DNA from: Dendrolimus kikuchii
Lineage: Eukaryota; Arthropoda; Insecta; Lepidoptera; Lasiocampidae
Length of the DNA: 64,000 nt
Assembly (NCBI GenBank): GCA_019925095.2
Contig: CM034408.1
Coordinates: forward strand, 1,860,001-1,924,000
Direction: 5' to 3'
The position numbers and the translations under genes were made by a program. Numbering within the stretch: position 1 is the stretch's first letter; every line of letters begins with the position of its first letter. Positions 1-64,000 of this stretch are shown here, one piece after another. Under the pieces are notes generated by a model that was not told the origin of the DNA, did not search any database, and saw only the letters and a program-made list of their open reading frames with translations.

Positions 1-154
1 GAAAATACTTGCACCAATGGAAAGCTTCATTTTTCCTGAGTGACATAGTATTAAGAAAAACTTCAAAACATTTCCGACTCTACCTTAAATATTATGTATG
101 TATTATTAAGTCCTACGAAGCATGCTCAAGGTAAACAAAATGGACAAAATCAGA

Positions 155-440
155 CACAACAATAAGAGCGATAACTAAAGCAACTAATGCCTTGAGCTAG
201 GCACAGAAGTTAAGATGGAAATGGGCAGGTCACATAACGAGACTAACAGACCAGAGATGGACCGTTAAAACAACTCTGTGGACAGGACCACAAGGCAAGA
301 GAGGCAGAGGGAGACCATCGATGCGTTGGGAAGAGGATATTAAAAAAATAGCCGGCCCCAACTGGTATCAAATAGCTCAGGACAGAGACAGATGGGCGTC
401 TTTGGAGGAGGCCTTTACCCAATCTGGGATTCTTACATAA
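155..440 (+). mobile_element. relic of a LINE reverse transcriptase C-terminus
   Basis: From 207 a stop-free frame reads KLRWKWAGHITRLTDQRW, then GRGRPSMRWEEDIKKIAG, then DRDRWASLEEAFTQ, ending at TAA 438-440. This is the characteristic tail of RTE-like endonuclease/reverse transcriptases (WAGH, RGRP.RW.DD, W..LEEA). Upstream bases 155-206 carry the same domain in a broken frame. Confidence 0.7.
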
Positions 441-1061
441 TTTATCCAACTAACAAACTAACAACAATAATACTAACAATTAATTTAAAATTACTAACCA
501 ATTAACATACTAAGAATACCTACAGCAAAAAGTAAGAATTAAAAGGCTTTTTTATTTTTATTTTATTTATTAAGTCCTATAGATTTATGTGTTTATCTCT
601 TTTTAGTGTCGCTTTTTCGTTTCATCGAGTTTCAAAACAACGATTCTAAAGTAGTTTCACTTCAAGAAATTCGAGATTTCGCATATGGGAAACTAAACCC
701 AAGTGTTTTTGCGGGTAAAACCCAACTTAAAGCGTACAACCAACGTATTTCGGCCTTCGTATAATAATTCTGACATAGATTATAATTACGGTACATTAGT
801 GCGTGGAGACTCACCGCGTCTAATGGGCAGTAGGTTCGATCCTAGAACCTGTTCTTTTACTGTAAACACGAATATCGTCAGCCATCGGATGGAAATCATT
901 TCGCTTTTTTATTAGTGAACCACTAATAGAATTTCAATTTTGAAAACGAGTCGAAATGTATAGAATATTTTGAGTGTTAAGTAGATAAATGCTAGGATTT
1001 GTAAAGCAAATTTGAGATGACATTATAATAGTGTAATATCAGTATTTGAAAGTCACATTGC
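441..1061. other. no gene seen
   Basis: AT-rich sequence with no coding signature. A GGTTCGATCCT string at about 831-842 resembles a tRNA B box and may belong to a decayed SINE. Confidence 0.3.
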
Positions 1062-1140
1062 TGTCCAGGTACGTGCTTGTTCAAGGCGGTTTGGCGGATT
1101 TCACAAATCGCTTATCTGGATGTATAGATTTTCTCAATAT
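1062..1140 (-). mobile_element. SINE-C fragment
   Basis: Matches the internal part of the copy at 43566-43846 (the CTTGTCCAAGGCGG-like segment), same orientation, without the tRNA-like end. Confidence 0.5.
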
Positions 1141-1233
1141 TTTTTCTTAGCGGCGTATGATCCCTGGCCAGAATTCGACCTGTTGTTATTGGAATGCGAC
1201 ACAACTACTACGCTAGGACGACTTAAATTTTGT

Positions 1234-1237
<4 letters not shown>

Positions 1238-1297
<60 letters not shown>
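1238..1297. repeat. (AT)n microsatellite
   Basis: About 55 bp of alternating AT directly before an RTL fragment. Confidence 0.95.
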
Positions 1298-1298
<1 letters not shown>

Positions 1299-1304
1299 TT
1301 ATAT

Positions 1305-1866
1305 AATTGGAGCGTTAGGTAAACTTCTAGGCGCTAAGAACCTCAGCCAGAAGGCCCAGCTCGCCATACACAACGCGGTGCTGGTACCTACGCTCACGTA
1401 TGGAAGAGAGAGCATGAAAGTAGAGTAAACGCGGTTGAGATGCGAGCTCTGCGCAAAATCTGCGGAGTGACGCTCGCGGACCGCGTTCGTAATACCGAAG
1501 TAAGAAAGAGAGTTGGTCTGAAAGAGAGTGTCGGGGTGAAGGTAAGGAAAGGAATGCTCCGGTGGTTCGGGCATGTGGAAAGAATGCATGATGAAAGAAT
1601 GACTAAACAGATATACAATGCAAAAGTGGATGGACGCAGAAGTCGTGGAAGGCCACGACACACCTTCCATGATCAAATTGATCGTGTACTAGCGGAGGGT
1701 GATGTCAGGAGTCTTAAGAACAGACGAGTGTGCATGACAAGAGTTATGAATGTCAAAGAAGCAAGTGAGGTGTGTAAGAATGGACCTAAATGGCGCTCTG
1801 TTGTTCGTGCCTACCCCGCAAGGGAACTGGCGTGAAGTTATGTATGTATATATATATATATATAAT
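1305..1866 (+). mobile_element. RTL LINE fragment with 19-bp internal deletion
   Basis: Encodes GALGKLLGAKNLSQKAQ and, in another frame from 1440, VRNTEVRKRVGLKESVGV...LRWFGHVERM...GRPRHTF. The frame breaks at a 19-bp deletion between two TATGGAAG direct repeats near 1405. It ends in GCGTGAAGTTATGTATGTATA, the family tail. Confidence 0.85.
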
Positions 1867-1875
1867 TATTTACTA

Positions 1876-2010
1876 GATTCCAGTTTCCCTTAAGAGAGCA
1901 GCAGCGCATTTGTAGCAACTTTGCTGTTGCAAATGTCCATAGGCGATGGTAACCGCTTTCCATCAAGTGGGCCGTCTGCCTGTCTGCTGATCTCCTGCAA
2001 TAAAAAAAAA
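1876..2010 (+). mobile_element. SINE-A, 5'-truncated
   Basis: Only the 3' 135 bp remain, ending in CTCCTGCAATAAAAAAAAA. Confidence 0.85.
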
Positions 2011-2237
2011 TCGCCGTATGGGTACATTCCCTTATATATTAAAAATACTAATGTTTAAAGAAGCTCTAATGCAAAATCTTACATGTCGATTACAATGTTC
2101 GCCACGACAGGCTTGGTTGGTGGTTTCTAAAATCAATTTAAAAGCAACTTGTTCTGTTGACAATACATTTAGAAATTACTTCTTAACTTCCTGTCTTTTG
2201 AACAAATTGCTTCGATTAGCATAACTTTTCTAATCAA

Positions 2238-2480
2238 ATTAGCGAGCGGCCACTGACCAGCCGTAATTCGCCCACTTTGCAGCATTATGTTCTTTTTACA
2301 GACATCTAATTGAATTTCACTGTTAATTATAAATTTAATTAACGCACTTTTACTTTTTATTTATATGCGACACCATTTGTATTTTTAATCTGTTATTGTT
2401 ACATAGTCTATGGTTTGGGTAAGCTAGTGCGGTAGGCTGGCTTAAAGGCCTAGTTGCCAAGCCATAAATATTTAAAAAAA
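2238..2480 (+). mobile_element. probable LINE 3' end with A tail
   Basis: The end GGCCTAGTTGCCAAGCC followed by TAAATATTT and an A run recurs inverted at 48150-48205, so it is a dispersed 3' tail. Bases before 2410 are AT-rich and unidentified. Confidence 0.45.
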
Positions 2481-2654
2481 AAGTGCGGTAGGTCCAAAGA
2501 GGTCATGCGAAATACTTCTGAAACTTGCTTAAATTTAGAATAGAAAAAAATAGATATGTTAATGAACGATTTTCTATACTGCCATGGTATTAATAGAATT
2601 CTAGACTAGATGATGCTACGAGAATTTCCGTGCGTAAACTTCAGACTTCAGGAT

Positions 2655-3062
2655 CAAAAGGTATACTGTATTCATCTCCGTTATCATTATTAATATTATA
2701 AATGCCAAAGTAACTCTGTCTGTCTGTTACGTTTTCACGGAAAAACTACTGGACCGATTTGGCTGAAATTTGGTATGTATGTAACTTTAATATCGAGGGT
2801 GGACAAGGGATATTTTTTATCCCGGATAATGGGATAGATTTATGTAAAGGTTATCCCAGAAAGTAAGATAGGTTTTTTTGTGATTTATCAATTTGGTCAA
2901 TTTGTTCATTTTGGTTTAAATTTACTCATTTTGGTCTATTTGGTCAATTTGGTCACTTTTGGTAATTTTTGTTATTTATATAATTTACAAATAGATAGAC
3001 GGGGGATAGATAAATAAAACTAAAACGGGTTGAAAAGAGGATGACAGTTTGTATGGGCGACC
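2655..3062 (+). mobile_element. HelC Helitron-like fragment
   Basis: Contains the common lepidopteran block AACTCTGTCTGTCTGTTACG, ACTGGACCGATTTGGCTGAAATTTGGTATG and paired ATCCCGG segments. The distal end (AAAACGGGTTGAAAAGAGGATGACAGTTT) is the same sequence that borders the R1 truncation at 33205-33235. Confidence 0.6.
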
Positions 3063-3725
3063 AATTATTTCTCAAGTTTATAGATATAAAAAATTATATC
3101 GTCTATAAAAAAATGCGATAGTAACGTGATCTGTCTGTCTGTTAAGCCTTCACGGAAAAACTACTAAAAGTACTGGATCGGTCTTGCATGTCATTTTAAT
3201 GTTCAAAAATACTTTTCATCCCGGCTGTTTAAAACTTATATTTCAGCAGACTGTAAATCGCTTAGCTGGTGTGCGCATACATCTATATAAAATGAAAACT
3301 GCACTCCACTTGGACTATATTTTGTATTAATTGAATAGCAGATAATATTTCACATCAACAGTTCAATAGCAACTGACAATATTATTAGACACATGGGTTT
3401 ATTATAAAATAATTTGGCTTCTATACAGCCAGTGTCTATGTCGGTTTCCTACACCGGGAGATGGGTTGGTTTGCGATATAAAATGAAGTGAATCTTCCGG
3501 GGGTAAATAGCACTAACATAAAAATTTAATGCAATGATACCTGTATTAACGCCTGCTCTTTGAAAGAGAGATATATACTAGTGTTTGACCCGCGGCGCGG
3601 GCACGGGGTAAGCACTACTATAGAATAGAATATACTTTATTGCAGGACTCCTTTTTGTGGGGCACGCAGTGCCCTTAAAGCAAATTTCGAAAATATCGAA
3701 AAATTCCCATAAAAGCTGAAAAGTA
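3063..3725. other. decayed Helitron-like and unclassified sequence, no gene
   Basis: 3110-3250 repeats the CACGGAAAAACTACT type of Helitron sequence. At 3612-3672 a CTATAGAATAGAATATACTTTATTG stretch with a GGGGCACGCAGTGCCC palindrome-like block looks like the inverted 3' end of a LINE with a (TTCTA)n tail. Confidence 0.35.
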
Positions 3726-4040
3726 TTTTTTTTTTATTGCAACAGATCAGCAGACAGGCAGACGTCCCACTTGATGGGAAGCGGTTACCATCGCCTCTGG
3801 ACATTTGCAACACCAAAGTTGCTACAAATGCGCTGCTGCTCTCTTAAAGGAGACTGGAACCTGGTCACTAATGCCGAAACACAACTCAAGGTTGTTATGA
3901 CGACATACTCTAGACCAGGGGTGGTAGCCATCCAGACGGGCAAATGCCCTACCACCTGGCTGTGGGTTGTTAAGTCGCCTCTTACGACAAGCCGCCCGGC
4001 CGCAGGAAATTGTATTCTTTCTCCGTTCCTGTACGGATAA
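3726..4040 (-). mobile_element. SINE-A, full length
   Basis: Runs from poly-T (A tail on minus) to TGTACGGATAAA. AAAAGT occurs on both flanks and may be a short TSD. Confidence 0.85.
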
Positions 4041-4169
4041 AAAGTTTTTTTTTTCTTTCACTTTCTCCCAATTATTTGAGGTCGGCACAATGTCTTTTCC
4101 TTCTATACTCCTCTATTCTGTATACGTTCTCTGCTGCATCACAAATCATATCATCCTTCACACAATCCA

Positions 4170-4601
4170 TCCTACTCTTTTTTTTTTGAAGCGGGGGAAA
4201 TGCATTTCGCACACTACCGGGTCCTTTACTAGGGATTACACCAAAGCGACGAGAGGTGAGACCACGAATGGGCACCAGAGTCAAATCGCCGGCTTGTGTG
4301 GAGACTCGAGTACTCAATACTCCACTAAAACCACCCTCCTCCCATGTGCCCCGCGCTTATGGCAGGAAGAGCGCGAGACTTAGAACATAGTTACGCCCAC
4401 GCTGATCTTAGCGCATCAGTGCTTGACAATGCCCGGGAAAGGCAAACTCACTTCGTCAACAGGGGTCAAAACTCCTCTGCTCCCTAGATGCTAGAAGGTT
4501 CCTGCAGCGGTATTACGGGAGGAGATCTTGCACATGCCTGCACCTCCGGGACCCCGACTGCCGTCGGTACTGGGGTGGCGCATGCGCACCTCTCTCCTAT
4601 C
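4170..4601 (-). mobile_element. R1-type LINE 3' end
   Basis: Poly-T at 4177-4188 is the minus-strand A tail. The GC-rich body includes CCACTAAAACCACCCTCCTC and CATGTGCCCCGCGCTT, shared with 4615-4869 and 49008-49347. The part beyond 4395 (toward the element's 5' side) is only seen here. Confidence 0.65.
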
Positions 4602-4614
4602 TCTTTTTTGGTCT

Positions 4615-4869
4615 TTTTTTTAAGGCGGGGGATATGCTATTTACGCACAATACTGGGTCCTCTGCAAGGGATTAGACCATAGTTGATCATGAAGGCTTTC
4701 CCCTTTGATAAGGAGCAATTCGAACAATAATCAAGCCAGCTTGTGTGGAGACTCAGAGAAGTTGCACGGGCAACACCCGCTACCCACTAAAACCACCCTC
4801 CTCCCATGTGCCCCGCGCTTTTTGTGTAGGAAAGGCTGAGACTTAGAACGTAGTTACGCCCAGTCCATT
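4615..4869 (-). mobile_element. R1-type LINE 3' end with 13-bp TSD
   Basis: Flanked by TCTTTTTTGGTCT at 4602-4614 and 4870-4882. A second, 5'-truncated copy of the family in the entry at 4170, inserted right beside it. Confidence 0.8.
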
Positions 4870-4882
4870 TCTTTTTTGGTCT

Positions 4883-5477
4883 ACATTATAACATGCATTA
4901 ACATCAATCTTTTAGTTTCAATGGAATAGTGATAGACAAATAGATTTTAATTTCACGAACTTTTGTTTCAGAAAAATAGGAATTTCGTTATAACAAAATT
5001 AATTACAATCTTGAATAGCTATTCTGCTAATAGCTGCTCAAGATTATAATAGTCTAATAAACTAGTAAGAATAATACTTGGAGTATTCACTCAGTGTGTT
5101 TTACGTAGATCTATTACCTCAATTTCTAAGAACCTTCACTCTCTTAGTAAGATTATTAGACAACAAAACGAGCGTTAGTTATTCAAATATGAGTACATAA
5201 CCTAAATACAGGAACGAATTTAGATGTTTCTAAACCTCGCTATGATTAGTTTAACATTTTTCAAACTGTTCAAAAGGACGTGATACGACTATTGCAACTT
5301 AAAACCAGTCTGTGCAAATGGCTGAGTGGACTGTAATTTTATAGATATATAACAAACTCTAGGAAGTAAAATAATACTTATTCTAGAGTTTGTGAAATGG
5401 ACTTTTTAATGCTCTTTTTGGAGGTTATTATCTTCGTTGTTGCTTGCAACTTAGCAATCGAGAGTTATTTAAAATGT
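4883..5477. other. no gene seen
   Basis: AT-rich. Two small hairpins: AATCTTGA...TCAAGATT near 5009-5047 and ACAAACTCTAG...CTAGAGTTTGT near 5352-5394. Confidence 0.3.
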
Positions 5478-5680
5478 CCTGGCAGACGCTGTTCTGCCCT
5501 GAAAAATAAAAATCTAGGACCCGATTCTAGTGCCTCCTACTGGTTTAAATAATGAATCTAAATCACCCGGAGACCCACTCAAATACACACACAAAACATT
5601 TCATCAAAATCGATAAAGTCGTTCTCAAGGTATGAGCGTAGATACATTTCTACAATTCATTTTTATTAATATAGATTTAA
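5478..5680 (-). mobile_element. HelB-related Helitron fragment
   Basis: GGCAGACGCTGTTCTGCC forms the 3' hairpin of the HelB group; the terminal CTAG is missing. Related in part to the unit of the 23.5-24.6 kb tandem repeat. Confidence 0.6.
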
Positions 5681-5695
5681 AGATCTTATCTATAA

Positions 5696-5941
5696 CTAGC
5701 TGTGCCCGCGACGTCGTTCGCGTGGAATTTGTTTTCAAGACCCCCCGATTTTGAAACATTCTTCATTGGTGCTCCGCTCCTATTGGTCTTAGCGTGATGA
5801 TATATAGCCTATAGCCTTCTTCAATAAATGGGCTATTTAAAACTGAAAGAATTTTTCAAATCAGACCAGTAATTCCTGAGATTAGCGCGTTCAAACATAC
5901 AAACTTTTCAGCTTTATATAAGATATTAGTATTAGATGGTG
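5696..5941 (-). mobile_element. HelA Helitron-like element
   Basis: On minus it starts TACTAATATCTTATATAAAGC and ends GGGCACAGCTAG, followed by T. A GC-rich palindromic block (CGCGAACGACGTCGCGGGC) lies just before the end, as expected of a Helitron. Confidence 0.7.
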
Positions 5942-6403
5942 AAGCTTCATCTGGGATAATGTTACACATATAGACCGTTTCACGCAGAATGGCGATGGGT
6001 TTAATGCGTTATTTAAGATGCAACATTGTTAATGAAGTTATTTATTGACAGATAAAGTATGTATATACACTAATATGGCTATGCGTTAACGGCGTTATTT
6101 TTTAACGCTTTAAATAAGATGCATTTGGCCAGTCTAAATCTTTAACATTAACGCAGATGAAGTCGTACCATAATAACAAAGTAACAAGCTCTAAGGAGGC
6201 CGTAGTTAAGAGTCTGTATATTTTGAAATTTTAAGGCTCCTGCTGCCGGAAAAGTGGTGCAAACGATACAACTTGTCGTTGATAATTATTGATCAATAAT
6301 TTAGCAAAAAAATTATCGTAAATCTTCATGAGATGAAACGTAACGTAGTTGTTTTGTAATTTTTTTTATAATTATTTTGAGTTAAGAGATAAAAGTGCGC
6401 GTA
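5942..6403. other. no gene seen
   Basis: AT-rich unclassified sequence; a short palindrome GATAATTATTGATCAATAATT is near 6281. Confidence 0.3.
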
Positions 6404-6461
6404 CTTGGGGAGGCCTACGTCCAGCAGTGGACTGAGAATGGCTGAAGAAGAAGAAGAAGAA
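6404..6461 (+). mobile_element. RTE-type LINE 3' terminus with (GAA)n tail
   Basis: In frame it reads LGEAYVQQWTENG-stop, the conserved end of RTE-like endonuclease/reverse transcriptases, followed by AGAAGAAGAAGAAGAA. Everything upstream is truncated. Confidence 0.7.
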
Positions 6462-6915
6462 ATAAATTCATCAAATCTAAAAAAACTATTTTACTACTTT
6501 ATTTTTTTAACAAAACAGAAAAAGACATATCTTCATCTTTATTAAAGAGTGACATATAATTTGGTTTTATTATTGAAGTGAAACTTCTATATAAACGGGG
6601 GTTCTTAGGATTTTTCTGTCACGAAAAAGCGTTACGGCCGCGTGGAGGAGCGGCATAAATTTAGACTAGGCGTGGTGAGAGGGGGCATATTTTAGAGTAG
6701 ACTATGGATGCGTTTTTTGGTTCCGGATCGAATTCAGTTTATTTTTGTTTGATAAAATAAAATATGTTTAAATAAAAAATGCATTCATTAAAATGTACCT
6801 AACCTAACCAAATCATAATTTGCAGTATACCTGCGAAAAATCGAAATGTGTGCTGGGACACATAGTAGAAGTGAAACTTCAACGGACAAGTGGAAAAACG
6901 AATGGCAACGGATAA
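6462..6915. other. unclassified, no gene
   Basis: Contains a moderately GC-rich patch at 6625-6700 (GTCACGAAAAAGCGTTACGG) of unknown origin. Confidence 0.25.
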
Positions 6916-7038
6916 GTGGTAAACCAATCGCAACATAATTTGAACTTGAAGTTTTACGGGCAGGTTTTCAAATTGGACAAGTACATTATCTGCCCGTAAA
7001 ACTTCAAGTTAAAATTTTGTCGCGATTCGTTTTGCCAC
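6916..7038. repeat. hairpin inverted repeat, arms about 48 bp
   Basis: 6916-6963 pairs with 6990-7038. The inner 21 bp (AACTTGAAGTTTTACGGGCAG) are perfect; the outer arms pair with mismatches. Loop of 26 bases. Confidence 0.85.
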
Positions 7039-7064
7039 TTTGTTTTAAATACTAGTGTATTTTA

Positions 7065-7535
7065 CATACATACATACATACATAACTTCACGCCAGTTCC
7101 CTTGCGGGGTAGGCACGAACAACAGACCGCCATGTAGGTCCATTCATACACACCTCACTTGCTTCTTTGACATTCATAACTGTTGTCATGCACGCTCGTC
7201 TGGTCTTAAGGCTCCTGACATCACCTTCTGCTAGTACGCGATCAATTTGATCATGGAAGGTGTGTCGTGGCCTTCCACGACTTCTGCATCCATCCACTTT
7301 TGCATTGTATATCTGTTTATTCATTCTTTCATCATGCATTCTTTCCACATGCCCGAACCACCGGAGCATTCCTTTCCTTACTTTCACCCCGACACTCTCT
7401 TTCAGACCAACTCTCTTTCTTACTTCGGTATTACGAACGCGGTCCGCGAGCGTCACTCCGCAGATTTTGCGCAGTGCTCGCATCTCGACCGCGTTTACTC
7501 TACTTTCATGCTCTCTCTTCCATACCCAACTCTCG
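7065..7535 (-). mobile_element. RTL LINE fragment with 13-bp TSD
   Basis: Flanked by CTAGTGTATTTTA at 7052-7064 and 7536-7548. The (CATA)n run at 7065-7082 is the tail. Coding region VRNTEVRKRVGL...ARELA is open over 131 codons on minus. It lacks the 19-bp deletion seen at 1305. Confidence 0.9.
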
Positions 7536-7599
7536 CTAGTGTATTTTATTCACAATAAAATAATAATGCATCTGAAAAACGACCGCGTCGCCCGAAAAA

Positions 7600-7863
7600 T
7601 CAGTACAGAAAAATACTCAAGGACGTTGCCGTTGCTACAAGCCTTAAGTAAGAGAACAATATAACCGACATAGCTTGCAATATAACAAGTAGCAATTGGT
7701 TGGTTAGATCTGTCACTATGTCCAATACTCCTATTTTCCTAAGTCTGTCCCTGGTAGTAGCTTTCCCGGGTGCTAACTGGCCACGCGGCAACTCATTCAT
7801 GGATGCTGTTGGAACCGATACGACACTTGCCACTATGTGCACAATGCTCAGCACTTTCGTCAT
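7600..7863 (-). CDS. possible small secreted or membrane protein, unidentified
   Basis: An uninterrupted 87-codon frame starts with ATG. The N-terminus has a hydrophobic core (VLSIVHIVASVVSV) ending in small residues, like a signal peptide. A hydrophilic basic stretch (GQLAPGKATTRDRLRK) follows, then an amphipathic to hydrophobic C-terminal half (LLLVILQAMSVILFSYL). I do not recognise a family. It is not part of any repeat noted here. An AATAAA-containing AT-rich stretch follows about 50 bp downstream and an RTL tail is inserted just beyond it. Upstream, a CCACAG...GTAAAT pair near 7890-7925 could mark a leader exon. It may be a chance ORF or one exon of a larger gene; codon use alone does not decide. 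Confidence 0.3.
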   Translation of the reverse strand: MTKVLSIVHIVASVVSVPTASMNELPRGQLAPGKATTRDRLRKIGVLDIVTDLTNQLLLVILQAMSVILFSYLRLVATATSLSIFLY

Positions 7864-8250
7864 AGAGTAGTTTCTTTGTAGAGCTGCCTTTTATGTATTT
7901 ACCTAATGTGGTTGACTTTTTGAATCGCCTGTGGAAATATATAAAACTGTTGAACGGCGTGAATACAATACAATAAATGACAATGATCTATTTTTAGCCA
8001 TATATATGATATATAGTACATACAATTTTATTTACCCTAATTAGAAATTTAATATATTCACAACATGTTTTTTTTTGTTGAGATATGGAACATTTTTTAT
8101 TTAGAGTATTAAATTAAGTTATTTCAACAACTATTATAAACACCAAAAACAATAACATAAATAAAACTAATTATAAATTAATATAAACTAAAATTAAACT
8201 ATAATATAAATATAACTAGACTTACAAAATAACAAACTATAAGTAAAAAA
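7864..8250. other. AT-rich, no gene
   Basis: Upstream side of the small minus-strand ORF; TTTTATATAT near 7937-7946 on minus could be a TATA-like box. Confidence 0.2.
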
Positions 8251-8395
8251 TAGACTCCAGGTCGCTGTCGGCGGGGAGAGTGCCCAAAATGCTAGCCGCA
8301 TTTCCACGTTGGATGGCTACGCTGATGCGTTGCCCTAGGTGCAGGCCAGCCTTTTGGTCTCGCGAGACCTCAATTAGACGCGTTGAGAGGTATAT
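8251..8395 (-). mobile_element. QRIS-family 3' end
   Basis: On minus it reads [36 protein letters not shown], then [13 protein letters not shown]. Same terminus as at 9404, 14913, 36660 and 40855. Confidence 0.75.
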
Positions 8396-8505
8396 TCACA
8401 ATATATTTATCTACAATTGTATTTATAATACACTTATTATTAACTTAGTACTAGACAATACCAAGAGTCTTGCCAAACAGCAAGGCTGTCCTGGCGAATT
8501 AAAAA

Positions 8506-8637
<132 letters not shown>

Positions 8638-8639
8638 TG

Positions 8640-9021
8640 GAAAAATTTCAGTCGATATTTTTGTATTTGTTTGTTTGTTTCTGCTCCTTCTGGTTCTGTC
8701 TTGGAAATGTTCCGATTACATTTAGCATTCACTCTCGATAACAGCGACAGTTATAATATTTTATGTACGAAAAACAGATTCAAAGTTTACAGAATCGAGG
8801 CTAAATAAACAATTTTTTATGAAATCTCGTGTTATTGGCCTCCTAGATAAAGGAGTTTAACATCATAAGTTACTTTTTATCCTAGAATTGCAAAGTTTAG
8901 TTATTAAAATCCCTCTAGTAGTTTATTAAGAGGTAATTAATACATCTAAGACTTACATATGGTTCTGAGATGTTTTGAAGCTAAAATTAATAGTTTTACT
9001 GTGAACAGAAGGATTCCCTCG
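8640..9021. other. AT-rich, no gene
   Basis: No recognised repeat or coding signal. Confidence 0.3.
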
Positions 9022-9335
9022 ATTTTTTTTATTGCAGGAGATCAGCAGACAGGCAGACGGCCCACTTGATGGAAAGCGGTTACCATCGCCTATGGACATT
9101 TGCAACAGCCAAGTTGCTACAAATGCGCTGCTGCTCTCTTAAGGGAGACTGGAACCTGATCACTAATGCCGGAACACAACTCAAGGTTGTTATGGCGACA
9201 TACTTTAGACCAGGGGTGGTAGCCATCCAGTCGGGCAAATGCCCTACCACCTGGCTGTAGGTTGTTAAGTCGCCTCTTGCGACAGGCCGCCCGGCCGCAG
9301 GAAATTGTATTCTTTCTCCGTTCCTGCAGGGATAA
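9022..9335 (-). mobile_element. SINE-A, full length
   Basis: Complete from minus-strand A tail to TGCAGGGATAAG; sequence close to consensus. Confidence 0.88.
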
Positions 9336-9403
9336 GAATCGATTATCTGTTTGTTCTCGAAGTAATGTAATCCCAACAATCATGATATCCCTCAAAACGA
9401 CTT

Positions 9404-9545
9404 ATCAACTCTTCGGGTAATCAGAGGGCTGGTGCTTACCTCGGACATCGGATCAGTATGGCAATCCAACGAGGTAACGTAGTCAGCCTTTTGGGCAACT
9501 TACTCATAGAAAAAGAAAACTGTGTCCCAGGCTCAGTATTCTACT
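9404..9545 (+). mobile_element. QRIS-family 3' end, degenerate
   Basis: Reads NQRAGAYLGHRISMAIQRGN then VVSLLGNLL; diverged at the end. Confidence 0.65.
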
Positions 9546-9611
9546 TGTAACCTTAAGGGATTACAGGTAAATTTTTCTTCTATATTTTAATCTGATACGA
9601 ATTATCTAAAT

Positions 9612-9800
9612 CTTAATATATATATATATATAAATTACTTGTCACGTTGTTTGTCCGCGATAGACTCCTGAACTACTTGACCGATTTTAATCAAATTTGC
9701 ACACCGTGTGCAGTTTGATCCGACTTGAAAGATAGGATAGCTTACATTTGGACCCGGTAGGTGGCGCTGCAATCGGGTTCTAAATTTTATTTCTTTAGGG
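9612..9800 (+). mobile_element. HelB Helitron-like element, 3' end altered
   Basis: Shares TTGTTTGTCCGCGATGGACTCC-type sequence with 38141-38349, but after GGCAGACGTTGTTC the terminus is replaced by unrelated bases. Confidence 0.6.
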
Positions 9801-10260
9801 CAGACGTTGTTCTCGCGTCGTATTTGCATGAACGCGAAAAATACCGGCAAAGCGATTTAGTGTCACCGCATATGTTTATACTCATCTATAGCGATATCAT
9901 CAAATATTTATGATTATATATACCTCTCTATTAAAGAAGTGCAGCTTCATAGATCTCGCACCATAAATCATAATGTATTACAGTCTCTTTTACTAATATT
10001 AATAATTATTAATAATTCTCTTTCTTAATTCTTTCACATTCTTTATTATGACTGTATAACTTTACATTAACATCGGTTATTCTTAATTTCACATTATAAC
10101 GTACTCATATCTGTCTACTCGCCATGATGGCTTCTCTGGAGCTAGTGCCAGTCTTCCTTATTATTATATTTTAAATGCGATCTTGCTTACATCGAGACAC
10201 CAAAAGCGTCTCAACTATAGCGCCATCTCTTATTTTATTACTGTAAAATAGTCTCATTGC
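9801..10260. other. AT-rich, no gene
   Basis: Immediate distal upstream region of mas; no repeat recognised. Confidence 0.3.
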
Positions 10261-10539
10261 ATCAATACATCAATGTATTGTTACTCAATAATTAAATATC
10301 ACGCTAGAGGTCGCTACGGCATTTACAAATATTCGCTAACACCAAGCTCGGTTAAATTAGGCATAATACTTTTTTGTTTATACTTTCACCACTGTCTACA
10401 TAGTCTATGTCAGCATCCGCAAACACCTTTCTGTCTTTCACCAGGCAGTGCGATCGTGAGCGACTCGGCGCCCGGACGCCCCGCCATGCTTGACCATTGA
10501 TCATCATCACCAGTGTAATAGTGATTCATCACCAGTGCA
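10261..10539 (+). promoter_or_regulatory. probable mas promoter and 5' leader
   Basis: This is the stretch directly upstream of the mas start codon. It shows no dispersed repeat and is GC-richer from 10400 on. No TATA box was convincing. A four-codon upstream ORF (ATG at 10486 in a GCCATG context, stop at 10498-10500) would lie in the leader if transcription starts upstream of it. The transcription start cannot be fixed from sequence. Confidence 0.3.
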
Positions 10540-10636
10540 ATGATGAGAGTGTTTCAGATCACCGTTTTGGTGGTTGTAGCCGTTTTGCCAACATGCTGTG
10601 CTCAAGAAGAGTCTTTCGCCAGTTCTTTACTTTCCG
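10540..10636 (+). CDS. mas: masquerade-like gene, exon 1 (start codon and signal peptide)
   Basis: Two consecutive ATGs open a frame of 32 codons plus one base, ending at a GTGAGC donor at 10637. The peptide has a short polar N-terminus (MMRVFQ), a hydrophobic core (ITVLVVVAVLP) and small residues before a likely signal-peptidase site (TCCA / QEES), so the product should enter the secretory pathway. The exon ends in phase 1, which matches the phase-1 acceptor at 56975; the join reads SSLLS-G-LLETL without a stop. Assignment to masquerade rests on exons 2, 4 and 5: this exon alone would only be called a signal-peptide exon. Either ATG could be used. No exon was seen between this one and exon 2, so intron 1 is taken as 46,338 bp. 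An unseen alternative exon is possible. Confidence 0.75.
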
Positions 10637-11324
10637 GTGAGCTTTCTCTGAAATTTTGTGTAAATTATGTATTTGTAACAACGTTGTTGTAAAGATGTCT
10701 ACTAGGTCGCATATATACACAAGTCTTAATTTTTAGAGTTCTCTAACAAGAATTGAATATAATTAAAACTAAATTTTAACGGTTTTAAGCGGGGCATTTT
10801 ATTGATGATCACGGCTACTGAAACGTCGGAATGATTTACAAATAACATTCACGTTTAAAACCGTTAAAACGTACTGTTAATCACATGTGCTTGTCGCGAA
10901 AACTTAAGAAAATACTAAAAACTGAATATAAGTTTGTCTGTCTTTCTATATCAAAGTAATTTTACTCCAATGCGGTATAGATATATATAAATTGGAAGTA
11001 TATAGTGTGACGGAATTGCGAACAACTGAAAAATGGGGTAGCCACCATACATGTAACTGTATGGTTGAAAACTAAAAATTAAATGAATTTAAACTTATAT
11101 CTAATCATAGATCACCTTTAATAAAGTCTTGGGCGTATGATATTATAGGGATCAACCAGATTGAGTCAATTTTGTTAGAAGACAACTGGGGTCGATTCTA
11201 CTATTTCGATATCTTGGGGTTGTAAAGATGTTGAAAGTACAATTCCATTGCGATAGTGTCAAAAATTCGTATTCTATTAAATCCACAATATCTTCTCGAA
11301 TTGGTCGCTGCAGAATGGTAGTAG
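10637..11324. other. start of mas intron 1, unclassified
   Basis: AT-rich. Unlike most of the intron no dispersed repeat is obvious, so proximal regulatory elements are possible. Confidence 0.3.
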
Positions 11325-11530
11325 AAAAAAATAAGATAACACTTTATTGCTCACCAAATGTACAATTACAAAAATGCACAATTACAATATTGTCATGGTA
11401 GGAACAATAGGCGGCCTTATCGCTTCAAGCAATCTCTTCCAGGCAACCTAACTTAAGGAATAGTTTAACCTAATCTGGCGATGCAGGTGGTGCAGATTAT
11501 TAAATAGAACTTAAACAGACGCACTTAAAC
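11325..11530 (-). mobile_element. LINE-K 3' end
   Basis: CACTTTATTGCTCACCAAA followed by GGCGGCCTTATCGCTTC and CAATCTCTTCCAGGCAACC; minus orientation, same family as 48471 and 57313. Confidence 0.6.
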
Positions 11531-11570
11531 TGAATATTTTATAAATTAAAGACAAGACATACTCAAATCT

Positions 11571-12205
11571 ATACTAATATTATGAAGCTGAAGAGTTTGT
11601 TTGTTTAAACGCGCTAATCTCAGGAACCGCTGGTCCGATTTGAAAAATTCTTTCAGTGTTGAATAGTACATTTATCGCGGAAGGCTATAGGCTATATTAT
11701 ATTTTTGAAAAAATTAGGGATCCTTGCTAAAAGTCCAATAATGTAACCCAAGGTGTAAAAAATGACCCGAAAAAATCCTTTCACGGCATGCGCTGCGAAA
11801 ACTCTTGATTATAGAACAAAACACTGTACTACCACTTTGCAGAACATATAATTGTCTACAAAAAATATTGCGTAACCATATATGTCTAACTATTGTAGTT
11901 ATCTCACAATAAGTGTTTTTTTTTTATTTTGTCGCTCCAAAAGCTCTTTATTTTGTACCTTGGTATTAATCCTTATCAAAATAAACTACTCCATATTCAA
12001 GAAGAATTCAATACCTTTCTAGAACTTTTTGAATTATTCAATTCGGACATTTCATTCAAAAGATATCGCGATATTTAAAATGTAAGTATTAGCGTTGCAG
12101 TCAAATATACTAATATATTGTTTGATTGAACGCGCTAATCTCATGAACTACCGGTCTGATTTGCAAAATTCTTTCAGTGTTGGATAGCCCATTTATCGAC
12201 GAAGG
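11571..12205 (+). mobile_element. HelA long variant with second 5' end, 3'-truncated
   Basis: Starts TCTATACTAATATTATGAAGC, carries about 500 bp of AT-rich filler, then restarts ATATACTAATATATTG and a second HelA body that stops at 12205 where another repeat begins. Same plan as 25246-26021. Confidence 0.7.
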
Positions 12206-12332
12206 CATTACGTTTGGATTTGTTGTGTTCGGTTATATTTGTACCTGTGTTATACGTGTTTGTATAGTTCTAATAAACTCTATAATAATGCCAACGGCAT
12301 TTTAATCCGAGTCACGCAACTCGTAACAATAT
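12206..12332 (+). repeat. dispersed repeat, inverted copy at 45905-46035
   Basis: ATTACGTTTGGATTTGTTGTG through CTCTATAATAATGCC to CAACTCGTAACAAT. It cuts HelA at its left end and could be a LINE or LTR terminus. Confidence 0.6.
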
Positions 12333-12712
12333 GTTGCTGGGGAGTTTGTTACGTCGCTTCTTCTCCTTTAACAGTGACTAAAATTGCTTTGGAAGCGGTG
12401 GTAGACTAATGACGACCAATAAGTAATCTGTAACATCCATTTTGAAAGAAATACATTATTTTCAACTACTCAACATAGATTAAGTAAGACGGGATCAGTG
12501 TTTACAATTTTATAAGCTCGTAACTCTCGAAGTATTGGTATGATTATGAGGCCTGTTCCTATATGTTAACAACTGTTCACTTGCGTTACTATCGGTTAAA
12601 ATTTGACATAAGCTCTATACAAATAATGTCAAAATTCAACCGACGTCGATGGTAAGGCAAACGATTAAATAGTACGATATAGGAACCGGCCAGTGGACGA
12701 AATACTCTAAAA
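12333..12712. other. unclassified, no gene
   Basis: Begins with a LINE-J-like GTTGCTGGGGAGTTTG...CGCTTCTTCTCCTTTAACAG piece; the rest is AT-rich. Confidence 0.35.
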
Positions 12713-12850
12713 CAGAGATTTTCAAAGTGGTCGATATCGACCCCCTGGGGTCGAAATCGCTTTCCCAAGGGTCGACATATACGAAAACTGATTTTGGGGA
12801 TCGATGAGGTCTAAAAATCGACCCATATTAAATAATACAAGTTCTTATTC
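12713..12850 (+). mobile_element. hAT-like transposon terminus
   Basis: Starts CAGAGATTTTCAAAGTGGTCGA and continues ATCGACCCCCTGGGGTCG. The CAGNG-TTTTCAA start and repeated GGTCGA motifs are typical of hAT termini. The other end was not found. Confidence 0.45.
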
Positions 12851-12897
12851 GAAATTTTCATGATACTGCATAAGTTGTATTACGTGTAGTAACTTAC

Positions 12898-13066
12898 ATA
12901 CATACATACATACATAACTTCACGCCAGTTCCCTTGTGGGGTAGGTACGAACAACAGAGTGCCATTTAGGCTTATTCTTACACACCTCACTTGCCTCTTT
13001 GACATTCATAACTCTTGTCATGCAAGCTCGTCTGTTCTTAAGGCTCCTGACATCACCTTCTGCTAG
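12898..13066 (-). mobile_element. RTL LINE fragment
   Basis: (CATA)n tail at 12898-12914 then the last about 55 codons of the family (RACMTRVMNVKEASEVCKN). Confidence 0.8.
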
Positions 13067-13174
13067 TAGTTCTGTGTAATAACTTGTTATAAGAATGACT
13101 AATATTTTAGTAGGAAGTATCATTCTTGTAAAATAATTACCTACTTAAGTATTATTAAGTAATTTGTATTAATT

Positions 13175-13503
13175 TTATCCGCGCAGGAACGGAGAAAGAA
13201 TACAATTTCCTGCGGCCTGGCGGCCTGTCGTAAGAGGCGACTAAACAACCCACAGCCAGGTGGTAGGGTATTTGCTCGACTGGATGGTGACCACCCCTGG
13301 TCTAGAGTATGCCGCCATAACAACCTTGTGTTGTGTTCCGGCATTAGTGACCAGGTTCCAGTCTCCTTTAAGAGAGCAGCAGCGCGTTTGTAGCACCTTT
13401 GGTGTTGTAAATGTCCATAGGCGATGGTAACCGCTTTCCATCAAGTGGGCCGTCTGCCTATCTGCTGAACTCCTGCAATAAAAATAAAAATAATAATAAA
13501 AAT
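13175..13503 (+). mobile_element. SINE-A, full length, interrupted A tail
   Basis: TTATCCGCGCAGGAACGG to CTCCTGCAATAAAAATAAAAATAA; the tail has become (AATA)n. Confidence 0.88.
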
Positions 13504-13505
13504 AA

Positions 13506-13740
13506 CTAGCTGCGCCCGCGACGTCGTCCGCGTGGAATTTGCTTTCAAAACCTCCCGATTTTGAAACATTCTTTATTGGTGTTCCGCTTCTATTGGTCTT
13601 AGCGTGATGATATAAAACCTATATATAGCCTTCCTCCATAAATGGGCTATCTAACATTGAAAGAATTTTTCAAATTGTAGTTCCTGAGATTAGCGCGTTC
13701 AAGCAAACAAACAAACTCTTCAGCTTTATATATTAGTGTA
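13506..13740 (-). mobile_element. HelA Helitron-like element
   Basis: CTAG at 13506-13509, GGACGACGTCGCGGGC before it on minus, and 5' end TACACTAATATATAAAGC. Directly abuts the SINE-A tail. Confidence 0.75.
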
Positions 13741-13859
13741 GATTACGGTAAAAGCTTATTGACGATCTCATCATACACAGTCGGTGCGGCCATCTAAAAT
13801 CTTTCGTCGTATAAAAAGCCTTTTCGCGCAAACGTGGCTGTACTAATTTTTTAAATTTG

Positions 13860-14106
13860 TTTTTTTTTTTTTTTTTTTTTATTGCAGGAGTTCAGCAGAC
13901 AGGCAGACGGCCCACTTAGTGGAAAGCGGTTACCATCGCCTATGGATATTTGCAACACCAAAGGTGCTACAAATGCGCTGCTGCTCTCTTAAAGGAGACT
14001 GGAACCTGGTCACTAATGCCGGAACACAATACAAGATTGTTATGGCGGCATACTCTAGACCACGGTGGTCGCCATCCAGCCGAGCAAATACTCTACCACC
14101 TGGCTG
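13860..14106 (-). mobile_element. SINE-A, 5'-truncated, 21-nt A tail
   Basis: T run at 13860-13880; ends within the CCACCTGGCTG segment, so the 5' third is missing. Confidence 0.85.
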
Positions 14107-14297
14107 AATTATATTATTATTTATTGAAAGTTGTTGAACGTATTCAGGGATTTTGTTGAGATCATTATACTTTGACATAATTGGTATTTACGGTTACACA
14201 TTTCAACGTGTGAAAAGGGAAAACATAATATATAAAGATAAAGCTTAATACTATAATGAAAGAAAATACAACTAAATTATAAATTAAACTAAATAAA

Positions 14298-14870
14298 TCT
14301 TCTATATATTAATTAATACGTGAAGCAAAAACTTTGTACCCCTTTTTACGAAAATTGCGCGGACGGAGGAGTATGAAATTTCGCACACTTATAGTTTATA
14401 TAGAGAAGAAGCGACGACTGCTAAATTTTTTTTAAATTATGCATAAAAATACATTAAATCAATTAAAAAAAAAACATTACACAACACGCATATATACTCT
14501 TGTGTTTATTGTTAAAGACAAATTAACAGTGTAGACGGCCTCTGTGGTTGAGCGGGCTAAGCCTTTGCCGGCCTACCTCACTTCAACGCAGAGGCTCCGG
14601 GTTCGATTCCTGGTATAGTAAATTTCGGAAACGTATTTTCTCCCTTATTTACTATGGTCTGGGTGTCTGGGATCGGCCCCAGAGTAGTCCGTTATATATT
14701 ACCCATAACACAAGCGTAACTTGCTTAATTTGGGGATATACAATGTGTGTGTTTGTCTGCCGATTATTTATTTATTTATTTAGTGTAGCCTTGGCGAAAT
14801 CTGTGATTATAGAAGTATAGTCATTGACATTAATTATTATGATCGAATTTGGACAACGGGCGACCACTAG
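14298..14870 (+). mobile_element. HelD Helitron-like element interrupted by SINE-B
   Basis: Starts TCTATATATTAATTAATACG and ends GGGCGACCACTAG followed by T. The last part matches the hairpin GGTCGAATTTCGACC of other copies with two changes. It is split at 14534-14781 by a SINE. Confidence 0.75.
14534..14781 (+). mobile_element. SINE-B (tRNA-derived), full length with TSD
   Basis: A box-like TGGTTGAGCGGGC (14546) and B box GGTTCGATTCC (14601) are spaced as in tRNA genes, followed by an unrelated body and an (ATTT)n tail. AGTGTA at 14528-14533 and 14782-14787 is the TSD, matching the uninterrupted HelD sequence. Confidence 0.85.
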
Positions 14871-14912
14871 TTAAACTAAATACTTAAAAATAAACTAAAT
14901 AAATATAAAGTA

Positions 14913-15036
14913 TGTAACAAATCGCTGCCAGATGGAAGCGTGCCCAGAAGGCTGGCTGCATTGCCACGTTGTATGGCAATGCTGATTCGTTGCACGAAAT
15001 ACGAACCGGCCTTCTGATCACGGGTGGTATTAAAGA
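14913..15036 (-). mobile_element. QRIS-family 3' end
   Basis: On minus: [20 protein letters not shown], then [17 protein letters not shown]. Begins 40 bp after the HelD end. Confidence 0.72.
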
Positions 15037-15363
15037 GTTTCTAACAAATTTCTTTGAAGAAACCCTTTGCCGGTGGACCCCAGGGATGACGTGTCAACTC
15101 CAGACGGCACATTTATTAGAATTCTGTAGTTAAATGGTAAAAACAATAGATATTTGTCTGCCCTATGGTGCCCGTCACTGTGCGCGGTTCGACACGCACT
15201 TGGCCGGTTTTTTAGACTCGCAAACTTTTTCAAACCTTTCTATTTTGGAAATTTATTATACTTTCTATTTTTCTAGTTTGGAAAATTGCCTAAACACTGC
15301 ATGCTTCCTGGTCAGGATTCGAACTTACCACTCATCACACATCACATCACATCAGCCACTATT
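15037..15363. other. no gene seen
   Basis: Unclassified; a CATCACACATCACATCACATCAG run lies just before the next SINE. Confidence 0.3.
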
Positions 15364-15608
15364 GACGACCTCCGTAGTTGAGTGGGCTATGCCTTTGCCA
15401 GAGTACCTCACTGCAACGCAGAGGTACCGGGTTCGATTCCTGGTATAGTAAATTTCGGAAACGTATTTTCTCCGTTATTTACTATGGTCTCGGTGTCTGG
15501 GATCGGCCCCCGATTAGGCCGTTGTATATTACCCATAACACAAGGGTAACTTGCTTGATTTGAGGATATGCAGTATGTGTGTTTGTCTGCCGATTATTAT
15601 TATTATTA
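15364..15608 (+). mobile_element. SINE-B, full length, (ATT)n tail
   Basis: GACGACCTCCGTAGTTGAGTGGGC with B box GGTTCGATTCC; the tail is ATTATTATTATTATT, unlike the ATTT tail of the first copy. Confidence 0.85.
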
Positions 15609-16217
15609 CTAAGTGTTCGGAATACAGATATTGAGCGCCGGTTTTCGATTGTTACGCGGTGCTCTCGCGCAATATATTTAGTTTTAAATTAATTATTGCC
15701 AATTTCCCGTATTTGCAAGTGTGCGGAACATTATAATAGTGTCTATAATATACTCAGGGAGTTGTGTCGGAAAAGGACGAGGCGCGGGTGTATTTGGACA
15801 GACATTTATCTATCCCCGTAGTGTTTCCCTTGTAGTAGTAGATTAGCAGGATATTTTATATATTTCCTCTCAAGGGGCGCCCCTCCCTTAAAATACTGAC
15901 AGATTAGTGTTCCCCCTTGTTCCTGTTCCCACCATCGCCGGCTGGAGTACCAGGTAAGTAACTAGCATATTAAGTACCAAAATTTACCTTGTGGGTTTGT
16001 GCCGTCGGGTTACCCATCCCGCCGTGTATGGTACACTAAGCTATTACAACTTATACAAATTTTGAATGAATTGATAAAAATACAAAGTTAGAATACAATC
16101 TCTAATTTTTATAATTATCACATTCTTAGATACCGTTATCATATATTCTGTTTATGAACTATGGATTACGGGTTTCTTTGTTTATCGATCGAATGGTGAT
16201 CAATCAAAATAGCAGGA
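15609..16217. other. unclassified, locally GC-richer, with a perfect splice donor
   Basis: No dispersed repeat recognised. ACCAG/GTAAGTAA at 15949-15960 is a consensus donor preceded by about 340 bp without obvious coding potential; it could close a non-coding leader exon. Confidence 0.3.
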
Positions 16218-16983
16218 CTCGGAATTTTGGTTAGAAATCTTGGACGAACTCTGGAATTTTGCTTATTTCCTGCGGCTTGGCGACCTGTCGTAAGAGGCGA
16301 CAAAACAAACCACAGCCAGGTAGGGTATTTGCCTTGATGGCTACCACCCCTGGTCTATAGAGTAACACATAACCTTGAGTTGTGTTCCGAATTCTTGGTC
16401 AGGTTACAGTCTGCGTTTGGAGAGCGGCAGCACATTGGTAGCGCTTTTAGTGTTACAAATGTCCATAGGCAACGGTAAATGCTTCCCATCAGGTGAGCCG
16501 TCTGCCTTATCACTAATAAGTCTACTTTCTTCGAAATTACTAGTCTGGAGTACAAGTTATAAGTCTTGGACGAGATCTGGAATTTTAGTTATAAATCTTG
16601 GAGGAGATCTGGAATTTTAGTTATAAATCTTAGAGGAGATCTGGAATTTTAATTATAAATCTTGGAGGAGATCTGGAATTTTAGTTATAAATCTTGGAGG
16701 AGATCTGGAATTTTAGTTATAAATCCTGGTGGAGATCTGGAATTTTAGTTATAAATCCTGGTGGAGATCTGGAATTTTAATTATAAATCTTGGAGGAGAT
16801 CTGGAATTTTAGTTATAAATCCTGGTGGAGATCTGGAATTTTAATTATAAATCTTGGAGGAGATCTGGAATTTTAGTTATAAATCCTGGTGGAGATCTGG
16901 AATTTTAATTATAAATCTTGGAGGAGATCTGGAATTTTAGTTATAAATCTTGGAGGAGATCTGGAGTTTTAGTTATAAATCTT
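16218..16983 (+). repeat. 32-bp minisatellite, about 15 copies, split by SINE-A
   Basis: Unit about GGAATTTTAGTTATAAATC followed by TTGGAGGAGATCT. Thirteen contiguous units span 16565-16983; a diverged unit at 16218-16262 lies on the far side of a SINE-A. CTTGGAGG and CCTGGTGG unit types alternate in the middle of the array. Confidence 0.93.
16263..16510 (+). mobile_element. SINE-A, 5'-truncated, inside the minisatellite
   Basis: Starts at the TTTCCTGCGG segment and lacks a clear A tail; more diverged than most copies (TTGGTAGCGCTTTTAGTGTT). Confidence 0.75.
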
Positions 16984-17728
16984 AAAACAGCTCTTATAAT
17001 TTTATGTCCTGGCCCCATCTACGTTAATGTTAGTGATTGTCCGCCTATGTTTTATTTATAGTATTAAAAAATAACGTATCAACGAATATTTACGTCAGTG
17101 TACAACTGTTCATTTTTAAGTTACCAGTTAATATTTAATATTGTTAAAATCTGGAAACTCAGCGACACAATAGTTCGTGTGGTGAATTTTTTAGCTACCC
17201 TCATGTTGTGCGCCCTCTGTTGGGTCATGTTGAAATCTCGAATTTTGCCACTGGTTACATTACCTATGAAAAATGTTGAAGAATTCAACTGAAAAGTATT
17301 TTTTTATAAATAATATTTTTTATTGTTTAACCTCATTTTACGCAAAAGGCCCTCGTTCCAGGAACAATGTTACATCTCAAATAATACATTACATCCTTGG
17401 CTGCTACTACGTTACCTGTATTTTTCTTAGTGTGTTAGTTTAAAGCATTACGGCGCAGATGTAGTATTAGCATTAGAATAAGAGTCTGAGTCTTGATTTT
17501 AATACGTTTAAGTGTCTGTGCCGATCACTATAGCGACGAAAGGTACGATGTATGTTTGTATGTTAGCAATGCGTAGTAGTGATGTAGTATGTGATGCTTA
17601 CGCGCAATATGGGGCACGGCTAACGGTGTGAGTGTGAGCTCCGTTAAGTATGCGCGTGCGCAACCAACGGGCCCGTGCACCGCTACCATACTATACTTCG
17701 CTGCCAATAGTTACTATTGATTTTTATA
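16984..17728. other. no gene seen
   Basis: Possibly single-copy intronic sequence; 17520-17700 is GC-richer with alternating purine/pyrimidine runs. Confidence 0.3.
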
Positions 17729-18002
17729 TTTTTTTTTATTGCAGGAGATCAGCAGACAGGCAGACGGCCCACTCGATGGAAAGCGGTTATCATCGCCTAT
17801 GGACATTTGCAACACCAAAGGTGCTACAAATGCGCTGCTGCTCTCTTAAGGGAGACTGGAACCTGGTCACTAATGCCGGAACACAACTCAAGGTTGTTAT
17901 GGCGACATACTTTAGACCAGGGGTGGTAGCCATCCAGTCGCCTCTTACGACAGGCCGCCCGGCCGCAGGAAATTGTATTCTTTCTCCGTTCCTGCACGGA
18001 TA
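17729..18002 (-). mobile_element. SINE-A with internal deletion
   Basis: The GGCAAATGCCC...GGTTGTTAA block (about 37 bp) is missing between CCATCCAGTC and GCCTCTTACGACAGG. Confidence 0.85.
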
Positions 18003-18379
18003 AAATATAATAATACGGATAATAGTATATGTAAGTTTATTATGTATACTAGTCGTGAAAACTTAAGAAAATATTAATAAATACGTGTTGTGTGAGACTG
18101 GTGCTAATTTGTATTTGTGCAGATTTGTATCACAGAATGCTAAGAAACTAACTACATACTAATTTTAAAGTAATGTCATATGTGTGTGTGTGTACATACA
18201 CACACATGGAACAAGTATAGGAATTATTATAGTGTGATTAGCATTAGCATGAGACTGTGAAAACGTATTTGTTTATCTGTAATGAATGTACAATGCGATA
18301 TTAAAATTCTAGAGTAACTTATGTAGGAAATAATAGAATTAGAGAAATGTGATATATGATGATTATATAATAATATTAA
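18003..18379. other. AT-rich, no gene
   Basis: Contains a TGTGTGTGTGTGTACATACACACACA palindrome-like run near 18182-18207. Confidence 0.3.
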
Positions 18380-18819
18380 CTAGTGGTCACCCGTGGCCGA
18401 TTTTTTTTTATTGCAGGAGATCAGCAGACAGGCAGACGGCCCACTTAATGGAAAGCGGTTACCATCGCCTATGGACATTTGCAACAGCAAAGTTGCTACA
18501 AATGCGCTGCTGCTAAAAAATTTCGACCATAATAATTAATGTCAAAGACTATACTTCTACAATCACAGATTTCGCCAAGGCTATACTGTTAATTTGATTT
18601 TAACAAAAGAGTATACATGTGTGTGTGTGTCAAATATTAATTATTAATATTAATAATTTTTTATTGATTTAATGTATTTTTTATACATAATTTTTAAAAA
18701 AATAGCATTCGTCGCTTATTCTCTATATAAACTATAAGTGTGGGAAATTTCATACTCCTCCGTCCGCGCAATTTTCGTAAAAAGGGGTACAAAGATTTTA
18801 CTTCACGTATAATATATCC
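18380..18819 (-). mobile_element. HelD Helitron-like element interrupted by SINE-A
   Basis: CTAG at 18380-18383, body down to CTTCACGTATAATATA. The SINE sits inside the terminal hairpin, separating GGTCACCCGTGGCCGA from AAATTTCGACCATAATAATT. Confidence 0.72.
18401..18514 (-). mobile_element. SINE-A, 5'-truncated
   Basis: 114 bp: A tail plus the last third only; breaks off after GCGCTGCTGCT. Confidence 0.82.
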
Positions 18820-18821
18820 AT

Positions 18822-19078
18822 ACATACATACATACATAACTTCACGCCAGTTCCCTTGCGGGGTAGGCACGAACAACAGAGTGCCATTTAGGCTTATTCT
18901 TACACACCTCACTTGCCTCTTTGACATTCATAACTCTTGTCATGCAAGCTCGTCTGTTCTTAAGGCTCCTGACATCACCTTCTGCTAGTACACGATCAAT
19001 TTGATCATGGAAGGTGTGTCGTGGCCTTCCACGACTTCTGCATCCATCCACTTTTGCATTGTATATCTGTTTAGTCAT
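18822..19078 (-). mobile_element. RTL LINE fragment
   Basis: (CATA)n tail at 18822-18838; codes the last about 78 residues from TKQIYNAKVDG to ARELA. Confidence 0.83.
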
Positions 19079-19126
19079 ATAGATATATAATATAGATATA
19101 TAATATGTACATTTTTTAATAATTGT

Positions 19127-19172
19127 TGTTCGTGCCTACCCCGCAAGGGAACTGGCGTGAAGTTATGTATGT
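19127..19172 (+). mobile_element. RTL 3' tip
   Basis: 46 bp: CGTGCCTACCCCGCAAGGG to TATGTATGTATGTAT. Confidence 0.75.
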
Positions 19173-19385
19173 ATGTATTTTTTAATAATATTGTACTGCA
19201 AATCCTGCCCTAGCTTTTGTGCCATATGTCTCTCCATCTTAAGCTTTAGTTGTCTGGAAGAGATTGCTGTCAGCGATAAGACCCCCATTTGTACCCAATT
19301 CTCAGCTGTATTGTGTATTCTTGCATTAATTTTATTGTACAATAAAGTATATTCTATTCTCTTCTATAGAAAATAATAGTTAAAA

Positions 19386-19680
19386 AAAAACTAAAATAAT
19401 ACGCTTTTAAAGAAAATCCAACTAAAAAATAGAAAATAAATTTTAATAAATTTGAATTAAAAATAGTGTAAGAAAAAGTGATTTTATTGTAAAAAAAGCG
19501 TGGTGTATCAATAGTTATAAATATTTTATGAACAGATATGAGTAGAAGGGTTATTTTGATAATATCCGGAAAAGCACCCCACGCTTTTTTTACAATAAAA
19601 TCATTTTTTCTTACACTATTTTTAATTCAAATTTATTTTCTATTTTTTAGTTGGATTTTCTATAAAAGCGTAGTTTTTAC
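19386..19680. repeat. foldback element, arms about 110-120 bp
   Basis: 19386-19506 is complementary to 19575-19680 with one 12-bp insertion (TTTTAATAAATT) and few mismatches. The loop is about 68 bp. Likely a MITE-like or foldback transposon, no coding capacity. Confidence 0.87.
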
Positions 19681-20365
19681 TTGCTTATTTAAACTATTAT
19701 TTATTTTTCATTTTTTTGTGATTATTTAATGATTTAATTCCCTTCTCCGTGGAAACTTTGAAAAAAGAATTAAATACACTTATGATAAAATGGAACATTA
19801 TGTAAAAATAAGCTTTTTGAAAAGGTTTTTAAATACAAGCTTTTGAGATCCTGCATATCATGTAGCAGCAGAGTGCTAGCCAAGACAAGTAAATCGAGCC
19901 CAAACATGACGGGTCTATCTTGTTTCGTACAGGAGTTCCTATGGCCACCTTCCGACTCCATCATCAGATCAGCTCCATGGTACCATATTATTGCATTGTC
20001 ACGCGATATACACATACATGCAAAATTTCAGCTCAATCGGAAACCGGGAAGTCGATCAAAGTCAACTTGAAAGATTCCGTTACTAACATACGTATGAAGC
20101 TAATATAAAAGCGTATTAACAAAGAAAGACGGACTAGATTTCATAAAGATTCCACTTTTGCCAATAATTGCAACGGAACCCTAAATAGAAAACAGATTTT
20201 TATGTAACCGTTACTTTGTATACAAATATAACAGGTTTTAGAAAGATATCCAATTTTGGGTTTTTATAAATGCTAATTTTTGGACTCGCACAACTTTCAG
20301 ACTGAACGGATGGGCTATTAACCATAATGGTCATTATATCTTTCGATTATATTATTATCTGTGGA
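19681..20365. other. dispersed non-coding repeat, no gene
   Basis: 19965-20185 has the CAAAATTTCAGCTCAATCGG and ACGGAACCCTAAAT strings seen in many lepidopteran intergenic repeats. Identity from memory only. Confidence 0.35.
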
Positions 20366-20691
20366 GTGATACCGAAGTAAGAAAGAGAGTTGGTCTGAAA
20401 GAGAGTGTCGGGGTGAAGGTAAGGAAAGGAATGCTCCTGTGGTTCGGGCATGTGGAAAGAATGCATGATGAAAGAACGACTAAACAGATATACAATGCAG
20501 AAGTCATGGAAGGCCACGAAGCACCTTACATGATCAAATTGATCGTATACTAGCAGAAGGTGATGTCAGTCACAGTCAAGGTGATGTCAAAGAAGCGAGT
20601 GAGGTGTGTAAGAACAAGCCTGAATGGCGCTCTGTTGCTCGTGTCTATCCCGCAAGGGAATTTGCGTGAAGCTATGTATGTATGTATCTTT
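20366..20691 (+). mobile_element. RTL LINE fragment, decayed
   Basis: AATACCGAAG-type start, several indels (GATGTCAGTCACAGTCAAGG) and stops; ends GCGTGAAGCTATGTATGTATGTAT. Confidence 0.8.
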
Positions 20692-20963
20692 CCATTATAT
20701 TTATATCATTTTTTCAAGTCTATGTAATACGTAACGTTACATGCGAGCGGGGGTACGCACTTAGGATTGGAAGGAAATACCAGTTTTTAACTAAATGCTT
20801 TTAACTTACACATCCGTACGTGATTCTTCTCCACAGGGTCTGCAACTAACGACGCACTGTCCCGACTATAAGATGTCTCACTCAGAATACCGTCGCCGAT
20901 ATTGCGTAGAATTTACCGAATTTACCGCGTCTGGTTATCCTCTTTAACTACGCCACACACCTT
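20692..20963. other. no gene seen
   Basis: Unclassified. Confidence 0.25.
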
Positions 20964-21181
20964 TTATCCGTGCAGGAACGGAGAAAGAATACAATTTCCT
21001 GCGGCCGGGCCTGTCGTAAGAGGCGACAAAACAACCCATAGCCAGGTGGTAGGGCATTTGCCCGACTGGATGGCTACCACCGCTTTCCAGTATGTGGACC
21101 GTCTACCTTGTCTGCTGTCTATAGGCGATGGTAACCACTTTCCAACTCTGTCTGTCTGCTGAACTCCTGCAATAAAAAAAA
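20964..21181 (+). mobile_element. SINE-A with rearranged centre
   Basis: 5' and 3' ends intact, but about 100 bp of the middle are lost and the GTCTGCC end motif appears twice. Confidence 0.8.
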
Positions 21182-21189
21182 GACCACCT

Positions 21190-21731
21190 CCTGCTACTGC
21201 AGTGCTCACCTCCGAATATACAGCGTGTATATCTCCGATCCGATCTCCCTTTAAACTACACTAAACTCGTCCTTCACTGAACTGCCCGCTTAACTTTTCA
21301 CTAAACTCACTACTAAACTGTTCACTAAACTCGTCGCTGTCTTCTATTAATCTTCTCTTCCAACTCTTTAGTATCGTACTTGTCGCTTCGCTGTCTTGAA
21401 CTGAACTCAACTCTACACTGCCCAGTCGGCGCGCCTTACGCTGCTTATATACCCGGAAGAATCTTCTGGAACCCACAAATTCGAACTTCTGGTTTCTTCT
21501 CTTTCAAACACCATAACCTTTGTTTTCTTCGCTGTAATTTACTGTCTGTCTCTTTCCAAACATCTATCTATCTCTGTTTTTTCCTGCCTGTCTATTCTAG
21601 AATTTCGATCTCTACCTATCCCTTTCTAAAATGTATCTGTCCTTGTCTTTTCCTTCTAGAATCTTCTCCCTTTTTCTAAAAGTCTTGAGACCGGCTTACG
21701 CTGCCAGAATGTTCTACCCTCGGTCGCCACA
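21190..21731 (-). mobile_element. possible solo LTR
   Basis: On minus it starts TGTGGCGACCGAGGGTAG, has a TATA box (GGGTATATAAGCAGCG, 21445-21460 region) followed by transcribed-looking sequence with repeated AGTTTAGTGAA units, and no ORF of note. This fits a Gypsy-type LTR. No TSD could be fixed, so a truncated LTR or another promoter-bearing repeat remains possible. Confidence 0.42.
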
Positions 21732-22023
21732 GTAATAATTCTTTATTTCTTATCTAAAATATCTCGACCATCGAGATTTACAATGACCAAATATAATAAA
21801 CAAGCGTTGAATAATGTAGTATTCTTATGGTAAAAGAGTTTTTGAAATCGGTCCAGTGGTTTTTGAGTTTATTCGTTACGAACATACAAAAATACGAATC
21901 TTTCCTCTTTATAATGTTAGTATAGACTAGCGACTGCCAGTGACGTCATCTGCGTTTGCTCTGTAAATCCGTTATATAAATACAACCGTCAACGACGTCT
22001 GCCCTCCCTCGTTTATCATTCAT
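21732..22023. other. Helitron-like remnants, no gene
   Basis: CGGTCCAGTGGTTTTTGAG and GTTTATTCGTTACGAACATAC resemble 24660-24730; ends near ACTAGCGACTGCCAG. Confidence 0.4.
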
Positions 22024-22036
22024 GTCGGGCACCCGG

Positions 22037-22471
22037 TTTTTTTTTTTTTTTGGTGCTGGACCCAGCTGAATAGCCGCAGATGGCTGTTTCAGCGATACCG
22101 GACTTTGGGGGCTTCCCGACTCCGTGGGAGCGGAGGCGTTCAGCCCGGAAGCAGCACGCTCGAGGAGGCACCTCCTGTGAGGTTCGACCTCGGCTCGACC
22201 GCTGCGGGGGATTGACTCTATATTGAGAATTAGCCGTTAAAGGCTGAAAGAGCTAAGCCAACAGGCTGAAGTGATTGTTTGGGGACCAATTATCGACTCC
22301 GCCGCCGGAGCCGATCCTAGTCTATCATTACTACCGCTTCGCAACGTGTTATAGCTGGAGGAGAAGAAGCGGCGGAAGAAACTCTCCAGCAACACGCCTA
22401 AGCTAATCATGTATGGCTACTTGTGTCTGTAGTGAGTGAGTGAGATTGGTGGGGTCTTACCTTTGTGTAAG
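22037..22471 (-). mobile_element. GC-rich poly-A retroposon with 13-bp TSD
   Basis: GTCGGGCACCCGG at 22024-22036 and 22472-22484 flanks a 435-bp insert whose minus-strand A tail is 15 nt. It includes GCTTCTTCTCCTCCAGC and CAACACGTTGCG motifs also present in LINE-J. Probably the 5'-truncated 3' UTR of a LINE; no protein recognised. Confidence 0.8.
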
Positions 22472-22719
22472 GTCGGGCACCCGGCGATGACGCGTATGCG
22501 TGATATGTCTCATTCATCGTTAAACCCCAGTTACCCGGTTGAACCAAATTGAATTGGTACTGTTGAAAGGTACAGAGATGAAAGGAAACAACGACACAAG
22601 GATTAAATTTTATGTTTATATTTGCTTTGACGACAGTTAATGTTATTGAATGAGTTATGTAGGATGGCCGTCAGAGGAAGTTTAACAAAATTCAATATAA
22701 TAGTTAAACTTTAATTAAA

Positions 22720-23282
22720 TCAAAAGCAAAGAAGCAAAAACACAGCAAAAACTTTTACCCTTTGTACGAAAATTGCGCGAACATAAGAGTATGAAATTTC
22801 GCACACTTATACTAATATATAAAGCTGAAGAGTTTGTTTGTTTGAATGCGCTAATCTCAGGAACTACTGGTCTGATTTGAAAAATTCTTTCAGTGTTAGA
22901 TAGCCCATTTATCGAGGAAGGCTATAGGCTATATATCATCACGTTAAGATCAGTCGGAGCGGAGCACTAATGAATAATGTTTAAAAATCGGGGGGTTTTG
23001 AAAACAAATTCCACGCGGACGACGTCGCGGGCACAGCTAGTAGTTTATATAGAGAAGGAGTGCAGAATGATATTTTTTTTAAATTATGCATAATAAATAC
23101 ATTAAATCAATAAAAAAACATTACACACACTATCATGTATTTGACACTCACACGCATATATACTCTTTTGTTTATTGTTCAAGTCAAACTAACAGTTTAG
23201 CCTTGACGAAATCTGTGATTATAGAAGTATAGTCTTTGACATTAATTATTGTGGTCGAATTTCGACCACGGGCGAGCACTCG
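22720..23282 (+). mobile_element. HelD Helitron-like element interrupted by HelA
   Basis: Ends with the perfect hairpin GGTCGAATTTCGACC, then ACGGGCGAGCACTCG (CTCG instead of CTAG). Split at 22810-23040 by HelA. Confidence 0.75.
22810..23040 (+). mobile_element. HelA inserted in HelD
   Basis: 231 bp from TACTAATATATAAAGC to GCGGGCACAGCTAG. Removing it restores CACTTA/TAGTTTATATAG of HelD, so insertion was between A and T without duplication. Confidence 0.85.
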
Positions 23283-23463
23283 TTTTTTTTAATGCTTCAC
23301 TTCATTTAACGCTGTTCACGTAGGGTCCGTCTGTGCTTTTACTCCTTCGTCTGTGTTCATTGCTTTGATATGACTTTGCTACATTGAAGCATGCCTTCAG
23401 TCATTAAGTAAAACCAGTTGCTGAGTAACAACATTCAATCACCGGTGTGGCGGCACCGAGTGT
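23283..23463. other. no gene seen
   Basis: Unclassified sequence leading into the tandem repeat. Confidence 0.25.
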
Positions 23464-24645
23464 ACAGGACTTTCTCCCTGCCATGCGCCCCCCACTTCAC
23501 CTCACCTAGCAACTAAGCATTACGTGCTCTGTTAAGTAATCATTTCTTTCTCTCTTTTCAATGAATACATTTAACACGGTTTCTGGTTTTTGTGGATATT
23601 GGATAACTGGCGGTCTCGGAAGGCGTTGTAATGCCCTGAAAATATAAAAATATAGAACCCGATTCCAGCGCCACCTACCGGGTCTAATTGTGAACGTAAA
23701 CCACCCCGGGACCCACTCAAACGCACATAAAATCTCAGCAAAATCGTAGAACCCGATTCCAGCGCCAAGTATTTTGTTTACATTGATGGGTTACATTAGT
23801 GAAGTCTTAGTAGGGATTCCTAATTTTATATAGCCTATATTAATCAGGGATAATGTTACAGGACTTTCTCCCTGCCATGCGCCCCCCACTTCACCTCACC
23901 TAGCAACTAAGCATTACGTGCTCTGTTAAGTAATTATTTCTTTCTCTCTTTTCAATGAATACATTTTTAACACGGTTTCTTGTTTTTGGGATATTGGATA
24001 ACTGGCTTTCTCGGAAGGCGTTGTAATGCCCTGAAAATATAAATATATAGAACCCGATTCCAGCGCCACCTACCGGATCTAATTGTGAACATGAACCACC
24101 TCGGGACCCACTCAAACGTACATAAAATCTCAGCAAAATCGTAGAACCCGATTCCAGGGCCAAGTATTTTGTTTACATTGATGGGTTAAATTAGTGAAGT
24201 CTTAGTAGGGATTCCTAATTTTATATAGCTTATATTAATTAGGGATAATGTTACAGGACTTTCTCCCTTCCATGCGCCCCCCACTTCACCTCACCTAGCA
24301 ACTAAGCATTACGTGCTCTGTTAAGTAATCATTTCTTTCTCTCTTTTCAATGAATATATTTTTAACACGGTTTCTGGTTTTTGGGATATTGGATAACTGG
24401 CGGTCTCGGAAGGCGTTGTAATGCCCTGAAAATATAAAAATATAGAACCCGATTCCAGCGCCACCTACCGGGTCTAATTGTGAACATGAACCACCTCGGG
24501 ACCCACTCAAACGCACATAAAATCTCAGCAAAATCGTAGAACCCGATTCCAGCGCCAAGTATTTTGTTTTCATTGATGGGTTACATTATTGAAGTTTTAG
24601 TAGGGATTCCTAATTTTATAGTCTATATTAATCAGGGATAATGTA
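23464..24645 (+). repeat. tandem triplication, unit about 394 bp
   Basis: Units 23464-23857, 23858-24252 and 24253-24645, each starting ACAGGACTTTCTCCCTGCC. Each contains a HelB-related segment (CGATTCCAGCGCCACCTACC) and a direct duplication of GTAGAACCCGATTCCAG. Units differ by a few substitutions and small indels. Confidence 0.95.
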
Positions 24646-25245
24646 GCATTTGAATGGTAAAAGATTTTTTGCAATCAGTCCAGTAGTTTTTCGGTTTATT
24701 CGTTACAAACATACAAAATAGAAATATGTCCTCTTTATAATATACTTATATATAGTACAAATTCATAAATCGCACGTTGATAATATTATCGTTTCGTAGT
24801 AGGGATGTAAGCTAGCTCCGTGTTGAGTTTCATTTAAATCCGTTCAATAGTTTTCACATGATGCAGGCAAATGCTGATGTTACAAGGACTAACTTAGGCT
24901 ACATTTAAAATTAGTGTTCCAAGAAAAAAAATCCACACGGACATACTCGCGGGCGCAGCTAGTATAATTTAAGTCGCTTTTATTATTTGTTTTGTACATT
25001 CTATTAATTTAATCTACCCTATATGTGTAATTTTTATTTACCCCCTTATTCATAATATTTATACGACGTTTATAGACTCGTTAAAAAAGTAAACAAAAGT
25101 TAACATCATCAAAAGTCATAATGTTGTAAAATGTGTCAATGTCATTGTAATGGGTGACAGCTGCAAACTGTCAGATATCAATGTAATACTCTGTGAAGAA
25201 TAAATGATTTCTCTGCTGCGTTGAATGTCGTACCAAGTCGTTTCA
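24646..25245. other. Helitron-like remnants, no gene
   Basis: 24646-24963 ends ACTCGCGGGCGCAGCTAG followed by T, a Helitron-type 3' end; 24964-25245 is unclassified. Confidence 0.45.
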
Positions 25246-26021
25246 TCTATACTAATATTATAAAGCTGAAGAGTTTGTTTATTTGTTTAAACGCGCTAAT
25301 CTCAGGAACCGCTGGATCGATTTAAAAAATTCTTTCAATGTTGAATAGTACATTTATCGAGGAAGGCTATAGGCTATATTATATTTTCAAAAAAATTAGG
25401 GATCTTTACTAAAAGTCCAATAATGTAACCTAAGGTGTAAAAAAATGACCCGAAAAAATCCTTACACGGCGTGCGCTGCGAAAACTATTGATTATGAAAC
25501 AAAACAATGTACTACCACTTTGCAGAAAATATAATTGTCTACAGAAAATATTGCGTAACCCTATGTCTAACTATTGAAGTTATCTCAAAATAAGTGTATT
25601 CTTTTTTTTTTTAATAATTAAAATACCGTCGCTTCAAAAACTCTTTATTTTGTACCTTGGTATTAATCCTTATCAAAATAAATTACTCCATATTCAAGAC
25701 GAATTCAATACCTTTCTAGAACTTTTTGAATTATTCAATTCGGACGTTTCATTCAAAAAATATCGCAATATTTAAAATGTAAGTATTAGTGTTGTAGCCA
25801 AATATACTAATATATTTATTGATTGAACGCGCTAATCTTAGGAACTACTGGTCTGATTTGAAAAATTCTTTCAGTGTTGGATAGCCCATTTATCGAGGAA
25901 GGCTATAGGCTATATATCATCACGCTAAGACCAATAGGAGAGGAACACCAATGAAGAATGTTTCAAAATCGGGGGGTTTTGAAAACAAATTCCACGCGGA
26001 CGACGTCGCGGGCACAGCTAG
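25246..26021 (+). mobile_element. HelA long variant, complete, two 5' ends
   Basis: Starts TCTATACTAATATTATAAAGC after A, ends GCGGGCACAGCTAG before T (776 bp). An internal restart TATACTAATATATTTATTG near 25803 precedes a standard 220-bp HelA body, so the filler lies between two 5' ends that share one 3' end. Confidence 0.82.
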
Positions 26022-26031
26022 TAAAATATAA

Positions 26032-26263
26032 GCCAGGTGGTAGAGTATTTGCTCAACTGGAGCGCGACCACCCTGGTATAAAGTATGTCGCCATGACAAC
26101 CTTGAGTTATGTTCCGGCATTAGTGACCAGGGTTCAGTCTCCCTTAAGAGAGCAGCAGCGCATTTGTAGCATCTTTGGTGTTGCAAATGTCCATAGGCGA
26201 TGGTAACCGCTTTCCATCAAGTGGGCCGTCTGCCTGTCTGCTGAAGTCCTGCAATAAAAAAAA
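26032..26263 (+). mobile_element. SINE-A, 5'-truncated
   Basis: Starts at CCAGGTGGTAGAG, 10 bp after the Helitron end. Confidence 0.85.
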
Positions 26264-26385
26264 TATATATGTCAGTCATTGTCAGTGTTAATTAATATTT
26301 TAATGGCAAATTTTAGATTAGTAAGGCATATAATACAATATTTATTTATTTACGTCTTGATTATAATAAAATTACTACTAAATGA

Positions 26386-26721
26386 GAGAAGAGAGTGTCG
26401 GGGTGAAGGTAAGGAAAGGAATGCTCCGGTGGTTCGGGCATGTGGAAAGAATGCATGATGAAAGAATGACTAAACAGATATACAATGCAAAAGTGGATGG
26501 ATGCAGAAGTCGTGGAAGGCCACGACACACCTTCCGTGATCAAATTGATCGTGTACTAGCAGAAGGTGATGTCAGGAGCCTTAAGAACAGACGAGCGTGC
26601 ATGACAAGAGTTATGAATGTCAAAGAAGCATGTGAGGTGTGTAAGAATAAGCCTAAATGGCGCTCTGTTGTTCGTGCCTACCCTGCAAGGGAACTGGCGT
26701 GAAGTTATGTATGTATGTATG
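26386..26721 (+). mobile_element. RTL LINE fragment with 13-bp TSD
   Basis: TACTACTAAATGA at 26373-26385 and 26722-26734. The coding tail (VGVKVRKGMLRWFGHVERM to ARELA) is open. Confidence 0.92.
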
Positions 26722-26734
26722 TACTACTAAATGA

Positions 26735-26987
26735 CCATTTTTGTGGGCTAGCAACGCCAACAGAGAATAAAAGCTGAGATTCCGGAGAACCTGCAGTCTT
26801 TTCCACATCTGCAACACGTAGGATAACTACTTGAGTGATTTTTGTATTAAGTCATTTATTTTGCTAAAATTAAAAGGGTAACACGGAGGTTTTATGCGTT
26901 AGCAGAAACCTTCACCAACGCGAATACTGTTCATGATGTTAATGCAAGACGATTCGCTAATGTCCGCTGTGCAAGACTTTTCTGTCT
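26735..26987. other. no gene seen
   Basis: Unclassified; the right part may belong to the LTR-like sequence that follows. Confidence 0.25.
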
Positions 26988-27151
26988 ATGTAAGTTAATA
27001 CCCGCAAGAGTTAACTTGAGACCTGAGCGGAATACGCGCTCCCCTCCCGACCCCCGCCTTCTTACCGCTCTCGCCATCGACGCGTCACTACCTCACGCTT
27101 ACGTCATCCAAGCAAAGTCTCAAGTTAACTCTTGCGGATATTAACTTACAT
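26988..27151. repeat. inverted repeat, arms 35 bp
   Basis: 26988-27022 pairs with 27117-27151 (arms start ATGTAAGTTAATA; two mismatches). The 94-bp centre is GC-rich. TGTAAG...CTTACA ends are compatible with a MITE or the edge of an LTR. Confidence 0.85.
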
Positions 27152-27167
27152 ATTTAAACTAGTAAAG

Positions 27168-27183
27168 TGGCGCCCAACATGGG
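27168..27183 (+). other. primer-binding-site-like sequence
   Basis: TGGCGCCCAACATGGG resembles the tRNA-Lys-type primer site of LTR retroelements, 16 bp after the inverted repeat. No gag or pol follows. Confidence 0.35.
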
Positions 27184-27305
27184 TTGCCACTCTAGTAGCT
27201 TAAATATTTTAAGCTACCATAAGATATTATAATTGAGGCTAGAGATAAATTTAGATTTCAGAAAACGTCTTATAATATCAGACATATTGAAACTACTAAA
27301 AAAGT

Positions 27306-27527
27306 ACATACATACATAACTTCACGCCAGTTCCCTTGCGGGGTAGGAACGAACAATAGAGCGCCATTCAGGCTTATTCTTACACACCTCACTTGCTTCT
27401 TTGACATTCATAGCTCTTGTCATGCACGCTCGTCTGTTCTTAAGGCTCCTGACATCACCTTCTGCTAGTACACGATCAATTTGATCTTGGAAGGTGTGTC
27501 GTGGCCTTCCACGACTTCTGCATCTAA
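27306..27527 (-). mobile_element. RTL LINE fragment
   Basis: (CATA)n tail at 27306-27317, last about 69 codons, ends at the GCATC boundary near 27524. Confidence 0.82.
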
Positions 27528-28240
27528 ACACTAACTAAATTACTAAAAACTAGACTAAAAAAGTAATAAAAAAAAACGATTTCAACTTCACTCGTAAACG
27601 AAGCCGCGTGAAAAGCCTTGGTTAATTAACATTCTTCAACTACACAGGTATCGGTTAAAAAGTTTAAACCTTACTGCAATTAATTAGGTATCAAGTGAAA
27701 TGTCGGTTACGAACTGCGCATGCGTAATGTTATGATGATTCACAATTATTTTCGCATCCGCTAGTCACAGAAATGATTAATGAATGGTTACAGGAATTTA
27801 TGTGAAAAAAAACCCTTCCGCTGTTTAAGGAGATACATAAAAAAAATATCAAAAATGAAACCGTCTTCAAATGTGACTACTTAAAAACAAAATTTTATTT
27901 TCTACAACATCTTGAAGTAAAAAGTAAAATATAATAATGTGACGGATACGCGTATCAGAATTTCTTCTCCTTAAGAAAATAGTGCGTAGTCTTCGCCTTA
28001 ACAATAACACAACAATGTTCCATATACAAAGTAACACGAGAGAGCAGGATAGAAATATAGGTCCAAACAAGTGTTAAAACAAGATAGATATACTCAGGTA
28101 GAAGCTGGAATAATTTCGTAGTTAGTAACAAGGATGGGAATATTTATTGGACAAGGATAGACATATAGTTGAATGACGTAATAGGGTTCATTGTAGAGTG
28201 TCGACTGGATATATAAGCGCGATAATCTGCGCATTCTCTT
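27528..28240. other. no gene seen
   Basis: AT-rich, apparently low-copy intronic sequence. Confidence 0.3.
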
Positions 28241-28660
28241 ATTAGAGGCGACAAAATAATCCACAGCCAGGTGGTAGGGTATTTGCCCGTCTGGATGGCT
28301 ACCACTCCTAGTCTAGAGTATGCCGACATAACGGCCTTGAGTTGTGTTTCGGTACTAGTGGCCATTAATCCAGTCTTCCTTTAGAGAGCGGCAGCGCCAA
28401 ATGTCCATAGGCGATGGTAACCGCTTTTTTATTTTTATTTTTTATTGCAGGAGTTCAGCAGACAGGCAGACGGCCCACTTGATGGAAAGCGGTTACCATC
28501 GCCTATAGACATTTGCAACACCAAAGGTGCTACAAATGCGCGGCTGCTCTCTTAAGGGAGACTGGAACCTGGTCACTAATACCAGAACACCACACAAGGT
28601 TGTTATGGCGCTTTCCATCAGGTGGGTCGTCTGCCCATTCCCTGAACTCGCGTAATAAAA
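28241..28660 (+). mobile_element. SINE-A split by a second SINE-A
   Basis: Left part 28241-28427 and right part 28609-28660 form one degenerate copy ending CGCGTAATAAAAAAG. Confidence 0.8.
28428..28608 (-). mobile_element. SINE-A inserted inside another SINE-A, opposite orientation
   Basis: A-tail side at left, truncated at GTTGTTATGG. CGCTTT at 28422-28427 and 28609-28614 is the probable TSD. Confidence 0.82.
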
Positions 28661-28925
28661 AAGTATCTTAATTCTCACTTTCCTTCCTATTTGCCTTGCT
28701 ATTACTTAAAACAATTTTCTTATTCATATTAAGTTAGAGTAAGTTTGAACGCTTCTTTAAGGTTCTTAACTTACTCTGAATGAATAAGAAAGTTATTTGA
28801 TTAATATTGTTTAAGTAATGTGAGTGAAACAAGCTGGTGAAAAGATGTATCGCGACACGTTCGCTGAAAGTGAATTAATGTGTTAATACAGCGAACCGTT
28901 GTATTGTCGAATGTATGATTATAAT
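28661..28925. other. no gene seen
   Basis: Unclassified host-like sequence; 28890-28937 is the pre-insertion context of the next LINE. Confidence 0.25.
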
Positions 28926-28937
28926 TGTATAAATATG

Positions 28938-29707
28938 ATGACTGTCAGGCGAGAGGCTTACATTTGAATGCGAAGAAAACAAAGGTTATGGTGTTTGAAA
29001 GCGAAGAAACCAGAACGAATGCAAGGATAATGGTCGATGATGTTATGCTGGAGCAAGTGAATGAGTTTGTATATCTTGGATGTGCTTTTAGCAGGGATGG
29101 AAGGTACACCGCTGATATAGAAAGAAGAGTGAATTTGGGGAATAGTTTAAATGGAGCGTTAGGTAAACTTCTAGGCGCTAAGAACCTCAGCCAGAAGGCC
29201 CAGCTCGCCGTACACAACGCGGTGCTGGTACCTACGCTCACGTATGGAAGCGAGAGTTGGGTATGGAAGAGAGAGCATGAAAGTAGAGTAAACGCGGTCG
29301 AGATGCGAGCACTGCGCAAAATCTGCGGAGTGACGCTCGCGGACCGCGTTCGTAATACCGAAGTAAGAAAGAGAGTTGGTCTGAAAGAGAGTGTCGGGGT
29401 GAAGGTAAGGAAAGGAATGCTCCGGTGGTTCGGGCATGTGGAAAGAATGCATGATGAAAGAATGACTAAACAGATATACAATGCAAAAGTGGATGGATGC
29501 AGAAGTCGTGGAAGGCCACGACACACCTTCCATGATCAAATTGATCGTGTACTAGCAGAAGGTGATGTCAGGAGCCTTAAGAACAGACGAGCTTGCATGA
29601 CAAGAGTTATGAATGTCAAAGAGGCAAGTGAGGTGTGTAAGAATAAGCCTAAATGGCACTCTGTTGTTCGTGCCTACCCCGCAAGGGAACTGGCGTGAAG
29701 TTATGTA
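28938..29707 (+). mobile_element. RTL LINE fragment, longest copy, 12-bp TSD, open frame
   Basis: TGTATAAATATG at 28926-28937 and 29708-29719. Coding sequence is open to the stop at 29696-29698: the end of a reverse-transcriptase domain (LHLNAKKTKVMVFE; FVYLGCAFSRDG), a central ALGKLLGAKNLSQ and LVPTLTYGSESWVW, then LRWFGHVERM and SRGRPRHTF, ending ARELA. There is no ATG at the left border; the frame simply enters from the truncation point. The YADD catalytic centre is missing, so the copy is dead. The short simple-sequence tail and C-terminal motifs suggest an RTE-like element; CR1-like origin is not excluded. Confidence 0.88.
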
Positions 29708-29763
29708 TGTATAAATATGTCGTGTAGCGTTGGAAATTCAGTTTTAGCGATTGTATACTTGAA

Positions 29764-30080
29764 AGAGAGTGTCGGGGTGGAGGTAAGAAAAGGAATGCTC
29801 CGGTGGTTCGGGCATGTGGAAAGAATGACTAAACAGATATACAATGCAAAAGTGGATGGATGCAGAAGTCGTGGAAGGCCACGACACACTTTCCATGATC
29901 AAACTGATCGTGTACTAGCAGAAGGTGATGTCAGGAGCCTTAAGAACAGACGCGCGTGCATGACGAGAGCTATGAATGTCAAAGAAGCAAGTGAGGTGTG
30001 TAAGAATAAGCCTGAATGGGGCTCTGTTGTTCGCGCCTACCCCGCAAGGCAACTGGCGTGAAGTTATGTATGTATGTATG
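29764..30080 (+). mobile_element. second RTL insertion, 44 bp downstream of the first duplication
   Basis: TSD core CTTGAA at 29758-29763 and 30081-30086 (11 bp, GTATACTTGAA/GTATGCTTGAA, with one mismatch). It has its own truncation point (KESVGVEV) and lacks the MHDER segment present in other copies. Confidence 0.85.
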
Positions 30081-30174
30081 CTTGAATTTCAGCTGTGCCA
30101 TTTCAAAACTTAGCAAGCGTTCGTCGAAATCAATTACGACACATCGCGACCGGTGTGAGTGTGGGATTCGCCAG

Positions 30175-30538
30175 ATCGGGGGTGGCACTAGCGTGCCCGG
30201 TCAAAACCGGTGCCACGCTATTGCCACGCCCCAGTTAGGGATACCCACTAAAACCCCTGGGTGTTCCGTCCTGCGCCTTATGCCAGGGCTACGTGTAACG
30301 GGCTTCCCAACTCCGCGTGCCCTGGCAGGCGTGGGCCCCCCTCACTGGGCCTCTTCCTATGCCAGGGGACGTATCCCCCGGCTACATACCTAGGTCTATT
30401 CCACGCGTGGGGCGGTCTGTAACGCGCCCCACGGGAAGAGAGATGAGCGCGCGCGGAACACTCGCACTCTCATCTCGACGGCATGTGCGGGTGAGTGAGA
30501 ACCCCTATACCCCTAGGGGCCCCACCCGCGCCGCCCGC
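30175..30538 (-). mobile_element. 3' UTR of the R1-clade element
   Basis: GC-rich non-coding sequence directly downstream of the R1 ORF stop. It contains an imperfect hairpin near 30179-30229 (GTGGCACTAGCGTG... against ...CACGCTATTGCCAC). A fragment of the same 3' UTR recurs in opposite orientation near 59510-59580. The exact 3' end is not clear; no poly-A was seen before host sequence resumes near 30087-30175. Confidence 0.55.
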
Positions 30539-33220
30539 TTACGGCGGCCGAAGGTCACTATCCGACCTCCGGCGTCGGCGCGTCCTCCTTTGGCGGGAGC
30601 GGAGCAGGGAATTACGCTCACGCTCCCGTTCCGCCTCCTCCTTCGCGAACATGACTTGCTCGCAGAAGGAGGAGACGGCGTCCCATCCGGTGGAGCTCCC
30701 GACCATGGTGCGTACCACGGCCGGGAGCGAGGTGTCGAATCCGGTATGGGCGACGAGCTCCCGGCGCTGCTCCATCCAAGAGGGACACTCCTGGAGTGTG
30801 TGCAGCGCCGTGTCCTCGTCGCCCGTGTCACAATGATGGCACCCTGACGTGGCCTCGCGGCCGAGGCGACACAGGTACCTTCCGAAGCAACCATGCCCCG
30901 TCAGGACCTGCGTCAGCCTGAACGTCAGGGTGCCGTGACGTCGTCCTAGCCATTCGTGCAGGACGGGCCTCACCGCCTCAATGGTGGCGGGGCCCGCACT
31001 GGGGCGTCGTAGGCGATCTTCCCAGACCCCCACGGCTACCTGGCGGAGCTCCGACCTACACGCCTCGATCTCGCGAGGCGCGGGTCTGGTGCCCCTGGCC
31101 AGGGCCTCTTTGCGCCACACATACAGTGACGCCAGGACCCTGGCTTCCAGGTCCCATGGGGGGGATCCGGCGAGTAGCGAGGCCACTTCGAAGGACACCG
31201 TACGGTATCCTCTTATTGCTCTGACGGCCAATATGCGTTGCGCTTGACGCAGTAGCGCCGCGTTTTTGGCCGTCAGGCGGTTCGACCAGACTGGGGCCCC
31301 GTAAAGGGCCATCGAACGTACGATGCCTTCGAAGAGTTTCCGGCACGTGGCGTTGGGCCCCCCGACGTTGGGGAGCAGGCGCGAGAGCGCACCGGCTGCC
31401 CCCTTGAGTCTGGGGAGCAGCTGCCGAAAGTGTGCCGAAAAATCCCATCGGCTATCGAGGACCAATCCCAGGTATTTCATGGTTCCACCGATGCCGATGC
31501 GGATGCCTCCTACTATGATGCAACTGTCCGGAGGTGGACGATTACGAGGACCGTGAAACATCACGGCCTCGGTCTTCTGTAACGCCACCTCCAGACCGAG
31601 ACGCCGGATCCTGCCTACTATTGTCGACACCCCAGCCGTGCCTAGAAGGCACGCCTGCCGATGGGTCCTCCCGCGCGCGGCGATCAGCGTGTCGTCTGCG
31701 TAACATACGACGCTGACGCCCGGGAGGACCCGACACCTCAATGTCCAGTCGTATGCGATGTTCCACAGGAGGGGACCTAGAACCGACCCCTGTGGAACAC
31801 CGCACACCATGGCTCGCCGATTCCATCCCTCGTGGACCGGGTAGATGACGGCTCTGCTGTTTAGGTATGCCCCGACTATACGGCGGAGGTAGGTCGGCAC
31901 CCCGAAATATCGGAGTGCCTCCATGATGCACGCCCAGGGCAAGGAATTGAATGCGTTGGCGATGTCTAAGGACACCGCCAACAGGACCTCGCCCTGGGAA
32001 ACTGCTTCCTCCGCCAGGCTTCTCAAGCGCATGATCGCGTCAATCGTAGAGCGCCCCGTGCGGAAACCGAACTGGTTGTCCGCCAGGTCCGGCCCCGTCG
32101 TCGATAAATGCTGGACGAGGCGGTCGACGATGATACGCTCAAAGAGCTTACCGACCTCGTCCAGCAGCACAATGGGCCGGTAGGCGGACGGTGAGTCCGC
32201 GGGGCGCCCCTCCTTCCGCAGCAGGACCAGCTTTCCTGTCTTCCAACGTTGTGGAAACTGGCCCTGCTCTAAGCATGCGCCGAAAAGCCTCATCAGTCGG
32301 GGCTCCAGGGCGTCGTAGGACAGAACCCACGCACGCCCTGGTATGCCGTCAAGGCCGGGGGCAGCGTTCTTGGCCTTTAGCCGTAGCATAGCCACCCCCA
32401 GCTCTACCCGGTCCACGGTGGGCACAGGGTCTCTATCCGCGCTGGGCTCCGCCTCTGGCGGTGCCATAGCAGGAGGCATGTGCTCAGCCCGTGAAGGGAA
32501 CAGAGCGCCAACAACGTCCTGAACAACGTCCCTGGGGAGAGACTCGGTCAGCGGGGGCGCCCAAGCCCGGAGCTTATTTCGAGCCATTTTGAAAGGGCGT
32601 CCCCAAGGGTCTTGATTTAAGCTATCCAAGAGCTCCCCCCAGGCAACGTTTTTTGCGTTGCGGATTTCGATCCGCAATGTCCTTCTGGCGCTTCTGTACC
32701 CCTCGTACAGCTGAGCCTCCACGGTCGCTGCGTCCGCTGCACGACGACGCCGTCTTCTGTGGCGGGTGTACTGGCGGCGCGCGCTATTGCACGCGCGCCT
32801 TAGCCCCTCCAGTACGGGGTTCCACCAGTACACCTTTCGGAGGGGCTGGAATCGGCCCCTCCTCGGCATCGCCGCGTCACAGACGCCAGTGACGAGCGAC
32901 CGTAGGTTTTCTGCCTCCTGCTCTACATTTACATCGGGAGGGTTCACCTCAGGCCCTGATGCCCAGGTGGCGACGATCAGGGCCTCCCTGAACACCTCCC
33001 GATTCAACTTTTGTAATGCCCAGCGCGGACAGTCACCTACCGGGGACTCTCGGGACGGCGGGTCCGGATTTCGGGCGGAGACGCTGAACCGTATATAACG
33101 GTGATCGGAGAGCGTCTCCACCCCCGTGACGACCCTCCAGTCCCGCACACGGCGCGCCAGTTCAGGGCTGGCAAACGTGACGTCTACTATTGAGCCGCCC
33201 TGCTGGCGCAAAACTTTCAT
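30539..33220 (-). CDS. R1-clade non-LTR retrotransposon ORF2, 5'-truncated (893 codons, reverse transcriptase intact)
   Basis: An open frame with no stop. Residues about 8-45 are the end of an APE-type endonuclease (SDHRYI at 38-43); the rest of that domain is missing. Reverse transcriptase motifs follow in order: FGFRTGRST (384-392), SLDIANAFNSL (417-427), GVPQGSVLGPLLWN (474-487), the catalytic YADD (507-510) and KYLG (582-585). A C-terminal zinc knuckle is C794-x2-C797-x9-H807-x4-C812, and an Arg-rich tail ends the protein. This order is that of the R1/TRAS/SART group, whose full ORF2 is over 1,000 residues. The ATG at 33220 appears to come from the Helitron-like target, not the element, because ATGAAAGTTT has its counterpart in the other copy of that repeat near 3040. 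GC content is far above the surroundings. The copy looks recent but cannot nick DNA itself without the endonuclease. Confidence 0.88.
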   Translation of the reverse strand: MKVLRQQGGSIVDVTFASPELARRVRDWRVVTGVETLSDHRYIRFSVSARNPDPPSRESPVGDCPRWALQKLNREVFREALIVATWASGPEVNPPDVNVEQEAENLRSLVTGVCDAAMPRRGRFQPLRKVYWWNPVLEGLRRACNSARRQYTRHRRRRRRAADAATVEAQLYEGYRSARRTLRIEIRNAKNVAWGELLDSLNQDPWGRPFKMARNKLRAWAPPLTESLPRDVVQDVVGALFPSRAEHMPPAMAPPEAEPSADRDPVPTVDRVELGVAMLRLKAKNAAPGLDGIPGRAWVLSYDALEPRLMRLFGACLEQGQFPQRWKTGKLVLLRKEGRPADSPSAYRPIVLLDEVGKLFERIIVDRLVQHLSTTGPDLADNQFGFRTGRSTIDAIMRLRSLAEEAVSQGEVLLAVSLDIANAFNSLPWACIMEALRYFGVPTYLRRIVGAYLNSRAVIYPVHEGWNRRAMVCGVPQGSVLGPLLWNIAYDWTLRCRVLPGVSVVCYADDTLIAARGRTHRQACLLGTAGVSTIVGRIRRLGLEVALQKTEAVMFHGPRNRPPPDSCIIVGGIRIGIGGTMKYLGLVLDSRWDFSAHFRQLLPRLKGAAGALSRLLPNVGGPNATCRKLFEGIVRSMALYGAPVWSNRLTAKNAALLRQAQRILAVRAIRGYRTVSFEVASLLAGSPPWDLEARVLASLYVWRKEALARGTRPAPREIEACRSELRQVAVGVWEDRLRRPSAGPATIEAVRPVLHEWLGRRHGTLTFRLTQVLTGHGCFGRYLCRLGREATSGCHHCDTGDEDTALHTLQECPSWMEQRRELVAHTGFDTSLPAVVRTMVGSSTGWDAVSSFCEQVMFAKEEAERERERNSLLRSRQRRTRRRRRSDSDLRPP

Positions 33221-33672
33221 CCCCTATTTCAACCCGTTCTAGTTTTATTTATCAATCCCCGCCTATCTGTCTGTAAACTACATAAACGACCAAATTGACC
33301 AAAATAAACAAAATGACGAAAATGGCAAACCACAAATAAAAAACCTATCCTAGTTTCCGGGATAAACTTTACATAAATCTATCCCAGTATCCGGGATGAA
33401 AAGTATCCCTTGGCCACCCTCGGTATTCAAATTACATATGTACTGAGTATCAGCCAAATCGGTCTAATAGTCTTTCCATAAAAGGATAACAAACAGAGAA
33501 ACAAATATACTTTTATCCCGGAAACTATCCCATTTTCCGGGATAAAAAGTATCCTATGTTCATTCTCGGCATCGAAAATACATATATATACTGAGTTTCA
33601 GCCAAATCGGTCCAGTAGTTTTTACGTGAAAACGGAACAGACAGACAGACAGAGTTACTTTCGAATTTCTAG
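33205..33672 (-). mobile_element. HelC Helitron-like sequence, cut by the R1 element
   Basis: Inverse of the 2655-3062 sequence with the ATCCCGG...CCGGGAT pairs present twice (33360-33400 and 33515-33545). Ends AGACAGACAGACAGAGTTACTTTCG. Confidence 0.6.
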
Positions 33673-33675
33673 TTT

Positions 33676-33769
33676 TTTTTAATTTATTTATTGCAGGAGT
33701 TCAGCAGACAGGCAGACGGCCCACTTAATGAAAAGCGGTTACCATCGTCTATAGACATTTGCAACACTA
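33676..33769 (-). mobile_element. SINE-A, 5'-truncated
   Basis: Only the last 90 bp and the tail. Confidence 0.8.
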
Positions 33770-34339
33770 ATAAGGGATTATTAGAAAAATTACTATAAAA
33801 TAAATATATATAAGAAAAGTTTAGGCAATAATGTAACAAAATAAGTAAAATATGTTGTTAACGCACACCACTAACCATCACATCATTAATTGACACATCA
33901 CTAGCAACCATACAACTAATGAGCAGATAATAGTGATGTGCCACATCACTATTATCTGCCATTTTGTCAGCGACGCGCGTGCATTTAACACATAGTGCAA
34001 ACAGCAATGAAAAATTAAGGTAAAGACAATCCCTAACATATGTATTAAAAATAATAAATAAACATACGACATAACCCTACCTCTCCGTCGCCTAATAACC
34101 AATCCAAACCACCCTAAACCCATCTCCCAACTCAACTCCCAACCTTAACCAACCTAAACCAACATACGCCCCACAGTGTATAATTATCTAAGCATATAAT
34201 AAGTAGAGTAACACATAGTAAAAATAAAGAAATAGAAAATAAACAGAAAAGAAATCCTCTGTCTTGGACAATGATAGAGGTGCCCGGGTGGATAAATAAA
34301 TTAAATTAAAAAAAAAAACAAATTAATATACAGAAAATC
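33770..34339. other. unclassified; perfect hairpin and a LINE-like A tail
   Basis: 33923-33940 pairs perfectly with 33942-33959 (18 bp, 1-nt loop). Near 34250-34320 GATAGAGGTGCCCGGGTGG followed by A-rich sequence looks like a retroposon 3' end. Confidence 0.45.
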
Positions 34340-34658
34340 TTTTTTTTAAATTTTTTTATTGCAGGAGTTCAGCAGACAGGCAGACGGCCCACTTGATTTA
34401 AAGCGGTTACCATCGCCTATGGACTTTTGCAACACCAAAGGTGCTACAAATGCGCTGCTGCTCTCTTAAGGGAGACTGGAACCTGGTCACTAATGCCGGA
34501 ACACAACTCAAGGTTGTTATGGCGACATACTTTAGACCAGGGGTGGTAGCCATCCAGTCGGGCAAATGCCCCACCACCTGGCTGTGGGTTGTTAACTTGC
34601 CACTTACAACAGGCCCGGCCGCAGGAATTTGTATTCTTTCTCCGTTCCTGCACGGATA
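34340..34658 (-). mobile_element. SINE-A, full length
   Basis: Two small variants relative to consensus (TTAACTTGCCACTTACAACA), otherwise complete. Confidence 0.88.
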
Positions 34659-34737
34659 GTCCTCGCGCATGACAAGCCATGATGACATTGATGAGCATTC
34701 TTAACGCTAAAAAGCGACCTCTTCCAGTAGGATTGTA

Positions 34738-35077
34738 CATGTGGAATTTGTTTTCAAAGCCCTCCCGATTTTGAAACATTCTTCATTGCTGCTCCGTTCC
34801 TATTGGTCTTAGCGTAATGATATATAGCCTATAGCCTCGATAAATGGGCTATCCAACACTGAAAGAATTTTTCAAATCAGACCAGTAGTTCCCAAGATTA
34901 GCGCATTTAAACAAACAAACAATCAAACAAAGAAACAAACTGTTCATACATACATATATACATAACTTCACGCCAGTTCCCTTGCGGGGTAGGCACGAAC
35001 AACAGAGCGCCATTTAGGCCCATTCTTACACACCTCACTTAATTCTTTGACAAACTGTTCAGCTTTATATATTAGTA
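34738..35077 (-). mobile_element. HelA part of a HelB-HelA composite, split by RTL
   Basis: 5' end TACTAATATATAAAGC directly follows the CTAG of HelB (35078). The 3' end is missing: similarity stops at AAATTCCAC. Interrupted at 34947-35049. Confidence 0.75.
34947..35049 (-). mobile_element. RTL 3' tip with 12-bp TSD
   Basis: 103 bp only; ACAAACTGTTCA at 34935-34946 and 35050-35061. Confidence 0.88.
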
Positions 35078-35278
35078 CTAGCTGTCCCAGCAGACGTTGT
35101 TCTGCCCTGAAGAAATAAAATTTAGAACTCGATTGCAGCGCCACCTACCGGGTCCAAATGAAAACTATCCTATCTTTCAAGTCGGATCAAACTGCACACG
35201 GTGTGCAAATTTCAGGTCAAGTTAGTTAGGAGTCCATCGCGGACAAACAACGTGACACGTAACTTATATATATTAAGA
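35078..35278 (-). mobile_element. HelB Helitron-like element, 5' partner of the composite
   Basis: On minus it runs from A/TCTTAATATATATAAG to the near-hairpin GGCAGAACAACGTCTGC and TGGGACAGCTAG. Confidence 0.8.
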
Positions 35279-35493
35279 TAGTACAAGATATATTTCTTGG
35301 ATGATCAAACTAATAACATAATAAAGCCCTTAATGCAACATATAATTCTCGTTATGAATATAAAATAGTTGTATCATAGTTGCCGCGGCTACTTTCGCGC
35401 GGTCGTCGACCCCTAGAAAGCACGCGACGCACATCTGTTGGATGCTAACGAGTTATGGCGCGAGTTTCAGCGCCAAGCACCATGCAAGAACAA

Positions 35494-35743
35494 TAATATA
35501 ATAATAATAATAATCGGCAGACAAACACACATAATATATATCCCCAAATTAAGCAAGTTACGCTTGTGTTATGGGTAATATACAACGGAGTACTCTGGGG
35601 CCGATCCCAGCCACCCAGACCATAGTAAATAACGGAGAAAATACGTTTCCGAAATTTACTATACCAGGAATCGAACCCGGAACCTCTGCGTTGCAGTGAG
35701 GTACGCCGGCAAAGGCTTAGCCCGCTCAACCACAGAGGCCGTC
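35494..35743 (-). mobile_element. SINE-B, full length
   Basis: On minus GACGGCCTCTGTGGTTGAGC with GGTTCGATTCC box and (ATT)n tail (35494-35513). Confidence 0.87.
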
Positions 35744-35767
35744 AAACATGACAATAGCATATTGATA

Positions 35768-36175
35768 TCCAAATTCAAAAGTTTTTATTCAAAATAAGTT
35801 CCACTGGAGAACACTTTTTGAAACTCATACATGTAAGTCAAAATTTTACTTAATTCCTATTCTATGTACACCGCTTCGCAACGTGTTGATGCTGTAAAGG
35901 AGAAGAAGCGGCAAGAAACTGCCCAGCAACACGTCTAGCTAAATACTGGTTTTCTTTATATTTCATATTCTATTTATATCTCAAATTCTCTCTTTTTTTA
36001 TAAGTTTTATACAGAAGTATGTTACAGAATTACTTTTTGAAGAATTAATGGAGTTGTAGCAAACAATGCACACTCAATAAGACCAAGACACACTAAAAGG
36101 AAAGAAAAATGTTAAAGTTATAATAATGACATCATATAATCATGAGATAATACACTATATATATATTTTTTTGGT
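35768..36175 (-). mobile_element. LINE-J 3' end
   Basis: On minus ends TTGAATAAAAACTTTTGAATTTGG. Shares GCCGCTTCTTCTCCTTTACAGC and CAACACGTTGCGAAGCGGTG with 56385-56836. Confidence 0.7.
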
Positions 36176-36228
36176 ATATACTGTTACATGCCGACAAAGG
36201 TGAATGCACACCTGCCTGCCATAAAGCT

Positions 36229-36534
36229 TTATCCGTGCAGGAACGGAGAAAGAATACAATTTCCCTGCGTTGGGGCGGCCTGTCGTAAGAGGCGACAAAA
36301 CAACCCACAACCAGGTGGTAGGGCATTTGCCCGACTGGCTACCACCCCTGGTCTAAAGTATGTCGCCATAACAACCATGAGTTGTGTTTTGGCATTTGTG
36401 ATCAGGTTCCAGTCCCCCTTAAGAGAGCAGCAGCGCATTTGTAGCACCTTTGGTGTTACAAATGTCCATAGGCGATGGTAACCGCTTTCCATCAAGTGGG
36501 CCGTCTGTCTGTCTGCTGAGCTACTGCAATAAAA
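36229..36534 (+). mobile_element. SINE-A, full length
   Basis: TTATCCGTGCAGGAACGG to GCTACTGCAATAAAA. A CTGCGTTGGGG variant replaces the usual GC block. Confidence 0.88.
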
Positions 36535-36659
36535 TATAATTTACTTTAATTTATAATTTAATATTCTTTTAATTGTAAACAGAATATTAAAAACTTAATT
36601 TAAATTACAAATTACACTACAAATAAAAACTTAGGAATTAAATACTTTTATGAACATAT

Positions 36660-37085
36660 TTACAAGTAAAAGATGCAGTCCAGATCGCTCTCGGTGGGGA
36701 ACGTTCCCAAAATGCTGGCCGCATTCCCGCGTTGTATGGCAACGCTAATACGTTGCCCTAAATATAGGCCAGCCCTTTGGTCACGCGAGACTTCTTTCAA
36801 TCGCCTTGAAAGGTCTCGATAAAGCTGATAAGCCTCACGCCCCCATGGCCCCAAAGTCTCAACCCCGAAAGCCACAGATATGTATTGAATGCATATGTCA
36901 GGGTGTCTTGGAAGTGAGGCAGCCCCTCCGGCAGTGACGGCTGTATTTGGAACACACGTTGCGTCCCATACTAAGAGGCGTCCCATCTTCCAAGGTACTG
37001 ACGACATTCCGTCCGGTCGCTTGCCATCGTCGCGGCACAGTCCGCTCGGTTCAAGAACAGCTGGTACCCCGACGGTGACATGTTG
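36660..37085 (-). mobile_element. QRIS-family fragment, longest copy
   Basis: The minus frame (115 codons to the stop) reads SVPWKMGRLLVWDATCV, then ISVAFGVETLGPWG, YRDLSRRLKEVSRDQRAG and [18 protein letters not shown] know this C-terminal block from mobile-element proteins of many animals but cannot name the clade; no polymerase motif is present in the fragment. AT-rich 3' sequence with AACTAAA-like strings follows the stop, as in the other four copies. Confidence 0.7.
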
Positions 37086-37211
37086 ATTGCCGCATGTCGT
37101 GAAGTTCTACCAGCACTCCTCAAACACGACAAGTCATGATGATCGAGTTATAATTCATTTTTATCTTTGAAAAATTCAATTGATAGATTTTAGAATTAGA
37201 TTACATTAGAT

Positions 37212-37776
37212 AGCAGGGATGGAAGGTACACCGCTGATATAGAAAGAAGACTGAATTTGGGGAATAGTTTGAATGGGGCGTTAGGTAAATTTCTAGGCGC
37301 TAAGAACCTCAGCCAGAAGGCCCAGCACACCGTACACAACGCGGTGCTGGTACCTACGCTCACGTATGGAAGAGAGAGCATGAAAGTAGAGTAAACGCGG
37401 TCGAGATGCGAGCACTGCGCAAAATCTGCGGAGTGACGCTCGCGAACCACGTTCGTAATACCGAAGTAAGAAAGAGAGTTTGTCTGAAAGAGCGTGTCGG
37501 GGTGAAGGTAAGGAAAGGAATGCTCCGGTGGTTCGGGCATGTGGAAAGAATGCATGATGAAAGAATGACTAAACAGATATACAATGCAAAAGTGGATGGA
37601 TGCAGAAGTCGTGGAAGGCCACGACACATCTTCCATGATCAAATTGATCGTGTACTAGCAGAAGGTGATGTCAGGAGCCTTAAGAACAGTGAGGTGTGTA
37701 AGAATAAGCTTGAATGGCGCTCTGTTGTTCGTACCTACCCCGCAAGGGAACTGGCGTGAAGTTATGTATGTATGTA
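37212..37776 (+). mobile_element. RTL LINE fragment with the 19-bp deletion
   Basis: ATTAGAT at 37205-37211 and 37777-37783 (short TSD). Starts AGCAGGGATGGAAGG. It carries the same 19-bp deletion as the copy at 1305 and a further loss of RRACMTRVMNVKEA. Confidence 0.85.
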
Positions 37777-37783
37777 TTAGATT

Positions 37784-38140
37784 AGATTTTAGAATTTAGA
37801 ATCTCAATAATAATTATTACATCTACTTATAAAACTGGACATCAAACTGTTTCAAAACTTAATAACATCGTTCAGAAAACATTGGGGAATGTAGGCCAAT
37901 CGAATCGTAGAACTGTGTCGGAAATACATGTCGGTCACAACCCCATTAACCTTAAAAGACCGCGCCACCAATCAATCAGCGCGCAATCAACTACTTCTTT
38001 AAATCATAGACAACAAATTCGATCGACAGTCGAATATCTGTACGTATCTAGCTCCCACAATTTGCGCCCTGTTAAGACTTGACAGTATTTTAATTTAATT
38101 TGACTTAAATTAAGGGCCAATCTTATATCTTATACTCTTA
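37784..38140. other. no gene seen
   Basis: 37882-38080 contains a 66-codon chance frame of mixed composition; no family recognised. Confidence 0.25.
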
Positions 38141-38575
38141 TCTTAATATATATAAATTACGTGTCACGTTGTTTGTCCGCGATGGACTCCTAAACTACTT
38201 GATCGATTTTAATCAAATTTGCACACCGTGTGCAGTTTGATCCGACTTGAAATATAGGATAGCTTACATTTGGACCCGATAGGTGGCGCTAGAATCGGGT
38301 TCTAAATTTTATTTCTTCAGGGCAGAACAACGTCTGCCGGGACAGCTAGTACTAATATATACAGCTGAAGAGTTTGTTTGTTTGAACGCGCTAATCTCAG
38401 GAACTACTGGTCTGATTTGAAAAATTCTTTCAGTGTTAGATAGCCCATTTATTGGGGAAGGCTATAGGCTATATATTATTACGCTAAGATCAATAGGAGA
38501 GGAGCACTAATCAAGAATGTTTCAAAATCGGGGGGTTTTGAAAACAAATTCCACGCGGACGACGTCATAGTGTGT
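38141..38575 (+). mobile_element. HelB-HelA composite Helitron
   Basis: HelB 38141-38349 starts TCTTAATATATATAAATT after A and ends hairpin GGCAGAACAACGTCTGCC, then GGGACAGCTAG. HelA follows with no gap (TACTAATATATACAGC) and ends truncated at GCGGACGACGTC. Confidence 0.82.
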
Positions 38576-38845
38576 ATTACTCTCAACGGTTGGAGGCGGA
38601 AGAAGGGGTGGGATACAATGAGGGTGCAACAACGGATAGGGTTTTTAGTGTTGCTTATGCAAAATCAGTGTTGCAAGTAAACAAATACTGTGAATGTTGG
38701 GTAATCCAACACGCCCCTTAACTAAATACAGAATAAATACACCTGCAAATTCGTTTTGTTTGTACAACAACTCTTTTACCGTCCAGGCTGTGCGTCTTTG
38801 GAATGAGCTACATACAGACGTTCTAAAATTTTATACTGCAACATA

Positions 38846-39232
38846 CATACATATATACATAACTTCACGCTAGTTCCCTTGCGGAGTAGGCACGAACAAC
38901 AGAGCGCCATTCAGGCTTATTCTTACACACCTCACTTGCTTCTTTGACATTCATAACTCTTGTCATGTACGCTCGTCTGTTCATAAGGCTCCTGACATCA
39001 CCTTCTGCTAGTACACGATCAATTTGATCATGGAAGGTGTGTCGTGGCCTTCCACGACTTCTGCATCCATCCACTTTTGCATTGTATATCTGTTTAGTCA
39101 GTCTTTCATCATGCATTCTTTCCACATGCCCGAACCACCGGAGCATTCCTTTCCTTACCTTCACCCCGACACTCTCTTTCAGGCCAACTCTCTTTCTTAC
39201 TTCGGTATTACGAACGCTGTCCGCAAGCGGAT
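38846..39232 (-). mobile_element. RTL LINE fragment with 9-bp TSD
   Basis: TGCAACATA at 38837-38845 and 39233-39241. Frame open from VRNTEVRKRVGL to ARELA. Confidence 0.88.
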
Positions 39233-39241
39233 TGCAACATA

Positions 39242-40053
39242 TCTCCATAAATTACTTACACATTTGGCAAGATAAAAACGTTATACAGACGACAGTATAA
39301 GAGGCTGGAGCGAGCTGCTGTGGAAATCAAGTATGGCCGGTTCCTATATCTATAAGACAAGCGAAATCCTTACAGTATTTTAAAGGTCAGGTTCAGATGC
39401 CTTACTTCTATGTCGTGTATAATAATTCCTAATACTGTTATATATATATATATATCAGTATTAGGAATTATCATACTATTAATTATTATACAAAAGTTTA
39501 GTTGTCATTTATTGAAAAACGGCTATATATATGACAATACAAAAATACATAGATAATATATTGTCTATGTATTTTTGACCAAAACTAAGATATGCAGAAA
39601 TACAAACTTATTATATGTTAGTGGTATAGTTTTTATACCACTAACTTAACTTATAGACTATACCACAATAAGTTAGTAGTATAGACTGACGACTTAGGTG
39701 GGCCGTCTGCCCGATTGCCAGCTTTACAATATTTTTGAAGTGAAATTTCTTTAGAATCGTCGTGATTGATGAAATGAAAAAAAGCAACACCAAAAAGAGA
39801 TAAATCTATAGGACTAAGCCTGCGAGAGAATGAGATAGAATACATTATATTTCATAATTTAAAAACTGCTCATACAGATGATGTTGGAAATGTTTTGAAG
39901 GTTTTCGTTATTACTTCAAATTGATTTTTAAAAGGATATATGTAGTTCTATGAATGAATGATTGTTCCGACCGTTTTCGGCCATGGCGACCACTTTGACC
40001 CCTAATCAGATAATTGAAGCTGGTGCGTGCGAAGATGGCTTATGTAGCCTATC
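39242..40053. repeat. cluster of hairpins in AT-rich sequence
   Basis: 39422-39437 with 39456-39471 (16 bp); 39541-39553 with 39564-39576 (13 bp); 39617-39628 with 39634-39645 (12 bp). No coding signature. Confidence 0.6.
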
Positions 40054-40515
40054 TTGGCGGCGAAACTCCGTGCACACCAAGGGCACGTAGGTGCCGCAGC
40101 TGCGGCATTCGGCAAGTTATCTTCCAAGGTCTTCTGCTCGCATGACCTTAAGTTGGCCACTAAGATATCAGTGTATATGACAGTCGTGCTGCCAAAAGTC
40201 TTATACTCCTCTGAGACATGGTGTGCATACCGCCGCCACATCCGCACTCTGGACCGCTTCCACCTTAAATGCCTTCGTACCATCATGAAGATCAGATGGT
40301 CCGATAGAGTGCGAAATACCGAAGTTCTTCGGCGAGCCAATGTTGGTGGTATTGAAGCCTACTTAATGCGTCGACAGCTTCGGTGGTGCGGTCACGTATC
40401 ACGTATGGCGGAGGAAAGAGTGGCCAAGCGCATCTTCTTTTCTGAACTGGAGGAGGGAAAGCGGAATCATGGCGGTCCCCTTCTCCGGTACAAGGATAGT
40501 TCTATATGGGTGTAA
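40054..40515 (+). pseudogene. relic of a LINE reverse transcriptase C-terminus (other lineage)
   Basis: A frame of about 150 codons reads [51 protein letters not shown], then [14 protein letters not shown]... and GKRNHGG. These are hallmarks of the region downstream of the RT domain in non-LTR elements (LLYGSETW, LR.I..I.W.DR..N, LRW.GH..RM). It is unlike RTL in detail and degenerates after LLRYKD. Confidence 0.72.
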
Positions 40516-40854
40516 ATAAGAAAGGTTCCAGAAATATCTACTGTATGTTACCCACAATACAAGTATTTTGTTACTTAGCGTCTTTATTTGCTAATTAAAG
40601 ACGATTTAAAAATAAGTTACATAAATCGCAGACAGAACTAACATAACATCTCATAATGTAACAAGCAATAATACACTTTCAATTGTTAATATAATTCACT
40701 CTCAAATCTCCGTACACAACTGACTGCAAATAGCACTAAATCTTTGAAATTTAATAACGAGTATTAGAATCTACTTCTAATAAAATCTTTATACATGTAG
40801 CCTTCTACGTGTCATAGTTTTGGTCAAAATCATAAAATAGTACTGTCAAGCTTT
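40516..40854. other. AT-rich, no gene
   Basis: Unclassified. Confidence 0.25.
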
Positions 40855-41000
40855 ATCGAGACATAGTCAAACGTCTGGTGGATGTCTCACGTGACCAAAA
40901 GACTGGTTTATACCTCGGACAACGCATCAGCATTGCCATTCAGTCTTTTGGGCACGTATCTGCCTGACAGCGGTCTAGAACTAGATTTTATACTTTAATT
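40855..41000 (+). mobile_element. QRIS-family 3' end, degenerate
   Basis: RDIVKRLVDVSRDQKTGLYL then GQRISIAIQ; a deletion then removes RGNAAS. Confidence 0.65.
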
Positions 41001-41080
41001 TTAGTTTGTATATATAGTTTATTTTTAGTTTAATTTATTGTATACTTTAATTTTTGGTAAAATTGCATAAAGGCGGAACC

Positions 41081-42543
41081 TGAAAATTACGCATTTTTTG
41101 TATTCAAAGACTTTACATATGGTTTTCTATGGTACAATAACGACACTAAAATCATCGGTAAGCCATCATTTAGGCAAAAAATTAATAAACAATACAATTA
41201 ATTACGAAATACGTGCATTATATCGCTAGAAATAATGTTCAATTTTAGCGTGACGACTTACCTACTAATTATAATAAAAACACAATTATTTTAATTTTGG
41301 GATTAGTCTGCAAATGTAACATATATGACATGATCAAAATAATTAATAATTGTAAAATCAAATATTACGGCATTGCTAAAAAATCACGACATTTTGTAAT
41401 TTGTAAGTAAAACCTCAGATTAATAATATTGAGAGACAAAGTTTTTACCTCACTTTGCTAAATGTCAGGCAAAGGAACTAAATCCGTACAGCATGAATAT
41501 CAATATTATTCAATCAAACTGAACATCTTTGAATGACATAAAAATACGGAATTTTAGATTTTTCACATTATTGTGATTAAGATCATTATTATATTTTTGT
41601 AGTTTGTATATATAATTACCGACAACATGCAATACTAATGTTAGACAAACAATATATAGGTGTGAGGGGTGTTCGAAGGTTATAGCAAGGACAGTGGGTT
41701 AGGTTAGGTTATCTTTAGACCAAAGCCCACGAGCCGAGCGAGCGAAGCGAGCGTGCCGCGGCAGCGGCCGGCGAGTGGCAGAACCGACTTTAACTTTTAT
41801 TAAAATTATCAACGAATAAATGGAAACAGTCGGTTCTGCCACTCGCGGGCGCTACCGCGGCAGACACGCTTCGCTCGCTCGGGTCGGGGGCTTTGGTCTA
41901 AAGATAACCTAACCTAACCCACTGTCCTTGTCACTGGTTACACCTTCGACCACCCCTTACACCTATACTTTGTTTTGCTTACATTGGTATTGCATGTAGT
42001 CGGTATTTATATATACAAACTAGAAAAATATATTAATTATCTTAGTTACAATAATGTGAAAAATCTAAAATTCCATACTTTCATGTCATCCAATGATCTT
42101 CAGATTGATTGAAAAATATTGATATTCATGCTGTATGGATTTAGTGTCTTTGCCTAACAAGTAGCAAAGTGAAGTAAAAACTTTGTCTCTTAATATTATT
42201 AATCTGAGGTTTCACCTACCAATTACAAAATATGGTGGTTTTTTAGCAATGCCGTAATAGTTGATTTTATAATGATTAATTATTTTGGTCATGTCATATA
42301 TGTTACATTTGCAGATTAATCCCGAAATTAAATAAGTGATTGTGTTTTTATCACAACTAGGTGAGTCGTGACGCTAAAATTGAACATTATTTTTATTTAT
42401 ATGATGCAGGTTTTTAACGTAATTAATTGTATTCTTTTTTAATTTTTTACCTAAATGACAGGTTTCCGATAATTTTAGTGTCCTTATTACACCATAGCAA
42501 ACCATATTTATAGTCTTTAAATACAAAAAAACGCATAATTGTG
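41081..42543. repeat. giant inverted repeat, arms about 710 bp, spacer 38 bp
   Basis: 41081-41789 is complementary to 41828-42543, with scattered mismatches and small indels. The outer about 640 bp of each arm are AT-rich; the inner about 70 bp are GC-rich (AGCGAGCGAAGCGAGCG; GAGTGGCAGAACCGACT). No ORF of note. A foldback transposon is the simplest explanation. The right border abuts a dispersed repeat also present at 48240-48430. Confidence 0.93.
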
Positions 42544-42735
42544 AAAACTCGAAAGAAGTTCACATTTCTCACAAAAACACATAATTGCTACTCAAAAACT
42601 ATCAATATCCTACAACTATTGTTCATTTTAGAGTGATTTTACACATTGTTAGAAAATAAAACTGCACAACGCAACATCTCCTTTCAGTTTCCGCCAAAAA
42701 CCCCTTTACATTTTGTCAAAGATAAAGAGTACAGA
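42544..42735 (+). repeat. dispersed repeat, second copy at 48245-48430
   Basis: CTCACAAAAACACATAATTGC, ATCAATATCCTACAACTATT and AACATCTCCTTTCAGTT are shared. Non-coding. Confidence 0.7.
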
Positions 42736-43394
42736 CAAATAATAGACGAAATACAAAAATGACCACAGACAAGTAATAAAATAGTTTTAACAATTGACAT
42801 TTAGAACAAGTACCAAACGTTCTGATGCAAATATCACGATTTTCTAGTTCTCTAGTTTTTCATAAGCAAGTGCGTTAGTCCAACAGCGAAATACAGATCA
42901 GAAGTTTTCAAAAACTTTTTGAATTTTTCTATCTGTTCAGAACATCGTGTGATAACTATTAAACGGATATAATGAACCTCGAAATAGCTAGCTTATACCC
43001 GGGATATACGCTCTACACTTGGGATAATGGGATAACTTTTATCCCGGTTAATGACTCCGTTTCCGTGGTATAGACGAATAAAGCCATAAAGATGGCGCTG
43101 CGGTCGGGTTTTTGGAGCCGTCGTTTCAATTCACTAACAAACACATCCCCATGGTAACGCCAATGAAGTTCTGCTAGGACTGCTAGTGATTACGAAGTAC
43201 TACTTTTATTTTAGAAAAAATAAATTGAAAGGCCCAGGAGTACGCCGCTGCCGTCGCCGCACCGGAAGGCAAATTAAATTCCACGCAGACGAAGCCACGG
43301 GTAATAGATAGGTACAAATTAAAATTTAATTATTAACTATAGTTTAGACAGCCGATAGTTCTTTTTAGGTTTTTAGTACTAGAAAAATAAACTA
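42736..43394. other. Helitron-like remnants, no gene
   Basis: GGGATAATGGGATAACTTTT and ATTCCACGCAGACGAAGCC are Helitron-type motifs in decayed form. Confidence 0.4.
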
Positions 43395-43406
43395 TAATAA
43401 TAACAG

Positions 43407-43555
43407 GAGCCTTAAGAACAGACGAGCGTGCATGACAAGAGTTATGAATGTCAAAGAAGCAAGTGAGGTGTGTAAGAATAAGCCTGAATGGCGCTCTGTT
43501 GTTCGTGCCTACCCCGCAAGGGAACTGGCGTGAAGTTATGTATGTATGTATGTAA
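43407..43555 (+). mobile_element. RTL 3' fragment with 12-bp TSD
   Basis: TAATAATAACAG at 43395-43406 and 43556-43567; starts GGAGCCTTAAGAACAG. Confidence 0.87.
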
Positions 43556-43565
43556 TAATAATAAC

Positions 43566-43846
43566 AGCCCATAAATGATCCATTACTGGGCTCGGGCCTC
43601 CCATTATAAAGGAAAGGACAGTTTACCCGCCACGCTTGTCCAAGGCGGCTTGGTAGGTTTGACACATTGGCTATCTCGCTGTGCAGGTTTAGTAAAGATG
43701 TTTTTCTTCATCGTTGTTAGCACGTGGTAATTGTAACAATACGCACGTTAGGTAAGAAAAGTGCCTGCATGCGTTCCGGCCAGGATCGAACCCGCGCCCT
43801 TTGAGTTTGGACGCGTCCGCCAGCTACTACGCTACCACGACTTTTT
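43566..43846 (-). mobile_element. SINE-C (tRNA-like)
   Basis: On minus it starts GTCGTGGTAGCGTAGTAGC (A-box side) and has GGTTCGATCCTGG (B box), followed by a body with CCTTGGACAAGCGTGG and a GGCCCGAGCCCAG end. The 5' end is at 43846. Confidence 0.75.
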
Positions 43847-43898
43847 TAGAAAAATAAACTATAGTGTAAACAAAATAAACTGTAACTATCTTCCAAAG

Positions 43899-44321
43899 GT
43901 CCAGTCTCCCTTAAGAGAGCAGCAACGCATTTGTAGCACCGCTTTCCATCAAGTGGGCCGTCTGCCTGTTGGAGCTTAACCGGTTCTACTCTGCTAGGAG
44001 GGGAGCCGCCAATATTGCAACACACGCCCAGTCCGCCTTATACTATCCGGCTCGAAGGATCATGTCTAGACTCCTCTTGGCTGGTAGGGGTTCTTGTAGT
44101 AATCAGTGGACTGTTTTAATTGTATGAGCTTTATTTCGACTACGGTACAGATATTATACGCGACAAAGGAAACGATGTGGCTTTACTATATGCGTAAGCG
44201 TCGCCGGACTCTATCTTTTTCTAATTTTTTATTGCGTGAGTTCAGCAGACAGGCAGTGTTGGAACTTAACCAGTTCTACTCTGCTAGGAGGGAGCCGCCA
44301 ATATTGCAACACACGCCCAGT
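43899..44321. mobile_element. two SINE-A fragments each joined to the same 65-bp sequence
   Basis: SINE-A pieces at 43899-43966 (plus) and 44226-44256 (minus) both end at a block starting TGTTGGA(A/G)CTTAACC and ending ACACGCCCAGT (43967-44032 and 44257-44321). The block may be an LTR edge; identity unknown. Confidence 0.6.
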
Positions 44322-44339
44322 AAAGTATCATTAAAGCAT

Positions 44340-45300
44340 CCATAATTTCTCCCAAGAAATTTTTGTCCCCAAAAATCCCCCAACACAAAATAATTCCTAA
44401 AAATGGGGCAAACACGTGCCACCGGTGCCCAGGCACAGGGCGTATTCGATTCCAACACATACATACCTACATGCCAGTATCATCAAAAACGACGTTTTAA
44501 TTAGACAAAACATCGCGCTCATTTTTTTGGCAGCGCACGAGCGTATTTGTTTTCTAGTTCTTTAAAAAAATAGATTTTTCTTCCAAAATATTAGATAATT
44601 GGTCCACCGACACCAAGGTTGTGCGTTATTTTATCACCCTGAATGAAATAAAGTAGGCATATACATAGGATTGTGCATATGCCAATGCATATAAATCTAT
44701 TTTTATAGCGTTATTGCATATTTTGGTACTTTTTCATTGACAGTGCTTATTTCGGTAGTTATACGTGTTAGGCGTCTTGTATTATGCCGACGACACGACG
44801 AAAAAATGATTGAACAGAGTAACGCCCTTCCGAGTTCACTATCGCAAAAGGTTTGTGGCAAATTAAATGCAGTTTTGTATAAAAACCCCGGTCTTGAAAG
44901 AATAAAGAAAATTGACGCATTTATCAACGGCACCGGAGAAACTCTACCTGAACAAGTCTCTGCAAAAAATGGCGCCAAATTTCAAGTTCTGTCAGTTGAC
45001 GTCGAAAGGTCATTTTCAGCATATAAATTAATATTAAGTGACAAGCGTCACAAGTTTGCTGCAGAAAACCTGGAAAAATATGTTATTGTTTACTGCCACA
45101 AGAATTATAATAAGTAAATTATTATAATAATAATTTATAACTAATATTAAGATATGTTTAATATATAAATATAATGTGAAAATAAACTTAAATTCTAATT
45201 AATCTAATAATAAATGGTTTATTGATTGTGCATATTTCGCCCCTTTTTTAGTGCATATTTGCATGCATATTTTGCCATTTTGATAGTGCATATAATCCGA
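44340..45300 (+). pseudogene. hAT-like transposase relic and surrounding element
   Basis: The frame ending at 45117 reads VCGKLNAVLYKNPGLERI, GAKFQVLSVDVERSFSAYK, then LSDKRHKFAAENLEKYVIVY. The VERSFSAYK...L...ENLEKY pattern is that of the hAT dimerisation region; the catalytic part is absent. Left flank 44400-44670 (GTGCCACCGGTGCCCAGGC; ACACCAAGGTTGTGCG) recurs at 50850-51185. GTGCATATTT motifs occur on both sides. The hAT call is from the C-terminal motif only. Confidence 0.45.
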
Positions 45301-45596
45301 TGTTAACTAAGATATTAGAATAGTTTTCAAAATATGTAGCAACTAAATACGCCGTCTCATCTATGAGCCAGCCCAAAAATGCTCTTTTTTCTGCCCACCG
45401 TCATTCAGTCGTCTTTTTTGTACACCTCGAGACGTTCCTTTACGTATATTATATATTATTTTTAATTGATATTCATATAATTATATGTATTATTTTATCT
45501 TAAGTATTTATAGTTTTAATTATATATAATTAGTAAACAACGATTGTTGTTGAATAGTTGTTACAACGTAACATGATTTTTTTTACTTATTTAAAG
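45301..45596. other. AT-rich, no gene
   Basis: Unclassified. Confidence 0.25.
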
Positions 45597-45665
45597 CAGT
45601 GTTTTTCAATCTGTGGGTCGCGACCCCTAGGGAGGTCGCCGGTAAAAGGGAAAAAGCAATTTAAA
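45597..45665 (+). mobile_element. hAT-like transposon terminus
   Basis: CAGTGTTTTTCAATCTGTGG followed by GTCGCGACCCC, the classical Charlie-like hAT start. The matching other end was not found. Confidence 0.5.
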
Positions 45666-45904
45666 TTTATACCTCGTACTTAGATACTTTCTAAGCTCGG
45701 CAGCTTTTTGCAGAGTTTAATAGGGCCCTAATAATGAATATGGGTAACAAAATAGAGAACATAAACGTAGGTACAAAAAGAACAAGGGTATAAAAATTAC
45801 ACGACAGATTGCAGAAGAAAGATAAATGTAAGATTGTTTTTAATGACATGAGACGTAATAAAGTTAAACAAAACAAACAAAAGTTATTTGAGCTCATATA
45901 AATA

Positions 45905-46035
45905 CATTGTTACGAGTTTAGCGGGACTCGAATTAAAATGTCGTTGGAATTATTGTAGAGTTTATTAGAACTATACAAACACGTATAACACAGGTACAAA
46001 TATAACCGAACACAACAAGTCCAAACGTAATGCAG
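45905..46035 (-). repeat. dispersed repeat, inverted copy of 12206-12332
   Basis: TTGTTACGAGTTTAGCGGG to AACAAGTCCAAACGTAATGC; directly abuts the palindrome at 46036. Confidence 0.6.
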
Positions 46036-46100
46036 AAGGTCGAATTCAATAAAACGCGCAAAATCCGCGGACTTTGCGCGTTTTATTGAATAACGACCTT
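46036..46100. repeat. 65-bp near-perfect palindrome
   Basis: AAGGTCG...CGACCTT with inner arms TTCAATAAAACGCGCAAA and TTTGCGCGTTTTATTGAA around CCGCGG; only a few mismatched pairs. Confidence 0.93.
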
Positions 46101-47316
46101 ATAGATTCTCGAATGTACACACGTCTCGCTTTGATCGTGGTTCTCACTCGACTGCCACTCCTTCCATATAGGCCATCGTTTTATAATACACAAATGCAAT
46201 GTGCCCGTATCGTAGTCGACTTAATCCGCCACACCTGGCTAATGCTCGTCCGCAAACAGCCATAAAAGAGTACAATAAAACAATGGGCTGTTTTCTTGAA
46301 ACTTATGCCAATCAATAAGTAAACAAAACGAGACGATCATAAAAGAATTACAATTAGTTTAAATGCCGACAGATAATAAAATGTGTTTTGTTTCCGATAT
46401 GCAGGTGGATTTTGTTTTTCTCGGGACCTGAGTTTAACAATATATATAAAATTAATTTAAAAATATATATTAAATTATTTTGTATTTTAAGCTCTTATTT
46501 AATTGTTTGTTGTCATATTGATGTAATAAACAAAATTATACAGAAAAGGAAGTAAAAACTGTGGGCTTAAAGAAGTTGTTTTCGCAGATTCATATGATGA
46601 ACATGACAAGTATCAACATAAAGTGGAACTTATGCTATGTATTACAACTACCAGTATATGTAGACACGTGTCAATTTCAATAAGCGGTTCTCCAAACTTG
46701 ACCGCTTTAGGCCCTCAGATCATAACTGACTGTCAAATGTGTATAAAACTACGAAACCAACATGGGTGTATGTACATAACAGCAATATTTCCTCAAGTAC
46801 CTCGTTCTCGCTCTTACCTTGCGCCAAGCATCTGTTTTCCTTTCATTTGGGCTGACTAATTCTATGTTAGTAGCGGCTTGAGGGTCGGCGGGGGGTCGGG
46901 GGCCCTGGGTCTGACCCCCCCGGGCCCCTAACGGCACCCACACGCGCCACGGGGTCTCGGAATGTGGTCCATCGCCGTTAGGATTACAATCTCAGTTAGA
47001 TAACAAAGGCCTATGGTCAAGAGGTGCCACTTGATCATCTTTATATCGATTTAAGATAAGATTGATTTTTGGACACTTACATACTATAACTCTCACTATA
47101 CAATTAAACAATAAATTATGACACCACACAAAGTCACAAACACATAACTAACAATAAAACTTATACACATACTCAAACCAACGCGCACTACCACCGCATT
47201 GCATTACACGCACACTTCACAAACAAACCAAGACACACAAAGAGCCTAAAAATTAATAACCCAGACACAGAAAAGAAAAAACCAACACACATGGCACTAG
47301 ATAGGACTATATATAT
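46101..47316. other. no gene seen; one GC-rich patch
   Basis: 46870-46990 is very GC-rich (GGGGGGTCGGGGGCCC; CCCCCCCGGGCCCC) and resembles R1-type LINE sequence; the rest is AT-rich. Confidence 0.3.
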
Positions 47317-47367
47317 TTATCCGTGCAGGAACGGAGAAAGAATACAATTTCCTGCGGCCGGGCGGCG
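47317..47367 (+). mobile_element. SINE-A, 5' end only
   Basis: TTATCCGTGCAGGAACGG to CCGGGCGG, then replaced by a LINE-like sequence. It is the only copy retaining just the 5' end. Confidence 0.8.
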
Positions 47368-47928
47368 GCAAGGCCCCCGCCTCCGTGCTTGCCTTAGCTG
47401 GCCGGCACGGAGTGGAGATCGCTAGAGCTAAGACTCAAGCTCCAGGGGTGGAAGTGATAAATGGTCTAACGTCGGAAGTAGCTTCGGTGAACCTGCAGCC
47501 CACCTCTCGACACCCCTTAGCCACTCACACCCATGTTGCCCCTGTCTTTATGGCATTTTTTGGGGCCCATGCAGGGAGTGGCGAGTCACCGTCTGCCCAT
47601 TTTTCCATGTTCCCTGAACATTGCGACGGGCAGACGCCATAGTCCCCATATTCCCAGACCCCTAGTACCATTAGCAGTTCACCACAATAGCCCGGTACTT
47701 TTTGTCCTCATTTCCCACAATAGTCCTACACTGGCCGGGGCTTGTCCTTGGGTGCATTACTATATGGTGTAGACAGGGATAATCGCCGGTCAGTGTCACG
47801 CCACATTTACATTAAATTTGTCAAGAGGCCTCTACGTGTTGGCCTTCCCATGGCCCCACGCAAGCCCCCCAAAAGTCCGGGCCATTTTTATGGCCCGTGG
47901 TCTTGAAAGAAATAAAAAAAAAACTATA
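47368..47928 (+). mobile_element. R1-type or other LINE 3' region with A tail
   Basis: GC-rich, ends CATTTTTATGGCCCGTGG and TCTTGAAAGAAATAAAAAAAAAA. No conserved protein seen; called a LINE by composition and tail. Confidence 0.45.
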
Positions 47929-48470
47929 ACTCACCAAATCGTTGTTTACTATAGCGGTTTTTATTCTATGTTGATTTTTGTACTCTTTCTACAAATCATG
48001 CTGGATGGATTTCCAATTGGTTTTTGCAATGAATACATCTGTTATTAGGAAATTTATAATAATTAATTTGTTTAATTTTTAATATTTTATTCGATTTTTA
48101 ATAGATAATATGAGTAGGGACGTAATCGTTATGCATTTGATTAAAATTTGTTTTTTTTTTAATGTTTAAGGCTTGGCAACTAGGCCTTTAAGCCAGGCGC
48201 AGTTGTATTGTAGGCTACAATCCACACCATTCAACGGAGTTCTTGTGAAAACTCAAAAGGCCACATTTGACTATACAGTTTACATTTCTCACAAAAACAC
48301 ATAATTACTACTCAAAAAATATCAATATCCTACAACTATTATTCATTTTAGAGTAAAATTTTACACATTTTTAGAAAATAAAACTGCACAGCACAACATC
48401 TCCTTTCAGTTACCGCCAAAAACTCTCAAAATTTGGTATATTTTTAATAATATTATAGATTCTTAATATG
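47929..48470. other. dispersed repeats, no gene
   Basis: 48150-48205 is the inverse of the LINE tail at 2420-2480; 48245-48430 is the second copy of the repeat at 42544-42735. Confidence 0.5.
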
Positions 48471-48840
48471 AATGAATGAATGAATGAATGAATGAAAACA
48501 CTTTATTGTTCACCAAAATTTAAACTTAAAAAATAGATACAATAAATGTTGAACAAAGGGCGGCCTTATTGCTTAAGGCGACCTCTTCCAGGCGACCCCT
48601 GAAACTAAGGAAAATATTAAACCATGACAGTGGCGGTGTAGACAATAAATAATATAAAATGTTCAAAATATATAAAATAAATAAAAATATTTATTATATA
48701 CTATATAAACACAGTACATATCATAATACATACAGCACTATTACACCTGAGAGCACCAAAAATAATTAAAAACCATGATTTTAAGAGAGGATACTGACTT
48801 AGCTTGTCTGATGTTGAGTGGCAGTGAGTTCCATAAACGG
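48471..48840 (-). mobile_element. LINE-K 3' end with (CATT)n tail
   Basis: (AATG)n at 48471-48495 is the inverted tail, followed by CACTTTATTGTTCACC and GGCGGCCTTATTGC; extends to GTTCCATAAACGG. Confidence 0.65.
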
Positions 48841-48860
48841 TAATATAATCTTCTTCTTTA

Positions 48861-49413
48861 TCTATACTAATATTATAAACAGGAAAGATTTGTTTGTTTG
48901 CATTGAATAGGCTCCGAAACTACTGAATCGATTTGAAAAATTCTTTTCACTGTTGGCAAGCTACATTATCCCCATTATCCCCGGTTGACATAGGCAGTAT
49001 TATATTATATTGAGCAAAGGATTAGTCGCCCCCGCTGACGAAGTGGATGTGTTCTGATTCCCGGGGCACATTCAGGCACTTTTTGCGCTGGATCGGACTA
49101 GGCGTAACTACGTTCTAAGTCTCAGCCTTTCCTACATAAAAAGCGCGGGGCACATGGGAGGAGGGTGGTTTTACTGGGTAGTGGCTGTTGCCCGTGCAAC
49201 TTCTCTGAGTCTCGACACAAGCTGGCTTAACTAGTGTTCGGATTGCCCCTTATCAAAGGGGAAAGCCTTCATGATCAAATATGGTCTAATCCCTTGCAAA
49301 GGACTCAGTATTGTGCGTAAATAGCATTTCCCCCGCCTTAAAAAAAAGGCAGTATTATATTAAATAAAATAACTTTTTAGATACCCGTGCGAAACCTGGG
49401 CAGGCCGCTAGTA
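48861..49413 (+). mobile_element. HelE Helitron-like element interrupted by an R1-type tail
   Basis: Starts TCTATACTAATATTATAAAC and ends CCTGGGCAGGCCGCTAG followed by T. Confidence 0.72.
49008..49347 (+). mobile_element. R1-type LINE 3' end with 15-bp TSD
   Basis: GGCAGTATTATATTA at 48993-49007 and 49348-49362; the A tail is 49340-49347. Inverse orientation of the copies at 4170 and 4615. Confidence 0.88.
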
Positions 49414-49649
49414 TAGTATAAAAGAAAGTCGCTTTCCGCGTCTGTATGTTTATCTGTGTATACGCTAACTACTTCTAAACCACACAACGAATTTTCAAGC
49501 GGTATTCACCACCAGTTAGATAATTTTTCACTGAAAGTTTAATAATATACAAAAACTAAATTATTACTTTTTTATAAGCAGTATAGAGCCCACGGTTCGG
49601 GCCGCGGCCTAGCCGTGAGGAAAACGCTTGTTGACTTTATATAAAATAC

Positions 49650-50050
49650 TAGCATTTGCCCGAGACTTTGTTTACGTTGGACAGTTAACAAAGATTACAG
49701 TTATTTGGCTAAATATAAAATCAAAGGTTATTTTTAGCAGGGTAATGGATTTTTAGTATGAAATCGCGGAAATTCCCGTAAAAATTAGAGATAAGTATTT
49801 TACTGAAAATTTTATTGATCAGTGAAAATTTCCCATCAGAATAACATTTTTTTTTCGATCTGGTCACTTTTAACCTATCCCACGAAAATTCCCGTAGGAT
49901 ATTCACGGCATATAAACTATCACAGATGTTAAGTCCAAGAATTTACTATCGACCACCGAAAACCGCATCGAAATCGGCCTAGTAGTTTTTACGTGAATCC
50001 CGAACAAACAAGACACTACATTTTTACAATATTGTAATATTATAGACATA
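49650..50050 (-). mobile_element. HelF Helitron-like element
   Basis: CTAGCATTTGCCCGAGAC at left is the minus-strand 3' end. Contains CCTATCCCACGAAAATTCCC and GAAATCGGCCTAGTAG. Second copy at 54476. Confidence 0.6.
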
Positions 50051-50144
50051 AGTACTAATTATTTCATCTTATAATCATTTCGTTGTTCGTTTTCTGAGAT
50101 TCCTGAGACCTCGGACTTTTCTATATAAATAGCTTCTGCCCGCG

Positions 50145-50375
50145 ACTTCGTCCGCATGGAATAGGTAAAAAAAGTAAGTTACGAAACCCCCCGATTTTGA
50201 AACATTATTCATTGGTGCTCTGCTTGTATTGGTCTTAGCGTGACGACATATAGCATATAGCCTTCTTTGATAAATAGTCTATCTAATACTGATTTTTTTT
50301 TCAAATCAAACCAGTAGTTCCCGAGATTAGCGCGTTCAAACAAACTCTTCAGCTTTATATATTAGTATAAGATAA
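50145..50375 (-). mobile_element. HelA, 3' end diverged
   Basis: TAGCTTCTGCCCGCGACTTCG instead of CTAGCTGTGCCCGCGACG; body matches to TATACTAATATATAAAGC. Confidence 0.6.
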
Positions 50376-50845
50376 ATACAGCCTCCATACTCAGTTTTGA
50401 ATAAGTTTAAGTGGGCGCCACATATCCTAGCTCTGCACCTTCCTTAGTGCTTGTTGAGTGATTTGGAATCTATGAATCAATCCTGTCGTCAGTGTCCACG
50501 TCTTCGCCCCGTAGGTCAGGACGGAGAGGATGCACTGCTCGAAGACTTTCGTCTTCAAGCGGACTTGGGGAGGCCTACGTTCAGCAGTGGACCGCGATTG
50601 GTTGACGACGACTACGAAGTTTAATTAGTATGACTAATGTGCTTGGAATGCGACACAGGTCAAGACTAAAGAAAATTAATTTGTATTCCTCCTACACAAT
50701 GCAGCGGCTCGAAAGAATGGCGCCAGAGAGTATGGCCAGCCATATTTATTCTATAGTAGATTTGTAGGGGCTTAGAGCGGCTACTTTAAGAGAATCGCAG
50801 TGTGAAAATGGCACTTCTCATCAATGGTATCCTTAGACAGGATCA
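50376..50845. other. unclassified; LINE remnants
   Basis: 50563-50610 reads LGEAYVQQWTAIG-stop with a (CGA)n-like tail, the end of an RTE-type LINE; 50430-50560 may be its decayed upstream part. Confidence 0.5.
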
Positions 50846-51190
50846 GTGCCGTAAATAGGGCGGTGCCACCGGTGCTCAGGCACAGGGTGTAGACTTTGGG
50901 GGGCGCAAGAATGTCCCGACCAGGGAGGACTAGTATTTTTTCCGTTTGCTCCTGATAAGTTCCCGCTGTGCCCCTAGTGCTCGATTCCAACACATAAGCA
51001 CCTACATGCCAGTATCATCAAAAACGTCTGTTAAATTAGACAAAACATCGCGCTCATTTTTTTGTTCTAGTTCTTTAAAAAAATAGATTTTGCTTTCATA
51101 ATATTAGATAACTGATCCACCAACACCAAGGTCCTTGTGCGTTATTTTATCACCCTGAATGAAATAAAGTAGGCCTATACATAGCATTGC
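50846..51190 (+). repeat. second copy of the hAT-associated repeat
   Basis: Parallel to 44400-44670, with a 24-bp deletion of GGCAGCGCACGAGCG-type sequence; no transposase remnant follows. Confidence 0.6.
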
Positions 51191-51377
51191 TCCAGCTAGG
51201 GTACCTATAATATATAAAAAACAAGGGTGCAGTTATAGAAGCTCGCATAGGGCGCATAAAAGGCTATTTACCGCACTGTACAAGACGTTGTAAAACGTTC
51301 TATGTTTATATACCATTTGTCATAATAATATTCGTAATATGAATCTGTAAAAGTAGCTATTTTAGCAACCCTCTTTT

Positions 51378-51694
51378 TTATCCGTGCAGGAAGGGAGAAA
51401 GGGTACAATTTCCTGCGGACGGGCGGCCTGTCGTAAGAGGCGACTTAACAACCCACAGCCAAGTGGTAGGCCATTTGCCCGACTGGATGGCTACCATCCC
51501 TAGTCTAAAGTATGTCGCCATAACAACCTTGAGTTGTGTTCCGGCATTAGTGACCAGGTTCCAGTTTCCCTTAAGAGAGCAGCAGCGCATTTGTAGCAAC
51601 TTTGGTGTTGCAAATGTGTCCATAGGCGATGATAACCGCTTTCCATCAAGTGGGCCGTCTGCCTGTCTGCTGATCTCCTGCAATAAAAAAAAAA
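51378..51694 (+). mobile_element. SINE-A, full length
   Basis: TTATCCGTGCAGGAAGGG to CTCCTGCAATAAAAAAAAAA. CAACCCTC before and CACCCTC after could be an imperfect TSD. Confidence 0.88.
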
Positions 51695-51859
51695 CACCCT
51701 CCCCCCCTGAACACTACAAAACAAAATACAATATCACTTCATGTATGGCAAGCGCACAAATGCATATTTAGTTCCGCGCTTGCTAATTGACTTACACGTT
51801 GAGTTTAGGAAAAGCATTACAACAAAGAATATTAAAAATTAACTTAACTTTTTAAACCA

Positions 51860-52115
51860 TATGTAATTTTATTTTATTTTTTATTAACAACACTACGGAC
51901 TCTAGTTCCGTACCCTTTTTTACAATTAAAACTTTTAAGAATAGGTTAAGAAGTTGTACACGCTTATTTGTTACTTTGTTATTATGTGTGATATTTAATG
52001 AATGCATGTTTGTGTTGTGGTGTACCTTAAGAATAACTTATTATATTAATTTATTCTAGTTTTAATACTAAACTTATACTAATGTATAGTGTATCTGTTA
52101 CATGCTGGTGTTGTG
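51860..52115 (-). mobile_element. repeat H, retroposon-like
   Basis: T-rich left edge, then GACTCTAGTTCCGTACCC through CTAGTTTTAATACTAAAC to TGTATCTGTTACATGCTGG. Inverse of 55442-55698. Confidence 0.65.
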
Positions 52116-52175
52116 AGGAAGTGCATGTGCAGTGTGTGCCTTATGTGTTATGTGTGTTGTTTTTCCTTTCTGTGT

Positions 52176-52219
52176 CGTAGCATTTAAACATTTAAATATT
52201 AAAATGTTTAAATGCTACG
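52176..52219. repeat. 18-bp perfect hairpin
   Basis: CGTAGCATTTAAACATTT pairs with 52202-52219 around an 8-nt loop. Confidence 0.95.
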
Positions 52220-52325
52220 GATTTAGACATCCATAGCATTAATATAAACCCCATAGGTTTTCTATGCTATGTATAATTCAATAAGTTGTATTCATTTTGT
52301 TGTCTTGTTAAATAAATAAATAATA

Positions 52326-52656
52326 CATACATACATACATAACTTCACGCCAGTTCCCTTGCGGGGTAGGCACGAACAACAGAGCACCATTCATTCATAG
52401 CTCTTGTCATGCACGCTCGTCTGTTCTTAAGGCTCCTGATATCACCTTCTGCTAGTACACGATCAATTTGATTATGGAAGGTGTGTCGTGGCCTTCCACG
52501 ACTTCTACATCCATCCACTTTTGCATTGTATATCTGTTTAGTGATTCTTTCATCATACATTCTTTCCACATGCCCGAACCACCGGAGCATTCCTTTCCTT
52601 ACCTTCACCCCGACACTCTCTTTCAGACCAACTCTCTTTCTTACTTCGGTATTACG
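52326..52656 (-). mobile_element. RTL LINE fragment with 12-bp TSD
   Basis: AAATAAATAATA at 52314-52325 and 52657-52668. It lacks the NVKEASEVCKN block near the end. Confidence 0.87.
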
Positions 52657-52737
52657 AAATAAATAATAATAATAAATAAATAAGTTTCTTGTTTATGTAA
52701 GACGACCGTTAAGATGCGACAATATACGTGTGTGTAT

Positions 52738-52962
52738 AATCGGCAGACAAACACATTGCATAGTCTCAAGCTAAATGAATTATGCTAATGTTGTGGATAA
52801 TATATAACAGACCACTCTGGGGCCTATCCCAGACACCCAGACCATAGTAAAGAATGGAATATTCATTTACGAAATTTACCATGCCAAGAATCAAACACGG
52901 GAAGTTTGCGTTCCAGTAAACTAAGCGCGCAAATGCAAGCCTACCACATAAACCAAATGTTC
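52738..52962 (-). mobile_element. SINE-B, degenerate
   Basis: AATCGGCAGACAAACACA to GCCTACCACATAAACC; the B box has decayed (AAGAATCAAACACGGG). Confidence 0.7.
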
Positions 52963-53780
52963 CTCAACATAATATATAACACCTGATGGAAAGTAGTAAC
53001 TGTAGTCTATGAAGACTTGCAACACTAAATATGCAATGAGTTGCCAGCCTGAAAAAAATTTGATGACATTTTTATATCGTAGTGCCCAGGGAAAACCTTT
53101 GGAAGCTCATTCTAGACTTCCATAGGCCTTCAAGCGATCAATTTTGGAGAATGCTCTTTTAGTGATGATCGTATGGTTGTAGGAGCGAGATGGAATGCTC
53201 CGCCGTCTCAAAGGAAGATCCTCCAGCGAGGCTATTGTTGTCTGCCTCACAGGTCTGCCTATCTATCAGTGATGGATAATTTGTGTATATTGTTTATACG
53301 TTTCGGGAAACGTTTGCGACCTCAATTATTGCACAGCGCCATCTATTCGCTTGTAAGTATTACCCTAAAGTTTATTGAAAATGGCATGGCTAGATATACT
53401 AGTAGTTACAAGACATGGCATTGATCTCCATTTTATTTTGATACTTCTCATTATTGTAATACGAATGTGCAAAAACAACCGCTTGAGTCCCTAAACTCTC
53501 TAAGGTGCAGCTGTTTTACCATATTACCCGACATAATGAAGGCAGGTGGAAGGATCTGTGTGTTTAGTAAACAATGTCGATTGGGCCCAAAGGCAATTTT
53601 GTTGTAGTAAATACGGAATATTGGCATGGGTATGTGTTTGCGCGTTGAGTGGGATTGGTCGTGCTAACTGGGCGCGCGCGTGCTCGGAATGCGGCCGGCG
53701 TTAACGGATTGCGGGCCGAGCACGCTGTCATTCTCGCGCATATATGAATTAGTGATCCTCAAACTTTTTTATCCTACGGT
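52963..53780. other. unclassified; one GC-rich segment
   Basis: 53620-53745 is GC-rich with no repeat recognised (GGGCGCGCGCGTGCTCGG). GTAAACA at 53568 and GCAGCTG at 53506 resemble forkhead and bHLH sites. A regulatory role is speculation. Confidence 0.25.
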
Positions 53781-54475
53781 CCATCTATTAATACGTGAAG
53801 CAAAAATGAAGCAAAAACTTTGTACCCCTTTTTACGGAAATTGCGCCGACAAAGAAATATGAAATTTCGCACACTTATAGTTTATATAGAGAAGAAGCCG
53901 AATGCTCATGTAAAAAAATAATATGTGTAAAAAATATATTAATACGTAAAGCAAAAACTTTGTACCCCTTTTTACGAAAATTGCGCAGACGGAGGAATAT
54001 GAAATTTCGCACACTTAATAGTTTATATAGAGAAGAAGCCGAAAGCTAATATTAAAAAAAATATGCATAAAAAATATATTAAAACGTGAATCAAAAACTT
54101 TGTACCCCTTTTTACGAAAATTGCGCCGACGGAGGAATATGAAATTTCGCACACTTATAGTTTATATAGAGAAGAAGCGACGAATACTAATATTAAAAAA
54201 AAATATGCATAAAAAATACATTAATCTATATATTAATACGTGAAGTAAAAACTTTGCACCTCTTTTTACGAAAATTGCGCCGACGGAGGAGTATGAAATT
54301 TCGCACACTTACAGTTTATATAGAGAAGAAGCGACGAATGCTAAGATTTAAAAAAAATATGCATAATAAATACATTAATCTATATATTAATTATACGTGA
54401 AGCAAAAACTTTGTACCCTTTTTACGAAAATAGCGCGGAGGGAGGAGTACGAAATTTCGCACACTTATAGTTTGC
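53781..54475 (+). repeat. tandem array of HelD 5' ends, 4.6 units of about 140-156 bp
   Basis: Units start TTAATACGTGAAGCAAAAAC near 53787, 53939, 54078, 54233 and 54389. Each holds TTTGTACCCCTTTTTACG, AAATTTCGCACACTTATAG and an A-rich end. The last unit is cut by HelF. Confidence 0.92.
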
Positions 54476-54900
54476 TAGCATTTGCCCGCGACTGTTCACG
54501 TTGGATAGGTAACAAAGATTACAGTTATTTTGCTAAACATAAAATCAAAGCTTATTATCAGCGGGGTAATGGTTTTTTTAGTATGAAATTAGACGAATCC
54601 CGGAAATTCCAACAAAAAATCGGGATAAATAATGTTACTAAAGGTAACCATGACTAAATTGGTTTTATTATAGATTTTATCGATCAGCGAAAATTTCGCA
54701 TTGGAATAGTTTTTTTTGACCTGGCCACTTTAAACCTATCCCAAGAAAATTCCTGTAGGAATCTCGAGATTACCGAGTATGAATACCGCAGATTTTAAAT
54801 CCGGGAATTTACTATCCATTAGCGAAAACACAGAACAAAAGATAAACACAGAAAATGTAAGAAATAAAAGACTACACTTTTACAATTTTATTATATTATT
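54476..54900 (-). mobile_element. HelF inserted in HelD
   Basis: Left edge GCTAGCATTTGCCCGCGAC follows HelD sequence ACACTTATAGTTT. The 5' end is not sharply defined. Confidence 0.6.
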
Positions 54901-54910
54901 ACTGGCTGTC

Positions 54911-55097
54911 CCGGCAGGTGTTGTCCTGCCCTGAAAAAATAAAAATCTAGGCCCCAATTCTAGTGCCACCTACCGGTTCTAATTGTGAATCTAAACCATC
55001 CGGGAAGCCACCCAAACACACACAAAACGTTTAATCAAAATCGGTAAAGTCGTTCTCAAGTTATGTGCATATATTTCTACGATTCGTTTTTATATGT
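54911..55097 (-). mobile_element. HelB-related Helitron
   Basis: CTGGCTGTCCCGGCAGGTGTTGTCCTGCC is the 3' hairpin side (CTGG replaces CTAG). Confidence 0.6.
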
Positions 55098-55305
55098 AAG
55101 AATAGATATAAAGAAGGAGTGCAGAAAGCTAATATTTTTTTTAAATAAGCATAAAAAATACATTAAATCAATAAAAAGAACATTACACACACTACCATGT
55201 GTTTGACACACACACATATATACTCTTTTGTTCATTGTTAAAGTCAAATTAACAGTGTAGCCTTGGCGAAATCTGTCCATATAGAAGTATAGTCTTTGAC
55301 AACAG
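55098..55305 (+). mobile_element. HelD 3' portion, terminal hairpin lost
   Basis: Continues the HelD interrupted at 54475 (AAGAAGGAGTGCAGAAAGC; TAGCCTTGGCGAAATCTG), stops before the hairpin. Confidence 0.65.
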
Positions 55306-55385
55306 AACCTTAATAATGTAATAATTAATTATAGTACACCATTACAGAAAGCACAGAAAAACTTACAGCATAAAAATATTCTAAA

Positions 55386-55880
55386 CTAGCTGATGCCTGC
55401 GACTTCGTCCGCATGGTGCGGTTTTTTAACTATCCCACGGGACTCAACACCAGCATGTAACAGATACACTCTACATTAGTATAAGTTTAGTATTAAAATT
55501 AGAATAAATTAATATAATAAGTTATTATTAAGGTACACCAAAACAGAAAAATTACTACATATAATGTCACATACACTAACAAAAATAGACAATAAGCGTG
55601 TACGGAGTCTCAAATTTTTCATAGAAATTAAGTATTAAAAAAGGGTACGGAACTCGAGTCCGCAGAGATATATATAATAATAAAAAATAAATAAAAAAAA
55701 CTATCCCACGGGAACTCTCAATATTTTCGAGATCAAAAGTATTCTATATGTTGACCAGGGATATAAGCTATCGCCATACAAAATTTCATTTGAATCGGTC
55801 CAGTCGTTTTGGAGATTAGCCGGTACAAACAGACAAACAGAGAAACAAAAAATCTAAATTACTTCTATATCACTTCTTAC
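55386..55880 (-). mobile_element. HelG Helitron-like element split by repeat H
   Basis: CTAGCTGATGCCTGCGACTTCG at left (3' end on minus), body with TTTGAATCGGTCCAGTCG and GAGATTAGCCGGTACAAAC at right. Confidence 0.65.
55442..55698 (+). mobile_element. repeat H with 14-bp TSD
   Basis: AACTATCCCACGGG at 55428-55441 and 55699-55712; A-rich right end. 257 bp without coding capacity: a retroposon, possibly a truncated LINE. Confidence 0.85.
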
Positions 55881-56067
55881 ATCCCCCTGACTCGGTTTTT
55901 AGCATATTTTTTTTCATTGTACAGAAATTCGACCTCTACAGGTTTATTATATGCATAGATGTGCACAATGGGCGGTCTTATGGCTAAGAAGCGGTCTATT
56001 CCAGACAACCCGTCGCAGGAATAAAACAGACTATATTTTTCTAAGGTGAGTCTGGACTTCCAGACTC

Positions 56068-56266
56068 TCTTATGTGAGTCTGGAACCTGGTCACTAATGC
56101 CGGAACACAACTCAAATTTGTTATGGCGGCATGTTCTAGACCAGGGGTGGTAGCCATCCAGTCGGGAAAATGCCCTACCACCTGGCTGTAGGTTGTTTAG
56201 TCGCCTCTTACGACAGGCCGCCCCAATGCAGGAAATTGTATTCTTTCTCCGTTCCTGCACGGATAA
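56068..56266 (-). mobile_element. SINE-A, 3' end lost
   Basis: 5' two thirds present up to GCACGGATAAAG; the 3' part is replaced by a small duplication GTGAGTCTGGA. Confidence 0.8.
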
Positions 56267-56384
56267 AGTTAGTGCAGTTACTTACATTATATTTTATTCA
56301 TTAATAAACATATAAGTATGTAAAATATTATATAAGTAACAATTATACTTAATAGACATATATAAATAAACCTATTTATATTGC

Positions 56385-56836
56385 ATACATGAATATATAC
56401 ATGTCATTATTATAACTATAACATTATTGTTCTTTCCTTTTATTGTCTTGGTCTTATTGAGTATGCACTGTTTGCTACAACTCCATTAATTCTTCAAAAA
56501 GTAATTCTGTAACATACTTCTGTACAAAACTTAAAAAAAAAAGATTTAAGATATAAATAGAATATGAAATATAAAGAAAAACAATATTTAGCTAGACGTG
56601 TTGCTGAGAAGTTTCTTGCCGCTTCTTCTCCTTAACAGCGTTAACAAGTTGCGAAGCGGTGTACATAGAATAGGAAGTAAAATTAAATTTTAACTAAATG
56701 ACGGAATTGGTAATGATATGTTACGTTTACGAAGCCAAAACTAGATGGCACTGTACCGTTTTGAAACGCACTATGGTTTTAAATTTTGTACAATGGAACT
56801 TATTTTTAATAAACTTTTGAATTTGAATTTGAATAT
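56385..56836 (+). mobile_element. LINE-J 3' end with (TTGAATT)n tail
   Basis: Ends AATAAACTTTTGAATTTGAATTTGAATA. Located 140 bp upstream of mas exon 2; a LINE-K-like piece (GATTTAGCTTGTCTAAT) follows. Confidence 0.72.
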
Positions 56837-56974
56837 TGTTAATGATTTAGCTTGTCTAATAGTAACAAGTAGCGCATTCCAGAGTCGAATAGTCTGTACA
56901 GTAAAAGTATATATATATTTTTTTTTAAATTCAAGATGTAATGTTACTTAACGAATATATCTTTATATTTCCAG

Positions 56975-57124
56975 GTCTCCTGGAAACCCTGGACATGCAG
57001 GAGGAGGTCCCGGACTGCCCCGGTGCGTGCATGCATGCGGTCACTACGGTGATATGCAACGATGTGCTGGAAAACGTACAGTGTCCGAACCCATCTATGA
57101 GGTGCTGTGCCGATTCATTGCAAG
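56975..57124 (+). CDS. mas: masquerade-like gene, exon 2 (first Cys-knot clip-like module)
   Basis: The acceptor is TTTATATTTCCAG and the donor GTAAGA; phase is 1 in and 1 out, 150 nt. It encodes protein residues 33-82 (Gly33 and Gly83 are split codons). Cysteines at 47, 51, 60, 69, 76 and 77 give C-x3-C-x8-C-x8-C-x6-CC, the disulfide-knotted (clip-like) pattern repeated in insect Masquerade proteins, with a CPGAC opening. Family knowledge: Masquerade is a secreted serine-protease homologue with several such modules followed by a catalytically dead trypsin-like domain, needed in Drosophila for muscle attachment and axon guidance; related proteins act in arthropod immunity. Whether this species uses it likewise is inference. 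The donor is followed directly by a minisatellite. Confidence 0.82.
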
Positions 57125-57131
57125 GTAAGAA

Positions 57132-57863
57132 ATGATCTTAGGAGACTATATGGTTCTATGACCACAAATGATCTTAGGAGACTATGTATGACATAGAACC
57201 ACAAATGATCTTAGGAGACTATGTATGACATAGAACCACAAATGATCTTAGGAGACTATATGACAGACCACAAATGATCTTAGGAGACTATATGACATAG
57301 AACTACAAATGAATGAATGAATGAATGAAAACTCTTTATTGTTCACCATAATCTTAAATCTAGACAATTGATATGGATACATTTGCATTAGAACAATGGG
57401 CGGCCTTATCGTTTATAGCGATCTCTTCCAGGCAACCCGGTGTCTAAGGAGATTTCAAACGAAATTTCAATATAAGATTTTTGGTGGTGTATTACAAAAA
57501 AATAAAATAAGATATAAATAAAGTACTATCTACTTATATATACAGATGTACATATATACATACAGATATACATATATAATTAGATATACGATGATATTAT
57601 AAATATATATACGAACAATAGATACATCCATTTAATGCAACAATTTTTATTTAATAGTCCAATAATGGTCAGTGACCATACGTTTAAATATAGTCATTGA
57701 TTTAGCTTGTCTGATTGGAAATGATCTTAGGAGACTATATGACATAGAACCACAAATGATCTTAGGAGACTATATGACATAGAACCACAAATGATCTTAG
57801 GAGACTATATGACATAGAACCACAAATGATCTTAGGAGACTATGTATGACATAGAACCACAAA
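57132..57863 (+). repeat. 35-37 bp minisatellite in mas intron 2, split by LINE-K
   Basis: Unit AAATGATCTTAGGAGACTAT followed by (GT)ATGACATAGAACCAC. Five units at 57132-57306 and four at 57719-57863; one isolated unit near 58117-58155. The first unit begins 7 bp after the exon 2 border. Confidence 0.95.
57313..57718 (-). mobile_element. LINE-K 3' end inside the minisatellite
   Basis: AAATGA at 57307-57312 and 57719-57724. (AATG)n at the left is the inverted tail, then CTCTTTATTGTTCACC and GGCGGCCTTATCG. Confidence 0.82.
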
Positions 57864-58258
57864 TTTTGGCCCAATTGGTTCATTAGAAGTCAGAGGTCCC
57901 ATAGTACCAATATAGTAAACTTATTTAACTTCTTTAATGAACTTGTGTTAAATTTACTCTTGAAATTGGTATTTAAACCAAAAAATAAACAATTCTTACA
58001 AAACTTTGAAGTTGATGCCAAGTAAAACAATAAAAATCAACTTAAATTTACATTGCAATTATGTTTTTTTTTAAATATAGTAATTTTTGATCTTTTATGT
58101 GGCAGCTTAAGGAATGTTATCTTAGGAGACTATGTATGACATGGGAACACACATGCATAATGATTTAGCCGTATCTGCTTCAGACACAGTGAAATTTCTT
58201 AGCGTACAAGGGCCTTTAGCAAATGAACACTTGGCAAAATATTATTATAGGAACCGGC
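57864..58258. other. rest of mas intron 2, no gene
   Basis: AT-rich plus the isolated minisatellite unit. Confidence 0.4.
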
Positions 58259-58558
58259 CTTTTTTTTTATTGCAGGAGTTCAGCAGAAAGGCAGACGGCC
58301 CACTTGATGTAAAGCGGTTACCATCGCCTATGGACATTTGTAACACCAAAGGTGCTAGAAATGCGCTGGAGACTGGAACTTGGTCACTAATGCCGGAACA
58401 CAACACAAGGTTGTTATGGCGGCATACTCTAGACAAGGGGTGGTCGCCATCCAGTCGAGCAAATACCCTACCACCTGGCTGTGGGTTGTTTTGTCGCCTT
58501 TTACGACAGGCCGCCAGGCCGCAGGAAATTGTATTCTTTCTCCGTTCCTGCACGGATG
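58259..58558 (-). mobile_element. SINE-A in mas intron 2
   Basis: Ends 41 bp before the exon 3 acceptor. A short internal deletion removes TGCTGCTCTCTTAAG. Confidence 0.87.
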
Positions 58559-58599
58559 AAAACGGCCTTAATAACCGCATGCTTTTTTTTCAATTTCAG

Positions 58600-58728
58600 G
58601 CAACGAAACGTTACCAACGACACGTCGACCATTCACGACGCGGTACACAACTCCAGACCCTGACGACGAAGAGGACGACGAGGAGACCACAACCAGGCTG
58701 CCATCCTCTGACAAATACAAAGATAGTG
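58600..58728 (+). CDS. mas: masquerade-like gene, exon 3 (Thr-rich acidic linker)
   Basis: The acceptor is TTTTTTTTCAATTTCAG and the donor GTAATT; phase 1 in and 1 out, 129 nt. It encodes residues 83-125 plus one base of codon 126. The segment has no cysteine. It begins NETLPTTRRPFTTRY, passes through a run of Asp and Glu (DPDDEEDDEE), then TTTRLPSS. A low-complexity Thr/Pro linker between knotted modules, likely O-glycosylated, is what the family has; the acidic block is a local feature. It is the least conserved kind of exon in this gene and is supported mainly by phase, splice sites and position between two clip-like exons. Confidence 0.68.
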
Positions 58729-59129
58729 GTAATTATCAGGTACACCTTTTTCTTACAGTGCCACACCAGTAAACGAGGTTGCTTGATTGATTCACAACAC
58801 TCGACATCAGACCATTGAACTTGCTATTAAAATCATTCTAAAAACGTAACTTTGTAATCCGTAAGGTGCTCTTACACGAGCGACTTAAATTGCTCAATCG
58901 CAGACAAGTCTCGTTAACTATGACGTCACGGCTACATCGAGCAATTTCGGACGATGGCAATATGTAGCAAGCTGTTGCTGAGATACGGCCATACAATACC
59001 GTGCAATGTGGAGCAACTTAAAAAATTAGGCACCCCTCCGCCGCCGCCGCCGGCCTATTCCTCTTGCGAAAATGAGACGTAGTTATATGTACAAACGAGA
59101 TAGAAATAAAATTACCTAAAAATTTCCAA
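58729..59129. other. mas intron 3, left part, unclassified
   Basis: Locally GC-rich ((CCG)n at 59035-59052); possibly low-copy. Confidence 0.3.
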
Positions 59130-59290
59130 ACCGATTGGATATTCGGCAATTCATGTAAAAAAAGTAGCCTACGTTACTCCTTATAGCATCAGCTATATGG
59201 CAGTGAAAGTCTCGTCAAAATCGGTCCAGCCGTTTCAGAGATTAGCCGAAACATTCGGACAGACAGACATTTTTTTTAATATATAAGTAC
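59130..59290 (+). mobile_element. HelG-type Helitron fragment
   Basis: GTAGCCTACGTTACTCC, AAAATCGGTCCAGCCGTTTC and GAGATTAGCCGAAAC, a widespread lepidopteran motif series. Confidence 0.55.
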
Positions 59291-59296
59291 CGTATA

Positions 59297-59465
59297 TATG
59301 TACTTTCATATGCATTTATATTTACTGCTAGCACGTGGTTATTTTAATAATATGCATATTTAGTCAGAAAACTGCTTAAGTGGTGCTTTTCGACTAGGAT
59401 TTGAACATGGGTCATTTGAGTTTGATGCGCATGCGCTAAGCTAGTAGTTAGCTATCGCAGCTTAC
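59297..59465 (-). mobile_element. SINE-C, degenerate
   Basis: CTAGCACGTGGTTATTTTAA and GACTAGGATTTGAACATGGG (decayed B box), ends AGTTAGCTATCGCAG. Confidence 0.55.
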
Positions 59466-59504
59466 GGATGCACCAGGGTTTCGCAGAGCGGCAGTGTCAT
59501 ATAC

Positions 59505-59580
59505 CTGTGGCCCCGGCAGAAAGGGAAAGGACGGAATACCTAGGGGTTTTAGTGGCCCCGACCGTGACGTGGCAATAGCA
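59505..59580 (+). mobile_element. R1 3' UTR fragment
   Basis: The complement contains GCTATTGCCACGTCACGG and CCACTAAAACCCC, as at 30205-30280. Confidence 0.5.
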
Positions 59581-59648
59581 TTTCAAACCAAATCAAATTA
59601 AATCATTTTTATTGCGAACTAAGTGTTACATTGGTCTTATCTTATATC

Positions 59649-60228
59649 TTATACTAATATATAAAGCTGAAGAGTTTGTTTGTTTGAACGCGCTAATCTC
59701 AGGAACTACTGATCTGATTTGAAAACTATTGATTATAGAACAAAACAATGTACTACCACTTTGCAGAACATATAATTGTCTACAAAAAATATCGCGTAAC
59801 CATATGTCTAACTATTGTAGTTATCTCACAATAGGTGTATTCTTTTATTTTTTTAAATAATTAAAATGCCGTCGCTTCAAAAACTCTTTATTTTGTACCT
59901 TGGTATTTGTTAATCCTTATCAAAATAAATTACTCCATATTCAAGACAAATTCAATACCTTTCTAGAACTTTTTGAATTATTCAATTCGGACGTTTCATT
60001 CAAAAGATATCGCGATATTTAAAATGTAAGTATTAGTGTTGTAGCCAAATATACTAATAATCTCAGGAACTACTGGTCTGATTTGGAAAATTCTTTCAGT
60101 ATTAGATAGCCCATTTATCCAGGAAGGCTATAGGCTATATATCATCACGCTAAGACCAATAGGAGCGGAGCACGAATGAAGAATGTTTCAAAATCGGGGG
60201 GTTTTGAAAACAAATTCCACGAGGACGA
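59649..60228 (+). mobile_element. HelA long variant, internally rearranged
   Basis: Third copy of the two-5'-end arrangement. The first body jumps from GATCTGATTTGAAAA to the filler, and the second 5' end has lost about 25 bp. Confidence 0.72.
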
Positions 60229-60568
60229 TGACTTATAACTTAGTTGGCCTTAATAGCATCGCAATATTAATGTTAATGAACCTATATCTGTAAAATGTAA
60301 TATTTATTTTAGTGCCTTATACATATTTTATTTTATTTAAAACAACACAATATCTTCTTAGTTTTTACCTCTCATTCAAATATTCTTGGACACTATAATA
60401 GGATTTTTGACCAACCACTCGAATAATTTTTGTTTAAACATATTAAAATTCTTTTCTTGCATTATATTACACGGTAACTTACTATATAATCTTGGTGCCA
60501 TCCCAAACACGCTTTTATCTTATAATGCAGTGCTATGTGGAGACATACACTCATTTCATGCTTCCTTT
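60229..60568. other. mas intron 3, AT-rich, no gene
   Basis: 60385-60540 resembles decayed LINE coding sequence (SNNFCLNILKFFSCIILHGN) but no family is recognised. Confidence 0.3.
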
Positions 60569-60876
60569 TTATTCGTGCAGGAACGGAGAAAGAATATAAT
60601 TTCCAGCGGCCGGGCGGCCTGTCGTAAGAGGCGACAAAACAACCCACAGCTGGTAGGGCATTTGCCCGACTGGATGGCTACCACATCTGGTCTAAAGTAT
60701 GTCGCCATAACAACCTTGAGTTGTGTTCCGGCATTAGTGACCAGGTTCCAGTCTCCCTTAAGAGAGCAGCAGCGCATTTGTAGCAACTTTGGTGTTTCAA
60801 ATGTCCATAGGCGATGGTAACCGCTTTCCATCGAGTGGGCCGTCTGCCTGTCTGCTGATCTCCTGCAAAAAAAAAA
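60569..60876 (+). mobile_element. SINE-A in mas intron 3
   Basis: Nearly complete; tail begins directly after CTCCTGC. Ends 94 bp before exon 4. Confidence 0.88.
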
Positions 60877-60970
60877 CGTGGCGAATCACATCATTACCGT
60901 GTCTCCCCCGATTGCCCCTCGTTGAAAAAGCTTACGGATGAAGATTTAAAATTCTATCTTACACTTTCAG

Positions 60971-61164
60971 GTAACATAGCCTGTCCAGGGGTCTGTGTCG
61001 AGAGTCGCTTCAGCAGGTACTGCGAGGCGTATCTATCCACGATAAACCTTTGCGTACATGGGAGAGCCTGTTGCGTGTCCAGAGATGAGTTCGGGGAGAA
61101 GGGACACCCGGATCTAATAGTGCCGAATCAGAAGAAACATTCTACTAAGTCACCGACTACTGTT
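60971..61164 (+). CDS. mas: masquerade-like gene, exon 4 (second Cys-knot clip-like module)
   Basis: The acceptor is CTTACACTTTCAG and the donor GTAAGT; phase 1 in and 0 out, 194 nt, residues 126-190. Cysteines at 130, 134, 143, 153, 159 and 160 give C-x3-C-x8-C-x9-C-x5-CC. The block reads CPGVCVESR...YCEAYL...LC...ACCVSRDEFG and is the most recognisable part of the gene; the order CPGVC, then YCEAYL, then CCVS is characteristic of the Masquerade knotted repeats. A basic and Ser/Thr tail (NQKKHSTKSPTTV) leads into the next linker. An alternative would be another clip-domain protease homologue, but the repeated modules separated by Thr/Pro linkers fit Masquerade better. Confidence 0.87.
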
Positions 61165-61424
61165 GTAAGTTTACTCTTATAGCTAAACCCGCTTCACTGA
61201 TGCAAAATTTTCTAATATGAATAAATGTGAACCTCCTTGATGGAATTTTTATATATTTTTTTTCTATTGTATCGCAAGTTCCGCTTATATGGTACTTAAT
61301 TTTTAATTTTCGAACAATGTGTGCGATCTGCGTAGATGCATTTTTGGAGCAAATGTGTTGAAAAAGTCATTAAAGAACATCATGATTTTTTAAGATCACC
61401 CCAACACGAGCGCCCTACACTCTT
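61165..61424. other. mas intron 4, left part
   Basis: Unclassified. Confidence 0.3.
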
Positions 61425-61510
61425 AAGATGGCCCTGTTACCCATAAGCGAAACTTGCTTAGCTTGGGGATATACAATGTCTGTGTTTGTCTGCCAATTAA
61501 TTATTCATTA
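61425..61510 (+). mobile_element. SINE-B 3' fragment
   Basis: CCCTGTTACCCATAAGCG to TTTGTCTGCCAATTAATTATT. Confidence 0.7.
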
Positions 61511-61958
61511 GAAGAAGCGAAGAGAAGATAAGTTTTTAAACATTGAACATCAGTATTATCTAGATAGAATTTTATTAAGTGTCCATAGTCTTCCTGATAT
61601 GGTTGGCATGTCTTTGTTGGAACAAGACCCCGAAAAAATGTTTATTGAGATGATTGACTAATGTTATGGGAGCTGCATACGTCTAGTCATCGCAGCGGAC
61701 AACGAACTACTGCCACGCGCAACGCGAGAGCGCACATATTAATAGTTGCTCTATCTCGCTCGCACATCATCCGTCCCGCTCCCACATTGTGCTATATATT
61801 GTTCTAGCTGTACGACTTGTTAATATTTGTACTTAAGGTTACCGTTTCCAAAATAAATTAGTTCACTTCAGTTCACATCAGCACTCGACAGTGAGTACTA
61901 CTCTCTGCCATCTGAAGTATCATTTAACCTCTACCTCTCGCTGCTACAATGTTTTCAG
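61511..61958. other. mas intron 4, right part
   Basis: Ends in the exon 5 acceptor; 61690-61800 is GC-richer (CGCTCGCACATC) with no repeat recognised. Confidence 0.3.
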
Positions 61959-62153
61959 TTAACAACAACTCCCCCGCCTAAAGGGCGAAGGTGCAAGGGG
62001 GACTGCATGACGGGGTTCTTCTCCTTGCTCTGTGACAACGTGGACCGGCACGCGTACTGCCCTGAAGACGGTATCTGTTGCATCAACGACTACAAGAGCG
62101 AGACAACTACCAGGCGGCCCACCACCACCCCGAGGCCGAGGCCTACCACGCCT
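61959..62153 (+). CDS. mas: masquerade-like gene, exon 5 (third Cys-knot clip-like module), last exon seen
   Basis: The acceptor is ACAATGTTTTCAG and the donor GTAAGT; phase 0 in and 0 out, exactly 65 codons (residues 191-255). It starts with a LTTTPPPKGRR linker. Cysteines at 202, 206, 215, 224, 230 and 231 give C-x3-C-x8-C-x8-C-x5-CC, and it ends in a second Thr/Pro/Arg linker (TTTRRPTTTPRPRPTTP). GC content and codon use are clearly higher than in the surrounding repeats. The donor shows that the gene continues, but no further coding exon was recognised before 64000. The remaining modules and the protease-like domain are therefore expected to the right of the window. Confidence 0.85.
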
Positions 62154-62189
62154 GTAAGTTTTCTATTTAACGCTGGAGTATAGCAGATA

Positions 62190-62400
62190 GGCTGATCTAT
62201 CACCTGATGGAAAGTGATTACCGTCTCCTATGGACATTTGCATTGGATGGGGGAACTGAAACTTGGCCACCACTGATATCGGAGCAAAACTTGTGCAACG
62301 CTAGATCACGGACCCGCACAGCTGGCGGTAGTTCCGATAAATTAAAGCGGACTGGAATTTTGGCTGCTACCCAGATACCCGGTACACGCGGAGTGGGTAA
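62190..62400 (-). mobile_element. SINE-A-like relative, diverged
   Basis: CACCTGATGGAAAGTGATTACC and CTCCTATGGACATTTGCA parallel the SINE-A 3' region, but the upstream half (GATCACGGACCCGCACAGC) is different. Confidence 0.45.
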
Positions 62401-63105
62401 AAACAAGTGAGGTTATGTTTATTAAAAAAAAATATTTCAAGATTTCTGCACTATAGGAGTTATAATAGGGGTAAGTATGCCTCCCCCCTCACCACTCCAC
62501 CAAAATTTACTGGGACTTTAATTAGGGAATTTTATAGGAGTGAGGGGTATGCCAAACCCTGCACAAAAACCAAAGAGGTAATAAGCACTATTAACCTTCA
62601 AATCCACCTTTCAATAGGACAAGAAGGTCAGCTTTTGGGAGTGCACGGCATTACTAGGCACTTTGAATGTGTTCCTTTAGTATCTCACAATGCCCAAAAT
62701 GCTCCGTCTGCCGTTCCACGAGGCGACCGCGGTCGTTATGGTCGTGGTGAAAACGTCACTAATGACGTCATCATTTTCGATCACACAACGCTCACAACGT
62801 CCCATGACAAGAGGTGGATCGAAGTGGGCGTTGACCGCAGAATATTAATTCTTCTAATTTCCTTGACATTGAAAAAGGCGCGAATTTCGAATCAACTTTT
62901 GTGTATTTCGTCGTTTATGACATCAACGCCCCATAATCCGTTCCACTAGAGTTTTTGATTGTAACGTCCGCAAGCAAGTGGAACGGGAAAAATCGCGGTC
63001 GTGAACGTGATTGTTGTGAGTCACTTCTGGAACGTACTCTCTGTGGTCTAAGATTTTTGGCACACTCTCACACCAAAAGAAAGCTCGGCTTGTGTTTAAA
63101 GTTTA
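62401..63105. other. unexplained segment with a 180-codon chance-like ORF
   Basis: The + frame 62407-62949 has no recognisable domain and poor composition for a protein. TGACGTCA (a CRE palindrome) is at 62763. CGCGGTCGT occurs twice (about 62728 and 62994). Confidence 0.3.
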
Positions 63106-63440
63106 ATTGTTGATCTTCTTCTACTTCAATCAATCTATGTCCATTACTCGACGTAGGCCTCCCCAAGTACGCGTCATATATCCCGGTCTCCCGTGTACCT
63201 CATCAATCCACCGGGCTGACGGGCGTTCTACGCTACGTTTGCCGATACGTGGTCTCCACTCCAGGACTCGTTTGCTCCATCGGCCGTGGGTCCTGCGACA
63301 GACTGCAACTTGCTAATTTTGCTAACAATGTCGATTACCTTCCTTCTCTTACGGATGTCCTCATTTCTGATTTTATCCGTAATAGAAAAACCTAACAAAG
63401 TTCGGTCCATAGCCCGTTGCGGGACTTTGAATTTCTGGAC
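63106..63440 (-). mobile_element. RTE-type LINE C-terminus, decayed
   Basis: On minus: MDRTLLGFSITDKIRNEDIR then KRRKVIDIVSKISKLQ, followed in shifted frames by remnants of the WAGH and RPPTRW blocks, ending LGEAYVE near 63160. Confidence 0.72.
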
Positions 63441-64000
63441 CAGTCACACTGTTAGTGTCCAATTTTATCAGTTAATTGTTGATATATAAATTTAAACTGA
63501 AATGTTCACTCTGGTCTTTGCACGGAGTACGCGGAACGTCCAGACTGACTTCTCGTGCGTCGGAGGCTACTTTCGCTACCACCCAATGGCGGCGAAATGA
63601 AAGCCAGCGGCAGTTATCAAACTATCCACATCAGTATAAAATGTGAGAATTCAACACAACTCAAGGCTGTTATGGCGGCGTGCTCTATACCAGGAATGAA
63701 AGAAGAAGAAAGAAGAAAGAAAAAACGTTTATTTGGTCATCACACAACGAGACATATAGCAATGAATGAATTGTACGGTGATATATACCAAAAAGTCTCG
63801 CAGTGGTACTAAGTAGGTGCAGTTTAGCACTTGCCAGGTTTTCAACTGCACCCTGGGACGGACGGATGTCGCACTGTTATTTATATATATGTATATATAT
63901 AGCATGAATAATATAAATTACATACATAGATATACATACAATTATATAAACATAATAACAATTAGTACACAGAAAATTAGAAACAAATATTGTGGGGACA
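63441..64000. other. repeat remnants at the window edge, no gene
   Basis: 63655-63703 is a SINE-A fragment (minus; ACACAACTCAAGGCTGTTATGG). 63700-63870 with CGTTTATTTGGTCATC looks like an inverted LINE 3' end. The last 130 bp are AT-rich. Confidence 0.45.

Follow-up and report, generated by a model that had tools for sequence, protein, structure and literature searches.

Fly Masquerade is described in one account (PMC5718610) as needed in the embryo, where it promotes or stabilises cell-matrix interactions, and in the same source prophenoloxidase activation is said to require the beetle homologues, which may serve as cofactors. As to architecture, the honey bee masquerade homologue is reported with five clips (PMC1761132), and a table row lists Mas/cSPH79 as 'S-4/5 clip-PLD' and the corn borer OfucSPH9 as '5clip-PLD' (PMC10036332).

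We analysed a window of 64,000 nucleotides from the moth Dendrolimus kikuchii (contig CM034408.1, positions 1,860,001 to 1,924,000), in which a first-pass annotation had read five exons of a masquerade-like gene. We put the probability at about 0.96 that this window contains the 5′ part of the D. kikuchii masquerade gene, beginning with a signal-peptide exon and running, beyond a first intron of 46 kb, through clip module 1, a linker, and clip modules 2 and 3, laid out as follows:

10540-10636, + strand: exon 1, with the start codon, a hydrophobic signal-peptide-like leader, the conserved N-terminus EESFASSLLS and a phase 1 donor; identical to the public D. kikuchii protein P0008
10637-56974, + strand: intron 1, 46,338 bp, repeat-rich
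56975-57124, + strand: exon 2, clip module 1
58600-58728, + strand: exon 3, an acidic/Thr-rich linker of 129 bp with symmetric phase 1-1
60971-61164, + strand: exon 4, clip module 2
61959-62153, + strand: exon 5, clip module 3 and a Thr/Pro-rich linker

Joined, these exons form an open frame of 765 nt (255 aa), with phases of 1/1/1/0/0 after exons 1-5; the coordinates and phases of the first pass hold on recheck, as does its separation of the first Cys-knot exon from exon 1 by 46,338 bp. Exons 2-5, previously placed within 5.2 kb, measure 5,179 bp from end to end, and the recomputed Cys spacings of exon 2 (3-8-8-6-0), exon 4 (3-8-9-5-0), and exon 5 (3-8-8-5-0) agree with the reading of one six-Cys module of near-equal spacing in each. 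All four acceptors are AG and all five donors GT; of the five GT-AG pairs that had been claimed, the four complete introns stand, but the fifth is an open donor at 62154, whose acceptor lies beyond the window. Exon 1 had been taken to hold the start and signal peptide only; the leader is there, but the exon also encodes about 10 conserved residues, and an in-frame TGA at 10522 lies 5′ of its start codon. No exon beyond exon 5 was found in the window by tblastn with residues 256-683 of P0008, the four matches (E 0.18 to 4.0) all falling over clip exons 2 and 4. Lepidopteran masquerade proteins have a linker of variable length after clip 1, and in the Scirpophaga model (P0001) clip 1 is joined almost straight to clip 2; exon 3, with its symmetric phases and no counterpart there, may therefore either be a cassette exon or have been missed in that model. 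Intron 2 carries two arrays of a 35-37-bp unit (57130-57312 and 57719-57864), the former starting at intron base 6 and adjoining the exon 2 donor.

The joined exons equal, linkers included, residues 1-255 of P0008 (K1T71_012008, 683 aa), whose public name is only 'hypothetical protein', and this identity of 255/255 residues excludes chance as the origin of the join. Pfam recovers CLIP_SPH_mas (PF18398, 'clip-domain serine protease homolog masquerade') in three stretches of the join (E 4e-29) and, in P0008, in five stretches accompanied by Trypsin (E 3.3e-59); the window holds three of the five clip modules of P0008, and the trypsin-like domain lies outside it. P0008 possesses the TAAHC and DNDIALL motifs, lacks GDSGGP, and at its catalytic serine has GDGGGP (at 629), where an active protease has GDSGGP. 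Homologues were collected by one search with the join alone (7 proteins, 156-388 aa) and a second with the join padded with X to reach full-length relatives (102 proteins), giving 109 proteins in all, or 108 once P0008 is set aside. Of the 109, 98 contain GDGGGP and not one contains GDSGGP; the 11 proteins without GDGGGP comprise seven short proteins (156-388 aa), P0037 and P0059 with no motif of this type, P0109 with GDGGSP, and P0017, a model whose end diverges after the His and Asp motifs. A hand count finds masquerade or mas in the displayed names of 55 of the 102 homologues, the others being mostly unnamed or hypothetical and four being named as other proteases (P0038, P0068, P0070, and P0078). 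A search of solved structures with the join gave no match at E 10. The masquerade-like identity first proposed is borne out by the agreement of the CLIP_SPH_mas matches, the homologue search, the identity to P0008, and the domain order; the top matches of the joined exons in the homologue search are masquerade-family proteins, and not members of an unrelated Cys-rich family, the outcome that had been named as a possible refutation. Judged from its sequence, the gene is masquerade itself, a firmer assignment than 'masquerade-like'.

The Pectinophora (P0010) and Danaus (P0014) masquerade proteins share the leader, five clips (counted by eye), and a trypsin-like domain with GDGGGP, their identity to the join being 64% over 85% and 61% over 93%, respectively. 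A Drosophila masquerade (P0090, D. teissieri) shares an exon-1-like tail, SLAGSFLSG, followed by LLDT, as well as clips and GDGGGP, but differs in its length of 1,047 aa and its much longer linkers. The Helicoverpa zea masquerade-like isoform X1 (P0059) shares CLIP_SPH_mas, but with seven stretches and no trypsin match, and is probably a relative encoded by another gene. The leader of exon 1 has a hydrophobic core of 2.96 (Kyte-Doolittle, mean of 11) in its early residues, and with this signal-peptide-like leader the protein is predicted to be secreted. P0008 would be a secreted protein in which Thr/Pro-rich stalks bear five clip modules, each a disulphide knot, and in which the trypsin fold has glycine in place of its catalytic serine. 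Because of this glycine at the catalytic position, we infer that the moth masquerade is most likely non-enzymatic, an extracellular adhesion or cofactor protein like Drosophila Masquerade.

The critical step in the gene structure is the join across 10636/56975. The public D. kikuchii model uses exon 1 at 10540, and the conserved tail of this exon, SFASS(F/L)LSG, is encoded within 10540-10636. One fairly permissive pattern, which joins the tail encoded by exon 1 to the beginning of exon 2, is found in 80 of the 109 proteins (79/108 without P0008), among them proteins attributed by name to flies, beetles, bees, and mosquitoes. When leader peptides of other species were searched over the window by tblastn with a loose cut-off, the best place fell within 10540-10644 for Pectinophora (E 0.001), Danaus (E 3.2e-5), and Tribolium (E 0.094). 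Upstream of exon 1 we note one further feature:

10447, + strand: candidate transcription start, at the A of GCAGTG (Inr-like), with GGACG (DPE-like) following at +28

One of the four Inr-like sites in 10100-10560 has a DPE, as have six of the 165 in intron 1 (0.13 pairs per kb), and this is no more than suggestive of a start at 10447. Taken together, the P0008 model and the conservation of the leader/exon-2 pattern support the 46-kb join. Against this reading, P0008 is itself a product of annotation. The D. kikuchii gene set is described as built on RNA-seq, homology, and ab initio evidence, with RNA-seq support for 11,521 of 15,323 genes (PMC8589036).

At 46,338 bp, intron 1 is ~11.6 times the mean intron of 4,009 bp published for the final D. 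kikuchii gene set (PMC8589036). Comparing the window with itself (blastn, E 1e-8) yields a repeat cover of at least 47.6% for intron 1, 37.9% for the 10.5 kb upstream, 33.3% for 56975-62153, and 43.6% for the whole window; this measure takes in tandem arrays and a palindrome besides dispersed repeats, and is a lower bound since repeats that are single-copy in the window escape it. Three Markov-1 random sequences modelled on the window gave no such self-matches. The published genome-wide repeat content, obtained with RepeatMasker and other programs, is 63.44% (PMC8589036), and differs in method from our one-window figure of at least 47.6%. The more conspicuous elements within the intron are:

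30539-33223, − strand: non-LTR retrotransposon-like ORF (endonuclease end and reverse transcriptase), RVT_1 E 1.1e-33
29089-30087, + strand: LINE 3′-end-like repeats, one seed found at 14 places in the window, 12 of them in intron 1
41085-42540, unstranded: imperfect palindrome (fold-back repeat) of 1.46 kb, 85% over 1,478 aligned columns

In the retrotransposon-like ORF Exo_endo_phos_2 scores E 2.1e-4, under the curated cut-off. The name LINE for 29089-30087 is our reading from a shared ORF ending, and ORF 28925-29698 has no Pfam match. An element of ~0.3 kb, which we read as SINE-like, recurs from one seed at 24 places, 17 of them in intron 1 and some of them short pieces only. Tandem arrays occur in intron 1 at 16555, 23463, and 53807, with that at 23463-24644 made up of a 395-bp unit repeated three times in head-to-tail order (95% matches). 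The palindrome has a GC-rich centre, and both of its arms carry GGTTAGGTTAGGTTA, a sequence like the insect telomere repeat, at 41697-41711 and at 41905-41919, against a mean of 0.00 in shuffled sequences. Its arm, used as a seed, has no other match in the window, and no direct repeats of at least 8 bases flank it between the edge stretches searched. ORF 44695-45117 shows a weak, sub-threshold likeness to the hAT dimerisation region (E 0.17). No Rfam family was found in the window at the gathering score, and no tRNA by a bacterial-code scan.

In line with the first-pass view of intron 1 as transposon-filled and perhaps expanded by that load, a large share of it is repeats, which fits growth by transposon load, though the upstream DNA is little poorer in window repeats (37.9% against 47.6%), so that the intron need not be specially rich in them. 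With repeats reported to make up 63.44% of the genome, an ordinary load may suffice for its size. Most simply, we infer, the intron owes its size to the build-up of repeats in a genome that is rich in them.

The leader was also followed through 38 records with lepidopteran names, in which 23 show the leader pattern, two (P0031 and P0034) have a divergent leader as judged by eye, and 13, again sorted by eye and with some species contributing more than one record, lack the conserved leader. Eight of these 13 have another start attached at or beside the exon-2 start; P0032, a record marked partial, begins four residues before it; P0030 (Danaus isoform X3) and P0039 have a Met within clip 1 as their first residue; P0037 seems to be chimeric; and the last, P0059, is the relative that gave no trypsin match. 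The three Spodoptera exigua records disagree among themselves, one with the leader and two without, for which reason the losses look like missed far exons.

Such records bear on the question of whether there is some other true first exon, or several promoters within intron 1, in which case the 46-kb join would represent one isoform or a prediction error. The Danaus isoform starting within clip 1, and the other leaders carried by the Scirpophaga (P0001) and Loxostege (P0021) models, would fit such a situation. When 521 possible leaders running from an ATG to a phase-1 donor 5′ of exon 2 were filtered on hydrophobicity and donor score, four candidates passed: exon 1 with either of its own two ATGs, 4090-4255, and 26303-26408, the donors of the last two (9.53 and 11.31) outscoring that of exon 1 (7.51). 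However, both end without anything like the SFASS(F/L)LSG tail, which lies at 10540-10636 and in neither of them, and we rejected them as first exons. The public model of the species begins at 10540, and the conflict among the Spodoptera exigua records points to annotation loss, leaving another first exon highly improbable. The missing leaders are best read as far exons lost in annotation, and some of the leaderless lepidopteran records may be true isoforms. It is also rather doubtful that masquerade intron 1 is long across Lepidoptera with a second promoter or conserved enhancers that yield isoforms starting inside clip 1, the loss of exon 1 from many gene models being their trace.

Preferring the join of exon 1 to exon 2, we have also to ask what holds or removes so long an intron. 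Long first introns often harbour regulatory DNA, and intron 1 might be kept long by essential enhancers, with the repeats incidental. In keeping with this, no nested protein-coding gene was seen that would account for the length: none of 32 intron ORFs (at least 75 aa and less than 40% covered by window repeats, a screen that a gene of short exons would escape) matches Pfam at the curated cut-off, the weak scores being those of ORF 21264 (DUF3164, 0.023; Acetyltransf_6, 0.029) and ORF 40005 (zf-C2H2, 0.016). Of the 136 such ORFs in the whole window, 88 were excluded because they lie in repeats or start in the reverse transcriptase region. We regard maintenance by enhancers as unlikely. Stepwise removal by recursive splicing at a ratchet point would draw on one AG/GTGAGT site, at 42361, which has a full donor match and at least 10/15 pyrimidines, the value of the weakest true acceptor of the masquerade exons here; 50 random sequences have a mean of 0.12 such sites, and the antisense strand has none. 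Yet no site on either strand reaches 11/15 pyrimidines, a looser donor gives 2 or 3 sites against 0.98 or 1.78 expected, and the acceptor at 42361 is TAG, where the four true acceptors are CAG, and sits inside a palindrome arm. Recursive splicing is accordingly very improbable, and intron 1 would most likely be spliced out as a single ordinary intron.

The masquerade exons described here belong to an ordinary, already annotated gene, and their reading from the raw sequence matches the public gene model exactly. They also serve as a reminder that tiny signal-peptide exons lying tens of kilobases off are easily dropped from gene models.
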